NCBI RefSeq assembly: GCF_000341355.1
Contig: NC_020300.1
Location: 1,357,501 to 1,421,500 of the forward strand
Length of the DNA stretch: 64,000 bases
Source: Bartonella australis AUST/NH1
GTDB taxonomy: Bacteria; Pseudomonadota; Alphaproteobacteria; Rhizobiales; Rhizobiaceae
Direction of reading: 5' to 3'
Part shown: piece by piece, positions 1-64,000 of the stretch
Layout of the letters: every line of letters starts with the position of its first letter
How positions within the stretch are numbered: the stretch's first letter is position 1
Notes under the pieces: generated by a model
Seen by the model: only the letters and a program-made list of their open reading frames with translations
What the model was told of the DNA's origin: nothing
The model's database searches: none
Program-made: the position numbers and the translations under genes

Positions 1-1452
1 AGCTATGATCTTATTGTTGATCAAGCCATCCTTGATGACGCGGATATATTCACCGATGACGAGGCACAACAAGAAACGCAAAAAGTTGGACTTGCTTTAA
101 GAAAAATAAACCGAAACCCTCCGGCTTCATCGCCCGCTGATTCTACGAAATTTGGGGATTTATCCTCTGACTCCAAATCCACTGAGGTGCCTGAGGTGCG
201 CATTACTCAGGAAAATGTCACCATTTCCCCTCAAAGTCATCGGATCGATCTCGCAAAAAACTATGTTGAAGATATTATTCCGATCCATAAAAAACAAAAA
301 ATATCAGAGGCTCTCAAAAAAGCCAATTATACACAAGAACAGATCGAGCAAGTTGCAGAGGCTTTAGCAACCTTTAACCATTCGGACGTACTCAAAGAGA
401 AAAATCTTTTGCGCATTGGCATCGTTACACAACATGGAGAAGAAGACCATCTTGTGAGAGCGAGCATTTATCAAGGAATGCAACATATTCTCACCATCGC
501 GTTAGATGATCATAACAAATTTGTCGAAAGCGCAGAACCAGAAATGTCGCGCGCGCTCAAAACGACATTTCAAAATGGTATTCCCCTTTCTTATGTCGAT
601 GCAACGCAGCTTCCAACAACTTATGACGCTATTTACCGCGCTATCTTGAGCCATAATTTATCGCAATCTCTGGCGCGGCGCCTCATTCGTTTGCTTGCAA
701 CCAATATTGATATGAAAAGCCGCATTACGCCGGCCGACCGATTAGAAATATTCTATGCTGTGCCAAAGGAAAAAGCAGAGAAGAAAAATAACGAAAAAAG
801 CTCAAAAGCTGAAAATCTCACTGCTGATATAGATCCTGAGGTCTATTATATTAGCGCCACCATCGGCAACGTAACGCACAAATATTATCTTTATCGATCA
901 GCAGATGGCAGTGTCGATTATTATGATTCAGAAGGAAAAAGTTCTAGACCTTTCCTCCTCCGAAAACCTGTCCCAAATGCTGTTTTTGGCTCGCCCTTTG
1001 GACCTCGTAAACACCCTATTTTAAGCTATGTGAGAATGCATACAGGTGTTGATTGGGTTGCACCTAAAGGGTCACCCATTATTGCAGTCGGCGATGGCGT
1101 TGTTACAAGAGTGGGAATAGCAGGCGGTTACGGAAATCATACTGAAATTCAACATGCTAATGGTTATGTGAGCAGTTATTCACATCAAAGCAGCTATGCA
1201 CCGGAAATCAAACCGGGTGTTAAAGTCCAACAAGGGCAAATCATCGGATATGTTGGATCAAGTGGGCTTGCAACCGGACCCCATTGTCATTTTGAAATCA
1301 TTGTCAATGGCACGAAAGTTAATCCTATGCGCATTCGCCTTCCTGACAGCAAAACTTTAACAAATCAAGATCTGCAAGCATTCATGCAGGAAAGAGACAA
1401 TATTGATTCTGTTATCAATAGCCCTCTGACGCAGCCAGAAAGTTCTTCCTAA
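1..1452 (+). CDS. M23 family metallopeptidase, 5' end cut by window
   Basis: Zinc endopeptidase of the LytM/M23 family, expected to cleave peptidoglycan cross-links or to act as an envelope regulator. The frame is open from base 1, so the true start lies to the left; 483 codons are visible, and a GTG at 187 is only an internal candidate. The catalytic domain fills roughly visible residues 325-445. It has the metal motif HTGVD near residue 347 and the closing HCHFE near 428, with the GSPFGPRKHP entry typical of the family. A charged linker (KAEKKNNEKSSK) precedes a short beta-rich segment ahead of the peptidase domain. The visible N-terminal part is acidic and unassigned. The gene stands alone upstream of the stress-response locus, with no shared operon. 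The family call is firm; the substrate is not known. Confidence 0.9.
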   Translation, partial: SYDLIVDQAILDDADIFTDDEAQQETQKVGLALRKINRNPPASSPADSTKFGDLSSDSKSTEVPEVRITQENVTISPQSHRIDLAKNYVEDIIPIHKKQKISEALKKANYTQEQIEQVAEALATFNHSDVLKEKNLLRIGIVTQHGEEDHLVRASIYQGMQHILTIALDDHNKFVESAEPEMSRALKTTFQNGIPLSYVDATQLPTTYDAIYRAILSHNLSQSLARRLIRLLATNIDMKSRITPADRLEIFYAVPKEKAEKKNNEKSSKAENLTADIDPEVYYISATIGNVTHKYYLYRSADGSVDYYDSEGKSSRPFLLRKPVPNAVFGSPFGPRKHPILSYVRMHTGVDWVAPKGSPIIAVGDGVVTRVGIAGGYGNHTEIQHANGYVSSYSHQSSYAPEIKPGVKVQQGQIIGYVGSSGLATGPHCHFEIIVNGTKVNPMRIRLPDSKTLTNQDLQAFMQERDNIDSVINSPLTQPESSS

Positions 1453-1641
1453 GAGGCTTTCAGAAAAATCCTCACTTTTTAAAATTCTTCCCCGAGAAAA
1501 AACTCAAAACAGCCTCCATAAAAAAGCCTAAAGAGGGAAATACCCTCACCTGGGGGAATCAAGAGAAAGAGAAAAATATCGGGAAAAGAGTACTTTTCTA
1601 AAAAGCTGCCAGTGCGTCGCGGAAAAATCTCGGGCGGCCTT

Positions 1642-3105
1642 TTAAGAAGCGGCGGGTGGGTCGGAAGAGTTACCTTCTTTAAGTTTCGGCAAAGGAATTG
1701 TAACCTTTGTCCCGCCTAAATCGGATTTTTCGAAAATTGATTGTTCTCCAAATTGCATACAAAGCTGTTCTACAACCAAACGGCCGAGGCCTGTTTTTTG
1801 TTGCGGGTTTTGGCTGCCCATACCTACGCCGTCATCTTCAACGATGAGCGTCATTTGGCCATTCGCTTGGGGCCCAAAGGAAATATAAATATGTCCTGAG
1901 CGGTGATGAGGAAAAGCGTGTTTCAGAGAGTTTGTTAGGAGTTCTCCCAAGATGATCCCGAGCGTTGTAGCGTCCCTTGAAGATAATCGGCACTCTTTAA
2001 AAGAAGTATGGATGGTAATGTTTTCGCGCAATTCAAAAGGCACAGCGAGTTCAACGTCGTGAACAACCGAACTTAAAAACTCTGCCAATAAAGTAGTTTC
2101 CATATCATCGCACAAACGTAAACGGCGATGTGCTGTAGAAATTGTCTGAATGCGATCACGTGCAGCGCCCAGAACAGAACGAACTTCCTCATTTTTACTA
2201 CGATTTAACTGCAAACCAAGCAAAGAAGAAACTGTGCTAAGAGAATTTCCAATGCGATGACTGGCATCTTGCAAAAGCATCTCGACACGCCGGCGTTCTT
2301 TTTCGGCATGATTACGAGCTTTTTCCAATTCCTGTGTTCGCTCTTTTACACGAGTTTCGAGAGCTGCATTTTCACTATGAAGCAGCGATTGGTATATTTT
2401 TAAATACCGGACGTCGCGACGAAAACGATTAATCGCAAAATAAGCTGAAATAAAAGTGCTCACAACAGAAACAATCGCTGCCAGTGTTAAGGCTGCACGC
2501 ATCATCGCTATACCATCGCGATGTTTTTGCCGTACAATGTCATCCCCATTGATAAAGCTTGCCATTAATTGGGCCAAACGCGCAACTTGTATCTTCTTAA
2601 TTTCGGGAAAAGAAAGGGGTTCTTCCGGTGTATCAGGGAATGAATCAATGGCCACCATATGGGCACTCATAACGGCTTTGCGTGCTTCGACTTCCTTTTT
2701 AAAAGCAGTGAACCATTCATACCATTGCGGGTGGGCGTAAACGATAAGGGCCGTATAATCAAGAATATTCTCGAGATTACGAACTGCATTTTCAAAGCGA
2801 GCTTTGTCTTCTACTTTGCGACTGCTTGCGTAACTCCGGTCAGCAACAGCCATATCAATCAAATTAATGAGCACCAAATCAGCTTGTTCACGTAGCTCTG
2901 AACTTGTGTTTAACTGCGCAATTTCCCGATCAACTGCATTGGATAAAAGCATAATAAAGGTCGACGCCAAAAAAGCCATCAAAAGAGAAATTATAATCGC
3001 TAACCAGCGCCAGCGTAAGATCACTGAATCAGAAGTTGGCATTTTAGGAAGCAAATTTGTCTTCGTTGTCATATAATTTCCATCGGCGGGCCTGACAGTC
3101 GACAT
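1642..3105 (-). CDS. Membrane sensor histidine kinase, HisKA_2 type (PhyK-like)
   Basis: Probable sensor kinase of the general stress response, expected to control phosphorylation of PhyR. Two membrane helices (about residues 34-55 and 204-225) enclose a helical extracytoplasmic sensor of about 150 residues. A coiled coil (230-275) then leads into a HisKA_2 dimerisation domain with phospho-acceptor His283 in the sequence QDASHRIGNSLS. The ATPase domain has an N-box (LGELLTNSLKHAF) and a G-box (VEDDGVGMG). It is the third leftward gene after nepR and ecfG, separated from ecfG by a hairpin terminator, so it probably has its own promoter. A second ATG at 3072 has a slightly better ribosome site than the one at 3105, which would shorten the protein by 11 residues. 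Role inferred from domain type and position beside ecfG-nepR-phyR. Confidence 0.85.
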   Translation of the reverse strand: MSTVRPADGNYMTTKTNLLPKMPTSDSVILRWRWLAIIISLLMAFLASTFIMLLSNAVDREIAQLNTSSELREQADLVLINLIDMAVADRSYASSRKVEDKARFENAVRNLENILDYTALIVYAHPQWYEWFTAFKKEVEARKAVMSAHMVAIDSFPDTPEEPLSFPEIKKIQVARLAQLMASFINGDDIVRQKHRDGIAMMRAALTLAAIVSVVSTFISAYFAINRFRRDVRYLKIYQSLLHSENAALETRVKERTQELEKARNHAEKERRRVEMLLQDASHRIGNSLSTVSSLLGLQLNRSKNEEVRSVLGAARDRIQTISTAHRRLRLCDDMETTLLAEFLSSVVHDVELAVPFELRENITIHTSFKECRLSSRDATTLGIILGELLTNSLKHAFPHHRSGHIYISFGPQANGQMTLIVEDDGVGMGSQNPQQKTGLGRLVVEQLCMQFGEQSIFEKSDLGGTKVTIPLPKLKEGNSSDPPAAS

Positions 3106-3150
3106 TCTTTGATATGTAAGGGGATTGTTTTATCGATCATGGCGCAAAAA

Positions 3151-3183
3151 GAAAAAAGCCTGATGAACGCTTTTATACAGGCT
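3151..3183 (-). terminator. Rho-independent terminator after ecfG
   Basis: Perfect 6-bp stem AGCCTG/CAGGCT with a 15-base loop, followed on the minus strand by a run of six T. It lies 123 bases past the ecfG stop, so it should end nepR-ecfG transcripts before the kinase gene. Confidence 0.55.
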
Positions 3184-3305
3184 CCTTTTATTTCCCCCAC
3201 AGATACACAAAAATTACTCTGGATCTCCCCAGAATGCCGACCTGCTGTAATAGCTATGACGAGAATAAAAAAAACAAGACTATCCACCATAATTACCACG
3301 TTCTT

Positions 3306-3860
3306 TTAGTTGTTAAACGAGCACAATGTGCTTCCAGCCGAATAAGAATCAGGACCGTAATCAGATTCACCATCTATCCCGAGAAGTCCTTGCAACCGGT
3401 TGCGCGCTCTGCTAACACGGCTTTTAATCGTGCCAACGGCGCACCCACAAATTGCTGCCGCATCTTCGTAAGAAAAACCAGACGCACCAATTAAAATGAT
3501 GGCTTCCTTCTGGTCAGCAGACAGCATGTCTAATGCCTTCTTAAAATCCTGTAAATCCAGCGATCCATACTGAGCAGGGTGAATGGCTACGCTTTGAGTA
3601 AATGTACCGTCAGTATCTTGAACTTCCCTCCCTCTTTTACGCATTTGACTATAAAATTCATTTCGTAAAATAGTAAAAAGCCACGCTTTAATATTCGTCC
3701 CTATTTCGAAGCTATCTTGCTTAGCCCACGCTTTCACGACGGTATCTTGCACCAAATCTTCAGCTTTATCGTGCTTACCACTAAGAGAAATAGCAAAAGC
3801 CCGCAAAGCGGGAAGAATCAAGAGTAATTCTTTTTTAAAATCTTTCGTGCCCGCTGTCAT
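3306..3860 (-). CDS. ecfG: EcfG-family general stress sigma factor
   Basis: Extracytoplasmic-function sigma factor that redirects RNA polymerase to general stress promoters of the form GGAAC-N16/17-CGTT. The 184 residues hold a sigma-2 region (about 13-80, with the DLVQDTVVKAW -10 recognition helix) and a sigma-4 region (about 110-165, with the helix-turn-helix motif YEDAAAICGCAVGTIKSRVSRAR). Seven bases separate it from the nepR stop, so sigma and anti-sigma are co-transcribed, as usual in Rhizobiales. Three matches to the expected promoter occur in this window: 4163-4189, 6230-6254 and 55257-55281. NepR binds and silences it; phosphorylated PhyR takes NepR away. Assignment is firm from sequence and the intact neighbourhood. 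Confidence 0.95.
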   Translation of the reverse strand: MTAGTKDFKKELLLILPALRAFAISLSGKHDKAEDLVQDTVVKAWAKQDSFEIGTNIKAWLFTILRNEFYSQMRKRGREVQDTDGTFTQSVAIHPAQYGSLDLQDFKKALDMLSADQKEAIILIGASGFSYEDAAAICGCAVGTIKSRVSRARNRLQGLLGIDGESDYGPDSYSAGSTLCSFNN

Positions 3861-3866
3861 AAAGGA

Positions 3867-4070
3867 TCAAACCTTTTCTGCCCGGCCTGAGCTAGCGCGC
3901 TCCGCTTGATCCAATTTTTCCAACAATTCCAGCAGCTGTATTGGAATAGTTTCTTCTTGAACCTTCATATAAAATTGGCGTAATTTCAGGGCTATTTCGC
4001 TATTAACTCCGAGAAGGTCATCTCCAAATGTGAAGTGACCGGCGAGACTTTTTTCACCGCTATCGTTCAT
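3867..4070 (-). CDS. nepR: Anti-sigma factor NepR
   Basis: Small anti-sigma factor (67 residues) that holds EcfG inactive and is removed when phosphorylated PhyR binds it in place of the sigma factor. The conserved core is the pair of amphipathic helices around IALKLRQFYMKVQEETIP and IQLLELLEKLDQAE, with disordered ends rich in small and charged residues, as expected for NepR. It is the first gene of the leftward operon, 161 bases from divergent phyR. The shared gap holds a near-palindromic EcfG-type promoter, so the operon is likely autoregulated. The family is short and poorly conserved, but size, core motif and position between phyR and ecfG make the call secure. Confidence 0.92.
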   Translation of the reverse strand: MNDSGEKSLAGHFTFGDDLLGVNSEIALKLRQFYMKVQEETIPIQLLELLEKLDQAERASSGRAEKV

Positions 4071-4162
4071 TTTTCATCCCCCTAACCCATATAGTAGCAT
4101 ATAGAAGGTTTTCCCTTCATAGTTGTAAATATAGTTGCATCTGAAAAGTTCCATATAAAAAC

Positions 4163-4189
4163 GGAACTTTTTCCTATGTGGGGAGTTCC
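4163..4189. promoter_or_regulatory. Two-way EcfG-type promoter between nepR and phyR
   Basis: The element reads GGAAC-N17-GTTCC and is symmetrical, so GGAAC-N16-AGTT can be read on both strands. The EcfG consensus is GGAAC-N16/17-CGTT. The rightward copy ends about 45 bases before the phyR ATG; the leftward copy ends about 95 bases before nepR. A further GTTCC at 4148-4152 may be a second half-site. It suggests one element drives both arms of the stress module. Confidence 0.7.
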
Positions 4190-4231
4190 AATTAATCAAA
4201 GTGCCTTCAAAGGCCGAAGGAGTTACATATC

Positions 4232-5026
4232 ATGTCATTATCAGCGCGTATTGCACCATATTTGCCTTATCTTCGACGTTTTGCTCGATCCGTAACAGGA
4301 AGCCAATCGTCAGGGGATGCTTATGTATCGGCTATGTTAGAAGCACTCATTACCGATCTTTCCATTTTTCCCCGAGCGTCTAGTGATCGCATTGGCACTT
4401 ATCAGCTCTTTTGTCATCTCTTCGACCAAACCACGCCCAATATCCCTGAACCGCTACCGCAATTTGGTCTTGAACAAAAAGCAAATGCAAAATTATCCTA
4501 CTTAACGCCACGCGCGCGCCAAGCATTTTTGCTCATTGCTGTCGAGGGGTTTAATGAGCGCGAAGCAAGCGAAATCATGAATCTTGATACGCAGGAGTTC
4601 CGCCAATTCCTTAATCAAGCATCTATTGATATTTCTCAACAAATCGCCACGCAGGTCATGATTATTGAGGATGAGCCTCTCATTGCTATGGATATCGAAC
4701 AAATGGTAGAAAGTCTCGGACACCAAGTTGTGGGAATTGCACGCACCCGCGATGAAGCCGTCGTCATGTATCGCCAAAAAAAACCACGGATGATTTTGGC
4801 TGATATTCAATTAGCCGATAATAGTTCTGGCATTGATGCAGTTAATGATATTTTACAGGATGACCCCATCCCGGTGATCTTCATCACTGCTTTTCCCGAA
4901 AGGTTGCTGACCGGGGAGCGTCCTGAGCCAACTTTTCTGGTAACTAAGCCTTTTAATCCTGATATGGTCAAAGCGCTGATCTCACAAGCTTTATTTTTTC
5001 AAGAAAATGCTTCCAAAGCCGCTTAA
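4232..5026 (+). CDS. phyR: Response regulator PhyR (anti-anti-sigma)
   Basis: Master regulator of the alphaproteobacterial general stress response. The N-terminal half (about 1-135) is a sigma-like domain that mimics EcfG and captures NepR when the protein is phosphorylated. The C-terminal half (about 141-255) is a receiver domain with acidic pocket EDE (146-148), phospho-acceptor Asp191 in LADIQLAD, a Thr in FITAF and the conserved Lys in VTKPF. Length (264) is typical. A GAAGGAG-like ribosome site precedes the ATG. It is transcribed away from nepR-ecfG from a shared promoter region, and an HWE kinase follows 20 bases after its stop, so the two are probably one operon. Confidence 0.96.
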   Translation: MSLSARIAPYLPYLRRFARSVTGSQSSGDAYVSAMLEALITDLSIFPRASSDRIGTYQLFCHLFDQTTPNIPEPLPQFGLEQKANAKLSYLTPRARQAFLLIAVEGFNEREASEIMNLDTQEFRQFLNQASIDISQQIATQVMIIEDEPLIAMDIEQMVESLGHQVVGIARTRDEAVVMYRQKKPRMILADIQLADNSSGIDAVNDILQDDPIPVIFITAFPERLLTGERPEPTFLVTKPFNPDMVKALISQALFFQENASKAA

Positions 5027-5046
5027 TACAAGATAAATTTTCGATC

Positions 5047-6060
5047 ATGATTGTCACGCCCGTCTCCGCTCCGCCTATGGACAGATCTCATCTCAGTGCT
5101 TTAATGCAAGCAATCCGTAGCGCTGGTATTTGCGTCTTATATCAAACAACAAATTTGACATATTTATGGGCTGAAAATCTACCTAAGCATCTGCATAATA
5201 AATGGCGGGTAGGGTGTCGTGATAGTGATTTTTTTTCGCTTGATCTTGCAGATAATATGGAAACTATCAAATTACAGGTTTTAGCCACTGGCAAAAAGCA
5301 GACTATCGAAGCGCGATTTGAAGATATGGCAAAACAGGCTATTTGGTATAAATTTTCTGTCGATTGTCACCGCAATGATAACGGGGAAGTTATCGGCATT
5401 ATCACTACTGGTGTCGATATCTCGGGGCTACGACGACGCGAGCATGTGCTAAAAGTACTTTTGCGAGAAGTCAGTCACCGCTCTAAAAATCTTTTGGCAA
5501 TCATCCAAAGCATTGCCAGCCAGACTGCGCGCTATACAGAATCGCTTCACGTTTTTTTACGAAAATTTCAAGGACGCATTCATTCTCTCTCTAATTCTCA
5601 AGATCTTGTCACTGATTCCGATTGGCGTGGTGCCCAATTTCGTGAATTGGTGCAATCACAAGCCCTAGGTTATCTAGCTAAAGAAATAGAGCGATTTTCC
5701 ATCGAGGGTGTCGATCCTTATCTTTTTCCAAATGCCGCTTTACATATCGGCTTGGCCTTCCACGAATTGATTGTCAATTCACTCTCTTTTGGCGCTTTAT
5801 CGCAAGAAGGAGGAAATGTCACTGTGCGCTGCGAAATTCAAAAAAAAGTCGATGAAAATACGCAGCTTGTCATTACCTGGAGTGAAAATTTTGAAGCTGG
5901 GACAATTCTTTCAGAGCATAATAAATCCTGCTTTGGTAGTACAGTCTTAGAGAAAATTGTCCCCATTTCCGTCAATGGTTCAGCCTCTTTAAAATTGACA
6001 AAAGAAGGGCTCGTTTATTGCCTTTATGTCCCTGATAGTTACTTTGATACCTTGGCTTAA
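5047..6060 (+). CDS. PAS-HWE sensor histidine kinase
   Basis: Soluble histidine kinase likely to feed PhyR. Residues about 20-128 form a PAS sensor domain ending in the usual exit motif ITTGVDISGLRRRE. The HWE kinase core follows: His144 in REVSHRSKNLLAIIQ, an N-box FHELIVNSLSFGALS, and the WSE triplet in VITWSENFE that helps give the family its name. No membrane helices are seen, so it probably acts in the cytoplasm. It starts 20 bases after phyR, and co-transcription is likely. The G-box is weak (FGSTVLEKIVPI), as is common in HWE kinases. It could be a kinase or a phosphatase for PhyR; the sequence does not decide which. Confidence 0.88.
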   Translation: MIVTPVSAPPMDRSHLSALMQAIRSAGICVLYQTTNLTYLWAENLPKHLHNKWRVGCRDSDFFSLDLADNMETIKLQVLATGKKQTIEARFEDMAKQAIWYKFSVDCHRNDNGEVIGIITTGVDISGLRRREHVLKVLLREVSHRSKNLLAIIQSIASQTARYTESLHVFLRKFQGRIHSLSNSQDLVTDSDWRGAQFRELVQSQALGYLAKEIERFSIEGVDPYLFPNAALHIGLAFHELIVNSLSFGALSQEGGNVTVRCEIQKKVDENTQLVITWSENFEAGTILSEHNKSCFGSTVLEKIVPISVNGSASLKLTKEGLVYCLYVPDSYFDTLA

Positions 6061-6229
6061 AATTGTCCTGCGTCCAACGTAATATAAAAGCCAATAGCGC
6101 TCCGATAGAGTGCCTCTAGCGTTCGTACGATTTTTCCTTAGGGAAAATATTCCCCTACCCTACGCCTCCCTCAGCAAAATATCACCCCCTGTGCTATAAG
6201 CGGAGCCTCCCCTGTGCTGTGAAGCTATT

Positions 6230-6254
6230 GGAACAAAGAGAATTTAAAATCGTT
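6230..6254 (+). promoter_or_regulatory. Perfect EcfG promoter
   Basis: GGAAC, exactly 16 bases, then CGTT: a full match to the EcfG consensus. It lies about 72 bases upstream of the small exported protein gene at 6326, which would put that gene under the general stress sigma factor encoded 2.4 kb away. Confidence 0.75.
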
Positions 6255-6325
6255 TAAACCGGAGATACCATTATTGCTGACAGATTATTTTCAATATCGT
6301 CAACTTCTATATCCGGAAACTCTTT

Positions 6326-6592
6326 ATGCATCCTTTTATTTCTATTCTTCTTCTTATTTCATGTACAGACGATTTTGGAAGCTGTTATTCTGACAATACG
6401 ATGGTTGAAGTCTATTCAACGGCACAGGCATGTGAAAAAGCTATGATTCCATCAGTCAAAAAATTCGCATATTCTGGACAACAAATCTTCGCTCAATGTA
6501 CAAATATCCGTGCAAATTTAAATCAACAAAAAGTGACTCTTGTATGGTCCATAACAAGCCAAGGAGACCTTTTTCTTAAAGAAAAAATATAA
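6326..6592 (+). CDS. Small exported cysteine-containing protein, stress regulated
   Basis: Protein of 88 residues that I do not recognise by name. The first 12 residues are hydrophobic (ISILLLIS) and followed by CTDDFGSCYSD, so it may be exported or anchored near the membrane. Four cysteines at about 13, 20, 36 and 58 could form two disulphides in the periplasm. The motif AQACEKAM followed by a late Cys resembles small conserved rhizobial proteins of unknown role. The gene sits behind a perfect EcfG promoter, so it is probably induced by general stress. The ribosome site is weak. No partner gene adjoins it closely: the next gene starts 138 bases downstream. Confidence 0.6.
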   Translation: MHPFISILLLISCTDDFGSCYSDNTMVEVYSTAQACEKAMIPSVKKFAYSGQQIFAQCTNIRANLNQQKVTLVWSITSQGDLFLKEKI

Positions 6593-6730
6593 ATATAATG
6601 CACACACCGTACCTAAAAGAGACATTCTATGGTGCCGATCTTCCCTTTATACACTAAATGCATTGCATAAAAGGCTTTAAGGGCATAAACTCGCCGGATT
6701 TTAACGTGGGAATTCGTAGAAGAACGTAAT

Positions 6731-7189
6731 ATGGTAGATAAGCAGACAATTTATACGCCGAGCAATCAGCACAGTGAGCAACATGTCCCCCCTGCCCAAG
6801 ATCAGCCCTTAGATCCTGCAGTAGAACGTGTAAGGAAGAAGCTCATGCGCTTGATGATGATTGCTGTATCGGTCACCATCATCCTTATTCTCGCAGTATT
6901 TGTTGGGATCATATACAAAGTTACAACATATGAGCCAGCCTCAAAACAAATAAAATCTTTCCCTCATCTATATAATAATCCACAAACCTTGCATCATATT
7001 TTGTCTTTCCCAAAAGGAACGCAAATTTTATCGCAAAGCCTTTCAGAACATAAGATTGTTTTGAAGATTGTAACACCAGACCAACAAATAAAATTCATGA
7101 TTTATAATTATGACACCGGCGCACTTGTAGCTACTTTCTCCGTGGAAGAAACGGAAGAAGCGCCTGTCACGCAGTCTCCTCAGGAATGA
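6731..7189 (+). CDS. Single-pass membrane protein of unknown function
   Basis: Protein of 152 residues, not recognised. A polar, proline- and glutamine-rich cytoplasmic N-terminus (1-40) leads to one strong membrane helix (about 45-66, IAVSVTIILILAVFVGIIY). A periplasmic domain of about 80 residues follows, with pattern FPKGTQILSQSLSEHKIVLKI and a beta-strand-like end (FMIYNYDTGALVATFSV), and the tail is acidic. Similar small bitopic proteins occur across Rhizobiales without an assigned role. It converges on the DUF4167 gene, with only 17 bases between the stops. No promoter of the EcfG type is seen upstream. Confidence 0.6.
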   Translation: MVDKQTIYTPSNQHSEQHVPPAQDQPLDPAVERVRKKLMRLMMIAVSVTIILILAVFVGIIYKVTTYEPASKQIKSFPHLYNNPQTLHHILSFPKGTQILSQSLSEHKIVLKIVTPDQQIKFMIYNYDTGALVATFSVEETEEAPVTQSPQE

Positions 7190-7206
7190 TAATTTACAGC
7201 TGGCCG

Positions 7207-7896
7207 TCAGATATTTTCCTCTGCTGAAGAAGTTGCCATTCTACGCCGGCGTGGCTTTTTCTGTGCTTCTTCGCTCAATAAAGGGAGGGAAACTACTCCC
7301 GGAGGGGTGGCTTTTTTCTCAGAAAATTCTGAATTTTTCTGTGAAAATTCAAAGGACGGTTCTTCTTGAGGACGCGCGGCGCGGCGCCGTGGAAGACGGC
7401 GTGTTTTTTTGGCAGTTTCAGAACTCTCTCCAGCAATCTTATTTTTTGGGCTAGCATCGTTAGCCAATGCGTCACAGGCCTGTCCATTTTGCCCTATGCT
7501 TCTTCGTTCATCACTGTTTCTTCTTGGCTGTTCTCGCGCCATAAGCTCGTCGGAATTGACATCATCCTCTTTGACGTCCTCAGCGCTTATTTCTTCATTA
7601 TCTTGCTCACTATTTTCGTCACGCTGGGCGGACTGGGTCATTTGTCCTGCTGCCGATAAGATAATACGCAGATAATGTTCAGCATGTTGCAGGTAATTCT
7701 CAGACATAACACGATCGCCAGCCCCCTGCGCATCGCGAGCAAGGCTCACATATTTATCGGCAATTTGCTGTGCATTCCCACGAATTTTAGCATCCGGACC
7801 ATTACTTTCATAATTCCGAGATAATGGATTAGGACCGCGACGATTATTGTTATTATTATTGCGACCGCGTGCCCGTCTATTCTGCTGTGGCCTCAT
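7207..7896 (-). CDS. DUF4167 domain protein
   Basis: Member of the alphaproteobacterial DUF4167 family. The N-terminal 85 residues carry the family signature: an Arg/Asn-rich start (RGRNNNNNNRRGPNPLSR) followed by RGNAQQIADKYVSLARDAQ and QHAEHYLRII. The remaining 145 residues are disordered, acidic then basic, with an Arg-rich stretch (KKTRRLPRRRAARPQEE). Composition suggests nucleic-acid or ribosome contact, but the role is unknown. The poly-Asn run is encoded by imperfect AAT/AAC repeats. In many relatives the gene lies near prfA-prmC; here those are absent from the neighbourhood. Start ATG at 7896 has an AGGGAT ribosome site. Confidence 0.85.
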   Translation of the reverse strand: MRPQQNRRARGRNNNNNNRRGPNPLSRNYESNGPDAKIRGNAQQIADKYVSLARDAQGAGDRVMSENYLQHAEHYLRIILSAAGQMTQSAQRDENSEQDNEEISAEDVKEDDVNSDELMAREQPRRNSDERRSIGQNGQACDALANDASPKNKIAGESSETAKKTRRLPRRRAARPQEEPSFEFSQKNSEFSEKKATPPGVVSLPLLSEEAQKKPRRRRMATSSAEENI

Positions 7897-8805
7897 ATTT
7901 ATCCCTTTTGGAGTATGTCTGTCTTTATTGACACTTCTTTGTTATATATCGACTTTATAACTTCGTTACATTATCGATGTTGATAATGTTGATCATGTTC
8001 AAAATACGGTTATTACATCGTCCCCGCTTCACTTTACTCAAATGACACCTATTGATATTTGATAAAAGCATATATTTTTTGAAAATCACAAAAACAGCGA
8101 GGAGTGCTTAAACACGAAATCCCCTATTCCTCTGTTAACAGGCAGGAACCTAGTGATATTCACATAAAATGCCAAGTGTTTTTTTCAAATAATCTATATT
8201 TCATTTAAAAAGAGCAACCATCTTGTGGAAAAACAACAAAAAACAGGAACACACACGCAATATATCAATAATATACTAACAAAAAACGAATTTAATGAAC
8301 TTTCTTTTGGAGCAATTATCTTTCAAAATTGTCCGTATTCCCCTAGTTTTTTGCTTATTCAGCTTACGAACTCCACATAAGCATAGCCTCTACTCCGCTT
8401 TAAAGCAATCCTCTTTCGATAATCTTTTCATCCCCCTCTTAATATCTTCTCCATTTGCAGTTCAACCAATATAGAGTATCCTCCAAGAGCCGAGCCCAAA
8501 AATAGGTAACTCTTTTTATCAAAATTTGTTCAATGATATTGCGAATTTTCCACTTCTATATATTTTTGTCAAATTTGTTATTCAGACAGCAAACACTCCT
8601 CCAAAAACAAAATAATACGGTTTCGTTCTTTTGAATCATTACAAAAAATAATCAGCCTCTTATCAAAAAATTACACCTCTCCTCAAAAAGATAAAATATT
8701 CAAAATTCGGAAATCCTCTTAAAAATGCAAAAAACACACCCACCCTCTCATGCCCTCAATTTAGAAATTACGGCCCTTAAGTTTTAAATATGGATTAACA
8801 TTAGT
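7897..8805. other. Long AT-rich spacer without a convincing gene
   Basis: About 900 bases with many A and T runs. The longest forward frame (about 8295-8474, 59 codons) has no ribosome site and low-complexity content. Near 7965-8000 the sequence has repeated GATAATGTTGATC-like words that could be regulatory for the leftward DUF4167 gene. I see no tRNA, tandem repeat or terminator with a U-tract. It may be a decayed region. Confidence 0.4.
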
Positions 8806-9675
8806 ATGAAACGCACTCTTCCCTTTGTTGAACTCCCTAACGCGAAAACCCTGTTTGCAAAACGAGCACAACGTTTCACCGATTTAGCTATCATAAATTT
8901 AACTAAAGAAGATCTCCCCTTTTTTGCTAATTTTTGCGACGCTCAGCAACAATCGGCCATAAAATTTAAAGATTTCGCTTTTCCACTTTATCGTTTTGGA
9001 ACCCCTTCTTCTCCCCCTTTTAATCGGTCAAAATTGCTCTTTTTAGGATTTTATGAAAGTGTTGTTGAAGATTTTCTTAAACAGATGTCGACGTGTATCC
9101 TCCCTACGACGAAACGCGAAGCCCTCGCTTACGCCCAGCAGCAAAAAGACCAATGGCGCCCATGGGGACATGACCTCTTAAATCACACCCTCCCCCAGCA
9201 ACAACCAACATACTACTACCTCTTCATTGCTGGCGTCTTACAAATTATCTATTCCCTCACAGCTTCACAGCTCATTCCTCACACATTAATACCGCAAAAA
9301 AATAACCTCTGCCCCGCCTGCGGCGGTACCCACTCAGCCAGCGTGATTGCTACAAGCCACGGCTCAAACGAAGAGGCGCGCTTTTGCTCTTGCCTCTATT
9401 GCGGCACTTTATGGCGCTACGCGCAAGCTCGATGCACTTTTTGTGCATCGGCGCAGAGTACCTCCTCCTATAATATCGGAAAAAGCTCAGGCAACATTTT
9501 GGCCGAGACTTGCGACGCCTGCAAACGTTATTGCATACAACTCAATCAACACAAAGAACCCTCTTTAAACGTCTTCGCCGACGACATCGACACACTTACG
9601 CTTGATTGTTTACCGCATACCCTCCCTCATTTTAAACACGGAAACTTCAACCCTTTTTTAAAAGGGAACCCCTAA
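8806..9675 (+). CDS. fdhE: Formate dehydrogenase accessory protein FdhE
   Basis: Cytoplasmic maturation factor for respiratory, selenium- or cysteine-type formate dehydrogenase. The C-terminal half carries four CxxC-type pairs, at 169/172 (CPACGG), 196/199 (CLYCGTLWR), 210/213 (CTFC) and 236/239 (CDACKRY), which form the twin rubredoxin-like metal-binding folds of FdhE. The ending DDIDTLTLDCL is also typical. Length (289) is close to the family's roughly 300. The gene is alone between long spacers, with no fdhA/B/C beside it in this window. The enzyme must be encoded elsewhere, or the gene is a relic; the frame is intact. No strong ribosome site is visible before the ATG. Confidence 0.85.
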   Translation: MKRTLPFVELPNAKTLFAKRAQRFTDLAIINLTKEDLPFFANFCDAQQQSAIKFKDFAFPLYRFGTPSSPPFNRSKLLFLGFYESVVEDFLKQMSTCILPTTKREALAYAQQQKDQWRPWGHDLLNHTLPQQQPTYYYLFIAGVLQIIYSLTASQLIPHTLIPQKNNLCPACGGTHSASVIATSHGSNEEARFCSCLYCGTLWRYAQARCTFCASAQSTSSYNIGKSSGNILAETCDACKRYCIQLNQHKEPSLNVFADDIDTLTLDCLPHTLPHFKHGNFNPFLKGNP

Positions 9676-10544
9676 CCACTCACTTTGTATCCGCGCAAAA
9701 AAAGAAAACCAAAACGCTTCACACGCCTAAATCGGCACTCTGTCGCATCCTCAACCCTCTTCCTCGATAAAGTAGATCGCCCCAGACGGCCAAGAAACCA
9801 CACAAAATATCAGAAAACGCACTCCCTCAAAAAATACGCAAACATAATCTCACAAAAAGCTTGACCCCCAAACCTTTTTGTGACATAACAGGCGAAGGAT
9901 AGTATCCTCCATTTTTTAAAGACAAACACGAAGACACACCCGACAACTGCGATTATACCCGCAGTTGCCGGTAGTGCTATGGAACATGTGGTGGCCCCAG
10001 AAAGAGACCCGAACTACAGGGAGAAGTAGCAAGCGCGATACTTTCATAATCAGCCACCCGGCCCGCGCCATGATCAAGCGCCGGAACCTCTGTAAAGTAT
10101 CGATAATAATGCGGCAAATTTATGACAAAGAAAAACATTTTTAAATTAATTAAAAATCGCCACATCTCTTTTTTCGCAAAAATTGCCTAAAATTGGCGGA
10201 TTTTGCCCCAGTGCCTAGCTTTAAAAATACGGAGGGCCAGGAAAATTGCCACCATCGATCATTTTTCTCTTTAAAATCGATGAAAATAATCGAAGTTAAA
10301 AGACGTTTTACAAATATTTTAGGTGCAGTCATTATTACGCTGAAATGAGCCAATAGCTAAAATAGCCGTCCCGTGGATCCCAGTTTCTGCTTGCATCAAT
10401 TCCGGCAAACCTTAGAAAGAAGTGCAAAATACCCCACAGGATGCTGTACGCTGCAAAAATTGAGATTTCATAGCTACATCCCAATTTCTAAAATACTCCA
10501 TAATATCTCTTAAATTTTCAGCAATAAGCGGCCTTTTTAAAAAT
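9676..10544. other. Intergenic region with a strong hairpin, no convincing gene
   Basis: The spacer downstream of fdhE. At 9940-9971 an inverted repeat pairs CCGACAACTGCG with CGCAGTTGCCGG (11 of 12 pairs, 8-base loop) without a following T-run. Short open frames at 9977-10165 and 10150-10353 on the minus strand lack ribosome sites and resemble no family. The rest is AT-rich. Confidence 0.4.
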
Positions 10545-11006
10545 CTAAAAATGTGCGCGTTCTTTACGTTTTTCATCGTCATTTTCACGCATGAAGCAAT
10601 CACGTAGGAGAAAATAGTTCCCATCTCCCGGTCGCACCATTTTAATACACTTCTCCTTTGTCTTATCAGAGACCTTTTCCCACATTTTACGAACCGCAAA
10701 ATAAGCTTCGCTTTCTACAGCAAAGCAACGCTGATAAACCTCTTTCATCGTACCGGGGACTGCTAAAGCAGAAATTTCTTTACAGTAAACGCGTGAATCA
10801 AATGCCGGAATGGTCAGTTCGACAGGAGCTTGTCGCGGGATTTCTTCTTTTAAAAAAAGGAAGCCAATACCCGCTTTAATCATAAAATACAAAACCGACG
10901 CGCAGACAAGCACTGTACAGATAAAAACGATTTTACTCTGTGATGCCTCATGATGAACTCTCTGCCCCACGCGGTTTCTTTTTTCCGTCAATACTATGTC
11001 CTTCAA
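10545..11006 (-). CDS. Small membrane-anchored protein with conserved cysteines
   Basis: Protein of up to 153 residues, not recognised. One membrane helix (about 27-50, IVFICTVLVCASVLYFMIKAG) is followed by a periplasmic domain. Four cysteines there are spaced as in CKEI, QRCF, EKCI and RDCF, interleaved with aromatic residues (YFAVRKMWEKV, YFLLRDCF). The pattern resembles small Cys-rich proteins conserved in Bartonella-like bacteria, and two disulphides are plausible. The start shown is TTG; a GTG twelve codons in is an alternative, so the N-terminus is uncertain. It lies alone next to the phage late region, and the spacers on both sides are AT-rich. Confidence 0.5.
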   Translation of the reverse strand: MKDIVLTEKRNRVGQRVHHEASQSKIVFICTVLVCASVLYFMIKAGIGFLFLKEEIPRQAPVELTIPAFDSRVYCKEISALAVPGTMKEVYQRCFAVESEAYFAVRKMWEKVSDKTKEKCIKMVRPGDGNYFLLRDCFMRENDDEKRKERAHF

Positions 11007-11469
11007 CGTATCAAGGTTAACTTTCTACAAAAGAAAAAGTTATAAATCGTCATAACCTAAAAAGATGTGTATTATCAATCTTCTTATATCAAAAAGCAAT
11101 GGCTCGTTTTATGAAAAAATAAAAGATTTCCTCCTCCGCAGCACCATCTAATAAATAGGCTAGAATCTCGACTTTTCCAATATCCGCACAGTTCACCAGT
11201 ATGAAAAAAGGAAGACTGATCAGTACCATTTTTGCTTATTTTTTATGAAGATTCCGAATAAAAAGCCAGAATGGTGTATAAATTGATCTCACCTTCAATA
11301 AATTTGATAGGAAGAAAATCTAAAAAATCGAAACCTTCGTTATTCTTCTCTGAAGGCCAATGCTCTACCCTTTAAATTAACGCTTTACCTTAGATATTTA
11401 TCACGAAAGCAGATAGAATAAAAAATTTGTCCTTTTATTGAGGTTCCTGATTTTTTACTAACATTATGA
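11007..11469. other. AT-rich spacer bordering the phage late block
   Basis: No frame longer than a few tens of codons has a ribosome site. No direct repeat matching the other phage edge (about 24.9-25.3 kb) was noticed by eye, so no attachment site is called here. Confidence 0.4.
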
Positions 11470-11670
11470 TTACCAACAATTTTGCTTGTGGCCAAAGCGG
11501 TCCGTGGCCACAATCCAGCGTGATAATGATGGCTCTATTTGGACGAGGTGGGCGGGCTTATTAACGGCGGGAGGTTTTATCCAACCTGCGCAAGATGGTG
11601 GCGCATTCCTTTGACACCCCACCAAGAGCAAGACAGAGGTGAAAAGGAGAAAGAGACAAAACTTCATCAT
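11470..11670 (-). CDS. Outer-membrane spanin lipoprotein (Rz1-like)
   Basis: Small phage lipoprotein of 66 residues. A signal peptide (FCLFLLFTSVLLLVGC) ends in a lipobox, LVGC, followed by a short proline-containing periplasmic segment (APPSCAGWIKPP). This is the pattern of Rz1 outer-membrane spanins, which join inner-membrane Rz to disrupt the outer membrane during lysis. It starts inside the i-spanin gene in another frame, overlapping it by 110 bases, which is the classic Rz/Rz1 architecture. The ATG at 11670 (or the next codon) has a GAGAAA ribosome site. Last gene of the leftward late operon. Function inferred from topology and arrangement rather than sequence identity. Confidence 0.65.
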   Translation of the reverse strand: MMKFCLFLLFTSVLLLVGCQRNAPPSCAGWIKPPAVNKPAHLVQIEPSLSRWIVATDRFGHKQNCW

Positions 11671-11836
11671 TGATTTTCTCACGATTTTGAAAAGCCATTT
11701 CAGCTTGGACAAGAATTTTTGTACGTTCAGAAGAACGGCCGTAAAAAACACAACACGCTCCAGCAGAGAGAACGAGGATAACCCCTATAAAAGCAGCAAC
11801 GAAGCGCCAACAAAACAAAACAGGCATCGATATCAT
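11561..11836 (-). CDS. Inner-membrane spanin (Rz-like)
   Basis: Protein of 91 residues with one N-terminal membrane helix (about 7-28, WRFVAAFIGVILVLSAG). A helical segment (KILVQAEMAFQNREKIND) and a Cys-containing tail (FHLCLALGGVSKECATILRRL) follow. Its ATG overlaps the stop of the endolysin gene by four bases (ATGA), so the two are translationally coupled. It contains the start of the Rz1-like gene in another frame. Together with the endolysin and the o-spanin it forms a complete Gram-negative lysis cassette apart from a separate holin. It is shorter than lambda Rz (153), so the call rests on position and topology. Confidence 0.6.
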   Translation of the reverse strand: MISMPVLFCWRFVAAFIGVILVLSAGACCVFYGRSSERTKILVQAEMAFQNREKINDEVLSLSPFHLCLALGGVSKECATILRRLDKTSRR

Positions 11837-12486
11837 TCCCTCGTCCGGCGGATATACATCCAAATGCCCATTATTGCGGCTAAAACCATGACAGTAGCTA
11901 AAGCCCACTGCGCAGGGCCATATCCAGTAAAAATTCCTGTTAAACCTGAAAAAGATCCCATAAGTGGTGCTAAAATTTCAACATTTAAAAGAGAATCACT
12001 CTTTGGGGCCTCCACCCCTTGATAATTGGAGGCAACATAAGCTCCCTTAGTCCATAAGCCTGATTCAGCTGAACGCCGATGGACGAGCCCTTGTAAGCGT
12101 TGTCCACCTGCTTTAGTCCATTTTTGCAATTCGGCCGGCACAGCTTCATAATGACCTTTATTAAGCTTTTTTAAGAGTGTAGAATTGCGAAAAGCTTCTG
12201 TTCCGATATTATAGCAAAAGGACACGAGAGCTGTGAATTGCCCATCGGTTAAAGGACAAGAAACCTCCTGTTCAACAACCTTTTCAAATTGTTTTAAATC
12301 GCGGCGCAGAATGGTGTCTGCTTGGCTTTGCGTGATTTTCATACCGTCTTGAACAAAAGGTTCCCCCGCCTTTACTGTATGGCCGTAACCAATTGTCCAA
12401 ACACCGGCGGTATCTTGATAAGCCTGCAGACGGAGGCCTTCCCATTGTTTAATGAGTTCTAATCCTTCTTTTGATATTTTTCGCAT
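11833..12486 (-). CDS. Phage endolysin, GH24 lysozyme with C-terminal membrane helix
   Basis: Peptidoglycan muramidase of the lambdoid/T4 lysozyme family (GH24). The catalytic region (about 1-150) has the conserved Glu in KQWEGLRLQAYQDTAG, the motif VWTIGYGHT, and the family-typical DGQFTALVSFCYNIG. The last 25 residues form a hydrophobic helix (WALATVMVLAAIMGIWMYIRR), so the enzyme may be tethered to the inner membrane or may double as a holin-like element; no stand-alone holin is seen. The ATG at 12486 has an AGGAT ribosome site; the frame is open further upstream but without a site. Its stop overlaps the i-spanin start. Part of the leftward late operon. Confidence 0.88.
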   Translation of the reverse strand: MRKISKEGLELIKQWEGLRLQAYQDTAGVWTIGYGHTVKAGEPFVQDGMKITQSQADTILRRDLKQFEKVVEQEVSCPLTDGQFTALVSFCYNIGTEAFRNSTLLKKLNKGHYEAVPAELQKWTKAGGQRLQGLVHRRSAESGLWTKGAYVASNYQGVEAPKSDSLLNVEILAPLMGSFSGLTGIFTGYGPAQWALATVMVLAAIMGIWMYIRRTRE

Positions 12487-12591
12487 ATTATTTATCCTAT
12501 AAAAAAGCCCGCCCCTGTGAAATTGACAAGGCAGCGGGACCAATATCGATATTATTTTGTGATGTATCTTAACTTTTGCTTCGAGATCTTT

Positions 12592-12816
12592 TTAAGCTTT
12601 GGTGAGGTTTTTTAATTTTTCCTCAAGGTCGCTCACGCGCTGCAACAATTGAGCATAATCCTGGTTGCGTTTTTTATCTTCACGCTTTGCGTCTTTGCGT
12701 ATTTGATCTAAAAGTCCATTTAAGGGAGCATGCCCCATTTGTCCGCCTGAATAAATAACAATACGAATATGTTCAGGATCACCAATATCAGCAATAGAAA
12801 ATGGAAAAAGTGCCAT
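12592..12816 (-). CDS. Small phage protein with C-terminal coiled coil
   Basis: Protein of 74 residues, not recognised. The start is set by a strong ribosome site (GGGGTGAGAG) before the ATG at 12816. The first half is globular (FSIADIGDPEHIRIVIYSGG). The second half is a charged heptad helix (LLDQIRKDAKREDKKRNQD then LLQRVSDLEEKLKNL) that should form a coiled coil. It lies between the tail fibre and endolysin genes in the late operon. The position and coiled coil would fit a tail or lysis accessory protein; no function can be assigned. Confidence 0.6.
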   Translation of the reverse strand: MALFPFSIADIGDPEHIRIVIYSGGQMGHAPLNGLLDQIRKDAKREDKKRNQDYAQLLQRVSDLEEKLKNLTKA

Positions 12817-13221
12817 TCTCTCACCCCGTTTTTCTTTTATAAATAAAATATTATAGCTATAATTCATTGTCCGCCATTTGTACGGATACGCCTCACCACA
12901 GCCCCTCAAATACCTGCTGTCGCCAACTACTCATTTAGGTAGATTTTGCCGCAAAACTTGAATAACCATTGTGATGACCAAAATGATCGGAAAATGGCTT
13001 AAGCCCCCTTTGCCCACTTTCGCACAGGAGGAACCAAAAGGTGAATAATGCCTCTCTTAATATGTGAGCACTCTTTTCTTCTAGTTTTACCCTTGATCGA
13101 TGATAAAGAAAAAACCGTGTTCTTTTTCTTGAATGAGGCGTTATAAGCAAAATTAGGCGTTCCATAGCCCACCATGACAAATATTTTGAAAACCCTCTAA
13201 TACAGATAGGAGGCTCAGTTT
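12817..13221. other. Spacer between tail fibre and lysis genes
   Basis: About 400 bases with no supported gene. The minus frame 12935-13180 lacks a ribosome site and resembles nothing. The gap could hold a lysis promoter or a lost gene; I see no clear promoter. Confidence 0.35.
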
Positions 13222-14193
13222 TTATACTTTAATTGCGTAAACGACGGCTATATTGACAGGGCGTGTTTCTGGGCCCCCTGTTGCTTTTAATGTCAGTGTG
13301 TGGCTATGTTGTCCTGAAGCACCTGTGAGCTTCTCTTCTCTATTACCACATATATAATCGTGAATACCACCCTGCCCTGTCCATGAGTAATACGGTTTTG
13401 TGGGCTCTAGGTATTTATGTGCATGCCCACCATTTTCACTTATTGTCCCTTGATGGGTATGGGCTTTAAAAGATTCTTCTTGCCTGCTTCCTAAGACACG
13501 CCCTTTATCAAGCCCTCTTTCACTATCCAATCCACGCAAAAACATTCCCCGTAAATCAGGAATATTGAATGTTGTTGTTCCATCGCCTATTCCCCATATC
13601 CCGCCGATAGCGGCAAAAAGGTTCGCATATTCCTCTCGCGAATATTCTTTTCCGTCGCATAAAAGCCAGCCTGTAGGCACATTTTTCATAGCAAAAGTTG
13701 CGATAAAGCCTGACGGAAAAATTTGAGGAAATGTCGGATTTGTCAGACACCACCCATCTTTATCGTCCCCGCCAATGCCCAAATGATAGACGAGTTCGTA
13801 GAGACCACCCTCTTGAATTTCCCCACCAGTTAAGGTTTCTAGGCCATTTTGCGTTGTCTTATAGACGGGTTGAGCCAATAATTGATTCAAAGCGATATTT
13901 GTTTCTCCCCTGTTCGTTCCTTGTGCTTTAAAACGGACAACAATATCGTTTGCATAGGCAGCGATAGGAGACTTCGTAATCAAGCGAATCTCTGTTATAT
14001 CCTCGTAACTATTTGCCACAAATTGCGTATCAATGGCACCGCCATTATCGGAGAGATATTCTCTGAATCGCTGCATCATGGCACGCGCACTATCATTCAC
14101 TGAGCTTGGAGGTTGTCCTTCTGCCCAGTTTATAATTTCGTCGGCGCGGGCATTTTCCGGCGCTATAAGCGACCAATCATAAATTGTACTCAT
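13222..14193 (-). CDS. Phage tail fibre protein with tail-collar domain
   Basis: Receptor-binding or tail tip protein of 323 residues. The N-terminal part (1-60) contains PPSSVNDSARAMMQRFREYL, a region seen in fibre and tail-attachment proteins of many Rhizobiales phages. A phage tail collar domain sits at about 165-225, with GFIATFAMKNVPTGWLLCDG and FNIPDLRGMFLRGLD. The C-terminal part is His-rich (KAHTHQGTISENGGHAH and GQHSHTLTL), as in trimeric fibre tips that bind metal. Its ATG overlaps the stop of the upstream gene (ATGA), so the two are coupled. Frame intact. Confidence 0.85.
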   Translation of the reverse strand: MSTIYDWSLIAPENARADEIINWAEGQPPSSVNDSARAMMQRFREYLSDNGGAIDTQFVANSYEDITEIRLITKSPIAAYANDIVVRFKAQGTNRGETNIALNQLLAQPVYKTTQNGLETLTGGEIQEGGLYELVYHLGIGGDDKDGWCLTNPTFPQIFPSGFIATFAMKNVPTGWLLCDGKEYSREEYANLFAAIGGIWGIGDGTTTFNIPDLRGMFLRGLDSERGLDKGRVLGSRQEESFKAHTHQGTISENGGHAHKYLEPTKPYYSWTGQGGIHDYICGNREEKLTGASGQHSHTLTLKATGGPETRPVNIAVVYAIKV

Positions 14194-15302
14194 AAGATAT
14201 GTCCTTTTTTCAGGAAACCAAGAAAAGAAAAGAGGGCGAAGATGATATTTTTGAGGGATTTGACCTTCTTTATTCTGAAGCCAATTTTGTTATAATCAAC
14301 GTGTAATAATTTTGTTTTTACGTTGACGTAAACAGCCGCGGGGTTCAGACGTACTAAATCTTGGGCCATAACCCCCCGATAGCGTTGAGGGTCGCCTTTG
14401 TAATTAAAGTCGTAAAGGGGGTAGCCATTTTTCTCTCCTACACGCACGACATTTTCTTTTACTCTAGCGTCAGAAAGACCGATCACACCGCCGACTAATC
14501 CAAGGACGCGCTGTAAATCTTGTAAAGGGTCTTTTGTGATTGAAGGTATTGTTTTTGAGTTCTCAGTCTTAGTGCCGTAATTGCCGGCTGCCGTCGTACC
14601 AACCTGCAAGAGTTTTTCCAACCGGTTCCACGCTTGATTATCTTCTTCTGTCCATTTTTCACGATTGGCATCCAGAGCGTGCTGACGATTTGCATCTTGC
14701 ACCATCCCGCCCTGCAAAGCATTTTTCTGAGCATTGCTTTGCCCTTGATAAAAGGCATTCGCCGCATTGACCTGATCGTACAATGAGCGGTCAATCATCT
14801 GATTGGCGTTCATCATATTGCTCACATCCTGATTATATTGTTGAGCCGCTGCTTTTGTTGCTAAAGCACCCAACTCATCGGTTAATACGCCGGTATGAGC
14901 GCCAGATCCATACCGCCCTGCTCCTGCCATTGATTGATTAATAGCGTCAGAAGTTTTACTGAGCGCATTGTTGAGCGCATCGTTGAATTTGTTATTGCTT
15001 CCAATAAAATTTCCCTTCGCCATATTGAGAAGATTATTGTAGCTTTGCGTCGGTGCATTCAGCCCCTGATTAAAAGTGGGGTTATTGTACTGGTTTGCCG
15101 CATTTTTAAGGCCGTTGATGGCGTTTTTTGTTGCATCGCTCAGGTCAGCATGTCGCTCGCCTTGGTAAGCATTCCCACCAATCCCTTGATTATACAAATT
15201 AAGCGCATCAGCGCTTGCTGTTTTTAAATTATTTGCAGCCCACGCAGGTGGGGCATTTGTTTGTGTGACTTTTTGGATTTGTGGCGTTGTTCTTCTGCTC
15301 AT
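14190..15302 (-). CDS. Phage tail or injection protein with C-terminal S74-type chaperone domain
   Basis: Structural protein of 370 residues. The first 240 are Ala/Asn/Gln-rich helices (NQGLNAPTQSYNN, KAAAQQYNQDVSNMMNANQM), as in internal virion or tail proteins of short-tailed phages. Residues about 275-340 match the start and middle of the intramolecular chaperone (peptidase S74) domain: SDARVKENVVRVGEKNG, YRGVMAQDLV and VDYNKIGF. After that point the sequence becomes hydrophobic and basic (KNIIFALFSFLGFLKKG), unlike normal S74 ends, so the 3' end may be frameshifted or truncated. It overlaps genes on both sides by ATGA. Whether self-cleavage is retained cannot be told. Confidence 0.65.
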   Translation of the reverse strand: MSRRTTPQIQKVTQTNAPPAWAANNLKTASADALNLYNQGIGGNAYQGERHADLSDATKNAINGLKNAANQYNNPTFNQGLNAPTQSYNNLLNMAKGNFIGSNNKFNDALNNALSKTSDAINQSMAGAGRYGSGAHTGVLTDELGALATKAAAQQYNQDVSNMMNANQMIDRSLYDQVNAANAFYQGQSNAQKNALQGGMVQDANRQHALDANREKWTEEDNQAWNRLEKLLQVGTTAAGNYGTKTENSKTIPSITKDPLQDLQRVLGLVGGVIGLSDARVKENVVRVGEKNGYPLYDFNYKGDPQRYRGVMAQDLVRLNPAAVYVNVKTKLLHVDYNKIGFRIKKVKSLKNIIFALFSFLGFLKKGHIL

Positions 15303-15757
15303 GGAATGAGAACCTTTCTGTAATGAATGAGGTTAACGGTATGTCCGTGATGGGCGAGCTTTTTGGCCCACCCGGATCTTCCAAGTGTTAGTATTTCATC
15401 GGCGTTGATTGTCCGCGCCCATTCTTCGATCTCATCGACTAATTTAACGAGTTTGAGCCCTCCTTCTCCAGCAAGATCGAGGATGACAACGCGTTTTTTC
15501 CCATTGTGGGTCCTTTCGATTTTAGTGATCCCGAAAGCGCTAAATTGGGTCTTATTTTTTAAAATCAGCCACAATTGTGTTTGTCCGCTGGCAATTTCTG
15601 CAGCGACAGTCGTTAAGCACACATCATCGGGAAACCGCTGAGCATATTTTTGCATAGCGCCATTGAGAGCATCGCGATAGGGTGCCATTTTTTCCTGTGG
15701 CCATTGATCTGTAAGATGAATAGAATAGGTATTTTGATCGTCTTGTTGGCCTGTCAT
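15299..15757 (-). CDS. Phage protein with GNAT-like C-terminal region
   Basis: Protein of 152 residues. The pattern resembles GNAT-fold proteins found beside tail genes of short-tailed phages: a central LWLILKNKTQFSAFGITKIE segment, VVILDLAGEGG, an EWARTINADEI helix, LGRSGWAKKLAHHGH and the closing YRKVL. Such proteins have no established reaction in the virion. Its stop overlaps the next gene's ATG, so it is part of the late operon. The ribosome site is weak. The fold call is by pattern only; function unknown. Confidence 0.55.
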   Translation of the reverse strand: MTGQQDDQNTYSIHLTDQWPQEKMAPYRDALNGAMQKYAQRFPDDVCLTTVAAEIASGQTQLWLILKNKTQFSAFGITKIERTHNGKKRVVILDLAGEGGLKLVKLVDEIEEWARTINADEILTLGRSGWAKKLAHHGHTVNLIHYRKVLIP

Positions 15758-15813
15758 GATTTTGTTTTTTCAGTCTTCCTGATGTTTCTCGTCTTTTCTG
15801 ATCTTTGCTGTGT

Positions 15814-17277
15814 TCATCGCAGGCCAGCAGGTTTCAGCGATACATCAAATCCCGTAGCATGAGACCAAAGAGCTCCTCGAGGAATCCGCAATTTAAAACG
15901 ATAAAACCGCCCCCTTGCGCGGGAATGAATTTGGCCTGTATTACGGGAAGGTTGTCTTTCTGGTAGCCAAACAATTTTCTCTCCGACAGACTGGCGTAAA
16001 CGCACACCCACGGATAAATAAAACTCTTCGCTATTCACTTGAGGCATGATATTTCCCACGCGGGTTATCGTGCCGTTTGTCTGCCCCATCTCTTGAGATG
16101 TGATCACACAGGCCATTGATTCACCAGAAAATGAACCAAGCTTTCCTTCGAAATCAAATGCGCCCAAAACGGGAGCTTCATTTTGCCACGCTTTACTATC
16201 AAGCGAAAACGGCAAATCATCAATGCTTCCTGAAAGCCGATCTAGTCCTTCTAAAGTGTGTCCAGAACAAAAAATGGGCAAGATCATTTTGGTACCGACA
16301 ATCGCTTTTGTCCATTTTTTCAGTCCCCAATCATAAATGAGCAGTGTACGTTCTTTTACATTATTGCCAGCATCCATCATCCAATAAACGCGGTTATAAA
16401 CGCCATCAATAGCAGCCCGCGAAATTGATAAACCGTCGTGGCTCATTTTTTCGCTCATCGTCCGATCGACTTTTTCGAAGCCAATAGGCATGATTTGCCC
16501 ATCATTATTTATTTGGTAAAATCCGCCTTCATCGGCAAAGAAAGCGAGATCACCCCGACAAACAATTGATTCAGAACTTTTCGCGCCACGTTTATCGTGT
16601 ATTTTTTGAAAACTGAAAATAATTTTGGAACCGGGGATGAAGAAGCCCGCATAAATTGCGGAGCGCATAAAAATGATGGGATTCGTTGTTTCCGTCGCGC
16701 CTTGCACGTGTCCACCATCGGGAAAGTCTTGATAATCGCAGCTTTTTTTTCCTACGGTCCAGAATTCAGCATCGTTCAACCCGGACCAATGCACGCGTCG
16801 AGGATATTCTGTTAATTTCATCAGACAGACGAAATCACCCCAAACTCGGACGATTCCGGCCTGTGGTGGATTTCCTCTTAAATTTCTAAAAATGACGTCA
16901 CGCTTAATATCAAGGATTTGAGGTTTATCATTGGCATTAACAGCGATGACATAATCACCAAACAAAGCAAACGACCACGGAGAATCGACATTTGCTAGGT
17001 ATGGTGCGCCCTTTCGACTAATATCTTCCCACGTCATAAGTTCGTTATTGAGCAGGTAAATTTTTTCTCCTGTTCCTGCAATAATAGAGACGCCATTTTT
17101 AGTTCTTACGGCAATAGCGCTTAAAATGGGTGCAGGACAAGGCTCTGATAAAGAACGAAAGCTTGGCATAGGAATATAGGATCCATCTGCAGGCAGCACA
17201 TTAACGAGTTCATCGGTAAATAAGCCGTTGATATCAGCAACGTCGGGCCGATAATCCGCGATTGGAAAAAAAGCCAT
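15814..17277 (-). CDS. Phage tail hub/stabilisation protein (P22 gp10-like)
   Basis: Protein of 487 residues whose repeated short beta segments suggest a propeller, for example VSIIAGTGEKIYLLN, SFALFGDYVIAVNANDKPQI, GDFVCLMKLTEYPRRVHWSG and GDLAFFADEGGFYQI. Size, predicted fold and position two genes from the capsid match the packaged-DNA stabilisation or tail hub proteins of P22-like and related podoviruses. The ATG directly follows the stop of the gp4-like gene. The frame is complete. It is distinct from siphovirus tail proteins, and no tape-measure gene is present, which supports a short-tailed particle. Confidence 0.6.
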   Translation of the reverse strand: MAFFPIADYRPDVADINGLFTDELVNVLPADGSYIPMPSFRSLSEPCPAPILSAIAVRTKNGVSIIAGTGEKIYLLNNELMTWEDISRKGAPYLANVDSPWSFALFGDYVIAVNANDKPQILDIKRDVIFRNLRGNPPQAGIVRVWGDFVCLMKLTEYPRRVHWSGLNDAEFWTVGKKSCDYQDFPDGGHVQGATETTNPIIFMRSAIYAGFFIPGSKIIFSFQKIHDKRGAKSSESIVCRGDLAFFADEGGFYQINNDGQIMPIGFEKVDRTMSEKMSHDGLSISRAAIDGVYNRVYWMMDAGNNVKERTLLIYDWGLKKWTKAIVGTKMILPIFCSGHTLEGLDRLSGSIDDLPFSLDSKAWQNEAPVLGAFDFEGKLGSFSGESMACVITSQEMGQTNGTITRVGNIMPQVNSEEFYLSVGVRLRQSVGEKIVWLPERQPSRNTGQIHSRARGRFYRFKLRIPRGALWSHATGFDVSLKPAGLR

Positions 17278-17976
17278 TTAAAACCCCGTTGCCAGAATGT
17301 TTGAGCAGCCTTTTGCGCGTGATGTTTCGTAGCGCAATGCTTGGAGCTGTTCTTGAAAATCGTTGAAAGAAACAATCGTATATTCAGGATCTTTGAGAAT
17401 ATTTTTATAGAGTTCATATTTTGCGCGGGCTTTAATGAGGTCAAATGCGTGGGTAAACCAAGGATGGTTGTCCTGCATCGAACACTCATCAACTGAAGGA
17501 AAAGGGGTATAAGAGAAATGGACAATGTCAGCATTTTGCGGTGTTGGAAACAGGCCTATTTTTTGATCATCGTAGGTATAAAAAATGGGGATTCCCTGTG
17601 GTGGGCTGTCCTCATATTTTTTTTTCAAAAATTCGGCAGATTTATAGAGAAGGGGTCTCGGTTCTGCGTTATCGTGTTCTAAGAACAAAGACCCGATGGC
17701 AACTCCCACTCCAATTGAGTCATTATCATCTCGCCCATACCAGGTTTTTCCGCTTTGCGTTGTAAATGTGATCTTTCTTTTTTCATTAAAGAAAAAAGGC
17801 TCTCGTTCACATAATCGAAGAGCGGTAAAAATGGCATCTTGAATTTGGACCGTATATTCCGCTGTCGTATCGTCAATTTCGTCTTGAATGAGCATGACCA
17901 TTCGCGCAAAATTTTTGTCCTGTCCTATCTTTTTGAGATCAAAATAATTGGCACCAACGGCCGTCGCAGTTTGCAT
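17278..17976 (-). CDS. Phage head-tail adaptor (P22 gp4-like)
   Basis: Protein of 232 residues. The N-terminal helix region (MVMLIQDEIDDTTAEYTVQIQ, DAIFTALRLCEREPFFFNE) and a beta middle (KITFTTQSGKTWYG) are typical of the adaptor/head-completion proteins that follow the capsid gene in P22-like and N4-gp56-type phage clusters. These form the ring below the portal. An AAAGGGA ribosome site precedes the ATG. The gene is separated from the capsid gene by a 440-base spacer filled with a GC-rich 60-bp tandem repeat. Family assignment is by pattern and position. Confidence 0.6.
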   Translation of the reverse strand: MQTATAVGANYFDLKKIGQDKNFARMVMLIQDEIDDTTAEYTVQIQDAIFTALRLCEREPFFFNEKRKITFTTQSGKTWYGRDDNDSIGVGVAIGSLFLEHDNAEPRPLLYKSAEFLKKKYEDSPPQGIPIFYTYDDQKIGLFPTPQNADIVHFSYTPFPSVDECSMQDNHPWFTHAFDLIKARAKYELYKNILKDPEYTIVSFNDFQEQLQALRYETSRAKGCSNILATGF

Positions 17977-18051
17977 AAATAATCCCTTTACGCGTTAAGT
18001 TTCTATCCCAACAAAATCTCATATGGTTTTTGCGATTTTCTAGGATCTCCC

Positions 18052-18356
18052 GTGTTCTGCACAGTCCCCCTGCGGTCCTACGCAATTCCCCCCGCGATCC
18101 CAGTACACCCCAAGTCCCCGCGCAGTCCCCTGCGGTCCTGTGCAATTCCCCCCGCGATCCCGGTACACCCCAAGCCCCCGCGCGGTCCCCTGCGGTCCTG
18201 CGCAATTCCCCCGTGATCCTGTGGTACACCCCAAGCCCCCGCGCAGTCCCCCGCGGTCCTGCGCAATTCCCCCCGTGATCCTGGTACACCCCAAGCCCCC
18301 GCGCAGTCCCCTGCGGTCCTGCGCAATTTCCCCCGTGATCCCGGTACACCCCAGTC
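18052..18356. repeat. Five-copy 60-bp GC-rich tandem repeat
   Basis: The word GTACACCCC recurs at 18103, 18163, 18224, 18284 and 18344, giving a 60-bp period (once 61). Copies differ by a few substitutions. It is far more GC-rich than its surroundings, with C on the plus strand and G on the minus. Because the period is a multiple of three, three minus-strand frames stay open across it. It lies in the untranslated gap between capsid and adaptor genes. Confidence 0.9.
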
Positions 18357-18417
18357 CTTTAAGATTTTGTCGTCTTTTGTCAGGAAAGAAAATGTCTCAC
18401 AATTCCTCGAAGAGCCA

Positions 18418-19536
18418 TTAAGCGGGTTCTCCGTAAGTTGGGATGACGATTGTTGCAAAATCTTGAGCCCCTTGCGCATCACCCGGCGCACAGAAACGTG
18501 CTTTTTTCATGCCAATGATGGTTTTCGCGGCCACACCAAATTCGCGTTCATAATCAAAGAGCTCTTCGACCAATTTATAGCGTGTTGCCTCCCGGTCTTT
18601 ACCAAAAGCGATAACAGCACTTTGCGCACCAAGCAAAACAGCACGGCGAACATTTTTAACGATATTTTTTGATTTTCCTGATTCCACACCTTCTGTTACA
18701 TGTTCTGTTTCTCGTAAGATCACCCCATTATACATACCCAGTGACCCGCTATAGATTGGATTTTTGGAGCGGCTTCCGTTATAAATCGCTTTAGTAATAT
18801 CCAGCCATTGACCGGCTTCTGTATTGGTCCGCAATTGCGTAACTTGTGTTGGGTGGAGATAAAGCACATAAACACTTTCGCCATCGACACGCACGGGTCT
18901 GATTTTTGGATTAGCCAGTTTAGCGCGCTCGACTGCTTTATCGATTAATGTGAGATTGAATACATCATTGGCTTCCAATTTTTCATCAGCTTTTTTTCCA
19001 TTTGGATATACCACGCGTTTATCGGTCGGTGGCGTTGGTTCATTGAATCCGTAATGAACAGGTTTTATGGTAATTGTTCTACCTTCAAAATTGATTGTTT
19101 CTGCCGTATATCCGCAAACTTGCATAAAGAACATCATGCTTAAGCGATCAGCATACCAATCGACCAAGCCATTTTTGGCTTCCGTGCGCAGATTATGCAA
19201 GACACGCTGTTGATCGATTGTTCCTTCATTTTTGACACGTACAGCATGAACGAGTTCATTAATGACTAGGCGATCTGTTAAGAATTGTAGAGCTTCTTCC
19301 TTCCCTTCAAGAGCCTGTCCTTCCGTGATTCCATCGCCAAATAACTGCACACGCAAACCAAAAGTCATGGTATCACCACTTGCTTTATTGGTTTCGTCTT
19401 TCAACTGTATAATGCTATTGGAATCTTTTCCGATCAAAGATGCGATAGGAATTGATTTTGAGACTTCTTGATTGAGTAATTTGGACCATGCGCGCACAGC
19501 CATTGGATCATTGATTCCGACACGAGTTTCGGTCAT
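18418..19536 (-). CDS. Major capsid protein, N4-gp56 family
   Basis: Coat protein of the icosahedral head, 372 residues. Recognised from the family opening (INDPMAVRAWSKLLNQEV then LIGKDSNSIIQLKDET), the segment GDTMTFGLRVQLFGDG, HAVRVKNEGTIDQQRVLHNL, and the later VYVLYLHPTQVTQLRTNTEAG. The fold should be HK97-like. An AGAGGAAG ribosome site precedes the ATG. It follows the scaffold gene and precedes the head-tail adaptor, the standard morphogenesis order. The frame is intact, and no sign of decay is seen. Confidence 0.85.
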   Translation of the reverse strand: MTETRVGINDPMAVRAWSKLLNQEVSKSIPIASLIGKDSNSIIQLKDETNKASGDTMTFGLRVQLFGDGITEGQALEGKEEALQFLTDRLVINELVHAVRVKNEGTIDQQRVLHNLRTEAKNGLVDWYADRLSMMFFMQVCGYTAETINFEGRTITIKPVHYGFNEPTPPTDKRVVYPNGKKADEKLEANDVFNLTLIDKAVERAKLANPKIRPVRVDGESVYVLYLHPTQVTQLRTNTEAGQWLDITKAIYNGSRSKNPIYSGSLGMYNGVILRETEHVTEGVESGKSKNIVKNVRRAVLLGAQSAVIAFGKDREATRYKLVEELFDYEREFGVAAKTIIGMKKARFCAPGDAQGAQDFATIVIPTYGEPA

Positions 19537-19678
19537 TTCTTCCTCTTAATGTTTATTGATATAAAAAATCCGGCTGAATGCCGGTTGCGAAGCGTCCACC
19601 TTTCTGGTTTTCAAGAGAGTGGATTGCTTAGTGAATGATGTATCTTTTGTTTATTTACAGCGTCTTGCCCCTCCTTTT

Positions 19679-20518
19679 TTAAAGATCTCCTCCCCCCATC
19701 AAACGATTAAAAGCAGCTTTATTTTTTGGGTCATTGATCCAAACGCTAAATTCTGCTTCAGACATTTTATCAATCATATCTAAAGAAAGCGATCCGCTTG
19801 ATGTTAAGCCATTATGAGCCGCGAGTGTTCGTGCGGAATTTTGCCTTTCCTGTATATTTTCCACAGGAGCGCTTTGTGTGTTTGTGTAGCCGATTTTTTG
19901 CGCGATAGTGTAGATCACCTCAGCCGGATTTTGATTTTTTTTCGCGCAATCTTGGACAATCTGTTTCAACTCATCTCCGATGATGGCTTCAATCACTTTT
20001 GGATCTGCCATTTCGGGATAGAGCGAAGAAAAAGCGGCTAATTGTTTAGCGCGCACATCGTAAACAAAGTCAGCAGCTTGATCAAAATCCTGATGCTGTT
20101 GTTTAACGGCTGCGGCTGATTGATGAAAAAACGAATATAAATGCTCTGCTTCTGAAGGAGCAGACATATTTTGCTGTTGAGCCCGTAATAATTCTTGTTT
20201 CTGTAGTGTTTTCCCTAGCCATTGTATATAGCCCATAAAATCTTTTTGTGGATCGGGGGGCGTTTCACTTTCTTGGGTTATTTTGCCCTCATCGTGATTT
20301 TTTTTCAGCTCTCTTTCTTTTTGCCCTTCTTCCCTTCCTTGAAGCTTGGCATATGCTATCCCTTTTCTTTCACTTTCTTGGGACTGGAGATGCACACTTT
20401 CTCTTCGTTCAGTTTCTTGAGGCTTAGCCCACGCCGTGTTTTTTCCTTCTTCGATTCCTTGCAGCTCATCATGTATAAATTGATTATATTCTTCTGCTGT
20501 TAAGTTTTCTGCATCCAT
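19679..20518 (-). CDS. Putative phage scaffold protein
   Basis: Acidic, glutamine- and glutamate-rich protein of 279 residues lying between portal and capsid genes, the standard place for a scaffold. The first 100 residues are highly charged and contain short internal repeats (QETERRESVHLQSQESERK and LQGREEGQKEREL). The middle and C-terminal parts are helical (AAVKQQHQDFDQAADFVYDV, DELKQIVQDCAKKN), ending in SVWINDPKNKAAFNRLMGG, a common end in proteins of this phage position. The ATG at 20518 is preferred; an upstream in-frame TTG at 20545 is less likely. No protease domain is visible. Confidence 0.65.
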   Translation of the reverse strand: MDAENLTAEEYNQFIHDELQGIEEGKNTAWAKPQETERRESVHLQSQESERKGIAYAKLQGREEGQKERELKKNHDEGKITQESETPPDPQKDFMGYIQWLGKTLQKQELLRAQQQNMSAPSEAEHLYSFFHQSAAAVKQQHQDFDQAADFVYDVRAKQLAAFSSLYPEMADPKVIEAIIGDELKQIVQDCAKKNQNPAEVIYTIAQKIGYTNTQSAPVENIQERQNSARTLAAHNGLTSSGSLSLDMIDKMSEAEFSVWINDPKNKAAFNRLMGGGDL

Positions 20519-20566
20519 TGTGTTGGCCTTTTCTTTCTCAGACAATAAAGGGTTATTTTCTTAAAT

Positions 20567-22444
20567 TTAAGAAACTGGTTGCGCTGTCTTTGCTGCCTGC
20601 AAAAAAGCCTGTATCATTTGCCCAGCCTCGCTCTCATCGCTATTTTGTGGCACAGTTTGCTGATTTTCCTGCGCTTGATTTTGCTGTTGAAATTTTGCTG
20701 CAATTTTATGAATGAGTGATACTGGCAACGGTGAGTAGCGCAATAAATCGATCATAATTTCCGGTGTTGTGAAATTTTGCATCAATGGAAGAAGCTGCAT
20801 CATAATAGCGAATGTCCGTTCTTTTTCGTTAGGACTCGTTGGCGCATCATCGACCACAATATCATATTCCAAACTTGTGATCATTTCCCGTGTAAGCGGG
20901 ACATATTGAGCATTTTCTTCACCGGTAATCCGTATCAATCGCCCATCAGAGAGATAATTTTGGATGAGATAGAGAATAATTTTTCCCTGTCGTTGTCGAT
21001 ATCGCCGTAGACCGTCAAAGAAAGACGCTAAGAGATTAAGAGAGGACTGACGACGTTGTGCTTCGAGAACCCCAGGTTGGTTCACAGCTCGTGTTCCGAC
21101 AAATTCTGGAGATAATCCTGTCACTTGAGTGATAGCACCTTTAGCTTCATTAAAAAGCTGAAAGAAGCCATTAGGAAATTGCGCCACAGGTTTTGGTTGG
21201 ACTCTCCCGCCAGAGACAGCGCCATTTTTAAGCCAGGTAATACTATCGGCTCTAGCCCAACTTTCCATGGCTTGTCGGTCGTCATCAAAGGCGTCACGTT
21301 CAGCCATAATTCCGCCCTTTGACTGGCTATTGAGGAGGTACATCACTTGACTGAAATATTTATTGGCCCACCGTTGTGGATCTTTTGCAGGTCGCACCAT
21401 GCCGTAAAATTGCCGGCTCAATTTATCAAAATAGCCTGTAATGCACTCCCACCCTAATTGATTAGGTGGCACCAAAGGCTGATCGGGAGCTTCGAGCAAT
21501 CTTTTGCCTAAAAAAGCGCGTTTAACGACTTTTTTGGTCAGCCTCGTTGCTTGAAGATCTGGAATCTCTTTAGCTAATTTTTGAAAATCCTTCTCAGAAT
21601 AATCGAAGAATTGCCCTGTTTTCGGATCAAGTGCTTTGTAAATGACCTCACGTTCAAACCACCGACATTCAACCAAAGTGACCATTTTTGGCCCCTTATG
21701 ACCGGTATCCTCATTATGATCTTCAATGTAGTCGTGATAGCTCTCACTACCATTTGAGTGAAGAAGCGTAGGGTATTTGACCCAGTCAGCATTGAGGTCA
21801 CTCCAATGGACATCGGGGAACATGTCTTGAGCAACAGCAAGAGGTTTTTCATCAATATACCATACGCGCTGTGCATCGACGAGATTAGGCTTTACAGCAC
21901 TGGCATCCCAAACCATTTTCATGGGATCCAAACGAGCGATCACAGGTTTTCCTTTTGGATCTTCTTCATAGTCGAGCCGCGTATCTGTCCATCCCATTCC
22001 GCAGATAACGGCATCTTGAAAAGCGTCAGAATCTTCGTATTCACCGTCAGCCTCATCGCGAAACCATTCAGCGGCTCCTGTTAAGATTTGATTGGCTAAA
22101 GCTGCACCTTCTTGCCGTGGGATGAATTGTACTTGTCGTTTATTGTTTCGCTCAGCGCCGATGACAGCATTAATCAAGGGCGCGATGCGATTAAATGTCA
22201 TAACGGGCCTGTTTTGTTTTTGTAAAACAGCGAGATCTTGCTCATTCCATTGCCGCCCATTATAAAAATTATAATCTTCTTGAGCATTTTTGCGCCACTG
22301 TTCGGCATGCTCAATATCGTCGCGATACCAACTGACGAGTTTTTGAAAGAGTGCCTGATGTTCGATTTTCTGCCCAATTTGATGTTCAGTCGTTTCAAGT
22401 GGGGCAAGAGAAGCTGTATGATCGTGCATTAAAAAGCCATCCAT
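20567..22444 (-). CDS. Phage portal protein, P22 type
   Basis: Dodecameric portal through which DNA enters and leaves the head; 625 residues, close to other P22-type portals. Signature stretches are AQEDYNFYNGRQWNEQD, NRPVMTFNRIAPLINAVIG, ERNNKRQVQF, GMGWTDTRLDYEEDP and the later ITQVTGLSPEFVG with QRRQSSLNLLASFFDGLRR. The C-terminal Gln-rich tail may be disordered. Its start overlaps the end of the terminase gene; ATG at 22444 or 22429 could be used. The order terminase, portal, scaffold, capsid is conserved. Confidence 0.85.
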   Translation of the reverse strand: MDGFLMHDHTASLAPLETTEHQIGQKIEHQALFQKLVSWYRDDIEHAEQWRKNAQEDYNFYNGRQWNEQDLAVLQKQNRPVMTFNRIAPLINAVIGAERNNKRQVQFIPRQEGAALANQILTGAAEWFRDEADGEYEDSDAFQDAVICGMGWTDTRLDYEEDPKGKPVIARLDPMKMVWDASAVKPNLVDAQRVWYIDEKPLAVAQDMFPDVHWSDLNADWVKYPTLLHSNGSESYHDYIEDHNEDTGHKGPKMVTLVECRWFEREVIYKALDPKTGQFFDYSEKDFQKLAKEIPDLQATRLTKKVVKRAFLGKRLLEAPDQPLVPPNQLGWECITGYFDKLSRQFYGMVRPAKDPQRWANKYFSQVMYLLNSQSKGGIMAERDAFDDDRQAMESWARADSITWLKNGAVSGGRVQPKPVAQFPNGFFQLFNEAKGAITQVTGLSPEFVGTRAVNQPGVLEAQRRQSSLNLLASFFDGLRRYRQRQGKIILYLIQNYLSDGRLIRITGEENAQYVPLTREMITSLEYDIVVDDAPTSPNEKERTFAIMMQLLPLMQNFTTPEIMIDLLRYSPLPVSLIHKIAAKFQQQNQAQENQQTVPQNSDESEAGQMIQAFLQAAKTAQPVS

Positions 22445-23757
22445 GATGTTTGAGAATGATGAAGAGAGCGATAAGGATCTTTTCGTGGTTTAATATTTGG
22501 CTGTTCATAGGCGATACAAAGAAGTCCGAAACTATCGGCGCCATGGCTTGCCCAATCATGTTCAGCACCCAATCCGATATTGCGTTGTTCGTCGCGTTTT
22601 TCGTGATACCATGCGAGTGCTTTTCGCCCGGCTTGTGTTGTTTCACGATTGAACCACACAGCGGGGAACAATCGCCTCACGGCTTCGATACGCATTTTGA
22701 CGGCTCCCAGCCCTTGATTGGGGATAATTTGGGTTTGAAATCCGGCCTGCTGGAGAGCGCTTTCAAAACTAACATTATACACGCGATCTTTTGTGGCCCC
22801 ATCATGAGGGAGAACCATGACTGCATTGTTATATCCCCTTTGACAAATCCACCCGATATGCTCAGATAAAGGTTGTCCTTGAGCTTCATAATAATCAAGG
22901 ACGCGAATTTCGCGTCCGATGAATTGTGCAACCCACAAAGCAGTTGCATCAGCTTTTGCGCCCGTCCCGCCGATATCCCAAAAGACTTTTGTTTGAATAA
23001 GCGGGTCGCGCGGAACATAAGTAATCCGCCCTTCTTGCTCGGCTTCAAGAAGTAATTTTTGATAATAAGCGCCTTGAATAGCTTGTAGATAATCGCCTTC
23101 CCAGATATGGTTATATTGCTCAGGTCTTTGTTCTAAATCAGCTTTTCGATCCCGATTAAGTTTATCAGGGAAGCGCGGATTATCGCGCCAATTAACCTCG
23201 GTGCCTTTAATATTGGGGTCTTTTACATGGCGGAATCGTTTTTCAACGGGTGCATTTTCGCGGAGGGGATTCCATGTGACCCATAATTCGGAATGCCAAT
23301 CTTTTCCCTCTTCGCGTAATGTTGGGATGAGGGTTTGCCAAGCGGTTTCGGTAACGGGTTCGGCTTCGTCGACCCAACAAAGAAGGATGCGCCCCATGGA
23401 TTTAATGCTTGCGATATTGCGGTCAAGGCCAGCAAAAACATAAAGGATCCGTCCATCTTTTGATTTAATATATTTATCGCCAATTTCGTAATAATCTTTC
23501 AAGAAACTGTAGGACTCGATGGCTCGTTTAATTTCTTCGAGGGAACTTTCATTGAGCGAATTTTGAAATTGTCTTGCGCATAAGATAATGCCGCGCTCTC
23601 CTGCTTTTCCATGCCGATATCCGACCACAGCAGACATCAAAGCAAAGGATCGTGTTTTTCCTGATCCACGCCCTCCCCAAGCGGCGCGGACGTCAGCTTG
23701 TCCAGAAAAAACAGAAATAAGTTTTGGAATAAGAGCAACTTGAGCGGTTGTCATCAT
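22429..23757 (-). CDS. Terminase large subunit, PBSX/Terminase_3-like
   Basis: Packaging motor ATPase and nuclease, about 442 residues. Walker A is AAWGGRGSGKTRSFAL; Walker B is ILLCWVDEAEPV, followed by a coupling motif with WVTWNPL. The C-terminal nuclease part has TKVFWDIGGTGAKADATALW and the late acidic stretch EHDWASHGADSFG. The start is placed at 23757, where GGAG lies nine bases upstream. The frame is open for 53 more codons, but those codons lie in the 87-bp repeat and do not look coding. All motor motifs appear intact, so packaging could still work. It overlaps the portal gene. Confidence 0.88.
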   Translation of the reverse strand: MMTTAQVALIPKLISVFSGQADVRAAWGGRGSGKTRSFALMSAVVGYRHGKAGERGIILCARQFQNSLNESSLEEIKRAIESYSFLKDYYEIGDKYIKSKDGRILYVFAGLDRNIASIKSMGRILLCWVDEAEPVTETAWQTLIPTLREEGKDWHSELWVTWNPLRENAPVEKRFRHVKDPNIKGTEVNWRDNPRFPDKLNRDRKADLEQRPEQYNHIWEGDYLQAIQGAYYQKLLLEAEQEGRITYVPRDPLIQTKVFWDIGGTGAKADATALWVAQFIGREIRVLDYYEAQGQPLSEHIGWICQRGYNNAVMVLPHDGATKDRVYNVSFESALQQAGFQTQIIPNQGLGAVKMRIEAVRRLFPAVWFNRETTQAGRKALAWYHEKRDEQRNIGLGAEHDWASHGADSFGLLCIAYEQPNIKPRKDPYRSLHHSQTSWMAF

Positions 23758-23826
23758 AGAATGTCTCCGCATTTTCTCGTCAATATCTAGTCCAGTAACG
23801 GCAGACACCGGCGTAAAATTATATCT

Positions 23827-24300
23827 CACCCGGTTCTGTTTCCTCCTCAAGCAGCACGCCCCACCGGTTACATCTGCCTCTACGTCCTCTTCAAGCAGAG
23901 CGCCTACCAGTTTCACCTAGTTCTGCACCCTCCTCAAGTAGCGCGCCCCGCCGGTTACATCTGGTTCTACGTCCTCTTCAAGCAGAGCGCCTACCAGTTT
24001 CACCTAGTTCTGCACCCTCCTCAAGTAGCACACCCCACCGGTTACATCTGGCTCCACGCCCTCTTCAAGCAGAGCGCCTACCAGTTTCACCCAGTTCTGT
24101 TTCCTCCTCAAGCAGCACGCCCCACCGGTTACATCTGGCTCCACGCCCTCTTCAAGCAGAGCGCTTAGCGGTTACACCTAGTTCTGCACCCTCCTCAAGT
24201 AGCGCGCTCCACCGGTTACATCTGACTCTACGTCCTCTTCGAGCAGAGCGCCTACCAGTTTCACCTAGTTCTGCATCCCGCTCAAGTAGCGTACCTACCA
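23827..24300. repeat. Five-copy 87-bp tandem repeat
   Basis: The word CCGGTTACATCTG recurs at 23864, 23951, 24038, 24125 and 24212, exactly 87 bp apart, with a partial unit at the right end. Copies differ by scattered transitions. It fills the gap between the small and large terminase genes and is unrelated in sequence to the 60-bp repeat. The period is a multiple of three, so frames remain open across it. Confidence 0.92.
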
Positions 24301-24570
24301 GCTTGCGTGATAAAACAAAAAACAATCCCGCGATAAGAACATTTCAGGCAACTATCATTATAGAGCAAAAACATCCCTTATTAATAAGGAGACCCCCATG
24401 CGCACATAATGGCTAAAAATTGAGGCTCTTAATATTTTGAACACCGACGGAAAGAGCAAAATTTCACTGATTATTCGGTTATGGAATATCCCTGTCATAC
24501 AGAAATTGATACAGGTGAGGTGAAAGAATGAGTTCATGATGTAAGAAAATCCTCCTCTTATTTTGCAGCA

Positions 24571-24900
24571 TCAATGTTCAAAAGGAGACGTACCATGATT
24601 ATTTGTCGCTGCATCACTTGGGACAACAGGTATAATCTCAACACGCGAAATTGTTTGAACATTGCCTCCCCCTTCTCCTGTTACTTGTAGAGGCAAAACT
24701 TTTGCTAAGAGTGAAAAAAAAGGCACAGGATTATTGATCGCGTGATATTGCAGATAGGATACCAGGCCATCGTGACCATAGTGGGATCCCGCTTGCTCTG
24801 CCGCTGCGATGAGAGCATCTTTGAGCAATTTAGTTGTTTTATTTAATGAGCCCTTTGGACGTCCTCTTCCGCGCGAAGAGAGACGATTTTCTTTTGTCAC
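24571..24900 (-). CDS. Putative terminase small subunit
   Basis: Basic protein of 109 residues beginning with a Ser/Arg/Gly-rich DNA-binding-like stretch (RLSSRGRGRPKGSLNKTTK). A helix follows (LLKDALIAAAEQAGSHYG), then the segment YLQYHAINNPVPFFSLLAKVLPLQV, as in small proteins that precede the large terminase in many alphaproteobacterial phages. These are thought to recognise DNA for packaging. The start is GTG at 24900 with a GGAG ribosome site. It is the first gene of the late operon, with the 87-bp repeat array between it and terL. Function inferred from place and composition. Confidence 0.6.
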   Translation of the reverse strand: MTKENRLSSRGRGRPKGSLNKTTKLLKDALIAAAEQAGSHYGHDGLVSYLQYHAINNPVPFFSLLAKVLPLQVTGEGGGNVQTISRVEIIPVVPSDAATNNHGTSPFEH

Positions 24901-25328
24901 GGTCCCGCTCCTTCATTTTGTATAATCAAGTTTCGCTGCTACATCATTACCGGAAAAATTTTAGCATCATCAAACAGTTTTTCGGCGAATGCTGAGACAA
25001 CACACCCAGTTCAGCAAATGCCGAGACGGCACCCAGCAGGTGATAGATGATCGCGTAAAAAGGCTAAAAAGTCCGATAAATTATCAGAATAAAGAATGCT
25101 GGAGATCGCGCATCACGCAGAGCTTCCCTGAACCATCTTGAGGAGAAAATCAAAATCCCCCCGCCCCCTAAACGCTCAAAGCAAAATAGCACCTCGAATA
25201 GGACACTGCTCAGGATAAGACAATAAACACAAAAAAAACGCGGCACAGGACATTACCCCACACCACGACGCGCAAAAAAGAACGCAATTCCAACTCTCCT
25301 TTTATGATATCTGTTTAAGTTTACCTTG
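24901..25328. other. Spacer between phage late block and clpB
   Basis: About 430 bases with no supported gene. It should contain the promoter for the leftward late operon, but no strong -35/-10 pair stands out. No integrase, tRNA or obvious attachment repeat is present at this edge of the block. Confidence 0.35.
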
Positions 25329-27968
25329 TCAAGTTTTATTTTCTTCTTTTATCTTTTCATTTTCTCCGGCAGCTTCCTTTTGTGCACCTTTTGCTACGGA
25401 AGAAAAGGCTAATCTATCCCCTTCTTTCGTAATGGTGACGGTCGTATCGTCTTGAATTGTCCCAAACAAGATGCGTTCGGCCAAAGCGTCTTGAATTTCT
25501 TTTTGAATAATCCTCTTTAAAGGGCGTGCTCCATAAAGAGGATCATATCCTTTATCGGCGAGAAATTCACGTGCTTCTGGTTCGATATGCAAAGTTATTT
25601 TGCGTTCATTCAGCAGTTTTTGTAAAGATTTGATTTGAATATCGACGATGGCCTCCATATCCCTGCGCTGTAATCTTTGGAAGAGGATAATCTCATCGAT
25701 ACGGTTAAGAAATTCGGGACGGAATGCTGCTTTGACGACACGCATGACGTCATCTCTGACTTTATCAGTTGTCTCGCTTGCAGAAAGTGAGGTCAAAAAT
25801 TCAGCCCCGAGATTAGACGTCATAATGAGTAGGGTATTTCGGAAATCAACGGTTCGTCCTTGACTATCGGTTAACCGTCCCTCATCCAGCACTTGGAGTA
25901 AAAGATTAAAGATGTCGGGGTGAGCTTTTTCGATTTCGTCGAAAAGAATGACTTGGTAAGGTCTGCGTCTCACGGCTTCAGTGAGCACTCCCCCTTCTTC
26001 GTATCCGACATATCCCGGAGGAGCTCCGATTAGCCGCGCTCCTGCGTGTTTTTCCATATATTCTGACATATCAATCCGCAACATTGCGTTTGGGTCTTGG
26101 AAAAGGAATGCGGCGAGAGCTTTTGTTAATTCGGTTTTCCCCACACCTGTTGGCCCTAAGAACATGAAGGATCCGATAGGTCTATTGGGGTCTTGCAATC
26201 CTGCGCGAGCGCGTCGCACAGCGCGCGAGATAGCCTGAACGGCTTCACCCTGCCCGACGACGCGTTGACTGATTTCATCTTCCATACGCAAAAGTTTATC
26301 GCGTTCTGCTTCCAGCATACGATCGATGGGGATGCCGGTCCATCGTGAGACAATTTGAGCAATATGTTCAGCTGTAACAGTTTCTTCGACTAAGCCATTT
26401 TTGTGGTCATCATTTTCAGCGGCACTTAATTGTTTTTCCAGTTCTGGTATAACACTATAAGCCAGCTCACCCGCGCGTTGAAATTGCCCATTCCGTTGAG
26501 CAATAGCCAAAGCATTTCGTGCTTCTTCGAGCTGTTTTTTGAGGTCTGCGGCGTGTCCTAATTTTTGTTTTTCGGCCTGCCAAGCACTTGTCATTTCTGC
26601 AGATTGTTTTTCTAAGCTATCAAGCTCGGTTTGCACGGTTTGCAGCCGTTCTTTTGCAGCGGGGTCGACTTCCGTTTTTAGCGCTTCGCGTTCAATTTTC
26701 AATTGCATGATGCGCCGATCGATTGCATCAAGCTCTTCAGGTTTTGAATCAACCTGCATGCGTAATCGTGCAGCCGCTTCATCAACGAGATCGATTGCTT
26801 TATCGGGGAGGAAACGATCGGTAATATAGCGATTTGATAAGCGTGCAGCAGCGATTAATGCGCCATCGGCCAGCCGTACTTTGTGATGTTGTTCGTATTT
26901 TTCTTTGATACCGCGTAGAATAGAAATTGTATCATCGACCGTCGGCTCAGGCACGAAGACAGGTTGGAAGCGGCGCGCTAGGGCTGCATCTTTTTCGACG
27001 TATTTTCTGTATTCTTCAAGTGTTGTGGCTCCCACGCAATGGAGTTCTCCCCGTGCAAGAGCTGGCTTAAGCAAATTGGAGGCGTCCATGGGCCCATCGG
27101 ATTTTCCAGCACCGACAAGATTATGCAATTCATCGATAAAAAGGATGATCTGCCCGTTTTCGGCCTGTATCTCTGCGAGAACTGCTTTTAATCTTTCTTC
27201 GAACTCCCCGCGATATTTTGCGCCTGCGATAAGCGCTCCCATATCGAGCGCGTGAAGCTGCTTATCACGCAATGTCTCTGGAACGTCCCCATTGACGATA
27301 CGCAGTGCTAATCCTTCAACAATTGCAGTTTTTCCCACTCCTGGTTCGCCGATAAGAACGGGGTTATTTTTCGTCCGTCGTGATAAGACTTGAACAGCCC
27401 GGCGAATTTCTTCTTCACGTCCAATAACAGGGTCCAATTTTCCTTCGCGTGCCTCTTTTGTCAAATCCCGGGCATATTTTTTCAAAGCTTCATATTGGCT
27501 TTCGGCGTGGGGGCTTGTTGCGGTTTTTCCCTTTCGCATTGTTTGAATAGCTTGATTGAGGGCCTGTGGTGTTAAACCTCCACTTGTTAAGATATCGGCG
27601 GTTTTTGCCGTTTTTTCCATAATAAGCGCTTGTAATATCCGCTCGACGGTTACAAACTGGTCGCCGGCTTTTTTGGCGAGTTCCTCGGCCATTGTGAAAA
27701 TTTTTGCAAGTTGCTGCGACATATAGAGCTGGCCATTTCCGCCTTGCACTTTAGGCAGCGCTTCGAGTGCTTCTTGGAGTGCTTTGCGAATGACAGGCAG
27801 ATCACCGCCGGCTCTTTGAATCAAAGAAGCTGCTAATCCTTGATCATCGTCCAAGATCACTTTTAGGAGATGCTCAGGCATGAATTGCTGATGATCAGAA
27901 GCGAGAGCGTTGCTTTGCGCCGCCTGCAGAAAACCTTGAAGCCGTTCACTATATTTTTCCAAATTCAT
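25329..27968 (-). CDS. clpB: ATP-dependent disaggregase ClpB
   Basis: Hexameric AAA+ chaperone that pulls apart protein aggregates together with DnaK. The 879 residues show, in order, a Clp N-terminal domain ([18 protein letters not shown]), NBD1 with Walker [15 protein letters not shown] and Walker [15 protein letters not shown], and the long coiled-coil middle domain (about 400-530). NBD2 follows, with [16 protein letters not shown] and [13 protein letters not shown], then the D2 small domain ending in [17 protein letters not shown]. The start at 27968 matches the family and has an AGGAAG site; an upstream frame extension is not coding. A heat-shock-like promoter lies about 120 bases upstream. 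Complete and typical. Confidence 0.97.
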
Positions 27969-28087
27969 TTTTTCTTCCTTTATCGCTTTGCCCGCTTCTT
28001 CTTCAGAACAAGTCCTCAAGGATATACAAAACCATGCGCAAAATCGTTAACAATATCAATTGAAGAATAGCCACTGTTGTCTCCTGA

Positions 28088-28116
28088 ATATGGGTTCCTT
28101 GAACAAGGATAGCAAG
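28088..28116 (-). promoter_or_regulatory. Possible RpoH (sigma-32) promoter of clpB
   Basis: On the minus strand CTTGCT, 16 bases, then CCCATAT, similar to the heat-shock consensus CTTG...CCCCATNT. It lies about 120 bases upstream of the clpB start, where such a promoter is expected. The spacer length is slightly longer than the classic one. Confidence 0.4.
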
Positions 28117-28164
28117 GGGATACAAAGAAGCAAAAGCTTTTAAAAGGCCACAGCTCTGCGCTTG

Positions 28165-28500
28165 GTTCCCTCAACGCAAACGTCCAAGCCTGAAGACGCC
28201 GCTTCAGCATCCTTAAACTGAATGCTTGATACCCGACATCTTTAGCCCACAGGCTCCACCTCAATGTCCTCAACCCCAAGGCTTGATACTCAGCATCCTC
28301 AGCCTAAAGGCTCCACCCTGATGCCCTCAACTCCAAGGCTTGATACTCAGCATCCTCAGCCTAAAGACCCCACCCTGATGCCCTCAACTCCAAGGCTTGA
28401 TACTCAGCATCCTTAGCCTAAAGACCCCACCCTGATGCCCTCAACCCAAAGACTTGACGTTCAATATCTTTAACCCGAGGACTCTGCGCCCAGCGCCTTC
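28165..28500. repeat. 57-bp tandem repeat upstream of clpB
   Basis: The word CAAGGCTTGATACTCAGC starts at 28277, 28334 and 28391, a 57-bp period. More degenerate units lie on both sides (one at 28447). Roughly five to six copies fill the gap between clpB and yacG. It is unrelated to the repeats elsewhere in the window. Confidence 0.88.
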
Positions 28501-28521
28501 AATCTGAACGCTGTATCTTTT

Positions 28522-28764
28522 TCATTCTTCTTCGTCGGCTCTTTGGGGCGGTGGCGGTAAAATATAGGCCCCTGCCAACCAGCGATTAAGATCGATTACC
28601 TTGCAGCGTGACGAACAAAAAGGGTAGGTATTTTGCTGTGACATTCTGCCACATTCAGGGCAAGGAAGCGGTGAACGTGTAGAATATTGAGTTGATTGTC
28701 CTTGGAGATCCGTTGTTTTTTCTTGTTGGCGCTTTGACTTTTTTGATTGATTAAGCTGCGTCAT
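28522..28764 (-). CDS. yacG: DNA gyrase inhibitor / zinc protein YacG
   Basis: Small zinc-binding protein (80 residues) that in E. coli binds and inhibits gyrase. The zinc ligands are CPECG and FCSSRCK, followed by the invariant [11 protein letters not shown]. The N-terminal 30 residues are polar and disordered; the C-terminal end is proline-rich then acidic. It lies 29 bases downstream of maf, and in Rhizobiales infA, maf and yacG normally cluster in this order. A GGGTGAAA ribosome site precedes the ATG. Confidence 0.9.
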
Positions 28765-28793
28765 TATGTTTCACCCGTCAATCAATTTTCCGT

Positions 28794-29435
28794 TTAATCA
28801 ATCCATTTGGCCCAATTTTGCATAATAGGATAATGGTGAGCCAGCAGAAGATCGACAGTTTCAGCCAATGGCAAGCCGACGACATTGGAGTAAGAACCCG
28901 CGATATCGACGACGAAAGCCCCTGCTTTTCCTTGAATAGCGTAGCCTCCGGCTTTTCCTTCCCATTCCCCAGAAGCTAGATAAGCATCCATCATGGTGGA
29001 TGTTAAGCGCCTGAAGCGAACACAAGTTTTGACTAATTTGACCGCTATTTTCCGGCTCTCATTCATCAAACAAACGGCGCCATATACTTTGTGCGCACGC
29101 CCGGAAAGGAAGCGCAAACATTCATAGGCTTCGTCTTCTCCTTCTGGCTTAGGGATAATGACGGAGCCAACAGCGACCACAGTATCAGCAGCTAAGATTA
29201 AACTGTTCTTTGAGAGCGCAGGGTTTTCACTATTTTGGTCGCGCCACAAGAAGCTTTCTCGGGCTTTAAGGGCTTTTTCCTTCGCTAAACGTTTTGCTAA
29301 ATTTGCGGGATGTTCTCTTAATTTTGGAGTTTCGTCTATATTGGCCGCGTAAACATGACGGGGATCGATGCCAATTTGCGCTAAGAGTTCCAGACGACGC
29401 GGGGAAGCGGAAGCTAGCACTAAATCGATTTCCAT
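28794..29435 (-). CDS. maf: Maf-like nucleotide pyrophosphatase
   Basis: House-cleaning enzyme that hydrolyses non-canonical nucleoside triphosphates; family members prefer dTTP/UTP or modified bases. The 213 residues begin with the signature LASASPRRLELLAQIG. They continue with SLILAADTVVAV (catalytic Asp) and GRAHKVYGAVCL, and end with VVGLPLAETVDLL. The subfamily cannot be fixed by eye. GGAGAG precedes the ATG. Co-oriented with infA upstream and yacG downstream, as in other Rhizobiales. Between it and infA lie 273 non-coding bases containing a short CCGGTCC-rich repeat. Confidence 0.93.
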   Translation of the reverse strand: MEIDLVLASASPRRLELLAQIGIDPRHVYAANIDETPKLREHPANLAKRLAKEKALKARESFLWRDQNSENPALSKNSLILAADTVVAVGSVIIPKPEGEDEAYECLRFLSGRAHKVYGAVCLMNESRKIAVKLVKTCVRFRRLTSTMMDAYLASGEWEGKAGGYAIQGKAGAFVVDIAGSYSNVVGLPLAETVDLLLAHHYPIMQNWAKWID

Positions 29436-29708
29436 TATTTTGACTCTCCAAAAGTGATTCTCAGTACGTTGTCTGATTTTTCTCTAACGTCACCGACCTC
29501 ATGGTAACAGCTTTGATTTCACTGTAATATATATCCCCTTACCCACCCCCCGGTCCTCCCTACCGGTCCTTTTGCCGGCCCTCCCACCGGCTTAATCTCT
29601 GTATTTAGTTGCTCCCAAAAGATTTTTTTCTGTGATAAAATGAAGATATTTTCTAAGAAATTTTGAAAAATACCGGGTCTTTTAGGAAGCGCAGCGAAAA
29701 ACCCCGCC

Positions 29709-29927
29709 CTATTTATAACGATATATGATGCGTCCTTTTGTGAGATCGTAAGGAGTCATTTCGACCATAATTTTATCACCAGCCAAAACACGAATACGGT
29801 TTTTGCGCATTCTTCCAGCAGTGTGAGCGATAATTTCGTGGTCATTTTCTAGTTTTACACGAAACATTGCATTAGGCAAAAGCTCAGTAACGATACCAGA
29901 AAATTCCAAAACTTCTTCTTTGGACAT
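29709..29927 (-). CDS. infA: Translation initiation factor IF-1
   Basis: S1/OB-fold protein of 72 residues that occupies the ribosomal A site during initiation. The sequence is canonical: [59 protein letters not shown] and [10 protein letters not shown]. An AAGGAAG ribosome site lies before the ATG. First gene of the infA-maf-yacG group. The 355-base gap to divergent purE should hold both promoters; no riboswitch is recognised there. Confidence 0.97.
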
Positions 29928-30282
29928 AAATAACGACTTCCTTCATATTTTGCGCGTTTACGTTGTGCGAATTATTTCCCGGGGTTCATATCCTATTTTA
30001 TCTGTTTTGTGAACAGAAATTCAGCGAAAAGTAGGGAGTTTTTCCTTTTTTGTTTGTTTTTGATAGTGTCAAACCGGTCGCTTTTGGTGCCTTTTACTTC
30101 CTCTTTAATCTTTTTTCAATTCTCCAGCATCACCCTCATTATTTTCATTTTCCTAAAACCGGTACTCTCCTCAAAGAGACACGAAAAAGTATTTTTCCTT
30201 ATCAATTGACTTTGCAAACAGAGTATAAGACCTTTAAAGAAAGGGGCTGAATTACGTTTTGACACTTTAAAAAGGATGTGTA

Positions 30283-30780
30283 ATGGCTGAAAAATCATAT
30301 GACGTGGCACTTTTAATGGGCAGTCAATCGGATTGGCAAACGATGCGCCACAGCTCGGATATTTTGACAAGTCTTGGCATTTCTCATATCTCGCATATTA
30401 TATCGGCCCACCGAACCCCTGAGCGGCTTTACCAATTTGGGAAGGGCGCAAAAGCGGCAGGTTTTAAAGTTTTGATCGCGGGTGCTGGAGGTGCAGCACA
30501 TCTTCCTGGCATGTTAGCTGCCATAACACCGCTTCCTGTTTTTGGCGTTCCGATACAATCACAAACCTTGTCTGGTCAAGATTCTTTACTTTCGATTGTT
30601 CAGATGCCCGCGGGTATACCGGTTGGCACATTAGCGATTGGCAAAGCAGGCGCTATTAACGCGGCACTTTTGTCAGCAGCAGTTATGGCGGTTTATGATG
30701 ATATTTTGGCCCAACGTTTAGAAGATTGGCGTCAACAACAAACTGCCGATGTTGCTGAGTATCCTACAACTGAGGTTTAA
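30283..30780 (+). CDS. purE: N5-carboxyaminoimidazole ribonucleotide mutase PurE
   Basis: Class I PurE; converts N5-CAIR to CAIR in purine synthesis and works with PurK. The 165 residues contain [13 protein letters not shown], the conserved [26 protein letters not shown] and [14 protein letters not shown]. An AAGGATG ribosome site precedes the ATG. purK begins two bases after its stop, so the two are coupled. In class I PurE the catalytic His of the SAHRTP motif is essential, and it is present. Complete. Confidence 0.96.
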
Positions 30781-30781
30781 G

Positions 30782-31882
30782 ATGGCAGATTTCTCTGAAA
30801 GCTTACATCCAGGCAGGACCATTGGTTTAATAGGGGGCGGGCAACTGGCGCGCATGTTAGCTATAGCGGCAGCGGAACTTGGTTTTAGGACGGTCGTCCT
30901 TTGTCCTGAAGAAAATTGCCCGGCGGCGCAAACAGCAAATGACCATATTGTTGCTGCATATGATGACCGTTCGGCATTAGACCGTTTTATTGCGATGTGT
31001 CATGTGGTGACTTATGAATTTGAAAATCTTCCTATATATACGGTTCAATATATAGAGGGAGCGAGACGTCTTTATCCGTCCTCAAAGGTTTTAGAAATTA
31101 CGCAAGATCGACTTTTTGAGAAACAATTTTTAAACGCGCAAGGCGTCCATACGGCCTCGTGGTATGCCGTTGATGACCGTACTTCTTTAGTTTCTGGACT
31201 TTCTGCGCTAGGAGGACAAGGTCTTTTGAAGACGCGCCGTTTTGGTTATGACGGAAAAAATCAGATTATGCTTCGTGATCCCAGTGCGCACGCGATTGAT
31301 GAGGCTTTAGCTTCGCTACAGCACCAACCAGCGATTTTAGAAGAGATTATCCCTTTTGTGTCAGAAATTTCGGTTCTTTCTTCGCGCAATCGAAAAGGAG
31401 ACTACGCTGTTTATGACTGCCCTGAGAATCAGCATAAAGACGGCATTCTTCGTAAAACATTTGTTCCCTCAACAGTTCCACATCATGTGCAAAAAACTGC
31501 ACAAGAAATCAGCCTTTCGGTAATGCAAGCCCTTGACTATATTGGCGTACTTTGCATCGAATTTTTCGTCTTAGAGGATGGACGTCTTCTGGCTAATGAA
31601 TTGGCTCCTCGCGTACATAATTCTGGCCACTGGACCCAAAAAGCATGTATAACCTCCCAGTTTGAACAGCACATCCGCGCTCTATGCGGCCTTCCTTTGG
31701 GCAGCACATACCGGCATAGCGATTGCGAAATGACGAATCTTCTTGGCGATAATTTAGGTGATTTTCAATATTTTTTGGCGCAGGAGCGCACCTGCGCGCA
31801 ATTATATGGCAAACATTCTGTTCAGCCAACACGCAAAATGGGGCACGTCATCCGATTAACGGGGCCGGCGACAATTTCCTGA
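30782..31882 (+). CDS. purK: N5-carboxyaminoimidazole ribonucleotide synthase PurK
   Basis: ATP-grasp enzyme making N5-CAIR from AIR, bicarbonate and ATP. The 366 residues start with the nucleotide-binding loop IGLIGGGQLARMLAIAA. They have the CDHIVAAYDD-type acidic turn (as NDHIVAAYDDRSALDRF), ATP-grasp core QGLLKTRRFGYDGKNQ, LEEIIPFVSEISVL and the metal site FFVLEDGRLLANELAPRVHNSGHWT. The start at 30782 directly follows the purE stop. Slightly Cys-rich but otherwise normal. It makes a two-gene purine operon with purE. Confidence 0.95.
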   Translation: MADFSESLHPGRTIGLIGGGQLARMLAIAAAELGFRTVVLCPEENCPAAQTANDHIVAAYDDRSALDRFIAMCHVVTYEFENLPIYTVQYIEGARRLYPSSKVLEITQDRLFEKQFLNAQGVHTASWYAVDDRTSLVSGLSALGGQGLLKTRRFGYDGKNQIMLRDPSAHAIDEALASLQHQPAILEEIIPFVSEISVLSSRNRKGDYAVYDCPENQHKDGILRKTFVPSTVPHHVQKTAQEISLSVMQALDYIGVLCIEFFVLEDGRLLANELAPRVHNSGHWTQKACITSQFEQHIRALCGLPLGSTYRHSDCEMTNLLGDNLGDFQYFLAQERTCAQLYGKHSVQPTRKMGHVIRLTGPATIS

Positions 31883-32325
31883 TATACGATAAAATGGACA
31901 GACTCCTTCTCCTTCCCTCTCCACTTACCTCCTTCCCCATTCCCTCCACTTCCACCCTTTTTCCCTCTCATCACTATGCCTCTACACTCTGCTCACAGCG
32001 TCCACCCCGCTTTTAGCTTCCCTGTCCACTTACCTCCTCCCCCATTCCCCCCACTTCCACCCTTTTCCCCTCTCATCACCGTGCCCCCACACTCCGCTCT
32101 TCATCTCTCTCCCTCAGTTCCCCAGACACCCCTATTTAGTTTGTGAAGGATGTCTGCTTGACAAAAATGACGCTTCCTGCTAGGAGGATCTTAGTTTTTC
32201 GCGGTTTTCGCGTGTTCATTATGCCGGTAGATATTTTTGTCTGAGAGGGGAGCGTTCTTCTTTACAGAGCGGCGGAGGGGGTGCGTGGTGTTACACCGTG
32301 CTAATGTGTATAAACGGTGAGTATG
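31883..32325. repeat. Spacer with a two-copy 105-bp pyrimidine-rich repeat
   Basis: CCACTTACCTCC begins at 31921 and again at 32026, giving two diverged units of 105 bp made almost entirely of C and T on the plus strand (about 31905-32114). After it, 32115-32325 leads into rpmJ and probably holds its promoter. No other gene is seen. Confidence 0.75.
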
Positions 32326-32451
32326 ATGAAAATTAAAAATTCGCTCAAAGCGCTCAGAGGACGTCATCGCGACAATCGGTTGGTTCGCCGCAAGGGGCGT
32401 GTTTATATTCTGAATAAAACCAACCCGCGTTTCCGGGCACGCCAGGGTTGA
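32326..32451 (+). CDS. rpmJ: Ribosomal protein L36, zinc-free form
   Basis: Large-subunit ribosomal protein of 41 residues. The sequence opens [17 protein letters not shown] and ends [16 protein letters not shown], characteristic of the longer, cysteine-free L36 found in alphaproteobacteria. There are no zinc ligands. Two ATG codons are in tandem (32323 and 32326); the second gives the family start. A GGTGAG ribosome site lies just upstream. The gene stands alone between a pyrimidine-rich repeat and a TPR protein gene. Confidence 0.95.
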
Positions 32452-32590
32452 TGGCCAAAATTAGTTGATGGTCAAAATTAGAAGCCGAACTTAAGGGCCG
32501 AGATTTATGGCCAAGATTGGGGATCTGTGAGCCCGCTTTTTTCGTGGGTCTCTTTCTTTATTGATCTTTTGGGGCCGGTGTCCTTTTTTG

Positions 32591-33361
32591 ATGATTTTCT
32601 CCTTTCTTTTTTCAAAGGCTCTGCAGTGGCGTATTTTCTCTGTTATTCGAGCTTTCTTTTCTGTCGTTTTGGGTATTTTTTGTTTTCTCTCTCCCAGTTA
32701 TGGCGGCGAGCGTCCTTCGTCACCTTTTGAAGATTCCCCTCCACAATCGCTTTTGCCTTTGGATGATCTCATTCCGAGCCAACCGTCTTCTCCCCCTTCT
32801 GTGACTGATCCGGCAACAAATATTCTCGAAGATTTGGAAGCGACGGATCGCCCTCCTATTCAGAATGCTAAACAGCGCAAAGAGGCAGAGCTTATACGCT
32901 TATTCAAAGAATTAAAACATTGTGCACAAGTTGATGAAGCGAAAAAAATCAGCCAGCAAATTCAACGTTTATGGTCACAATCAGGGAGTGAGACTGTTGA
33001 CCTTTTGATGCTGTGGGGCGAAAAAGCGATCAACACGGAAAATTACGGCCTAGCGCTTGACTATCTTGACAATGCGATTGCGCTCTCTCCCACCTACGCC
33101 GAGGCTTGGGTTAGACGCGCTTGGATTCATATTCAACTTAGTGATTTCAAGCTTGCGATGCTTGATCTTAACCATGCGCTTGAGCTTGAACCGCGGCATT
33201 ATGTAGCCCTTTTTGAGCTCGGAATAATCATGGAAGCGACAGAGCGTCCACAGCTCGCGCTCAAAGCTTATGAAAAAGCCCTTCATTATTATCCTCAAAT
33301 GCAGCGGCTTCACCAACGTATTGAAGTGCTTTTAGACGAGCAATCTGCCCAAGAGATTTGA
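32591..33361 (+). CDS. Exported TPR-repeat protein
   Basis: Periplasmic or membrane-anchored scaffold protein of about 256 residues. A signal-like hydrophobic helix (VIRAFFSVVLGIFCFLS) is followed by a proline/serine-rich linker (FEDSPPQSLLPLDDLIPSQ). At least three tetratricopeptide repeats occupy about residues 125-245, with consensus helices such as GLALDYLDNAIALSPTYAEA, KLAMLDLNHALELEPRHY and QLALKAYEKALHYYP. TPR proteins mediate protein contacts; the partner is unknown. The first ATG at 32591 is used; an upstream TTG in frame would add ten residues. A homologue beside rpmJ is common in Rhizobiales. Confidence 0.7.
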   Translation: MIFSFLFSKALQWRIFSVIRAFFSVVLGIFCFLSPSYGGERPSSPFEDSPPQSLLPLDDLIPSQPSSPPSVTDPATNILEDLEATDRPPIQNAKQRKEAELIRLFKELKHCAQVDEAKKISQQIQRLWSQSGSETVDLLMLWGEKAINTENYGLALDYLDNAIALSPTYAEAWVRRAWIHIQLSDFKLAMLDLNHALELEPRHYVALFELGIIMEATERPQLALKAYEKALHYYPQMQRLHQRIEVLLDEQSAQEI

Positions 33362-33379
33362 TAATGCGTCCCTTAGCCG

Positions 33380-33535
33380 ATCTGCTTACTCATTCTCCCA
33401 TCTGGAAGGGGTGTAGTCGCTCGCCTTTCAGACGACGGATTTACTTAGAACCCCATCTGGGATGGGATATAGTCACTCGCCCTTCAGACAACCGGCTTAC
33501 TTAGAACCCCACTTAAAAAGGACATAGTCATTCAT
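33380..33535. repeat. Three-copy 56-bp repeat
   Basis: TAGTCGCTCGCC-like words at 33414, 33470 and 33525 mark three diverged units of 55-56 bp with a shared TTACTTAGAACCCCA segment. The repeat fills the gap between the TPR gene and the possible 6S RNA region. Confidence 0.75.
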
Positions 33536-33574
33536 TTAAGAGGAATTTTTTGTAATTTTTTCTAGCTGGGGAGA

Positions 33575-33838
33575 CTAAACTATCCTATAATAGCGGGTGG
33601 TGTTCTGCACTTCTCGACAGGAAATAACGCATTCCTGAGACCTTATTGATTTCCAAGGGAGCTGTCCCTGAGAGAGCTCGTGGGCTTTCTCATATGGCGC
33701 CCACCTACAGAGTAGGTTCTCGGGGTCAATCTTTTCCATCGGTTGCTGTGGTTCACCATTTTTACGTGCACGGCCGCTTTTGAGGTCGTCATAGGTGCTA
33801 TTCCCGAAAGGATTTGTGGGCTTTTTTAAGGTGCTCAC
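33575..33838 (-). CDS. Hypothetical protein, doubtful
   Basis: Open frame of 87 codons starting with GTG. The first 40 residues (KKPTNPFGNSTYDDLKSGRA, RKNGEPQQPMEKIDPEN) have a protein-like composition. The rest overlaps, on the opposite strand, the region proposed as 6S RNA, and looks less natural. I do not recognise it. It could be a real small protein whose end is unrelated, or a chance frame. No closely linked partner gene. Confidence 0.3.
   Translation of the reverse strand: MSTLKKPTNPFGNSTYDDLKSGRARKNGEPQQPMEKIDPENLLCRWAPYEKAHELSQGQLPWKSIRSQECVISCREVQNTTRYYRIV
33592..33713 (+). ncRNA. ssrS: Possible 6S RNA (ssrS)
   Basis: Located upstream of the 5-FCL gene, where 6S RNA lies in many proteobacteria. 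TATAAT at 33586-33591 could be its -10 box. A closing stem can be drawn between GGTGGTGTT (33597-33605) and GGCGCCCACC (about 33697-33704 onward, one bulge), resembling the 6S ends around GAUGUUC and GGCGGCAUC. An internal stem pairs AGGGA with TCCCT. The length, about 120, is shorter than usual (150-185), so this is tentative. Confidence 0.35.
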
Positions 33839-33951
33839 TCACCCAGGGGGGTTTTTTGAGATCGGCTTTTTTGTTGAACGCCGAGGGTTTGGTGTTTTTC
33901 GCGTGAATTGAGCAGATTACGATGGTGATTTTTAAAATGATTGATTGAATA

Positions 33952-34560
33952 ATGCCGAAGATCACCAAATGCCCAGAGTCTCTTTCTCAAATACGCTCTC
34001 GTTTGCGCGCGCTCGGCCACTTGCGGCGCGACGAGCTTTCGGTGCAAGAGCGTCGCCTTTTTTCACAGCTTGCTTGCGCCCACATAGTACACTACCTTGA
34101 ACAAATTGTTGAAGATTTTTCGCAAACAGTTCTTGCTGGTTATTGGCCAATCCTGTCAGAAATAGACCCTCGCCCTTTATTTGATTTTGTTTTGTCACGG
34201 GGCGGCCATTTAGCTTTGCCGGCCGTCATTGATAGTACAAGGATGGTTTTTCGCGCATTTTCGGCAACCACTCCCTTAGAACCTATGCGATTTGGCACAT
34301 TTGGTCCGGGTGCAAATCAGAGAGTTATTAACCCTAGCATTGTGATTGTGCCCCTTTCTGCCTTTGATAATCAGTGCCACCGACTTGGCTATGGGAAGGG
34401 ATATTATGACCGCGCTATTAAGAACCTTCAGAAAAGCGGACATCATGCCCGTTTATTGGGCTTAGGCTTTTCTTGTCAAAAAGTTGAGTCAATTCCTTGT
34501 ACAGATCATGATCTTATTGTAGAAGGAGTTTTCACAGAGAAAGGTTTTTTCAAATGCTAG
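33952..34560 (+). CDS. 5-formyltetrahydrofolate cyclo-ligase
   Basis: Folate enzyme (5-FCL, YgfA family) that converts 5-formyl-THF to 5,10-methenyl-THF using ATP. The 202 residues contain LAGYWPILSEIDPRPL, GGHLALPAVID, the family signature VIVPLSAFDNQCHRLGYGKG, then YYDRAIKNL and the end CTDHDLIVEGVFTE. The ATG has a poor ribosome site. It lies 18 bases before ymdB and is probably co-transcribed with it, a conserved pair in alphaproteobacteria. Complete. Confidence 0.93.
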   Translation: MPKITKCPESLSQIRSRLRALGHLRRDELSVQERRLFSQLACAHIVHYLEQIVEDFSQTVLAGYWPILSEIDPRPLFDFVLSRGGHLALPAVIDSTRMVFRAFSATTPLEPMRFGTFGPGANQRVINPSIVIVPLSAFDNQCHRLGYGKGYYDRAIKNLQKSGHHARLLGLGFSCQKVESIPCTDHDLIVEGVFTEKGFFKC

Positions 34561-34578
34561 ATCCCCGTTGAAGCGCGC

Positions 34579-35403
34579 ATGCGGTTTTTGTTCTTAGGAG
34601 ATATCGTTGGGCAAGCGGGGTGCGCGATCGTTTTGCATTACCTTCCAGAATTGATTACCCAGTGGCGCCTCGACTTTGTTGTTGTAAATGGCGAAAATGC
34701 TTCCAACGGCTTTGGCATAACACGAAGGATCTATCGAGACCTTTTAACTGTCGGGGTTGATGTCGTTACGACGGGTAACCACGCCTTTTGCTGTAAAGAG
34801 ATATTGAATGATATCGAGCAGAGCGACTGTTTTTTACGTCCAGCGAATTTTGCTACGGGCACTCCTGGGAAGGGTTCAGATTTATTTACGGCCAGGAATG
34901 GCGCACGTATTCTTGTTGCGAATGTTTTAGGGAATGTTTTTATGCCTTACGGTGGCATAGCTGATTCTTTTGAGACGGCAGAAAAGATCGTCACCGCCTG
35001 CTCTTTGACTGAACAAGCTGACGCTATTATTTTTGATTTTCACGCAGAAGCAACGAGTGAAAAGCAATGTCTTGGCCATTTTCTTGATAGCCGTGTTAGT
35101 GTTGTTGTCGGGACACATACCCATATTCCAACGGCTGATGCACATATTTTACCAGGCGGGACTGCTTACATGTCGGACGCGGGTATGTGTGGCGATTATA
35201 ATTCATCACTTGGCATGGATAAGGAAGAGCCTCTCTACCGTTTTCTTTACAAGAAGAAGCACAGTCATTATGAGCCTGCACGAGGTCCTGCAACTCTTTG
35301 TGGTTTAGCGGTTGAAATATCGGATCGCACAGGCTTAGCGGATAAAGTGTCGGCGGTTCGCCTCGGTGCTCATTTAAAGTCTGAAGTTCCAGATTTTTGG
35401 TAG
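34579..35403 (+). CDS. ymdB: YmdB-like metallophosphoesterase (TIGR00282 family)
   Basis: Calcineurin-like phosphoesterase; Bacillus YmdB hydrolyses 2',3'-cyclic nucleotides. The 274 residues show the family's metal and substrate motifs: FLGDIVGQAGC, VNGENASNGFG, VVTTGNHAF, FDFHAEATSEK, VVVGTHTHIPTADAHILPGG and YMSDAGMCGDYNSSLGMD. The frame follows 5-FCL by 18 bases. No change in any metal ligand is seen. Substrate in this organism is unknown. Confidence 0.92.
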   Translation: MRFLFLGDIVGQAGCAIVLHYLPELITQWRLDFVVVNGENASNGFGITRRIYRDLLTVGVDVVTTGNHAFCCKEILNDIEQSDCFLRPANFATGTPGKGSDLFTARNGARILVANVLGNVFMPYGGIADSFETAEKIVTACSLTEQADAIIFDFHAEATSEKQCLGHFLDSRVSVVVGTHTHIPTADAHILPGGTAYMSDAGMCGDYNSSLGMDKEEPLYRFLYKKKHSHYEPARGPATLCGLAVEISDRTGLADKVSAVRLGAHLKSEVPDFW

Positions 35404-35544
35404 ATTTTGCCGTAGATTTCACATTTTTGTGCCATCTATGGGCGCAGTTTCGCGCAAAAGGACGTCGCTTTAGGTCTACCCTGCTAGATTTTCTAAATTG
35501 GTTTTCATTCACACTTTAGGCTTATTTTCATCGAGGTTCTTCGC

Positions 35545-35625
35545 AAAATTTTGGTTCCCCGACCGGTTGCGGTCTGCTTATCGCATTTGACCTGTCTGCG
35601 AATAGGTTCACTTCTTCATATATTA
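35545..35625 (-). pseudogene. Decayed copy of part of the murA 3' region
   Basis: Plus-strand bases 35551-35594 align with 35831-35873 inside murA at about three quarters of positions by eye (shared words GGTTGC, TCGC/TCGA, TTTGA), with mostly transition differences. The copy lies just downstream of the murA stop, offset by about 280 bases. It no longer encodes protein. It suggests a past tandem duplication of the gene end. Confidence 0.55.
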
Positions 35626-35645
35626 AAAGGGAGTTAGACTTCTCA

Positions 35646-36941
35646 TTAAATAGCAATGCGTTGCAATATTGCCCCACATTGGGATAATTTTTCTTCCAGC
35701 TTTTCAAATCCACGATCAAGATGATAAACACGATTCACAATCGTCTCCCCTTTTGCGGCAAGGGCGGCGATGACGAGAGAGACGGAAGCTCGCAGATCAG
35801 TTGCCATTACTGGCGCTCCCTGTAGACTTTTTGTTCCCTGAACGGTTGCAGTCCGCCCATCGAGTTTGATCCGCGCCCCCAAGCGTACGAGTTCCTGCAC
35901 ATGCATGAAACGGTTTTCGAAAATTGTTTCGGTGATCCGCGCACTCCCCTGAGCCTGTGTCATTAACGCCATGAATTGAGCTTGGAGATCGGTTGGAAAA
36001 GCCGGAAAAGGTGCAGTCTCGATATCGACAGGGGTAATTTTTGTTTTATTTTTGTCTCGTTTAACCTGAATACCTTCTGGTTTTATTTCAATATCGAGTC
36101 CTGTTTTTTGGAGAACACGAAGCACTTCGGTGAGATGTTCTGGATCAGCATCTTTGAGCAGGACATTTCCCCCGGTCATAGCAACGGCTATTGCGTAGGT
36201 TCCTGTTTCGATTCGGTCAGCGATCACGCTTATTCTTGCACCATTGAGTTTTTGGACACCGTTGATTGTGAGAGTACACGTACCTTCACCGGTTATTTTT
36301 GCCCCCATTGCTTTGAGTGCTTGGACAAGATTTGTGACTTCTGGTTCACGTGCTGCATTATCGAGAACAGTTTCTCCATGAGCTAAAGCCGCAGCCATGA
36401 GCATAATGTGTGTTCCCCCAACGGTGACTTTAGGGAAACGATAATGCCCCCCTTTAAGACCTTTTGGGGCTTTAGCGTGAACATATCCATTTTCGATTTT
36501 AATTGTTACGCCTAAGGCTCTGAGTCCTTGAAGGATTAAATCGACAGGCCGCGTTCCGATAGCACAGCCTCCTGGCAATGACACATAGGCTTCTCCGCAT
36601 CGTGCAAGGAGTGGGCCGATAACCCAAAAGCTTGCGCGCATTTTTCTAACCAGTTCGTAGGGCGCCCGTGTTGTTGTAATATTATGAGCAGTAAAATGGA
36701 TTGTTCTCGAAGCAGAGCACTCTTCATGACATTTTCGCCCTTCAACAGCATAATCGATCCCGTGATTATTGAGAATCCGGATTAAGAGTTCAACGTCAGC
36801 CAAATGAGGGACATTATCAAGGGTTAGTGTATCCTTGGTAAGCAGGGCAGCGATCATAAGAGGTAAAGCAGCATTTTTTGCTCCGGAGATAGGAATAGTA
36901 CCATAGAGAGATTGCCCGCCAACGATTTGAATAGATTCCAT
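35646..36941 (-). CDS. murA: UDP-N-acetylglucosamine 1-carboxyvinyltransferase MurA
   Basis: First committed enzyme of peptidoglycan synthesis; adds enolpyruvate from PEP to UDP-GlcNAc and is the fosfomycin target. The 431 residues have ISGAKNAALPLMIAALL near the start and the active-site loop with Cys126 in SLPGGCAIGTRPVDL. They continue with GGTHIMLMAAALAHGET, TAPFPAFPTDLQAQFMAL and the end NRVYHLDRGFEKLEEKL. The loop cysteine implies fosfomycin sensitivity at the target. The gene is monocistronic or leads the row with a small basic protein gene upstream. A degraded copy of its 3' region lies downstream. Confidence 0.97.
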   Translation of the reverse strand: MESIQIVGGQSLYGTIPISGAKNAALPLMIAALLTKDTLTLDNVPHLADVELLIRILNNHGIDYAVEGRKCHEECSASRTIHFTAHNITTTRAPYELVRKMRASFWVIGPLLARCGEAYVSLPGGCAIGTRPVDLILQGLRALGVTIKIENGYVHAKAPKGLKGGHYRFPKVTVGGTHIMLMAAALAHGETVLDNAAREPEVTNLVQALKAMGAKITGEGTCTLTINGVQKLNGARISVIADRIETGTYAIAVAMTGGNVLLKDADPEHLTEVLRVLQKTGLDIEIKPEGIQVKRDKNKTKITPVDIETAPFPAFPTDLQAQFMALMTQAQGSARITETIFENRFMHVQELVRLGARIKLDGRTATVQGTKSLQGAPVMATDLRASVSLVIAALAAKGETIVNRVYHLDRGFEKLEEKLSQCGAILQRIAI

Positions 36942-37247
36942 AATGCTTTCACTTTTTTCTTTTTCTTGATCCTGCGCGGTTTCCCTTTATCCGCACTTTT
37001 TAAGAGGCTTTCGCTTTTTGAAAAGCTACTCCTTGCAATAGCTATAACGACTCATTGAGAAATTTGGTTGCAAAGATGCCGTAAAAATGCCTAAACTGAA
37101 AGTTCTTTTGTGGATTGTCCCAAGAGCTTTTCTGCAAAGCCTTTTCGCAATCCCCCAAATATCTCCCCCCCGGCCACCTTAGAGCTTTTCTATGAAGCTT
37201 CCCTGCACACTCCTGTGTGCAAGAGGAACTTCTTTCACGGATAGTTT
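36942..37247. other. Spacer upstream of murA
   Basis: About 300 bases with repeated AGAGCTTTTCT words (near 37120 and 37186) and a small hairpin, TGCACAC/GTGTGCA, at 37204-37221. No gene is supported. Confidence 0.35.
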
Positions 37248-37391
37248 TTAGGATTCTTTTTGAGCACGTTTGCGACTTTGCTCTTTACGTCGTTTAAGAT
37301 TTTCGCGCAACTGCTTAGCGAGCCGTTCTTGGCGCCGCTTTTCTTTTTCATCTTGATAATTCTTTTTTTCTTGTTGATGCATTTGCGTCAT
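37248..37391 (-). CDS. Small very basic protein conserved near murA
   Basis: Protein of 47 residues that is almost entirely charged or polar: after MTQMHQQEKKNYQDEKEK come KRRQERLAKQLRENLKR and KEQSRKRAQKES. It is predicted to be one long basic helix. Short proteins of this type are found next to murA in Rhizobiales. Function unknown; RNA or ribosome binding would fit the charge but is a guess. AGAGG lies eight bases before the ATG. It lies in the same direction as murA, about 300 bases upstream. Confidence 0.65.
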   Translation of the reverse strand: MTQMHQQEKKNYQDEKEKRRQERLAKQLRENLKRRKEQSRKRAQKES

Positions 37392-37552
37392 TGCACAACC
37401 TCTTGAGCACTATTGACTTTCTGAATATAGAATTGACGTTTTTTACAAAGTTCGTGTCATGACATAAGAAGGGGTTTCTTGCAAGAATGGACGAATGGTC
37501 TCTTGCCTATTTTATGACAATATGGCACAAGGCAGCGTGGGATTTCAAAAAT

Positions 37553-37627
<75 letters not shown>

Positions 37628-37724
37628 GTGTTTGTGCTTTTTTTTGCATCCCTTTTGTAGCTTTTTTCCCGTTTTCCCGGACCCATCTTTTATATTCAGT
37701 GCATTAGCACTCTTTTATCTCTCT

Positions 37725-38360
37725 TTATTGTTCTCTCATCAATTTTCTATCAGTATTTTTAATTTGGTGGACCATGATATTCAGAGCCTCATTAAAGCGA
37801 TTAATTTCAAATTCAAGCTTACGAATATAGGCTTCATCACGGTAAGCACGCTTAATCAAGGGGGGCATATCTGGCCAATAAAGCATCAAATCTACCCATT
37901 CACGTTGTGCGATCCACAATCCCCCTTGGCATTGAGCCTTATGTTCAGCCGGAAAACTTTTTTGGTAAAAATGAGGGATCAAAATTTCGGGTTTTTTCGT
38001 TTTAATTTCCAACAACCCATTTTCTCCGATAAAAGCATCCGGGGAAAAACCTTTCATGCGATCATCGGTGAGAACAAAACCGATAGATTTTGGCTCTACC
38101 TGGGTGAGGACTCCGTAGAGTTGGCGCGCGGTTGGTTCTAATTCTGTTCCGCGGCGCATAGAGGGAGTTATCGCCTCTTCGACGGGTTTTCCTGTGATTC
38201 TTTCTCCAGCGAGTTTCATCATAATAGATTGATATTTTTGCGTTTTTTGTCCATCTTTTTTTCGTGCCATAACCATTTCGAACAAAGAAGCGGTAACCAG
38301 ACCATTGCGCGCTTGGCGCCATTCGGGCGTTCCTTGAATACAATCTATAATGATTGGCAT
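37725..38360 (-). CDS. YqaJ-type phage exonuclease/recombinase
   Basis: Lambda-exonuclease-like alkaline nuclease of the YqaJ family, 211 residues. It probably makes single-stranded DNA for phage recombination. Conserved segments are CIQGTPEWRQARNGLVTAS, the acidic RRGTELEPTARQLY, GFSPDAFIGENGLLEIKTKKP (the catalytic D and E-x-K) and HKAQCQGGLWIAQREWVDL. The start at 38360 has a GGAGG site; the longer frame is not needed. It is the last gene of a leftward set with two small phage genes. No Bet or Erf-type annealing protein is visible next to it. Confidence 0.85.
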   Translation of the reverse strand: MPIIIDCIQGTPEWRQARNGLVTASLFEMVMARKKDGQKTQKYQSIMMKLAGERITGKPVEEAITPSMRRGTELEPTARQLYGVLTQVEPKSIGFVLTDDRMKGFSPDAFIGENGLLEIKTKKPEILIPHFYQKSFPAEHKAQCQGGLWIAQREWVDLMLYWPDMPPLIKRAYRDEAYIRKLEFEINRFNEALNIMVHQIKNTDRKLMREQ

Positions 38361-38399
38361 TGTGTTTCCTCCCTCTCCCATTTTTTTAAATTTTTTTAC

Positions 38400-38560
38400 C
38401 ATCAGCACCTCGGCACCGACACCGGCCCTTCGGCACCAGCATCAGCACCTCAGCACCAACATCAGAACCTCAGCACCAACATCAGTACCCCGGCACCAAC
38501 ATCAGCACCTCGGCACCAACATCAGCACCCCGGCGCCGACATCAGCACCCTCAGCGCCTT
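38400..38560. repeat. 20-bp tandem repeat
   Basis: About eight diverged units of the form CAGCACCTCGGCACCAACAT lie directly upstream of the YqaJ gene. The 20-bp period means the frame changes from copy to copy. It is unrelated to other repeats in the window. Confidence 0.88.
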
Positions 38561-38611
38561 TCGCACTCATACGCCTTTTTTGTTCTCATTGGCTAAAATT
38601 GGTAAGAAAAC

Positions 38612-38809
38612 TCAACCATGCTTCTCAACCACAGAAAAGTCGTCTCTATGGCATTGGTGAGCCAGTTTCTTCGCGACGCACCCCGCCGCCTCTCGCGAGA
38701 TAAAAGCGAATGCACCATGTTTTTGTGGCTCAAGTCTGATTATGTGTTGAGTATTTCCCGCATAGTAAAGTGGGACTCCATAAGAAATTGTTTCGAGATA
38801 AGTCAGCAT
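38612..38809 (-). CDS. Small phage protein, unknown
   Basis: Protein of 65 residues, not recognised. It starts with TYLETISYGVPLYYAGNTQH and continues IIRLEPQKHGAFAFISREAA, a pattern like short phage early proteins that describe 'PLYY...A..F' strands followed by a helix. The ATG at 38809 lies five bases after the stop of the upstream gene and has a GGTGG-type site, so translation is probably coupled. Between it and the YqaJ gene is the 20-bp repeat. Probably a component of the early leftward operon. Confidence 0.5.
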   Translation of the reverse strand: MLTYLETISYGVPLYYAGNTQHIIRLEPQKHGAFAFISREAAGCVAKKLAHQCHRDDFSVVEKHG

Positions 38810-38814
38810 TATAC

Positions 38815-39204
38815 TCACCACCAACAACCGGACAGTACATCACATGGGCGCAAACGATGCTGCTTTTCATAAGAGCCATAAAGATTATCTTCGTAGTCGC
38901 GCATAATCTTCCGGTCAAGCTGTTTATGATATGCATCACTCTCGAGAATGAACGGCTGAAATTGCCCTATTTGTTCATCTTCTCCGTAGTGTTCCATATA
39001 GAGATGCGCAATTTTTTCGCTGATATCGTCAGCATGAAGAGTTTTTAAATCAAGCCGTAAAAGTCTCTGTACGGTATCACGTCCTTCCACAAGATCCAAA
39101 ACTTCTTCTTCTTGGTCGATAGGCCCGACATAGGCCCCACTATCTTCATCTTCACAATAGACAATAAGAATTTCGTCATCCTTAATAAATGGAATGTGCT
39201 TCAT
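38815..39204 (-). CDS. Acidic phage early protein, unknown
   Basis: Protein of 129 residues, strongly acidic at the start (KDDEILIVYCEDEDSG, IDQEEEVLDLVEGRDTVQRL). A helical middle and a basic end (DRKIMRDYEDNLYGSYEKQH) follow. Not recognised. The ribosome site GGGGGAG is strong. It is the first gene of the leftward early operon, with two operator-like repeats about 70-120 bases upstream, which suggests control by the XRE repressor. DNA mimicry or nuclease inhibition would fit the charge, but there is no direct evidence. Confidence 0.55.
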   Translation of the reverse strand: MKHIPFIKDDEILIVYCEDEDSGAYVGPIDQEEEVLDLVEGRDTVQRLLRLDLKTLHADDISEKIAHLYMEHYGEDEQIGQFQPFILESDAYHKQLDRKIMRDYEDNLYGSYEKQHRLRPCDVLSGCWW

Positions 39205-39272
39205 GATCTCCCCCTTAGATAGTTGATAAACCCAAGCTTTATCTTGACATGATCAAATATAGCGTTAGTCTT

Positions 39273-39322
39273 ATATCCTCTATGGGAGATATGTCAATTG
39301 TTTTATCCTCAATAAAAGATAT
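39273..39322. promoter_or_regulatory. Pair of repressor operators
   Basis: Two 20-bp elements with the same design. The first, 39273-39292, reads ATATCCTC-TATG-GGAGATAT. The second, 39303-39322, reads TTATCCTC-AATA-AAAGATAT. They start exactly 30 bp apart, three helical turns. They sit between the divergent starts of the acidic early gene and the small rightward gene. A related element lies upstream of the repressor gene (39893). Confidence 0.55.
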
Positions 39323-39451
39323 ATTTTACTCTTTACGACGTTCAAATAGCATGTGTGAACCAAAAGACGTCATACTTTGTTCACCTATTGTCCTTGTATT
39401 GTTCACTCTTTGTTCACGATTAATGCAACCATAAAAAGACAGGAGAGCGAA

Positions 39452-39592
39452 ATGAGTGATTTAAAACTCGTACAATATTGGTGCACCATTGACAAAAAAA
39501 CACAAAAAGACGTTATTGTTCTTCTTCGTCAATTGGTCGCCGCAAAAGAGTCAAGAGCGCCTGTCGTTCCTGTGGGGAAATTTTTGAAATAA
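39452..39592 (+). CDS. Small phage protein overlapping the repressor gene
   Basis: Protein of 46 residues beginning MSDLKLVQYWCTIDKKTQKD and ending with a short basic tail (PVGKFLK). A good AGGAG ribosome site lies seven bases before the ATG. Its last 80 bases overlap the 3' end of the repressor gene on the other strand. It stands where a Cro-like or repressor-antagonist protein might be, but has no recognisable helix-turn-helix. Function unknown. Confidence 0.45.
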   Translation: MSDLKLVQYWCTIDKKTQKDVIVLLRQLVAAKESRAPVVPVGKFLK

Positions 39593-39830
39593 GTTCAATG
39601 AATTCTTGATCTTCTGGACTACATTTTTGTCCGCACAGAATATAACTCATACTGACATTAATTGTGTTGCACACATCGGAAAGCGACTCAATCGTCGGAT
39701 CTTTTCCTTCAGCAAGGATAGAGTGGAGATAACCGGCTCCTTTTCCTGCTGCGAGGGAAATAGACCGCTTTGACCGCCCGGTTTTCCTGAGTGCTTCGCT
39801 CAATCTCTGACGCCAACCATTGATATTCAT
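39513..39830 (-). CDS. XRE-family phage repressor
   Basis: Helix-turn-helix transcription regulator of 105 residues. The DNA-binding domain covers about 5-65: WRQRLSEALRKTGRSKRSIS, AAGKGAGYLHSILAEGKDPT and IESLSDVCNTINVSMSYIL. The C-terminal 35 residues are a short helical tail (ISPQERQALLTLLRRP) with no peptidase domain, so this is not a LexA/CI-type self-cleaving repressor. It is flanked by operator-like repeats at 39273-39322 and 39893-39914. It probably represses both early arms and its own gene. The 3' end overlaps a convergent small gene. Confidence 0.82.
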   Translation of the reverse strand: MNINGWRQRLSEALRKTGRSKRSISLAAGKGAGYLHSILAEGKDPTIESLSDVCNTINVSMSYILCGQKCSPEDQEFIELISKISPQERQALLTLLRRPIDEEEQ

Positions 39831-40334
39831 AGTTTCACCATATAGCCTGTCTTTCTAAAAAAATACACGTTCTTTTGTAAAATTAACTTGCATTATCCTC
39901 CAAAGAGGAGGTAAATTAATAAAATAAACTTCATTTTAAGAAGGCCTTAACTACATTTTTGAGTCACCAAACAACCCGTCGCCCAATCAAATGCAGGTAA
40001 ATTCCCTGAAAATTCCATGGGTTAAAACCCATCTATCTCCGATATCGCGCCACTCATCCTTTGCTGTCTACACAACCTAAAATTGCCTATACAGGCAAAC
40101 ACAGTCAATTAGTAGATTTAATTAAGGAAAACTGAAAAACAAAATCATTCAACAGAACAAAACGACACAAACCAGAAACATTTTACCAAATGGTAAACTT
40201 CGACTGAATGTCCGCAAATCTGTGCGGGCACTGTTTTAGATTTTTCCCACGCAGCAGCCAGGAGTTCTCCCGAGCAGCAGTCGGAAGTTCTCTTGCGTAG
40301 TAGTAGGAAGCATCACGAGAAAGCCGATGACACT
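39831..40334. promoter_or_regulatory. Early control region with three operator-like palindromes
   Basis: This gap between the repressor and the replication genes holds three inverted repeats. One at 39893-39914 (TTATCCTC...GGAGG, related to the 39273 operators) has perfect arms CCTCC/GGAGG. A second at 40083-40098 is TTGCCT-ATAC-AGGCAA. A third at 40182-40197 is TTTACC-AAAT-GGTAAA. The last two share a 6-4-6 layout. Three diverged 22-bp copies of GCAGCAGNC(A/G)GGAGTTCTC lie at 40249-40317 before the DUF1376 gene. Confidence 0.5.
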
Positions 40335-41393
40335 ATGATACAAAATCAAAAACCATCTCTTCTTAGCCCAGCATCTGTTAGTCAAGCCTCTCCTAATTAT
40401 GAATCATCCTTACTTCCTTATGTTTGTTGGTATCAGAATGATTTTCTAGGCGGAGTCCGCGGAATGCGGGCTCATGAAATTGGTATTTATACAATTTTAT
40501 TGAACGAAATTTATGCGCGCGGGCGCCCTTTAGATTTATCGAAGGAACGCTTAGCACGCCTTTGTGGTTGTGATAAGCGGACATTTGTGAGTGCTTTAGA
40601 TATGCTCATTGCGGAAGGTAAGATTTTAAATTTAGCGAGCGGTTTATGGAATCAAAGATGCGAAAATGTGTTTCAAGAGCGAGAAAAATTGCTTGAGCAA
40701 AAATCGTTTGCTGGTCGCTCTTCTGCACAAAAACGTAAAAAAATCAATGCTCAGGTTCAACATCTGCCTGACGAATATCCAAGAAGTGATGAACGTAACT
40801 CAGAAGCTCAAAAGAGAGAAGAAAAAGAAACACCTAATGGTGTTTTACAAAAGAATACACTCCCCGGCTTGAAAAAAGGAACTTTTTTTGGAGAAAGAGT
40901 TGAAAATATCCCATCTCAAGGAACTACCACTGAAGAGGATCCGAAAGGCCGCACCTCCTCCTGCACAGAGACAGGAGAACAAACTGTCACAAGCTTGAAG
41001 GGAGAGCGCCTTCCTTCTAATTGGACAGCAGATCTTCACGCAGCAATTTCAGAAGGCTTGAGCGAAGAACAAGCGCGTTGGCAGGAAAAGAAGTTTCGTG
41101 ATTATTGGCGCGCGAAAAGTGGCAAAGAAGCCCTGAAAATGGATTGGCAAGCCACGTGGCGCAATTGGTTCCGCCGTGAAATTGAGCGTCTAAAAGAGAA
41201 CCGCGAAAGACTTGCTGCTCTTTCTTCTCGTCCTGATACATCCTCTAGAGCCTCAAGCGAAGAGGATCTTTACTGCAGCCTCATTAATTATCAAGTGAAT
41301 GAAAAAGACCCTGCAATGAAAGCAACTCATCCAGGCCTCATCAATGATCCATCAATGAAAGGAAATTCCACCCGAGCCTCATCAATGATCTAG
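40335..41393 (+). CDS. Phage replication initiator, DUF1376 N-terminal domain
   Basis: Replication protein of about 352 residues. The N-terminal domain (about 25-115) is DUF1376: YVCWYQNDFLGGVRGMRAHE, IGIYTILLNEIYARG and LARLCGCDKRTFVSALD, a winged-helix DNA-binding fold. The middle is charged and disordered. The C-terminal part (KKFRDYWRAKSGKEALKMDW, QATWRNWFRREIERL) resembles the end of lambda O/DnaT-like replication proteins. ATG at 40335 is chosen over an upstream TTG. Four iteron-like repeats lie at and just past the 3' end of this gene, as lambda ori lies inside O. It precedes the primase-helicase gene by about 50 bases, with which it should act. Confidence 0.75.
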   Translation: MIQNQKPSLLSPASVSQASPNYESSLLPYVCWYQNDFLGGVRGMRAHEIGIYTILLNEIYARGRPLDLSKERLARLCGCDKRTFVSALDMLIAEGKILNLASGLWNQRCENVFQEREKLLEQKSFAGRSSAQKRKKINAQVQHLPDEYPRSDERNSEAQKREEKETPNGVLQKNTLPGLKKGTFFGERVENIPSQGTTTEEDPKGRTSSCTETGEQTVTSLKGERLPSNWTADLHAAISEGLSEEQARWQEKKFRDYWRAKSGKEALKMDWQATWRNWFRREIERLKENRERLAALSSRPDTSSRASSEEDLYCSLINYQVNEKDPAMKATHPGLINDPSMKGNSTRASSMI

Positions 41394-41437
41394 TCGATGA
41401 TAAAGCCCTCCATCAAAGCATCATCAATGATTAAGTG
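41278..41437. repeat. Iteron-like repeats in and after the initiator gene
   Basis: The motif GC(C/A)TCAT(C/T)AAT(G/T)AT occurs four times, at 41278, 41335, 41376 and 41418 (spacings 57, 41 and 42). Each is followed by related ATCAATGA words. The first three lie in the coding end of the DUF1376 gene; the last ends just before the next start. A within-gene origin like lambda ori is possible. Confidence 0.5.
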
Positions 41438-41443
41438 AGTGAA

Positions 41444-43285
41444 ATGAGCACGATTTTTGAGATAAAACAAAAACTTTCGTCCCAAGCTGGATCAATCGCA
41501 GAAATGCTTCTTCCTCAGGGGCAAAAACGTGGTAATTCTTGGGTTGTAGGCAGCACGCAAGGCGAAGCGGGCCAAAGCTTATCGGTCTGTTTAAAAGGCC
41601 AAAAATCAGGTCTTTGGCATGATTTTGCAGAAGGAAGTGGTGGTGATCTTTTAGACCTGTGGTGCGCTGTTAAAGGGATCAGTCTTTCTCAGGCCTTGGA
41701 TGAAGCACGCGCTTATCTTAATCTTGAGCGTCCTAAACCTTTCATGGCGCCACGCCGTCATTATCGCCCCCCACCGGTTCCTACGGGGGACGAACCCCAC
41801 AATTTAGTAAAAACCTATTTGCATAAAGAGCGTCATATCCCTCTTGAGATTTTAAAGCGTTACCGCATCAAAGAAAAGGGAAATTCAATTATTTTTCCGT
41901 TTTACAAGCCGGATGGTACTCTTGCTTTAGTGAAAGAACGACTAGCTGAAGCAGGAGCAAAAGCCAAACCCACAGCCTCACAATGCGAGCCGATTTTGTT
42001 TGGCTGGCAAGCTCTTTCCTCAAAGGACCGTGAACTTGTCATTACCGAAGGTGAAATTGATGCACTTTCGCTGGCTGCTTATGGGTATGCAGCAGTATCA
42101 ATTCCCTTTGGGGGAGGCAGTGGTGGTAAACAAAATTGGATTGAAAATGAATTTGACCATTTAGAAGCTTTTGAGAAAATTTTTTTAGCAACAGATATGG
42201 ATACGCCTGGTGAATTAGCGGCTATTGAGATTGCTAATCGGCTTGGTCGTCACCGTTGTTATCGTGTCCGCCTGCCTTATAAGGATGCCAATGACTGTTT
42301 AAAAGCGGGTCTTGAGGATTCAGTCTTATCGGAAGCTTTTTCACAAGCAAAAAGCTTTGCTCCAGAAGGATTACACAAAGCTTCAGACTACAGAGATAAA
42401 GTCATTTCGCTGTTTTGGCCCGCTCCTGAACAGCATCTTGGCTACACGGTTCCTTATTCTAAACTGAACGGAAAGCTTTATTTTCGCCCAGCAGAATTGA
42501 CACTCTGGAGTGGTGCAAGTGGTGCAGGTAAAAGCCAGCTTTTATCGGACTGCATTCCGCATTGGATTGCACAAAAAAGCCGTCTTTGTTTAGCTTCCTT
42601 AGAGATGAAAGGAGAGCAATCCTTACGTCGTTTAATCAAGCAAACAGGAGGACGTGAACAACCGACGCAAGAGATGATTAATCGTGTTTTGGATTTCTTA
42701 GATAATGGCCTTCTCCTTTATGAGCACGTTGGCACATCGAATGTTGATACCTTACTTGATGTTTTTGACTATTGCCGTGCAAAATATGGCTGTGATCAAT
42801 TTATCATTGATAGTTTGATGCGCCTTGGCATTGCTTCGGATGATTATACAGGCCAAGAACAAGCTGTTTATAAGATGGTTGACTGGGCAGTTTTAAACGC
42901 CGTGCACATTCATCTCGTCGCGCATGCTCGCAAAAGTAATCTTGATAAAGAGGTTCCCGGCACTGAAGATATTAAAGGTACCTCAGAAATCGGTGCCAAT
43001 GCGTTTAACATTATCACCATCTGGCGCAATCGCTCTTTAGAGGATAAAATTTTTTCAGCGCACCTACCGGAAGAAAAAGCGCGTTTAACAGAGCGCCCGG
43101 GAGTAATTATGAATATCGCCAAACAACGTTCAGGTGATTTTGAAGGAAAAATTGGTCTTTGGTTTGACCCCAAAACTTACCGTTATCGTTGTTCGTCTGA
43201 ACATACGCTCCGGCCACGACGCTATATTGAGCGAGAACATAAAAGAGACAGTGTCCCAAACCACGCGGCCACAGCATATGCATAA
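41444..43285 (+). CDS. Phage bifunctional primase-helicase
   Basis: T7 gp4-like protein of 613 residues that makes primers and unwinds DNA. The N-terminal part has a short primase region (KGQKSGLWHDFAEGSGGDLL). A TOPRIM domain at about 180-290 follows, with VITEGEIDALSLAAYG and FLATDMDTPGELAAIEIA. The helicase starts near 330, with Walker A LWSGASGAGKSQLLSD, LCLASLEMKGEQSLRRLI and the DnaB-type FIIDSLMRLG, plus an HLVAHARKSN segment. No classical four-Cys zinc finger is visible at the N-terminus. ATG at 41444 is preferred; a GTG nine bases earlier is possible. Together with the DUF1376 protein it is a full phage replication module. Confidence 0.88.
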   Translation: MSTIFEIKQKLSSQAGSIAEMLLPQGQKRGNSWVVGSTQGEAGQSLSVCLKGQKSGLWHDFAEGSGGDLLDLWCAVKGISLSQALDEARAYLNLERPKPFMAPRRHYRPPPVPTGDEPHNLVKTYLHKERHIPLEILKRYRIKEKGNSIIFPFYKPDGTLALVKERLAEAGAKAKPTASQCEPILFGWQALSSKDRELVITEGEIDALSLAAYGYAAVSIPFGGGSGGKQNWIENEFDHLEAFEKIFLATDMDTPGELAAIEIANRLGRHRCYRVRLPYKDANDCLKAGLEDSVLSEAFSQAKSFAPEGLHKASDYRDKVISLFWPAPEQHLGYTVPYSKLNGKLYFRPAELTLWSGASGAGKSQLLSDCIPHWIAQKSRLCLASLEMKGEQSLRRLIKQTGGREQPTQEMINRVLDFLDNGLLLYEHVGTSNVDTLLDVFDYCRAKYGCDQFIIDSLMRLGIASDDYTGQEQAVYKMVDWAVLNAVHIHLVAHARKSNLDKEVPGTEDIKGTSEIGANAFNIITIWRNRSLEDKIFSAHLPEEKARLTERPGVIMNIAKQRSGDFEGKIGLWFDPKTYRYRCSSEHTLRPRRYIEREHKRDSVPNHAATAYA

Positions 43286-43421
43286 CACTGCCCACAAGCA
43301 AATAGCATAGCCGTACAATACACCTCCCCTGGCGAAACAATGCTGCTTTTGGCACTTCCAATGCCCTTGAGGAAGCATGTTTAAGCACACATAACCTAAT
43401 AATTATTTTTGAGGAGATATT

Positions 43422-44000
43422 ATGACATATCAAAGCAAGAACAAGAAAAACGCAACAGACCACCCCTGCACCCCCTCATTCGATAAGCATCATTCTATTG
43501 GGCATTTACAAGCACAAGAAGTACTCGTTGAAACGAGTAATCCTTATTTTCAACCAACTTACCCAGAAAGCCAGGGGAACCCCCGTACTATTATTGCCGT
43601 TGCCGACGCCCACAGCCGCCCTATCGCGCTTTTATATACAAAAGGCCATATCACCACCGCGCAATATAAAGCAGCGGAGCGCTTTTATCTTTATTGGCGT
43701 CAAAGCCAAGGCGATTCACACATGAGCATTGATCTTACGCGCACGAAAGTTGACGGCGGCGAAGGCCATATACACACGATGGAACGCCGAATAGAAGCGG
43801 CAAACCATTTACAAACAATCAAAGCTGAACTTGGTGTTCTTGGTTATCGTCTTGTTGAACAAGTCGTTGGTTATGGCCAAGCGATTAAAGATCTAAGCCC
43901 ATCGAAACGCAAACAAAATTCTCTCGCAGATCACTTACGGGATTGTTTGGACCTTTTGGCATTTCATTGGAAATATTCAAATCAAAAATACCCCCAATAA
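43422..44000 (+). CDS. Phage protein of unknown role, DUF6456-like
   Basis: Protein of 192 residues. A disordered N-terminus is followed by IIAVADAHSRPIALLYTKGH, then ITTAQYKAAERFYLYWRQSQ, a layout like the DUF6456-type proteins of Rhizobiales and their phages. The C-terminal helices (IEAANHLQTIKAELGVLGYR, LVEQVVGYGQAIKDLS) could bind DNA. A GAGGAG ribosome site lies ahead of the ATG. It is the last gene of the rightward early operon and directly precedes the origin-like region. An antitermination or late-control role is possible but not shown. Family match is by pattern only. Confidence 0.5.
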   Translation: MTYQSKNKKNATDHPCTPSFDKHHSIGHLQAQEVLVETSNPYFQPTYPESQGNPRTIIAVADAHSRPIALLYTKGHITTAQYKAAERFYLYWRQSQGDSHMSIDLTRTKVDGGEGHIHTMERRIEAANHLQTIKAELGVLGYRLVEQVVGYGQAIKDLSPSKRKQNSLADHLRDCLDLLAFHWKYSNQKYPQ

Positions 44001-44116
44001 CAATAAAGGGGGACTACTTTCAGAAAGCCTATTCCTACTCCTAGAAGCTAAAACAAGAATAATCTGACTCTCGCGCACAAAGCAAACCGCAGCACCGATT
44101 AAGCACGTTAAACGAC

Positions 44117-44288
44117 CTGGCTGATCGCGGCCTGTCTGATCATAAGTTATAGCTTAATTGCTTATGATCTGATTGGCCGCACAGACTAGCCAGCTACGAT
44201 AGCAAATTTCGTAGATAGTTTTACGCACCCCTATCTCCCGCACAGCCCTATCTCTCGGATATCCCTATCTCTTACACACCCATATCTC
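44117..44288. other. Origin-like cluster: nested inverted repeats plus four 17-bp iterons
   Basis: Three nested perfect stems: CTGGCT/AGCCAG (44117/44188), GCGGCC/GGCCGC (44127/44175) and GATCATAAG/CTTATGATC (44138/44161). These are followed by CTACGA/TCGTAG (44194/44209). Then CCCTATCTC repeats at 44229, 44246 and 44263 and CCATATCTC at 44280, all spaced exactly 17 bp. AT-rich sequence follows. The layout is typical of iteron-controlled replication origins and lies directly after phage replication genes. Function is inferred. Confidence 0.55.
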
Positions 44289-44434
44289 GCTTTGGCGTGC
44301 ACAATTTTGGCTAGTTATCTGTAATTTTCGAAGATTGTTGCACTTTTACAATATTTCATTTTGGATTAATTTACTGTAAAATACATTATGTGTTTTATTA
44401 GATATTTTATCAATGGAAATAAGGAAATTAGATT

Positions 44435-44740
44435 ATGGCCAAATATTATGTTATTTTGCTGTGCGCACTTATTTACAATTCCGCCATTGTCTTGCCGGCA
44501 TCAAGCCGTGCGGTCGTTAAGGAGCCAGAAAAAACTACTGTCGCCTCTACAGTTTTTGTGTCAGGCTCTGTTTCAAGTGAAAAAGGAAAATCTTCCTTGC
44601 CGAAGATGGGATTTTGCGGCTCTACCGGGCATATAGGGAGAGACGTAGAAATTTTTGTGCGAGAAGGCACATCTGACTGGCCGAAACTGCTGAGTAATTT
44701 TTGGGGTGTTTTGGTAAAAATTTTCACAGGCGGGCGTTAA
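44435..44740 (+). CDS. Small secreted protein, array member 1
   Basis: Protein of 101 residues from a tandem family in this window. Signal peptide: YYVILLCALIYNSAIVLPAS with likely cleavage after the ASS region. The mature part has TTVASTVFVSGSVSSEKGKSS, matching the family's conserved strand-then-acidic layout. The end is an amphipathic/hydrophobic helix (LLSNFWGVLVKIFTGG). It is the most diverged member. An AAGGAAA ribosome site precedes the ATG, and the leader resembles those of members 2-4. It lies directly right of the origin-like region. Function unknown; the presence of paralogues suggests a role in surface or host interaction. Confidence 0.6.
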   Translation: MAKYYVILLCALIYNSAIVLPASSRAVVKEPEKTTVASTVFVSGSVSSEKGKSSLPKMGFCGSTGHIGRDVEIFVREGTSDWPKLLSNFWGVLVKIFTGGR

Positions 44741-44827
44741 TGGCGATTCATCCTCCCCGTGATGATGAATATTTTCCGTGGTAACCCACTCTCTCCGCGG
44801 AGATAAATCTTTCCGTACTATTCTACT

Positions 44828-45430
44828 CTCTCCGCGGCAGGGGATGTTTCCCACAGCACCCCACTTTTTCCATGATGGCGAATCCTTCTCATAATATTCT
44901 GCTCCCTCCACGGTCATGAACATCCCCCACAGTGTCCCGTATTCCCCACGGTAATGAATTTCCTCCACAGTACTCTTCTCTCTCCGCGGCAGGGGATGTT
45001 TCCCACAGCGCACCACTTTTTTCATGAGGGCGAATCCTTCTCATAATATTCTGCTCCCTCCACGGTCATGAACATCCCTCACAGTGCCCCGTACTCCCCA
45101 CGATAACGAATTTCCTCCACAGTACTCTTCTCTCTCCGCAGCGGTGGATGTTTCCCACAGCGCACCACTTTTTTCATGAGGGCGAATCCTTCTCATAATA
45201 TTCCACCCCCTCCACGGTCATGAACATCCCCCACAGTGTCCCGTATTCCCCACGGTAATGAATTTCCTCCACAGTACTCTTCTCTCTCCGCGGCGGGGGA
45301 TGTTTCCCACAGCGCACCACTTTTTCCGTGATGGAGAATCCCTCCCGTAATACTCCGCGTTCTTCACAGTAATAATATTTCCTGTAATGCCCCACTCCCC
45401 CGCAGTAAGAGATATGCCTCACGATAGCTT
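44828..45430. repeat. Four-copy 152-bp tandem repeat
   Basis: CTCTCCGCGGC (or CTCTCCGCAGC) begins at 44828, 44980, 45132 and 45284, an exact 152-bp period. The first three units are nearly identical and the last decays toward 45430. A degenerate half unit precedes at about 44750. It lies between members 1 and 2 of the secreted array. Confidence 0.92.
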
Positions 45431-45464
45431 ATTCTCCACAGAGAGGTTACTCCTTATTGAAAGA

Positions 45465-45499
45465 TAAAAAAGGTCCCGCTTTATTCGGGGTCTTTTTTC
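45465..45499. terminator. Hairpin terminator, two-way
   Basis: AGGTCCCG pairs with CGGGGTCT over an 7-base loop, flanked by an A-run on the left and a T-run on the right, so it could end transcription in both directions. It closes the 152-bp repeat region. Confidence 0.7.
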
Positions 45500-45912
45500 G
45501 TTCTTGATGTTGTTATCCTTACTTTAGTCCATTTCTGCGATAAAAAGAAAAGATACGCTTCAGGCAATAGCCAAAGCTCTTCCCTTCTGAAAAACAACTA
45601 AACAAAGAAGAAATCGCCGACTGACCGAAGTCCGCGCAACAGACATCACTAACACAAGTTTACTCTCCCCCCCAACACACTACCATCTGCCTTTGATGGA
45701 ACCAACCGAGCTTGTCTTGCCACATCTACCGGTCGAGCATATTGGGCGACTTTATTCTTTTACTGTTCAAAAAATAGAATTTTGCACGCCGTTTTTCTTC
45801 ATAGGAGGCCCAAGTTTGGTAGAACGCAAATAAATTTCAGCTTTATTACTATATTGATATTTAAAACAGACTACATATAATCCATTTTGATTTTTATTAA
45901 GGAAATAACATT

Positions 45913-46209
45913 ATGAATATAAAAATTCTCTTAGCATATGTTTTTGTGTGTAGTTTGGTCCTCACATCGCAAGCTTCTAGCAACGTGAATGACCAAAAAC
46001 CCGTTTTCTCTGTTATACTTGCAGTTGGAATGGATTCGCCTACCGACAAAAGCGCTTTATCGCGCCTAGTAAGTAGCTCGCCTTCTGAAGAAAAAGATTC
46101 TGAAGAGTCCGACTTTCCTAAAACGGGTGGTCACTGTTACTCTCCCCCTCCAACTTCTCCTTTAGGATCTATATTAGCGGCTCTATTATTACTTTTTGGT
46201 GTAAGATAG
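45913..46209 (+). CDS. Small secreted protein, array member 2
   Basis: Protein of 98 residues. Signal peptide: ILLAYVFVCSLVLTSQASS. The mature part begins NVNDQKPVFSVILAVGMDSP, the same place where other members have APVVFVLSATETD. A Ser/Glu-rich middle (SSPSEEKDSEESDFPK) and a hydrophobic end (GSILAALLLLFGVR) follow, with Gly-His-Cys between. An AGGAAA ribosome site and the conserved leader (about 45847 onward) precede it. Likely exported to the periplasm or the membrane; function unknown. Confidence 0.62.
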   Translation: MNIKILLAYVFVCSLVLTSQASSNVNDQKPVFSVILAVGMDSPTDKSALSRLVSSSPSEEKDSEESDFPKTGGHCYSPPPTSPLGSILAALLLLFGVR

Positions 46210-46283
46210 TGCCCAATTGATGAGCTCATAGAGTGTGATGGAGAAGAGCTAACAAATAGTGAGCTGAAGAGTCTCGTTCGAAG

Positions 46284-46319
46284 AGGGGCCGTCTGGGGTA
46301 TATCTCTGAGCCCCTTTTT
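46284..46319 (+). terminator. Rho-independent terminator after array member 2
   Basis: AGGGGC/GCCCCT stem with a T-run directly after it, about 75 bases past the stop codon of array member 2. Confidence 0.6.
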
Positions 46320-46753
46320 AGCTTTACTATCATTTTTCTTTACCCCCCTACTAAAAAATAGGAAATAGATTTTAGAAGAGAGTCGAAGTTCCCTTCACTG
46401 ATAAAAATTCAATCTGGCCTTAAAAAAAGTTTAATCGATCACTCAGGGAAGAGCTGCCAACCGATCGAGATATGAAGTCAGAAACAGCCGGTCCCCACTT
46501 AAAAATCCTCCCCCTTTTCCTCTATATCAAGAGAGAATATACCCATAGTATCAGCCCTATTAATCAAATATATCCCGCAATTTTACTTTTACCGATCAAA
46601 AGAATAGAATTTTATAGGCCTCTTTTTTCCACGAAGACTCGAATTCAGTTAAGCCTGAGGGTCGTTTATCAGCACTGTGATAATTTTACTATATTGATTA
46701 ATTAAAAAAAATATATAAAATTCATTTTGTTTTTATTTATAATTGGAGTGGGT

Positions 46754-46888
46754 ATGAGAGCTTTCTTGTTATATATCTCTGTTTGTAGTTTGGCCTTTAC
46801 GTTGCAAGCATCGAGCTACACGGTCGCGTTGCGGATGTCGGGTTATCTACCTGGTGGAGAGCGAGGAGAAATCACTACCTCTCTGTGA
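46754..46888 (+). pseudogene. Truncated secreted-protein gene, array member 3
   Basis: A 44-codon frame that starts like the family (MRAFLLYISVCSLAFTLQAS, then SYTVALRM) with a GGAG ribosome site and the conserved leader. It stops soon after the signal peptide region (ITTSL). The conserved mature segment is missing. The following sequence to about 47.2 kb is G-rich and unlike the rest of the array, so an insertion or rearrangement probably disrupted the gene. Confidence 0.6.
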
Positions 46889-47732
46889 TGGTGGAGGTCG
46901 TCTTTTTTAGGGAGCATAGAGGGGCCTTTTGTAAGAGGGAGTTTTTGTGGCTCTGTCGGGGTAAAGGGGGTGGCGTACGGATTTTTAAAGAAGGTCGTTT
47001 GATGAAGGGGGGTTGTCGTCTCGTGCCCGGGTGCCGTCGTAGGAGAAGCGGTGAGGGGGGGAGTTCGCTCTTTTTGAGATGGCCGGTAGTTTATTTTCCA
47101 GGGTTGTTTGTTGTCGGGGAGAGTTTTTTGTTTTTGCCTAAAGTAAAGTGGGAGATTTTTGTTCGATACGGAGTTATTTTCTTCCACCGCTGTATTCTTT
47201 TTACTTCGCTTGAGCTTCTTTATTTTTCTTCATAAAAAGAAGCGCCGCGGGGGGGGTATATAAAGTTCTTCTATCGGCAAAATTTCGGAGCGGCCTGAAA
47301 TTCGAAACTTTAAATGAATCAGTAAGAGAAAAATCGCTAGCCAGCTGTGCGTAGCGGAAGCAAACAAGCCCGTTTTATCCACTGAAAAGTTTGTTTGTTC
47401 ACCGACGAAACTGTTTTATTCGCCAAAATGTCGCCATTCCCCTTTTTAACGAAGCGCACTTAATACGCCCAATTGAACCTCTCCATCTGATAAAGTCGAT
47501 CGAACATGATCAAGCTAAGCTTCAGCTTGTATCATTATACCTACGAGCCAAATACCCCCGCGCTTTTATTCTTATCCGCAGAACGGAACTTTCTAGCGCA
47601 TTTCTAAACATCAATGTCCGATTTTATCTAAGTTTTGTAATTTTTGTGATTATTGTGACATTTTTACTATATGATATTTAAGAAAATAAAATAAAATTCA
47701 TTATGATGTTTGTCTAAAATAGGAGTAACATT
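46889..47732. other. Region after truncated array gene, no supported gene
   Basis: From about 46890 to 47110 the plus strand is strongly G-rich and leaves long frames open on both strands (minus 46843-47187, plus 46885-47235). Neither has a good ribosome site or a recognisable domain. The remainder carries the leader of array member 4. Origin of the G-rich segment is unknown. Confidence 0.4.
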
Positions 47733-48080
47733 ATGAATATAAGATCTTTTCTATCATGTACTTTTATTTGCGTTTTAGCTTTAACAGCACAAGCATCAGG
47801 TCGTGTGGTTACCACGGGACCCGCACCGACTGTTGCTGTTGTGTCTGCAACTGAAACAGACTCTTACTTCAGCAAACAGTGGAGTTCTTACTCGCATATG
47901 GTGAGCTCTATTTCATCAGGAACCTCGTCAGAAACCAGCGATCCTTCCGCCTCAGCAATAACAGGCGGCCCTCTTGTAGTTGTAACGGCGAGGGGTGCAA
48001 TATCAGCCATATCTAAGTTTATTGGTGCCATGATAGGTGTTGGTATCGAGGTATTATTGACATATTTGCTTATCATTTAG
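47733..48080 (+). CDS. Small secreted protein, array member 4
   Basis: Protein of 115 residues. Signal peptide SFLSCTFICVLALTAQAS, then GRVVTTGPAPTVAVVSATET, aligning with members 5 and 6 at APVVFVLSATETD. A Ser-rich middle follows, and the C-terminal part is a long hydrophobic helix (ISKFIGAMIGVGIEVLLTYL), so it may insert into a membrane. A TAGGAG ribosome site is present, with the conserved leader from about 47665. A hairpin (48112-48131) follows the stop. Function unknown. Confidence 0.65.
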   Translation: MNIRSFLSCTFICVLALTAQASGRVVTTGPAPTVAVVSATETDSYFSKQWSSYSHMVSSISSGTSSETSDPSASAITGGPLVVVTARGAISAISKFIGAMIGVGIEVLLTYLLII

Positions 48081-48111
48081 ATTTCGTATAGGGCGAATTA
48101 AAAACTGTGCG

Positions 48112-48131
48112 AGTCCCGCTTAAACGGGACT
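48112..48131 (+). terminator. Hairpin after array member 4
   Basis: Perfect AGTCCCG/CGGGACT stem with a 6-base loop, 32 bases after the stop. No T-run follows, so termination is uncertain. The stem resembles the terminator at 45471 (GGTCCCGC...), as if duplicated with the array. Confidence 0.4.
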
Positions 48132-48617
48132 CCGGGGGCGGAATCTCGCTATCCTCCTTCTTATGTTTGCTTCTACCTTTTCACTGTAAAAGCAGGATAG
48201 TATTTTAGAAAAGATTGACATTTTTCTTAAGAAAAAGCCGGCCTTATTTTGACAAAAAGTCAAATTTTGCCGAACTCTGGATTACTTAAATAAGACAGAC
48301 TCCCACCCGACCAAGCTGTAGATGTCAAAAATAGTCGGAATAACTGTCCTTAAAAAGCATCACTTCTTTGCACGCATATTGAAATATTTGAAGGATATCA
48401 GAAAGCGTCCCTATCATGGGCATTTGCCAACTAACTATATTTCCTGGCTTTACTCCATTTCCAAACTAAAAAAGTATGATTTTACAGCCTATCTCCCCTT
48501 ATCCATACTCACTTTAGTTGAGAGCGTGCATCTTTTTATGGCCATTATATGTTTTTTCCTATATGGTTTTTTAAATAAATACGGTACGATACTTTTTGCT
48601 AAAAAGGGAGAAACGTT

Positions 48618-48971
48618 ATGAATAGCAAGTATTTCCTATTATATATTTTCATTTTCAGTTTAGCTTCTACTTTGCCATCATTCAGCTATGCGACCACTCG
48701 AACATTAGCGCCGGTCGTTTTTGTTTTGTCTGCAACTGAAACAGATCCGCACCCGAGCGAAAAAGGCGACACTTTTCTGCCTACAGTACCTAACTCTGCT
48801 GATCCAAAGAGTTCTGCAACTCCTTTTTTTCTTACAGAAAATGTATTTTATGATTCTTTAGCTACGGAAAATTGGATATCGTTTTCATCTGATATTATTG
48901 GCGCCGTTTCGGGTATTATTATCAAAACAGCTCTTCTCTACGCCTTTCATCAGTTTTACCCTCTCCTTTAA
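48618..48971 (+). CDS. Small secreted protein, array member 5
   Basis: Protein of 117 residues, the closest relative of member 6. Signal peptide KYFLLYIFIFSLASTLPSFS, then TTRTLAPVVFVLSATETDPH and GDTFLPTVPN. A segment TPFFLTENVFYDSLATEN absent from member 6 follows. The C-terminal helix is IIGAVSGIIIKTALLYAFHQ ending in FYPLL. A GGGAG ribosome site is present. The 100 bases upstream (TTTTTTAAATAAATACGG... with GATACT as a possible -10 box) are repeated before member 6. The gene appears intact. Function unknown. Confidence 0.65.
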   Translation: MNSKYFLLYIFIFSLASTLPSFSYATTRTLAPVVFVLSATETDPHPSEKGDTFLPTVPNSADPKSSATPFFLTENVFYDSLATENWISFSSDIIGAVSGIIIKTALLYAFHQFYPLL

Positions 48972-49080
48972 TATCCTAATAGAAAGCGAACATTTTTTTG
49001 TGGTCGTTTTCAATTTTTTTTCTATATATTTTTTTAAATAAATATGGCGCGATACTTGTTACTAAAAAGGGAGGAATGTC

Positions 49081-49377
49081 ATGAACAGCAAGTATTTCCT
49101 ATTATATATTTTCATTTTTAGTTTAGCTTCTACTCCGCCATCATTTAGCCACGCGAACACTCGAACATCAGCGCCGGTCGTTTTTGTTCTGTCTACGCCC
49201 GAAACAGACTCGCATCTTAGCAAAAAAGGCGACACTTTTCTGCCTACAGTACCTAGCCCTGCTGGTCCAAAGAGTGATGCATTTTATGATTCTTTTGATA
49301 TTATTGACGCCGTTGCGGATATTATTATCAAAAAAGCTCTTTTCCATAGCTTTCATTACTTCTACCCTCTCCTTTAG
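49081..49377 (+). CDS. Small secreted protein, array member 6
   Basis: Protein of 98 residues. It is nearly identical to member 5 over the signal peptide (MNSKYFLLYIFIFSLAST) and over APVVFVLSTPETDSHLSKKG plus DTFLPTVPSPAG. An internal deletion of about 19 residues is followed by the same C-terminal helix (IIDAVADIIIKKALFHSFH) and FYPLL. A GGGAGG ribosome site is present. A recent duplication of member 5 with its upstream region is the simplest explanation. It ends the array, followed by a strong terminator. Confidence 0.65.
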   Translation: MNSKYFLLYIFIFSLASTPPSFSHANTRTSAPVVFVLSTPETDSHLSKKGDTFLPTVPSPAGPKSDAFYDSFDIIDAVADIIIKKALFHSFHYFYPLL

Positions 49378-49402
49378 TATCCTAATAGAGAGCAAAATGA
49401 AA

Positions 49403-49444
49403 GGGGGAAAACCAGCTTCATTGTAGACGAAGCTTTTTTCCCCC
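49403..49444. terminator. Strong terminator at the end of the secreted array
   Basis: GGGGGAAAA pairs with TTTTTCCCCC and inside it AGCTTC pairs with GAAGCT, separated by a 9-base loop, 25 bases past the last array gene. The T-run is part of the stem's right arm. Confidence 0.65.
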
Positions 49445-49580
49445 ATTTCCGGCACTTCTTTTTATTCTTATTTTACGTCGGTCTCTTTCTGCCATGAAAA
49501 GTAAGATAGGTTTGAGAAAAGCGTCAAAGTCTCTTTCTCGAAACAAACAATTAAGCTAAAAAATCCCTAGGCTGATGAAA

Positions 49581-49817
49581 TTTAATCATTAAAACCGTAT
49601 TTTTCTTTAATTTCATCCCTAATTGTTTCATCTTTTAAATCATCTTCTGTAATATTTAAGTTATTTCATCGGTTCTTATGGTACTACTATTTAATTTATA
49701 TGTTAAATACCCAGGACTTTTTTTAAAAATGTTCATTGAAATTTTATAAGTAGGAATTCTATTTTCTAATAAATATTTTTTTAAGTTTGCTATAAGAATT
49801 AATTTATTTATATCCAT
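49581..49817 (-). pseudogene. Frameshifted AT-rich gene, unknown product
   Basis: From an ATG at 49817 with an AAAGGA ribosome site the frame encodes MDINKLILIANLKKYLLENR, then IPTYKISMNIFKKSPGYLTY, reaching a TAA after 53 codons at EIT. One-base adjustment restores a second frame (ITEDDLKDETIRDEI, KEKYGFND) that ends at 49581. The joined product would be about 77 residues. Codon use is much more A-rich than its neighbours, with Lys and Ile codons almost all AAA and ATA/ATT. This suggests recent foreign origin and then inactivation, or programmed frameshifting, which cannot be told apart here. Confidence 0.5.
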
Positions 49818-49963
49818 AATCAATCCTTTCATATTTACAATATTTTCAGTAAGCCAATAAGAGGATATGCTCCTTGATACGAACCTTCATGAATTCCTAG
49901 TGTACGGAAAATAATATTGCGCGTATAACATTGGCTTTTTTCTGATTTACGAAGGAAAATAAA

Positions 49964-50056
49964 ATGAGTGAAGATGATACGAGAAACTCCTCTCTAGGAA
50001 TTGCAATGGGCTTAACGCAGAAAGAATTTCATTTTATGACTGAGGAATATCGTTAA
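49964..50056 (+). CDS. Very short open frame, possible phage remnant
   Basis: 30 codons (MSEDDTRNSSLGIAMGLTQK and a short tail) with a good GAAGGAAA ribosome site. Too short to recognise. It may be a micropeptide or the start of a truncated gene. It lies in the gap between the frameshifted gene and tRNA-Leu. Confidence 0.3.
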   Translation: MSEDDTRNSSLGIAMGLTQKEFHFMTEEYR

Positions 50057-50320
50057 AAATCGCGCAATAATTTAAAAGGATAAATTTCGAGAATAGCATA
50101 AAGGGAGAATCTACTTTCATTGAATGAGCAAAACGAAGCTTTTCGTGACTGTTCGATTTGGAATATAGGTTTATAAACAATCCTTTACGGCACACAGAAA
50201 ATGAGAATAGCCAGGCATGTAGAGGATCAGATTAAACTGAAAAATAATCGAAAGCGCGAATCCGTTATATTTTCTAGACCTGTTGTATTTTTTGGAAGGA
50301 TATTGTGTTTCTTTAATGGG

Positions 50321-50405
50321 TGGTGCGGGTGGTCGGACTCGAACCGACACTCCTCTCGGAACCAGATTTTGAGTCTGGCGCGTCTACCAGTTTCACCACA
50401 CCCGC
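50321..50405 (-). tRNA. tRNA-Leu (CAA anticodon)
   Basis: Read on the minus strand: acceptor GCGGGTG paired near the 3' end with the matching CACCCGC, D arm with TGGTGAAACTGGTAGACGC, anticodon stem CCAGA/TCTGG with loop CTCAAAA, the long variable arm expected for leucine, T arm GTTCGAGTCC, and encoded CCA. It borders the right side of the phage/array region. Confidence 0.95.
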
Positions 50406-50585
50406 ATATTTGCGTGAAGACATAAAGAACGGTCTTGCTCGCTCGTTCCCCGCACTATATGAAGAAGCACAAATGAGTCAACACTAGACTCGCGTTTTTT
50501 GAAGAATTTGTATCACTTTTATTATATTCGATTTATCTAGTGCATTCGTTGCAACCTTGACCTCTTAAATCCACGGAATAAAATC

Positions 50586-51197
50586 ATGGTGTTGAGCACA
50601 TTAAAACGTTGGGCGTTTTCTTTAGCGCAGCAGCGCGCAGCTCCCCGTTGGCTCAGTTTTGTCGCTTTTATCGAAAGTTTTATTTGTCCAATTCCAACTG
50701 ATATTTTATATATCCCGATGTTACTACTTCGTCCAAAGAAGGCGTATTGCTACGCTCTCATTGCGACCATATGTTCTGTTTTAGGGGGAATTGTCGGTTG
50801 GTTTATTGGCCATTTTGCTTATAATAGTCTGGCCAAACCGATTCTGGAGTTTTATGGTAAATATGAAACTATGCAGACGCTTCAAAGTGATGTGACGCTG
50901 AAATTTTTTGTCATTTTGCTGATTATTTCGGGGTTTTCGCATATTCCACCTATCAAGATCGCTACGCTTTTAGCGGGCGCCGTGGGCGTTCCTCTGTGGC
51001 TTTTTGTTACTGTATCCATTTGTGCACGCGGCTCCCGCTTTTATCTTTTTGCTTGGCTGGCTAAGCGTTTTGGCCACCAAATAACGAACTTTGTTTCCCG
51101 TCATTTTAAATGGACTATATTGGCTGGTTGCGTCATTCTTTTATTAGCCTACACAATCTTATTTCATTTTGAAAAGAGTAAATTATTGCTACTTTGA
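50586..51197 (+). CDS. DedA/YqaA-family inner-membrane protein
   Basis: VTT-domain membrane protein of 203 residues, of the YqaA subgroup (FVAFIESFICPIPTDILYIP, then LLLRPKKAYCYALIATICSV). Family members are linked to lipid carrier recycling and proton-dependent membrane homeostasis. The conserved Pro-rich entrant loop IESFICPIPTD and the Arg/Gly of ICARGSRFYLFAWLAKRFG are present. Four to five membrane segments are visible, the last at 180-196. It is 33 bases upstream of dsbB and probably co-transcribed. Substrate unknown. Confidence 0.85.
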   Translation: MVLSTLKRWAFSLAQQRAAPRWLSFVAFIESFICPIPTDILYIPMLLLRPKKAYCYALIATICSVLGGIVGWFIGHFAYNSLAKPILEFYGKYETMQTLQSDVTLKFFVILLIISGFSHIPPIKIATLLAGAVGVPLWLFVTVSICARGSRFYLFAWLAKRFGHQITNFVSRHFKWTILAGCVILLLAYTILFHFEKSKLLLL

Positions 51198-51230
51198 AAA
51201 TAACAAATTTAACCTTAAGGAGGACACTCC

Positions 51231-51803
51231 ATGACTTTTTCGCCACCTTTTCGAGATATCGTGAGGGAGCACTTTTATCTGAAATTAAGCAGAAAAGAGC
51301 AAGGTTTATGGGCTTTATTTCTAACTTTTTGTCTATCAGCCACCCTGAGTATTGCCATCAGTTTTGAATATATTGGAGGGTATCTTCCCTGCGTTTTATG
51401 CGAGATCGAGCGTTTTCCTTATTATGGTGCTATATTATTTTCGGTTTTAGCAATTTTTGGAGTACTATTTTTCCGCAGATCTTGTTGGGTGCAGATTTTG
51501 TTTTTGTGTGTTTCAATATCAATGGCGAGTAGTCTCGTCTTAGCAGTGTATCACGCGGGTGTCGAATACGGTTTTTGGCAAGGTCCTATTAGTTGCAGCG
51601 CAAGGATCTCAAAATTAACAACGGATATCAACCAACTGCTTAATCAGTTAAACAGTGTCAAGCTTCCTTCGTGCTCCCAAGCGCCAGGGCGCTTTCTTTC
51701 TCTTTCCTTTGCTGGTTGGAACGTTGTCGCTAGCTTCTTTTACCTGCTTATCAGCCTCTATGTTACGTCGAAAGGACTCCTCTCAAACCGCCCAAAATCA
51801 TAA
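51231..51803 (+). CDS. dsbB: Disulphide bond formation protein DsbB
   Basis: Inner-membrane quinone reductase that reoxidises DsbA. Of 190 residues, the first cysteine pair is Cys54/Cys57 (YLPCVLCEIERFPYY) and the second periplasmic pair is Cys122 and Cys148 in GPISCSARISK and LPSCSQAP. Four membrane helices are evident. An AAGGAGG ribosome site precedes the ATG. It lies after the DedA gene in the same direction. The gap to mbfA is 136 bases. All four redox cysteines are present, so it should be functional. No dsbA is in this window. Confidence 0.92.
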   Translation: MTFSPPFRDIVREHFYLKLSRKEQGLWALFLTFCLSATLSIAISFEYIGGYLPCVLCEIERFPYYGAILFSVLAIFGVLFFRRSCWVQILFLCVSISMASSLVLAVYHAGVEYGFWQGPISCSARISKLTTDINQLLNQLNSVKLPSCSQAPGRFLSLSFAGWNVVASFFYLLISLYVTSKGLLSNRPKS

Positions 51804-51939
51804 AGACCTAATCCAAGAATCCTACATCAATCCGCACATTTACTTTACTGCAACATTTTCGCGATTTGCGAATTGCGGATTGACTTTCGTTTTTTTCATT
51901 TTATATTATTTAGAATAATTCTAAAATAAGAGCGCGACG

Positions 51940-52761
51940 ATGGTAGATTCTTCTTTTTTGTCCACGCAAAACAAAAATAGAAATTGTTCCTCTTGCTCGG
52001 CGCAAGGGGTTATCACCCGTTTTCTTGAATTCAGAGAAGCGGAAGCTGCTTTTTATCTAAAAAACGCGCAAACATCGCAATCTCAGTGTCTCAACCAGGC
52101 AGCTCTTTTTTCGAAAATGAGCGCGCAGGAAGTCCAAGATTATAAGCAACTTCTTTGTTCATCCTGTAGTAATCAAGAGAGAACCGCGGATTCATTCAGC
52201 CATGTGCCTCCTCTGCTGGAACCCGTCCACTCGCAAGCCAGCTTTCAAACAACACAGACATCTAAAGCAACGGCATCCGAGCACAGCGAGCAAACACACA
52301 GGCAAAGGCTTTTGACATGGATTCAACCAGGTCTTGCGGGGTTGATGGATGGGTCCGTTTCTACCCTCGCGCCAATTTTTGCTGCCGCTTTTGCAACAGT
52401 TGATACCCATCAAACTTTTTTGATAGGCCTTTCAGCTTCGATCGGGGCAGGACTTTCAATGGGTTTTACAGAAGCCGCCCATGACGACGGTAAATTATCA
52501 GGCCGCGGTTCCCCCCTTAAAAGAGGCATTGCCAACGGGACTATGACAATGTTGGGGGGGCTTGGTCACACTTTACCTTATCTGATCCATTCTTTTTATT
52601 TAGCAACAATCGTTGCATTTATTGTCGTCTTTTTTGAATTATGGGCCATTGTATGGATCCAAAATAAATTTATGTCGACTCCTTTTTGGCGCGCTTCTCT
52701 GCAAGTTGCCGCCGGGGGGGCTTTAGTGTTTGCCACAGGTATTTTGATTGGCAGCGCGTAA
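51940..52761 (+). CDS. mbfA: MbfA-like iron exporter, VIT1 domain with altered N-terminus
   Basis: Membrane iron exporter of the MbfA family (ferritin-like plus VIT1). Residues about 128-273 match the VIT part strongly: IQPGLAGLMDGSVSTLAPIF, LSASIGAGLSMGFTEAAHDDG and TMLGGLGHTLPYLIHS. The N-terminal part normally carries a ferritin-like diiron site made of Glu/His pairs. Here it is short and diverged (FREAEAAFYLKNAQTSQ, then FSKMSAQEVQDYKQLL). Most of the metal-binding Glu/His residues are absent, and two CSSC motifs appear (Cys16/19 and Cys73/76). It may sense iron through cysteines, or the domain may be inert. Exports ferrous iron under excess, by family knowledge. Confidence 0.75.
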   Translation: MVDSSFLSTQNKNRNCSSCSAQGVITRFLEFREAEAAFYLKNAQTSQSQCLNQAALFSKMSAQEVQDYKQLLCSSCSNQERTADSFSHVPPLLEPVHSQASFQTTQTSKATASEHSEQTHRQRLLTWIQPGLAGLMDGSVSTLAPIFAAAFATVDTHQTFLIGLSASIGAGLSMGFTEAAHDDGKLSGRGSPLKRGIANGTMTMLGGLGHTLPYLIHSFYLATIVAFIVVFFELWAIVWIQNKFMSTPFWRASLQVAAGGALVFATGILIGSA

Positions 52762-52931
52762 AACGGAAGATACTCGCCTTTCTCCTTTATAATATCTTTG
52801 TCCGCTTTTTTCTCGGCATCTACGGTGCGTTTACTCGCCCTCTTCCCTAAGCGTCACACTTTGTCTGCTTGTTTTGTGAGAAGACTTTTGTTAAAGTGGC
52901 TCATATTTTTCGATTAAGGGAACCTCTTGTC

Positions 52932-53492
52932 ATGTCTCATACTCAGGATGATGCTCGCTCGATGAACCAAGAGGGAACTCCTCCTTCTCGTCCCTCCTCT
53001 CAGCTTTCGCAGAAGATGTGCTTGTCCGTGGAATATCTCGAACATGGGAAAGGTTTGGAGCTCCCTTGCTATGCCACAATAGGCTCAGCCGGTCTTGATC
53101 TACGGGCAGCGCTCGCAGAAGGAGAAATAACGGTTCTTTCTCCCGGGCAACGCGCTCTCATTCCAACCGGTTTGATATTTCACCTTTTACCTGGCTGCGA
53201 AGCGCAAATACGCCCCCGCTCTGGCTTAGCCCTAAAACATGGTATTACGTGCCTGAATGCGCCCGGCACGATTGATAGCGATTATCGCGGTGAAGTGAAA
53301 ATTCTCCTCATTAACTTAGGACATGAAGACTTCTCTATTCAGCGTGGCATGCGTATCGCACAAACGGTAATCGCTCCGATTGTTCAGGTTGATGTGCGCG
53401 TGATTGAGCCGAGTCAACAAGACCAAGTGCATACGCCCGACCATGGAAAAAACCGCGGAACAAGTGGCTTTGGGTCAACAGGGCATTATTAG
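52932..53492 (+). CDS. dut: Deoxyuridine 5'-triphosphate nucleotidohydrolase
   Basis: Trimeric dUTPase that keeps uracil out of DNA and supplies dUMP. It contains all five motifs: [14 protein letters not shown] (1), [12 protein letters not shown] (2), [16 protein letters not shown] (3), [13 protein letters not shown] (4) and [11 protein letters not shown] (5). The start at 52932 follows GGGAACC; the first 35 residues are polar and longer than usual. It is 186 residues long. It converges with exbD, the stops being about 150 bases apart. Function is clear. Confidence 0.95.
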
Positions 53493-53643
53493 ATAAACAC
53501 GACAGCATATTCGCGCGAAGGTTTGGGGGCACTTTGTGTGGAATTGAGTGCCTTATACAGAGCGGTGCGCGAGAGGGGCAACTACCTCCCGCTTCTGTTG
53601 CCATGAGCGGCTTTTTCACGGACATTTTCCCCTCAGCCGCCAA

Positions 53644-54150
53644 CTACAGCCCGTTCTCGTTCCTCTCGGCATTAATCGCAACATTGTTTAAAACTTTCTG
53701 CAATCCCACGAGGCCAATTTTGCTATATCCAGCAATTCGCAATTGATTCAGCAGCTCCACGACATAGCCATAATCAATTTCAGTGTCGGCTTTGATCAGG
53801 ATCTTTTTATTCAAATTTCCTTGGGTTTCCTTCAACAAAATTTCAACAAAACGCGCTCTACTGACCAGAATATCCCCGATATAAAGAGAATTATCTTTCT
53901 GCAATGTAATATAAAGAGGTTCGTCAAATTGAGAAACGGGCGCTTGAGTGAGAGAAGGCAATTGAACGGGAAGAACAGACGTCGAGAGGGGCGCTGCCAC
54001 CATAAAGACGATGAGCAAAACCAAAACGACGTCAATGAAAGGCGTTACATTGATGCCATCATATACGGCAAAATCACTTTTATCCCAGTCGTCACTAAAG
54101 TTCACGTCCATTTTTGCGATTTGCCTGTCGTCTTTGTCGATCAAGCTCAC
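53644..54150 (-). CDS. exbD: TonB-system biopolymer transport protein ExbD
   Basis: Inner-membrane proton-channel partner of ExbB that energises TonB. Of 168 residues, the single membrane helix at about 35-58 carries the essential Asp: NVTPFIDVVLVLLIVFMVA. The periplasmic domain ends with KKILIKADTEIDYGYVVELL. It could be TolR, but the sequence near the helix and the pairing with an ExbB having an N-terminal extension favour ExbD. A start at 54111 is also possible. Its first codons overlap the end of exbB by 56 bases. No tonB gene follows in this window. Confidence 0.85.
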   Translation of the reverse strand: MSLIDKDDRQIAKMDVNFSDDWDKSDFAVYDGINVTPFIDVVLVLLIVFMVAAPLSTSVLPVQLPSLTQAPVSQFDEPLYITLQKDNSLYIGDILVSRARFVEILLKETQGNLNKKILIKADTEIDYGYVVELLNQLRIAGYSKIGLVGLQKVLNNVAINAERNENGL

Positions 54151-54970
54151 GACTCAAGAGTCTTTCAATGGCCGTAGCGATATCGCCTAAATCACTCCGA
54201 TAACTATTGAGAGCGCGGGCAAAACTATTATACATAATAACGGCCGGGATAGCCACAAAAAGCCCGACAGCTGTCGCCAATAAAGCCTCGGCGATCCCTG
54301 GCGCTACCACGTCCAGCCGTGTTGTATGGGACTCAGCAATCCCAATAAAGGAATTCATAATACCCCAAACGGTCGCGAAAAGACCAATAAAAGGCGCCAC
54401 CGCACCAATTGTCGCAAGAACAGTAGTTCCACACGCCACACGTCGCATAATAGCCAGCGAGCAGCGCGACAAGAGCGAGTGCACGCGCCCCTCGATACCC
54501 CCATTGGCCTTGCGAACAATCCCCTCGCCTCCTCCGTTTCGCAGTACATCTTCATAGTCATAGACATCCGCGTGCCGACTTTCGTCAAGATTTTCGGACC
54601 CGACAAAATCTATCTGTTGTGTAGAAAGATAAATTTCTTTCAGAGTCTCTTTTAAAAAGATAACACCCGCCCCCTTTTTGCCCTTGAAGCTAGCAGCCAA
54701 ACGCGCAAAAGTTTGCGCATTGAGGACCAACTGAAGCGCACGACGTGCATCCCGCTTCGCTAACGTTATCTCGATAACTTTAACGATAGTAATCGTCCAC
54801 GACACAATAGAAGCAAAAAATAAAAAAACAATAACGGCCTTTACGACCCAATCCGCGGCCATAAACATGGAAAAAGGAGAAAGACCAGACGCAGAAAAAG
54901 CCGCTAGGCCCTCGCCTGCAACTCCAACGCTCTGCGCGCTACTCTCTAAGGGTGCTATCTCAGGTTCCAT
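54095..54970 (-). CDS. exbB: TonB-system proton channel protein ExbB
   Basis: Pentameric membrane channel that converts the proton gradient into movement of TonB. The 291 residues have three membrane segments: about 35-60 (DWVVKAVIVFLFFASIVSW), and two near 183-205 and 228-250, with the family signature ATIGAVAPFIGLFATVWGIM and GIAEALLATAVGLFVAIPA. The N-terminal 30 residues are exported and unassigned. It leads exbD and overlaps its start. Iron and haem uptake through outer-membrane receptors is the likely use. Complete. Confidence 0.9.
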   Translation of the reverse strand: MEPEIAPLESSAQSVGVAGEGLAAFSASGLSPFSMFMAADWVVKAVIVFLFFASIVSWTITIVKVIEITLAKRDARRALQLVLNAQTFARLAASFKGKKGAGVIFLKETLKEIYLSTQQIDFVGSENLDESRHADVYDYEDVLRNGGGEGIVRKANGGIEGRVHSLLSRCSLAIMRRVACGTTVLATIGAVAPFIGLFATVWGIMNSFIGIAESHTTRLDVVAPGIAEALLATAVGLFVAIPAVIMYNSFARALNSYRSDLGDIATAIERLLSRELDRQRRQANRKNGREL

Positions 54971-55166
54971 CTTCGCCTTATGATTACATTACCGCCCCTT
55001 CTAGCTTTAATTTATGTTCAATTTAAGGAAAAAAGCTTGATAAATCACGCATAGCTTATCCAGCATGGGGGCACGCAGAAGTACAGATTTCTGGAGGAAG
55101 ATGATAATAATCCCCTCCTTGAAGAGCCTTTTTACAATATTTCAAGCATGCTTTTGATCTTTTTTT

Positions 55167-55196
55167 ACCATATGGTGGCCTTTTTCACCATATGAA
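55167..55196. promoter_or_regulatory. Paired ACCATATG elements
   Basis: ACCATATGGT (55167-55176, a perfect 10-bp palindrome) and ACCATATGAA at 55187 are 20 bp apart, two helical turns. They lie about 60-90 bases upstream of an EcfG promoter. A regulator binding site is possible. Confidence 0.3.
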
Positions 55197-55256
55197 GCTC
55201 TCACATACAGGCAAGATTGATTTTATACAAAACACTTCTAAATTGGATAAAAAGGT

Positions 55257-55281
55257 GGAACAAAAAAAATTTTGTAACGTT
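55257..55281 (+). promoter_or_regulatory. Perfect EcfG promoter
   Basis: GGAAC, 16 bases, CGTT: a full consensus match. It lies 92 bases ahead of the DUF883 gene. The pair of genes it precedes belongs to a class often induced by stress in alphaproteobacteria. Confidence 0.78.
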
Positions 55282-55372
55282 ACCTCGAACAGTGAATGTT
55301 TGAAGTTTTTTACTCCAGCACAAATCATCACTTAAATATTAAACTCGTGAGTTAATAGAAAGAAACATCATC

Positions 55373-55708
55373 ATGGCAAACAACAAAACAGCAGAAAACG
55401 GCAGAAATGATAGAACAACAGCAGAAAAAGATCTGCAGAAGCAATTAGAGCAATTACGTGGTGAAATTGCGGGCATAACTTCAACGCTAACCGATCTTGG
55501 TTCGAGTAAATTGAACGAAGCAAAGCACAAAGCTGAAAAATTTTACACCTCAGCGAAAGAAAATAGCGAGGAAATCGTCTCTCAGGCAAAAGAAAAGTTA
55601 GATGAATTTGAATCCTATATGAATCATTGTGTGCGCAAAAACCCAGGTAAAAGCGTTCTATTTGCTGCCAGTATCGGCTTTATTCTCGCTCAATTATTGC
55701 GTCGTTAA
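55373..55708 (+). CDS. DUF883-type (ElaB/YqjD-like) membrane-anchored protein
   Basis: Protein of 111 residues. A polar N-terminus leads to a long coiled coil (about 25-75, LQKQLEQLRGEIAGITSTL then KAEKFYTSAKENSEEIVS), and a C-terminal membrane helix (SVLFAASIGFILAQLLRR) preceded by NPGKS. In E. coli, relatives YqjD and ElaB bind ribosomes at the membrane in stationary phase; here that is only family knowledge. A perfect EcfG promoter sits upstream, so it is predicted to be part of the general stress regulon. The next gene begins two bases after its stop. Confidence 0.78.
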   Translation: MANNKTAENGRNDRTTAEKDLQKQLEQLRGEIAGITSTLTDLGSSKLNEAKHKAEKFYTSAKENSEEIVSQAKEKLDEFESYMNHCVRKNPGKSVLFAASIGFILAQLLRR

Positions 55709-55710
55709 TC

Positions 55711-56148
55711 ATGTCTAAGTTCATTACACCTCTTTTGAGTTACCTCGTCGGTGAAAAAGTCAAAAATACCGTTACGCGGATTCGTATCCAAACAATTTGC
55801 TACGGAATAACTGGGTTTGCGTTATTTATGGCTGTGCTGTTTTTGTCCTTCGCGGGCTTTATATCTTTATGCTCGATATCAGGACCCGTTACAGCAGCAA
55901 GTATCATGCTTTTAATTTGGCTTTTTGTTGCAGGATTAAGCGTTTTTGTGGGCCGGCTTCTTGCTGCTTACCAACGGCACAATCATCGAAAACAATTAGA
56001 AGAACAAAGGCATAAATTGATACAAGAATCGGCATTCTCTGGCGTTGAGATACTTAGTAAACATTTGCCTCTCGCCAAATTAGGAATACCAGCTCTTGGG
56101 CTTGCCACTTATCTTTTATGGCGCAGAGATAAAAAGGACCCTTCTTAA
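55711..56148 (+). CDS. Phage-holin-superfamily/DUF1469-like membrane protein
   Basis: Protein of 145 residues with two membrane helices (about 30-56 and 62-86; ITGFALFMAVLFLSFAGFI and TAASIMLLIWLFVAGLSVFV). A basic/helical region (AAYQRHNHRKQLEEQRHKL) and a final hydrophobic stretch follow. It resembles the YqjE/DUF1469 partner of YqjD-like genes. The stop-start gap to the DUF883 gene is two bases, so it should be in the same stress-inducible operon. Despite the superfamily name, no lysis role is suggested. A strong terminator follows. Confidence 0.65.
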   Translation: MSKFITPLLSYLVGEKVKNTVTRIRIQTICYGITGFALFMAVLFLSFAGFISLCSISGPVTAASIMLLIWLFVAGLSVFVGRLLAAYQRHNHRKQLEEQRHKLIQESAFSGVEILSKHLPLAKLGIPALGLATYLLWRRDKKDPS

Positions 56149-56175
56149 AGACCGCCCTTTAAAGCTCCTACTTTC

Positions 56176-56208
56176 AAAGCAGCTTCTTCGCAAGAGGAAG
56201 CTGCTTTT
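56176..56208 (+). terminator. Rho-independent terminator after the DUF883 operon
   Basis: Perfect stem AAAGCAGCTTC/GAAGCTGCTTT with a 10-base loop and T-run directly after the stem. Confidence 0.85.
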
Positions 56209-56421
56209 ATTTTGGAAACAAAAACCCCTTCAAGTTCGACTATAAAAGTACTTCCCCAGCCCTACTCATGGAAACAACCATTCATCAAGCTTAATTGTAA
56301 ATATAAGATTGAAAAACGCAGCGCCCCCTCCACCCTCATATAGGCCAAAAACGATGAGGCCCTGTTCGCTTGGTGTTAAATTGTCGCGAAAAATAATAAC
56401 ACTGCAAAAATAATCACCGTC

Positions 56422-57771
56422 TTAGTAGGCGTCATTATCCACGATTATGCCCATCAATTCAGCTACACTATCTTTAAGGGCTTCTCGATTATCGCCTTCA
56501 GCCATAACACGAATCAATGGCTCCGTTCCAGAAGGACGAATAACGAGGCGTACTTCTTTTCCCAAACGCTGTGTTATCTGTTCAATTGCAGTTTTGACCT
56601 CAGATTTTTGCAGTACATTTTTGTCTTTAATTGTTATATTTTCCAAAATTTGTGGCACAGGTTCAAAACGCTTACATAAGTGACTCATAGAATACTGACT
56701 TTCTCGCATACAGGCCAAAATCTGCAAAGCAGCCACCAGTCCATCACCGGTTGTGCAAAAATCACTTAGCACAATATGTCCAGAAGCCTCACCACCGATA
56801 TTATAGCCCTTTTGGCGCATTACATCGACAACATAACGGTCTCCGACATTTGTCCGAACGAGATCTATCCCTTTATGCTTTAAGAAGCGCTCAAGACCAA
56901 GATTTGACATAATTGTCGCCACGACACCATTATGCTGGAGCCGCCCTTTTTTGTGCCAATGCTCAGCAATAACAGCGATTAATTGATCCCCATCAATAAT
57001 TTGAGCTTTTTCATCAACCATCAAAACACGATCACCATCGCCATCAAGAGCAATCCCTACATCGGCGCGCACTTCATGAACTTTTTTTCTCAAAGAAGCT
57101 AAATCAGTTGATCCACATTTTTGATTAATATTAAGGCCATTGGGATCATTATTAATGGCAAAAACCTCTGCTCCTAGTTCCCATAAAGCGAGTGGCGCGG
57201 CTTTATAAGCTGCGCCATTGGCGCAATCGACTACGATACGCAGAGCATCTAAACGAACATCACGTGGTAAAGTTCGTTTAGCATATTCGATATAGCGATA
57301 AATATCGCCCTCAACGCGTTTTGCATGTCCAATTTCTGCGCAATTTGCCAAGGATTTTGAGAGATCTGTATCAATGAGTTTTTCAATTTTTTCTTCTATT
57401 TCATCCGAAAGCTTAAAACCATCAGGACCAAAAAGCTTAATGCCGTTATCATAGAAAGGGTTATGAGAAGCAGAAATCATTACGCCAATATCAGCGCGCA
57501 GAGAACGGCATAGCATAGCAACGGCGGGCGTTGGCACCGGCCCCAGCAAGAGAGCTTCCATTCCAGCTGCAGTAAATCCTGAAACCAAAGCGTTTTCGAG
57601 CATATAACCGGATAACCGGGTGTCCTTTCCAATAACCACACGACGCGACTGGCGTTGTGTTCGAAGCAAAACCCCCACTGCCATTCCTACCTTCATGGCG
57701 AAATCCGGCGTCATCGGAAAAAAATTGGCTTTACCCCGAATTCCATCTGTCCCAAAATATTTTCGCGCCAT
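56422..57771 (-). CDS. glmM: Phosphoglucosamine mutase GlmM
   Basis: Converts glucosamine-6-phosphate to glucosamine-1-phosphate for UDP-GlcNAc synthesis. The 449 residues begin [13 protein letters not shown], with the phosphoserine loop [13 protein letters not shown] (Ser102). The metal-binding loop is IALDGDGDR near 245, followed by [12 protein letters not shown] and [16 protein letters not shown] at the end. The ATG at 57771 has an AAGGA site; the frame extends further upstream but is not coding. It is downstream of ftsH in the same direction, as in other Rhizobiales, but here a 416-base gap with a perfect 24-bp palindrome separates them. Confidence 0.96.
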
Positions 57772-58094
57772 TTTTTTTTCCTTTTTACGCATGCTCCCCC
57801 TGTTACCGTCTTTCACTGAACTGAGATTATCCACGCTCCCAAATCCTTTTGAGATAATATAGGCACTTACCGCCCAATATGAGCCCCCCTTGAGAGCATT
57901 TTTAAACCCGCCGGAACCACAAACCTTTCCTGTAGCAATCTCCACCCCCACCGCGCCAATAAATCCTCTTTATGGCATCTTTTACGTACCTTTTTTGAGA
58001 AAAATTCTAACAGAACAACCTCAAGCAGGGAGCATTCAAACTCGATGCAACAACTCGATTTTCACAGACGGCTTCCCAAAAGCTTCCTTCTACA

Positions 58095-58118
58095 GCGTTT
58101 AAGAGATCTCTTAAACGC
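58095..58118. promoter_or_regulatory. Perfect 24-bp palindrome between ftsH and glmM
   Basis: The 24 bases are their own reverse complement, with outer GCGTTTAAGA and central GATC. They lie 70 bases beyond the ftsH stop. No T-run follows on either strand. It may be an operator or a recombination site; the factor is unknown. Confidence 0.5.
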
Positions 58119-58187
58119 GCGAGCCGGTCCACCTGCTTAAAAGAACTCTTTTCATTAGTTTTACTCCGCATCATGAAAAAAGATCTG

Positions 58188-60242
58188 TCATTCTTTACGC
58201 TTAACTGAGTTTGATTTTTTTTCGGCCTTCTTTTTGCCCTCAGAAGCATTAACCGCTTCTGTTTTATTTTTTGTCTTTCGCGTTATTTTTCCGACCTCAT
58301 CAGGCTCAGAATCACTAGACTCAGCGCGACCAGACTGGGCATCATCAGACTTTGCGGCCTCTCCTTTCATTTTGGCCCCTGTCTTCGGCACAGAAGAACT
58401 GCGTGAAGGGATATTGTCATTTCCCTGCAATCGTGAAGGAATTTTTCCCGCAATCACTTCGTTAATTTCGGAACCAGTTAACGTCTCATATTCTAACAAG
58501 CCCTGAGCGAGCGCTAACCATTGTTTTTCTTTTGTTTTGAGGATTTTTGAAGCTGCCTTATAGGCATCATCGATGAGCTTGCGCACTTCAGCATCAATCA
58601 TGCGCGCCGTTTCTTCGGAGACATTCTGTGTTCTAGCGACTGTATGACCCAAAAAGATTTCATCTTGATTATCCCCATAAGCCACATGCCCAAGCAAATC
58701 AGAAAATCCCCAGCGCGTAATCATAGCCCGTGCTAATTTTGTTGCTTGTTCGATATCGGATGCTGCACCAGATGTAATATTTTCTTTTCCGAATTTTAAT
58801 TCTTCAGCAACCCGTCCGCCCATCATAATGGCCAAACGAGAAATCATCCACCGATAGCTCATAGAGTACCGATCTCCTTCGGGCAGTTGCATAACCATAC
58901 CCAGAGCTCTTCCCCTTGGAACGATCGTCGCTTTATGCACGGGATCAGCAACCGGCACATTCAAAGCAACGATAGCATGCCCTGCTTCATGATAGGCAGT
59001 GAGCTCTTTTTCTTCTTGCGTCATAGCTGTTGAACGGCGCTCGGCCCCCATCATGACTTTATCTTTTGCATCTTCGAACTCTTGCATTGTAACCACTCTT
59101 TTATTGCGGCTTGCGGCCATTAAAGCGGCTTCATTGACAAGGTTCATGAGGTCAGCCCCCGAAAATCCCGGTGTTCCTCTTGCCAAAATTTTCAAATCGA
59201 CATTTGGTGCTAAAGGTACATTGCGCACATGAACTTTTAAAATTTGCTCACGCCCAGCCACATCGGGATTTGGCACAACAACTTGCCGGTCGAAACGTCC
59301 TGGTCTTAATAAAGCAGGATCGAGAACATCTGGGCGGTTTGTCGCGGCAATTAAAATAATGCTTTCATTGAGCTCAAAACCATCCATTTCAACGAGGAGC
59401 TGATTTAACGTTTGCTCCCGCTCATCATTTCCGCCTCCTAATCCAGCACCACGATGACGTCCTACAGCATCGATTTCGTCGATAAAAATAATACAAGGAG
59501 TATTCTTTTTTGCCTGTTCAAACATATCGCGAACCCGACTTGCACCGACACCGACAAACATTTCCACAAAATCTGATCCTGAAATTGTAAAGAACGGCAC
59601 ATCGGCTTCACCCGCGACGGACCGAGCAAGGAGAGTTTTCCCTGTTCCCGGAGGTCCCACAAGCAAAACACCTCGCGGGATACGCCCTCCTAAGCGTTGA
59701 AATTTTTGTGGATCGCGCAAAAATTCGACAATTTCCTGTAAATCTTGCTTCGCCTCTTCCACACCGGCGACATCTTGAAAGGTGACACGACCATGCGCTT
59801 CAGTAAGCAATTTTGCTTTTGATTTACCAAATCCCATCGCGCCGCGTGATCCATTCTGCATCTGCCGCATAAAGAAGATCCACGCTCCTACGATGATAAT
59901 AACGGGAAGTAATGAGAACAATAAATTGAGTAAGATGCTATTTCCAGAACCTTCAGGCACAGCTTTAATGTTGATTTTTTTGTTTTCTAATTTTTGCACT
60001 AAGCCCGGATCTCTCGGCGCGTAAGTTGAAACAACTTTACGATCAACAGTGTGTCCCGTTAATTTTTGTCCTTGAAGGGTAACGGCTTTAATCTCGTTAT
60101 TTTCAACTTTTTGTAAAAATTCAGAATAAGATATTTCACTGTTCCCGCCGCGCTGATTATCTCCATTAAAAAGAGAAAATAACACGATCAGAATCAGAGC
60201 AATGACCCCCCAAATCAAGAGGGAGCGATAATTGGAATTCAT
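58188..60242 (-). CDS. ftsH: ATP-dependent zinc metalloprotease FtsH
   Basis: Membrane AAA+ protease that degrades RpoH, LpxC-type regulators and damaged membrane proteins. The 684 residues have membrane helices at about 6-23 and 103-125, Walker A GPPGTGKT (196-203), Walker [11 protein letters not shown], and second region of homology [20 protein letters not shown]. The M41 zinc site is HEAGH (418-422). The final 90 residues are a charged, low-complexity tail rich in Lys, Ser and Ala, longer than in E. coli. It follows tilS by 129 bases. All catalytic motifs intact. Confidence 0.97.
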
Positions 60243-60371
60243 ATTAAGCCCACTTAGTCAGATAAAGATTTTTAAAAGAGTCGTTTTCACTATCATAGCT
60301 TAACATATAACCTTGTCCACGCCTTGCCAAGGCATGAGCGAGTGTTTATCGTCTTTTAAAGCAATTTTTAT

Positions 60372-62000
60372 TTATCTTTTCCATTCAATATTAAAAAAAG
60401 GCCCAACAACGCTCACAATAGCAGCGTCTTCACGCGACAGCAACCAGTTAAAGGGAGCCATAATTCGCCTTATGGTGATTTTGTATTGGGGATGAAACGG
60501 GTTGATGGACTGCGAATGATCAATTATTTTGTTATTTGAAGTCATAAAGGGCGATGGATAAGTTAACTCCGGAATATCGGTCATTTTATCATTTGAGATC
60601 ATTAACAGCGATTGCAAAGAAGGAAAATGAGGACGTTTAGGCTCCATTGTACCGTTGTCTAAGGTGATACCGTTGTCTAAATAGCCCTTCAGCTGAGAAA
60701 GATTAGCTGTCCCAACTTTTATTGATTCTTCACCGTGGTTGCTAATCTGATAGCGTCCATCCCACACAAAAGTTTTTCCTGGCTCAACGACCGTCTCTTT
60801 AATATTTCGGGCTTCGCGCCAAAAAGTTATACCATTTTGGTTATATTCAATGACAGACCCCGCCAGAGTAAAACGTTTTTTTTCAAAATGTTCCAGACAC
60901 AATCTTTGATTAAGGGCCCTTAATTTTTTATGCGACAGCAAATAAGGGCTTCCCCCCATTAGCACGGCAAACAACCCAACGATAAAGGGGAAATCTGGAT
61001 GTTGTGATAAGAAAGGCGCCGGCTTTCCAATAAAACATCGCCCATACTCAACAGCAATATCCAATGCTAAAATCAAATCGGCGATTTTCTGGGTTTGTAG
61101 GCGACGTTTTAGCGCCGCGTGGTTAACTTTTTTAGCAAGAATAGTCAGTTTTTCTGAGTGCATGGAACGGCGCACACGCGCACGTTCAAAGTTAAGGTTC
61201 TCATTTGTTGGATCATCAATCCACGTTTCTCCCCGAAAACGTAAATAATCGCGCAATATCTCGCGCTCTATGCCGAGGAGTGGGCGAATTAACCGGACCT
61301 GTTGACGCAACAAAGCCTCGCGCGGGATACATGATAAACCGCGTTCATATACCAATTCATCGCTGTTTTTTGGCGTGCCATTTGTCACGCTTTTGGTCTC
61401 AATTTCTGTGCAAGCATTACTCCCTTTTTCTTGCTGAAAAAGACTTATATTCTCTCGGATATGCTGGCTGTGCGTTTGATAAGTTTCATCCTTTTTTTGT
61501 TGCAAAATATTCACAGTTTTTGAAATACGCTGACTACGCATTTGGTAAGTCTCGACTTGATCATTCAGTGTATGCCCTGTCATGATCAGAGTCGCGCCTT
61601 GTTTTTGAGCTTCATCAAACAGCAAATTATAGCGCGCGATGCGCGATTTTTCGGAGATATTGGTCTTTGGTTTTTCGCCTTCCCACCGCACAATAATATG
61701 TTTAATCTGGTAGATACGACAAATTTCCGAAACGCTTTTTGCCTCGTGTGCTGACTCTTTACGCAATTGGTGATCAATCGTCACAACGATCATTTCAGGG
61801 GGAGAAGGCAATGTTTTTAAATAATCCCGGACCAAAAATAACAAAGCCAGCGAATCCCCTCCTCCAGAAACTGCAAGGATCAGTCTTCGACAAGTGGCAA
61901 AGTCGGATTTTTTAAAAAGATTTTCTGCCAACTGAACAAACACTGGAAATGATTTTCTCCTGTCCAAACATTTACACTGATTGCACTGTGATAGCCTCAC
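60372..62000 (-). CDS. tilS: tRNA(Ile)-lysidine synthase TilS with internal repeats
   Basis: Modifies C34 of tRNA-Ile(CAU) to lysidine so that it reads AUA; essential. The PP-loop motif is LAVSGGGDSLALLFL (44-58), followed by GHTLNDQVE and IARYNLLFDEAQKQGA. The protein is long (542) because of two expansions. Residues 151-194 hold two 22-residue repeats (TYQMRSQRIS..., TYQTHSQHIR...), followed by a Ser/Glu-rich linker to 219. A second pair of 19-residue repeats lies near the C-terminal end (MISNDKMTDIP..., MTSNNKIIDHS...). The core after the insertion (REALLRQQVRLIRPLLGIER) is normal. The start is probably GTG; the N-terminus is uncertain. In relatives, cpoB lies between pal and tilS but is absent here. 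Confidence 0.9.
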   Translation of the reverse strand: MRLSQCNQCKCLDRRKSFPVFVQLAENLFKKSDFATCRRLILAVSGGGDSLALLFLVRDYLKTLPSPPEMIVVTIDHQLRKESAHEAKSVSEICRIYQIKHIIVRWEGEKPKTNISEKSRIARYNLLFDEAQKQGATLIMTGHTLNDQVETYQMRSQRISKTVNILQQKKDETYQTHSQHIRENISLFQQEKGSNACTEIETKSVTNGTPKNSDELVYERGLSCIPREALLRQQVRLIRPLLGIEREILRDYLRFRGETWIDDPTNENLNFERARVRRSMHSEKLTILAKKVNHAALKRRLQTQKIADLILALDIAVEYGRCFIGKPAPFLSQHPDFPFIVGLFAVLMGGSPYLLSHKKLRALNQRLCLEHFEKKRFTLAGSVIEYNQNGITFWREARNIKETVVEPGKTFVWDGRYQISNHGEESIKVGTANLSQLKGYLDNGITLDNGTMEPKRPHFPSLQSLLMISNDKMTDIPELTYPSPFMTSNNKIIDHSQSINPFHPQYKITIRRIMAPFNWLLSREDAAIVSVVGPFFNIEWKR

Positions 62001-62526
62001 AATAATTGCATTTTAGGACGTCGCAAGCAATCATATTTCAACGTTTTACGCCACCAGTATATCCATGAAGGAGATGCAAAGTGCCCTGTTATAGCTGTGC
62101 TTGCCCCTCATAAAGACGGCCTTCCCGATCAGCCGGGCACCCAACAGCAGAACACCCTCTAGCTATTTTATTCAAGGCCACAACTTGCGATAAAACCCCG
62201 CCCCTCGTTACAAGACTTTATTCTCATAAAATCCTTTCAACTAAAAGTGCCCTACCATCCACAGAATTTTGTCGACAACGCCCCCGAAAAGCCTTTTTAG
62301 TTTAAAATATAATGGGGAAAAATAAAACTATATTTTTTTCGCACAATAGGCCGCTGTCAGCGCTCTCGCTGATAATTTGAGCAAATAGACAAAAATTCGG
62401 GCAAAAAATTAAAACTTGCCACAAAAAGCGGAATTTAAAATGCTCATTACTTTATTTTACCTACGGGTGCGTTTTTTGCCCCTCAGTAAATTTGATTAAT
62501 GAGTCAGGTACCTTTCATGCCTATTT
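62001..62526. other. Gap between tilS and pal where cpoB is expected
   Basis: Over 500 bases without a supported gene. In Rhizobiales the order is usually pal, cpoB (ybgF), tilS, ftsH. No remnant of cpoB TPR motifs is visible in six frames by eye. The gene has been lost or moved. Confidence 0.5.
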
Positions 62527-63039
62527 TTAATCATTGGTTCCAGTGCTTACTGTTGTGACAGCCCGCCGGTTTTGGTTCCAACATGAAAGAGCATTGCAGA
62601 TCGCCACGGGTCTTTCTTTTCCGTAGGAAATTGTCCGCATCCGCTGTGCAGAAACACCTAAAGAAACTAGATAATCACGCACTGCAACAGCACGGCGCTG
62701 CCCAAGAGCTAAATTATATTCGCGTGTACCCCGTTCATCAGCGTGGCCTTCGATAGTAACAAAATAACGAGGATAACGAAGCAACCATTCTGCTTGACGC
62801 ATTAAAATTCGCTGAGCGTCCGGCTCAATAGAAGAAGAGTCAAGTTCAAAGAAAACGCGATCTCCAACATTGACCATAAATTCCTGCTTTGAACCCGATG
62901 ATGCAGCACCGTATCCGGCATCAAAATAATCCCCCATACCCGCGGTGCCGGTATTTTTTTTAGCGCACCCAACTGCGGTCAATAAAACAAAAAGTAAGGT
63001 TATAAATGGATGACGGATAATATTTTGGATAGGGCCCAC
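62527..63039 (-). CDS. pal: Peptidoglycan-associated lipoprotein Pal
   Basis: Outer-membrane lipoprotein that binds peptidoglycan and works with TolB in envelope constriction. The 170 residues have a signal peptide ending in lipobox TAVGC (Cys25) and an OmpA-like domain from about 55: RVFFELDSSSIEPDAQRIL, YFVTIEGHADERGTREYN and LGQRRAVAVRDYLVSLGV. The diaminopimelate-binding Asp and Arg are kept. Start is GTG with ACAGGAG upstream. tolB is not adjacent in this window. It is first in the leftward pal-tilS-ftsH-glmM row. Confidence 0.95.
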   Translation of the reverse strand: MGPIQNIIRHPFITLLFVLLTAVGCAKKNTGTAGMGDYFDAGYGAASSGSKQEFMVNVGDRVFFELDSSSIEPDAQRILMRQAEWLLRYPRYFVTIEGHADERGTREYNLALGQRRAVAVRDYLVSLGVSAQRMRTISYGKERPVAICNALSCWNQNRRAVTTVSTGTND

Positions 63040-63229
63040 GTGCCAATTCTCCTGTCGTTTAGAACCAAAATTAAATAGCGCAATTTTTTAGCAGCTCTTT
63101 AAAAACGATTATAGTTAATATAGAGCTTTTTTCCTTGTTTATTCCCTATTTTTTGCATCCCCAAGGTGCCTCTTCTCCGCATTTTTACCCTGCAGGAAAC
63201 TTCACGAGGCCAGCTTAAGAGCTTAAACC

Positions 63230-63405
63230 AACCTTGTATTATAGATCATTTTGAAACTCTCAGAGATATCCACTTGGCAAAAGCCCCGCCGGTATCTAAG
63301 CTTCTCGCCGTGCTTTGTCCTGCTTCACCATCATTAAAAACGCAATTCTCCACGGCCCATGCGGGAAGCAAAGTCGCCCCCGCCCTGCTCATACAGGTCC
63401 CTGTC
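63230..63405 (-). pseudogene. Decayed tandem copy of the trcR 3' end
   Basis: Plus-strand bases about 63240-63405 align with 63410-63580 inside trcR, offset by about 175 bp: CACTTGGCAAAAGCC with GCTTGGCAAAAACC, GCGGGAAGCAAAGTC with GCAGGAAGTAAAGTC, and ACGCAATTCTC with ACGCCATTTTC. Frames are broken, so it is no longer coding. Confidence 0.65.
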
Positions 63406-63406
63406 C

Positions 63407-64000
63407 TCATAAATCACCTTGAGGTTCTTTTTGAAGAGCATTCAGCTTGGCAAAAACCTTGCTGGCGTCTAAATTTTCATCGGTAATTTGCTTAGCTTCG
63501 CCCTCGTCAAAGACGCCATTTTCTGTAACCGACGCAGGAAGTAAAGTCCCGTCCCCTTCAGCTGGCACAGGGCGGTTTTTTGCCGCGCGATGGAGTTCAA
63601 TATCTAAATCGATTTGTGAACACAGGCCCAGCCCCACGGGATCTAAGGGAGCTAAATTAGCACTATTCCAATGTGTCCGGTGGCGAATTTGCTCAATGGT
63701 TGCTTTTGTTGTCCCGATTAACCGTGCAATTTGTGCATCTTTCAATTCAGGGTGATTCAACACCAACCATAATGTACCATTCGGGCGATCTTGACGCCGG
63801 GAGAGAGGGATATAGCGCGCACCCTTTCGTTTTTTTTCAGGGATATGCACTTTTGATTGAGAAATTTTTAAGCGCACTGTTTGATCTGCCTCAGCGCGCG
63901 CGATCTCGCTGCGTGTTAATTGCCCGGAACTAATTGGATCAAGTCCTTTAATACCGTGGGCGGCTTCACCGTCAGCAATGGCTTTCACTTCTAACACATG
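63407..64000 (-). CDS. trcR: Cell cycle regulator TrcR (DUF1013), 5' end cut by window
   Basis: Alphaproteobacterial transcription regulator of the DUF1013/TrcR family. The visible frame runs to the window edge, so the first codons are missing; a GTG near the edge is only an internal codon. Signature segments are HVLEVKAIADGEAAHGIKGL, ARYIPLSRRQDRPNGTLWLV, LNHPELKDAQIARLIGTTKA and TIEQIRHRTHWNSANL, then DPVGLGLCSQIDLDIEL. The C-terminal tail is acidic and variable. In Caulobacter relatives it associates with promoters of cell cycle genes. A decayed copy of its 3' end lies just downstream. Confidence 0.85.
   Translation of the reverse strand, partial: HVLEVKAIADGEAAHGIKGLDPISSGQLTRSEIARAEADQTVRLKISQSKVHIPEKKRKGARYIPLSRRQDRPNGTLWLVLNHPELKDAQIARLIGTTKATIEQIRHRTHWNSANLAPLDPVGLGLCSQIDLDIELHRAAKNRPVPAEGDGTLLPASVTENGVFDEGEAKQITDENLDASKVFAKLNALQKEPQGDL

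What the first reader, a model, noticed from the sequence alone, without database searches (positions are those of the whole stretch)
11470..44288. Split phage: late genes and replication genes as separate blocks, gene-transfer-agent-like
A complete leftward late block (terminase, portal, scaffold, N4-gp56-type capsid, adaptor, hub, fibres, endolysin, spanins; about 13.4 kb) lies at 11.5-24.9 kb. A replication/regulation block (YqaJ nuclease, XRE repressor, DUF1376 initiator, primase-helicase) lies at 37.7-44.0 kb. Core genes (clpB, infA, purEK, murA and others) occupy the 12 kb between. Neither block has an integrase, and the key motifs look intact, so neither behaves like an ordinary prophage or a decayed one. 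Established knowledge: Bartonella carries a gene transfer agent (BaGTA) and a separate phage-derived run-off replication (ROR) origin. Inference: these two blocks are such a pair, or a related domesticated system.
Basis: partly seen in the sequence, partly recalled or inferred. Interest (0 to 1): 0.85.

Follow-up and report, generated by a model that had tools for sequence, protein, structure and literature searches.

The report
Bartonella gene-transfer particle lacking injection genes
This is the already published gene-transfer system of Bartonella australis, but comparing it with related phages shows that its particle has lost genes of the kind phages use to push DNA through the inner layers of a cell, which would explain why recipient cells must take the DNA up with their own machinery.

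Summary
The window lies in a 1,596,490-bp genome, and the genes sit at the coordinates published for the BaGTA and ROR clusters of Bartonella australis (Guy 2013 Table 2). The pair itself is known.

I did not find the following in print. The late block is a short-tailed-phage module that matches Rhizobium phage RHph_Y1_10 and Microcystis phage Mae-JY35. Those phages carry two ejection genes and a virion murein hydrolase between the S74 and collar genes. In the window these two genes overlap by 4 bp.

Across 71 genomes, ej2 was found beside 0 of 57 primary mammal-type loci and 62 of 63 secondary, prophage-like loci. Bee-type loci gave 0 of 10, but one bee-type MAG still carries an ejection module at the matching locus, so loss was probably repeated.

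Inference: BaGTA keeps the outer ejection protein but lost the periplasmic-tunnel and inner-membrane parts. It would leave DNA in the periplasm, which fits the published need for ComEC/DprA and Tol-Pal in recipients. Which phage gave rise to ROR remains open.

The parts
10545..11006 (-). BaGTA-cluster membrane protein (BAnh110810)
   Evidence: published coordinates; homologue found in 7 of 8 primary loci fetched
   Evidence: no Pfam or PHROG hit; homologue in 4 of 8 primary and 2 of 4 bee loci
11833..12543 (-). phage lysozyme (endolysin)
   Evidence: PF00959 1.3e-50; homologue in 4 of 8 primary loci fetched
12592..12909 (-). small late protein (phrog_23103)
   Evidence: similar to RHph_Y1_10 EVB56_085
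13222..14193 (-). tail collar fibre
   Evidence: PF07484 1.1e-21
14190..14193 (-). 4-bp overlap of S74 and collar genes: the place where relatives carry ej1, ej2 and a murein hydrolase
14190..15302 (-). S74 protein, first ejection-type protein (phrog_4287 'DNA ejection protein'); C-terminal extension seen in the mammal-type loci fetched
   Evidence: PF13884; phrog_4287 8.5e-76; extension
15299..15757 (-). conserved late protein (phrog_25629)
   Evidence: 46 percent to RHph_Y1_10
15814..17277 (-). nozzle/hub protein
   Evidence: phrog_3287; 49 percent to RHph_Y1_10
17278..17976 (-). tail adaptor
   Evidence: PF24175
18062..18353 (.). 60-bp tandem array between capsid and adaptor genes
18418..19536 (-). 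major capsid protein, N4-gp56 type
   Evidence: PF13252 3.7e-74
19679..20545 (-). scaffold-position protein
   Evidence: 31 percent to the gene in the same place in RHph_Y1_10
20567..22429 (-). portal protein, P22 type
   Evidence: PF16510 4.1e-125; start as published
22429..23772 (-). terminase large subunit
   Evidence: PF04466; coordinates as published
23842..24290 (.). 87-bp tandem array upstream of terL
24571..24900 (-). gene in small-terminase position (phrog_11043)
   Evidence: 43-45 percent to the genes before terL in Mae-JY35 and pCB2047-C
37553..37627 (+). tRNA-Thr(ggt), possible old attachment site of the ROR prophage half
   Evidence: within about 0.04-1.6 kb of the ROR nuclease in 4 of 6 further ROR loci read (L102, L104, L105, L108)
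37725..38408 (-). ROR: YqaJ-type exonuclease
   Evidence: PF09588 1.3e-15
38815..39204 (-). ROR: conserved phage protein (phrog_23448)
   Evidence: 38-39 percent to two prophage copies
39273..39322 (.). two weak operator-like palindromes upstream of the 38815-39204 gene
   Evidence: PWM scan; window scores (16.7 and 14.3) are within the range of shuffles (best 17.1), but pairs lie at the same place in L101, L102, L105
39513..39830 (-). ROR: XRE-type repressor
   Evidence: HTH_3 E 0.007; phrog_8 3.3e-5
39893..39912 (+). operator palindrome (consensus TTATCCTCTAAARAGGATAA) between repressor and initiator
   Evidence: alignment of 7 intergenic regions; window copy has 3 mismatches to a palindromic pattern; genus scan
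40293..41393 (+). ROR: DUF1376 initiator
   Evidence: PF07120 6e-14; phrog_3992
41435..43285 (+). ROR: primase-helicase, without the repeat insertion seen in many relatives
   Evidence: phrog_239 3.8e-114
43422..44000 (+). ROR: conserved phage protein (phrog_21451)

Best explanation
The two blocks are the published BaGTA structural locus and the ROR replication locus of Bartonella australis. SHOWN: the late block is a short-tailed-phage head, neck, fibre and lysis module without the two ejection genes and the virion murein hydrolase found at that spot in its relatives; only the first ejection-type protein (S74) is left. ROR has the layout of a prophage early module without an integrase. INFERRED: ROR over-replicates the chromosome around it, and the particles package pieces of that DNA after terminase cutting. 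Because the periplasmic-tunnel and inner-membrane ejection proteins are gone, the particle delivers DNA only as far as the periplasm. The recipient's own envelope machinery (Tol-Pal at division) and competence machinery (ComEC, ComM, ComF, DprA) finish the uptake. Loss of the ejection genes, probably in several lineages, is the step that turned an injector into a gene-transfer agent.
For: Identity. Late block matches RHph_Y1_10 and Mae-JY35 from terL to S74 in the same order, then collar. Gene order in 20 fetched loci: 8 of 8 mammal primary and 4 of 4 bee-type loci without ej1/ej2 hits, 8 of 8 secondary loci with both genes in place: (one ej2 without a BLAST hit there, found). Genus count: ej2 within 8 kb at 0 of 57 primary, 0 of 10 bee-type and 62 of 63 secondary loci; S74-to-collar gap -1 to 516 bp at the 56 primary loci with a collar row, 4,174-9,944 bp at the 42 secondary loci with one. 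Profiles of ej1 and ej2 find nothing at E<=1 in the whole window and 12 loci, but find 4 of 5 loci known to hold such genes at 1e-97 to 1e-286: (three of those four helped to build the profiles; the fifth, KLEP18-1, was missed). Named genomes agree, and Candidatus Tokpelaia also lacks the genes. Bee-type loci carry the C-terminal half of the murein hydrolase as a remnant (37-53 percent, E 8e-41 to 5e-22). ej1-like protein has a phrog_2534 hit 'released from the phage upon host infection', RHph ej2 a phrog_770 hit 'DNA transfer protein'. T7/P22 roles (OM pore, periplasmic tunnel, inner-membrane part; all three P22 proteins needed for injection): passages. Recipient needs ComEC, ComM, ComF, DprA and Tol-Pal, 'after the probable periplasmic delivery': passages. 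ComEC match in 71 of 71 genomes, in one (G010) in two separate frames. B. henselae particles without visible tails: passages.
Against: No particle, uptake or read-depth data were available here. Ejection proteins diverge so fast that a very different copy elsewhere could be missed: the RHph ej2 as query found 0 of 71 genomes where the Bartonella ej2 found 42 of 71, and the ej2-position gene of G057 is not found by my ej2 profile. What is firm is that mammal primary loci have no room for such genes between S74 and collar; of the eight bee-type gaps measured, six are 565-583 bp but two are 2.4 and 5.0 kb, there with short ORFs only (up to 202 aa). 42 of the 57 genomes with a primary locus also carry an ej2 gene elsewhere, so supply in trans is possible there; in 15 of 57, including B. 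australis, none was found. One bee-type MAG (G057, 86 percent complete) still carries an ejection module at the matching locus, so the loss is not universal. Structure models of S74 and ej2 were poor (pLDDT 65.5 and 64.6) and matched no solved structure at E<=0.001. The match of S74, ej1 and ej2 to gp7, gp20 and gp16 is by order, size and label only. ROR activity in B. australis itself was not tested.
Confidence: 0.7

Rival explanations
1. Ordinary published BaGTA plus ROR; the missing ejection genes have no functional meaning because another protein (the extended S74 protein or unrelated bgt genes) forms the full conduit, and recipient competence genes act only after cytoplasmic entry.
For: S74 is kept under purifying selection (dN/dS 0.109) and has a C-terminal extension in the mammal-type copies compared (window plus 8 loci), absent in the 4 bee, 8 secondary and 2 phage copies compared. 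A screen named 29 BaGTA genes over 79 kb (passage), whose functions I could not read.
Against: In P22 all three ejection proteins are needed for injection (passage). ComEC is an inner-membrane DNA uptake channel (recalled), so its requirement points to periplasmic DNA.
Confidence: 0.2
2. Ejection proteins are supplied in trans by secondary prophage clusters in the same cell.
For: 42 of the 57 genomes with a primary locus carry an ej2 gene elsewhere.
Against: In 15 of 57 none was found, B. australis among them. All 29 genes found by the published screen lie within 79 kb (passage); in G022, the 1,931,047-bp genome that I recall as B. henselae, the ej2 gene lies about 0.6 Mb from the primary locus.
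Confidence: 0.08
3. BaGTA lost the ejection genes once in the ancestor, and the secondary prophages and G057 regained them from phages: a gene-transfer agent turned back into a phage.
For: Trees place secondary clusters (with genes) as sister of primary BaGTA (without), nested inside bee and Tokpelaia loci (without). The secondary third gene lacks the GP[ST]xxQ tail in 8 of 8.
Against: G057 holds an ejection module at the matching bee locus, with an ej1 closest to viral-collection contigs that group with Rhizobiales prophages and a hydrolase domain of the same type as the secondary clusters, which fits plain inheritance and repeated loss. Divergence of ej genes cannot separate the two.
Confidence: 0.2
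4. The blocks are decaying remnants of one recent prophage.
For: No integrase; intergenic tandem arrays.
Against: S74 homologues in 57 of 71 genomes above 60 percent identity, low dN/dS, published conservation and constraint.
Confidence: 0.01

Closest known systems
BaGTA (Bartogtaviriformidae) and ROR of Bartonella australis, Guy et al. 2013 (PMC3610622)
   Same: Same genes at the same coordinates.
   Different: Nothing in the locus. The absence of ejection genes relative to sister phages was not found in the papers I could search.
Rhizobium phage RHph_Y1_10 and Microcystis phage Mae-JY35 (short-tailed type by gene content)
   Same: Same late-gene order from terL to S74, for example portal 58 and 47 percent, nozzle 49 and 47 percent.
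   Different: They carry ej1, ej2 and a murein hydrolase between S74 and collar.
Secondary 'BaGTA-like' clusters of other Bartonella
   Same: terL 72-74 percent to the primary locus in the 8 fetched; same gene order.
   Different: They keep ej1, ej2 and a transglycosylase (ej2 at 62 of 63). In two of three upstream regions read they have an integrase and early genes, so are prophages.
RcGTA of Rhodobacter
   Same: A gene-transfer agent with recipient uptake by competence genes (recalled).
   Different: Very distant terminase (14-20 percent); published as an independent origin (passage).
P22 and T7 ejection systems
   Same: Ordered set of three ejection proteins; in P22 the first is conserved and the others fast-evolving (passages).
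   Different: BaGTA keeps only the first.

Membership tests
BaGTA (Bartonella gene transfer agent) | Published structural gene cluster at conserved chromosomal place | tested here: met
   coordinates equal to Guy 2013 Table 2
BaGTA (Bartonella gene transfer agent) | TerL and capsid of BaGTA type, found across the genus | tested here: met
   TerL match in 70 of 71 genomes, 57 of them with one at 86 percent or more counting B. australis itself; capsid PF13252
BaGTA (Bartonella gene transfer agent) | Purifying selection | tested here: met
   dN/dS 0.057-0.34 for 15 BaGTA and ROR genes in one pairwise comparison, dS near saturation
BaGTA (Bartonella gene transfer agent) | Packages about 14 kb of host DNA and transfers it | not testable with these tools
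   experiment; transfer demonstrated only for B. henselae per a passage
ROR (run-off replication locus) | Exonuclease, conserved protein, initiator and helicase in published order, near BaGTA (published median 32 kb, maximum 91 kb) | tested here: met
   distance here about 13 kb
ROR (run-off replication locus) | Amplification peak at this locus | not testable with these tools
   needs read depth; published for B. grahamii (passage)
Complete short-tailed phage virion module | Head, portal, adaptor, nozzle, fibre and lysis genes | tested here: met
Complete short-tailed phage virion module | Full set of three ejection proteins | tested here: not met
   only the first was found in the window and no ej1 or ej2 in the genome
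Integrated prophage | Integrase and attachment sites | tested here: not met
   no PF00589 in the window; no repeat of the tRNA-Thr 3' end among repeats of 14 nt or more in 37.5-46.5 kb

The most novel reading that the evidence does not exclude
Domestication of a short-tailed phage into a gene-transfer agent works by deleting the trans-periplasmic and inner-membrane ejection proteins and the virion murein hydrolase, several times independently in Bartonellaceae. The particle becomes a periplasmic DNA dropper, and delivery is handed to the recipient's division-site envelope machinery and ComEC. This restricts transfer to growing kin and makes the agent unable to re-infect as a phage.
Probability: 0.5. 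Interest if true: 0.75.

Novelty: already known. Interest (0 to 1): 0.5.

Why it matters
The pair of loci is a published case, so the finding as handed over adds little. The missing ejection genes give a structural reason for the published need for ComEC, DprA and Tol-Pal in recipients. They also offer a simple genomic mark that separates gene-transfer loci from their sister prophages in this family, and a test case (G057 against G056) in which presence and loss can be compared between close relatives.

Tried and rejected
Rejected: recent or decaying prophage (conservation; dN/dS). Not shown: one parent phage for both blocks, since the late-block phages compared lack ROR genes.

Led nowhere: solved-structure searches with profiles of ej2, S74 and ej1 (nothing at E<0.1); structure models and fold searches. 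The viral structure library gave 24 matches to the ej2 model at E<=1e-3, none with a functional name except two that name a domain. A search for a ROR-type operator in front of the late block found none that beats shuffles: matches at 13,087 and 25,671 score 12.5 and 14.0 against shuffle maxima up to 17.1. Of eight operator matches outside ROR that I read, four lie beside a phrog_15385 gene right of ROR and four beside HigA-like genes, three of them with baseplate-type phage genes in view, so the 43 genomes are not all ROR sites. The S74 C-terminal extension was not traced to the hydrolase tail (compared by eye).

Revised on the way: I first leaned to one loss plus a regain. The G057 locus moved me to repeated loss. 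The divergence control showed that ej identity cannot decide.

'Bartonella + gene transfer agent + ejection protein' gave 0 papers, and with 'podoviridae' and 'injection' 0. Tamarit 2018 (seen only as cited in other papers) was not looked up; Quebatte 2017 is not held. Either may mention the point. Papers read: PMC3610622 passages and two sections; PMC6899734 passages and one section; PMC9662315, PMC2697382, PMC8954989, PMC10883804 and PMC6044324 passages only. The others were seen in search listings only.

All three listings were cut by the tool ('more matches are not listed'). One primary locus (G018) had no collar row, but the named copy L143 shows a collar 665 nt on. In one search one genome (G037, broken frame) was left out. 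In one search three third genes (L177, L179, L210) were picked wrongly and say nothing about the tail motif. Locus L284 was fetched and not analysed.
Full report
WHAT IT IS. The window lies at 1,357,501-1,421,500 of a single-contig genome of 1,596,490 bp. Guy et al. 2013 (PMC3610622, Table 2, read) list the BaGTA genes of Bartonella australis at 1,368,045-1,382,400 and the ROR genes at 1,395,225-1,398,893. Subtracting 1,357,500 gives window 10,545-24,900 and 37,725-41,393. The stop ends of the genes agree base for base with the ORFs; some start codons differ (portal, terminase, exonuclease, initiator and others). The species name is therefore tied by coordinates, not by a name in the tool. The finding is the published BaGTA and ROR pair of this species.

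THE OBSERVATION. Pfam and PHROG hits confirm the late block and the replication block and core genes between them. There is no integrase in the window; the four PF00589 hits of the genome lie elsewhere. Pairwise dN/dS is 0.057-0.34 for 15 genes, in line with the published constraint.

WHERE THE LATE BLOCK COMES FROM. Its closest phage records by terminase and portal include Rhizobium phage RHph_Y1_10, Microcystis phage Mae-JY35 and Paracoccus phage KLEP18-1. RHph_Y1_10 and Mae-JY35 match from terL to S74 in the same order, then the collar. I found no long-tail genes (tube, tape measure, sheath) among the hits of the window's late genes, so a short tail is predicted. This fits passages in Berglund 2009 and in the viriform paper: B. 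henselae particles without visible or with short tails, and in B. grahamii two kinds of particle, one of them from an active separate prophage.

THE MISSING GENES. In those phages two large ejection genes (ej1, ej2) and a murein hydrolase lie between the S74 gene and the collar gene. In B. australis the S74 and collar genes overlap by 4 bp. In 20 fetched Bartonella loci, 8 of 8 mammal-type primary loci and 4 of 4 bee-type loci show no ej1/ej2, and 8 of 8 secondary loci have both (with for one). Over 71 genomes, from 130 of 150 listed S74 rows, ej2 lies within 8 kb downstream at 0 of 57 primary, 0 of 10 bee-type and 62 of 63 secondary loci. Of 80 named loci and 80 viral-collection loci scanned, the 47 BaGTA-type loci (62 percent identity or more) all show a collar 80-665 nt on and no ej1, ej2 or hydrolase; some end soon after the collar, and they overlap in species with the 57 genomes. 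The Candidatus Tokpelaia locus L180 and one viral-collection contig (L213) also lack the genes, while Ochrobactrum chromiisoli, a Hyphomicrobiales MAG and a Rhizobiales genome have ej1 and ej2. Profiles built from relatives find no ej1 or ej2 anywhere in the window, while finding four of five loci that hold such genes. B. australis as a whole gives none.

LOSS, NOT GAIN. In the four bee-type loci read, a 131-153-aa protein sits just before the collar. It is the C-terminal half of the hydrolase, without the catalytic domain (37-53 percent over 132-144 columns, E 8e-41 to 5e-22). The full version is found in G057, a bee-type MAG of 86 percent completeness. Its contig starts in the last 66 nt of S74 (94 percent to G056), then holds ej1, an ej2-position gene without a profile hit, the hydrolase and a collar 84 percent identical to that of G056. 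A gene further right is homologous to a gene right of the locus in Bartonella choladocola L169. So the matching locus still holds the module in one lineage and has lost it in its sister. With the trees this favours several losses. One loss with regains remains possible, because ejection proteins diverge too fast to tell.

HOW IT MOST LIKELY WORKS. By order and size, S74, ej1 and ej2 resemble gp7, gp20 and gp16 of P22 (outer, periplasmic tunnel, inner membrane). That is an inference from order, size, PHROG labels and pattern of divergence, since no structure match was found. P22 needs all three for DNA injection (passage). BaGTA would therefore stop at the periplasm. [quoted passage not shown] A ComEC match is present in 71 of 71 genomes, in G010 split over two frames. 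The lost hydrolase may also explain the tie to dividing cells; that is a guess. Supply of ejection proteins in trans is not possible in 15 of 57 primary genomes, as far as sequence shows.

THE REPLICATION BLOCK. ROR has the layout of a prophage early region. Two Bartonella prophages show integrase, exonuclease, the c38815-like gene and DUF1376 initiator upstream of full late genes; a third secondary cluster (G022) showed none of these in the 20 kb read. ROR starts 97 bp from a tRNA-Thr, where an integrase would be expected; the tRNA lies near ROR in four of six further ROR loci read, but no second copy of its end was found. A palindrome in the repressor-initiator gap is conserved in seven loci and a pattern of it occurs with at most one mismatch in 43 of 71 genomes, with 0 matches to the reversed control pattern; some of those matches are not at ROR. 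The window copy differs by 3 bases. Weaker copies precede the c38815 gene. None that beats shuffles precedes the late block, so direct control of BaGTA by this repressor is not supported.

VERDICT. Observation confirmed, interpretation supported, system already known. The absence of ejection genes with its internal control is the part worth following. I did not find it in print, but two of the most relevant papers were not read here.

Noticed in passing
window 41435-43285 and homologues in L043-L060: The ROR primase-helicase carries an insertion between its N-terminal domain and Toprim in 42 genomes: 30-1,638 bp, a multiple of 3 in 40 of 42, one open frame in 39 of 42. The seven inserts read are Ser/Thr/Asn/His/Pro-rich and mostly repetitive. 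B. australis and 11 other genomes match without it.
   Followed up: partly
window 18062-18353, 23842-24290, 28264-28457, 38400-38549, 44822-45352: Several tandem arrays with periods of 20-152 bp lie in and around the BaGTA and ROR loci. Whether they are denser here than elsewhere in the genome was not tested.
   Followed up: no
L269 2570-3118; L281, L282: A basic 'KKRGRPR' protein family (phrog_15385) is found in 63 of 71 genomes, often in several copies: in the cases looked at about 1 kb before a secondary terL gene, and in many genomes a copy some 4-35 kb to the right of ROR. B. australis has two copies, both near prophage remnants. A candidate late regulator.
   Followed up: partly
G000 260-271 kb and 1.21-1.22 Mb (L095, L096): B. 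australis carries two prophage remnants with integrase and exonuclease, one also with a weak DUF1376-gene match, and no second terminase.
   Followed up: partly
window 54095-63997: An ExbB/TolQ-type gene, glmM-like, ftsH and tilS-like genes lie right of ROR; 62527-63039 is probably pal (gene order recalled, not tested). So Tol-Pal, needed by recipients, may be encoded within 25 kb of the ROR origin.
   Followed up: no
window 14190-14290 (S74 C-terminus): In the mammal-type loci fetched the S74 protein has a C-terminal extension of about 25-40 residues, partly hydrophobic, absent from the bee, secondary and phage copies compared.
   Followed up: partly
L077, L078, L079, L081: Four of the eight primary loci fetched show no lysozyme homologue in the stretch read, and two (L077, L079) a shortened collar frame, so the lysis and fibre end of the locus varies between species.
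   Followed up: no
G010 comEC, 1188254-1189116: In G010 the ComEC match falls in two separate open frames: a broken gene or a sequencing error in a genome with a primary BaGTA locus.
   Followed up: no
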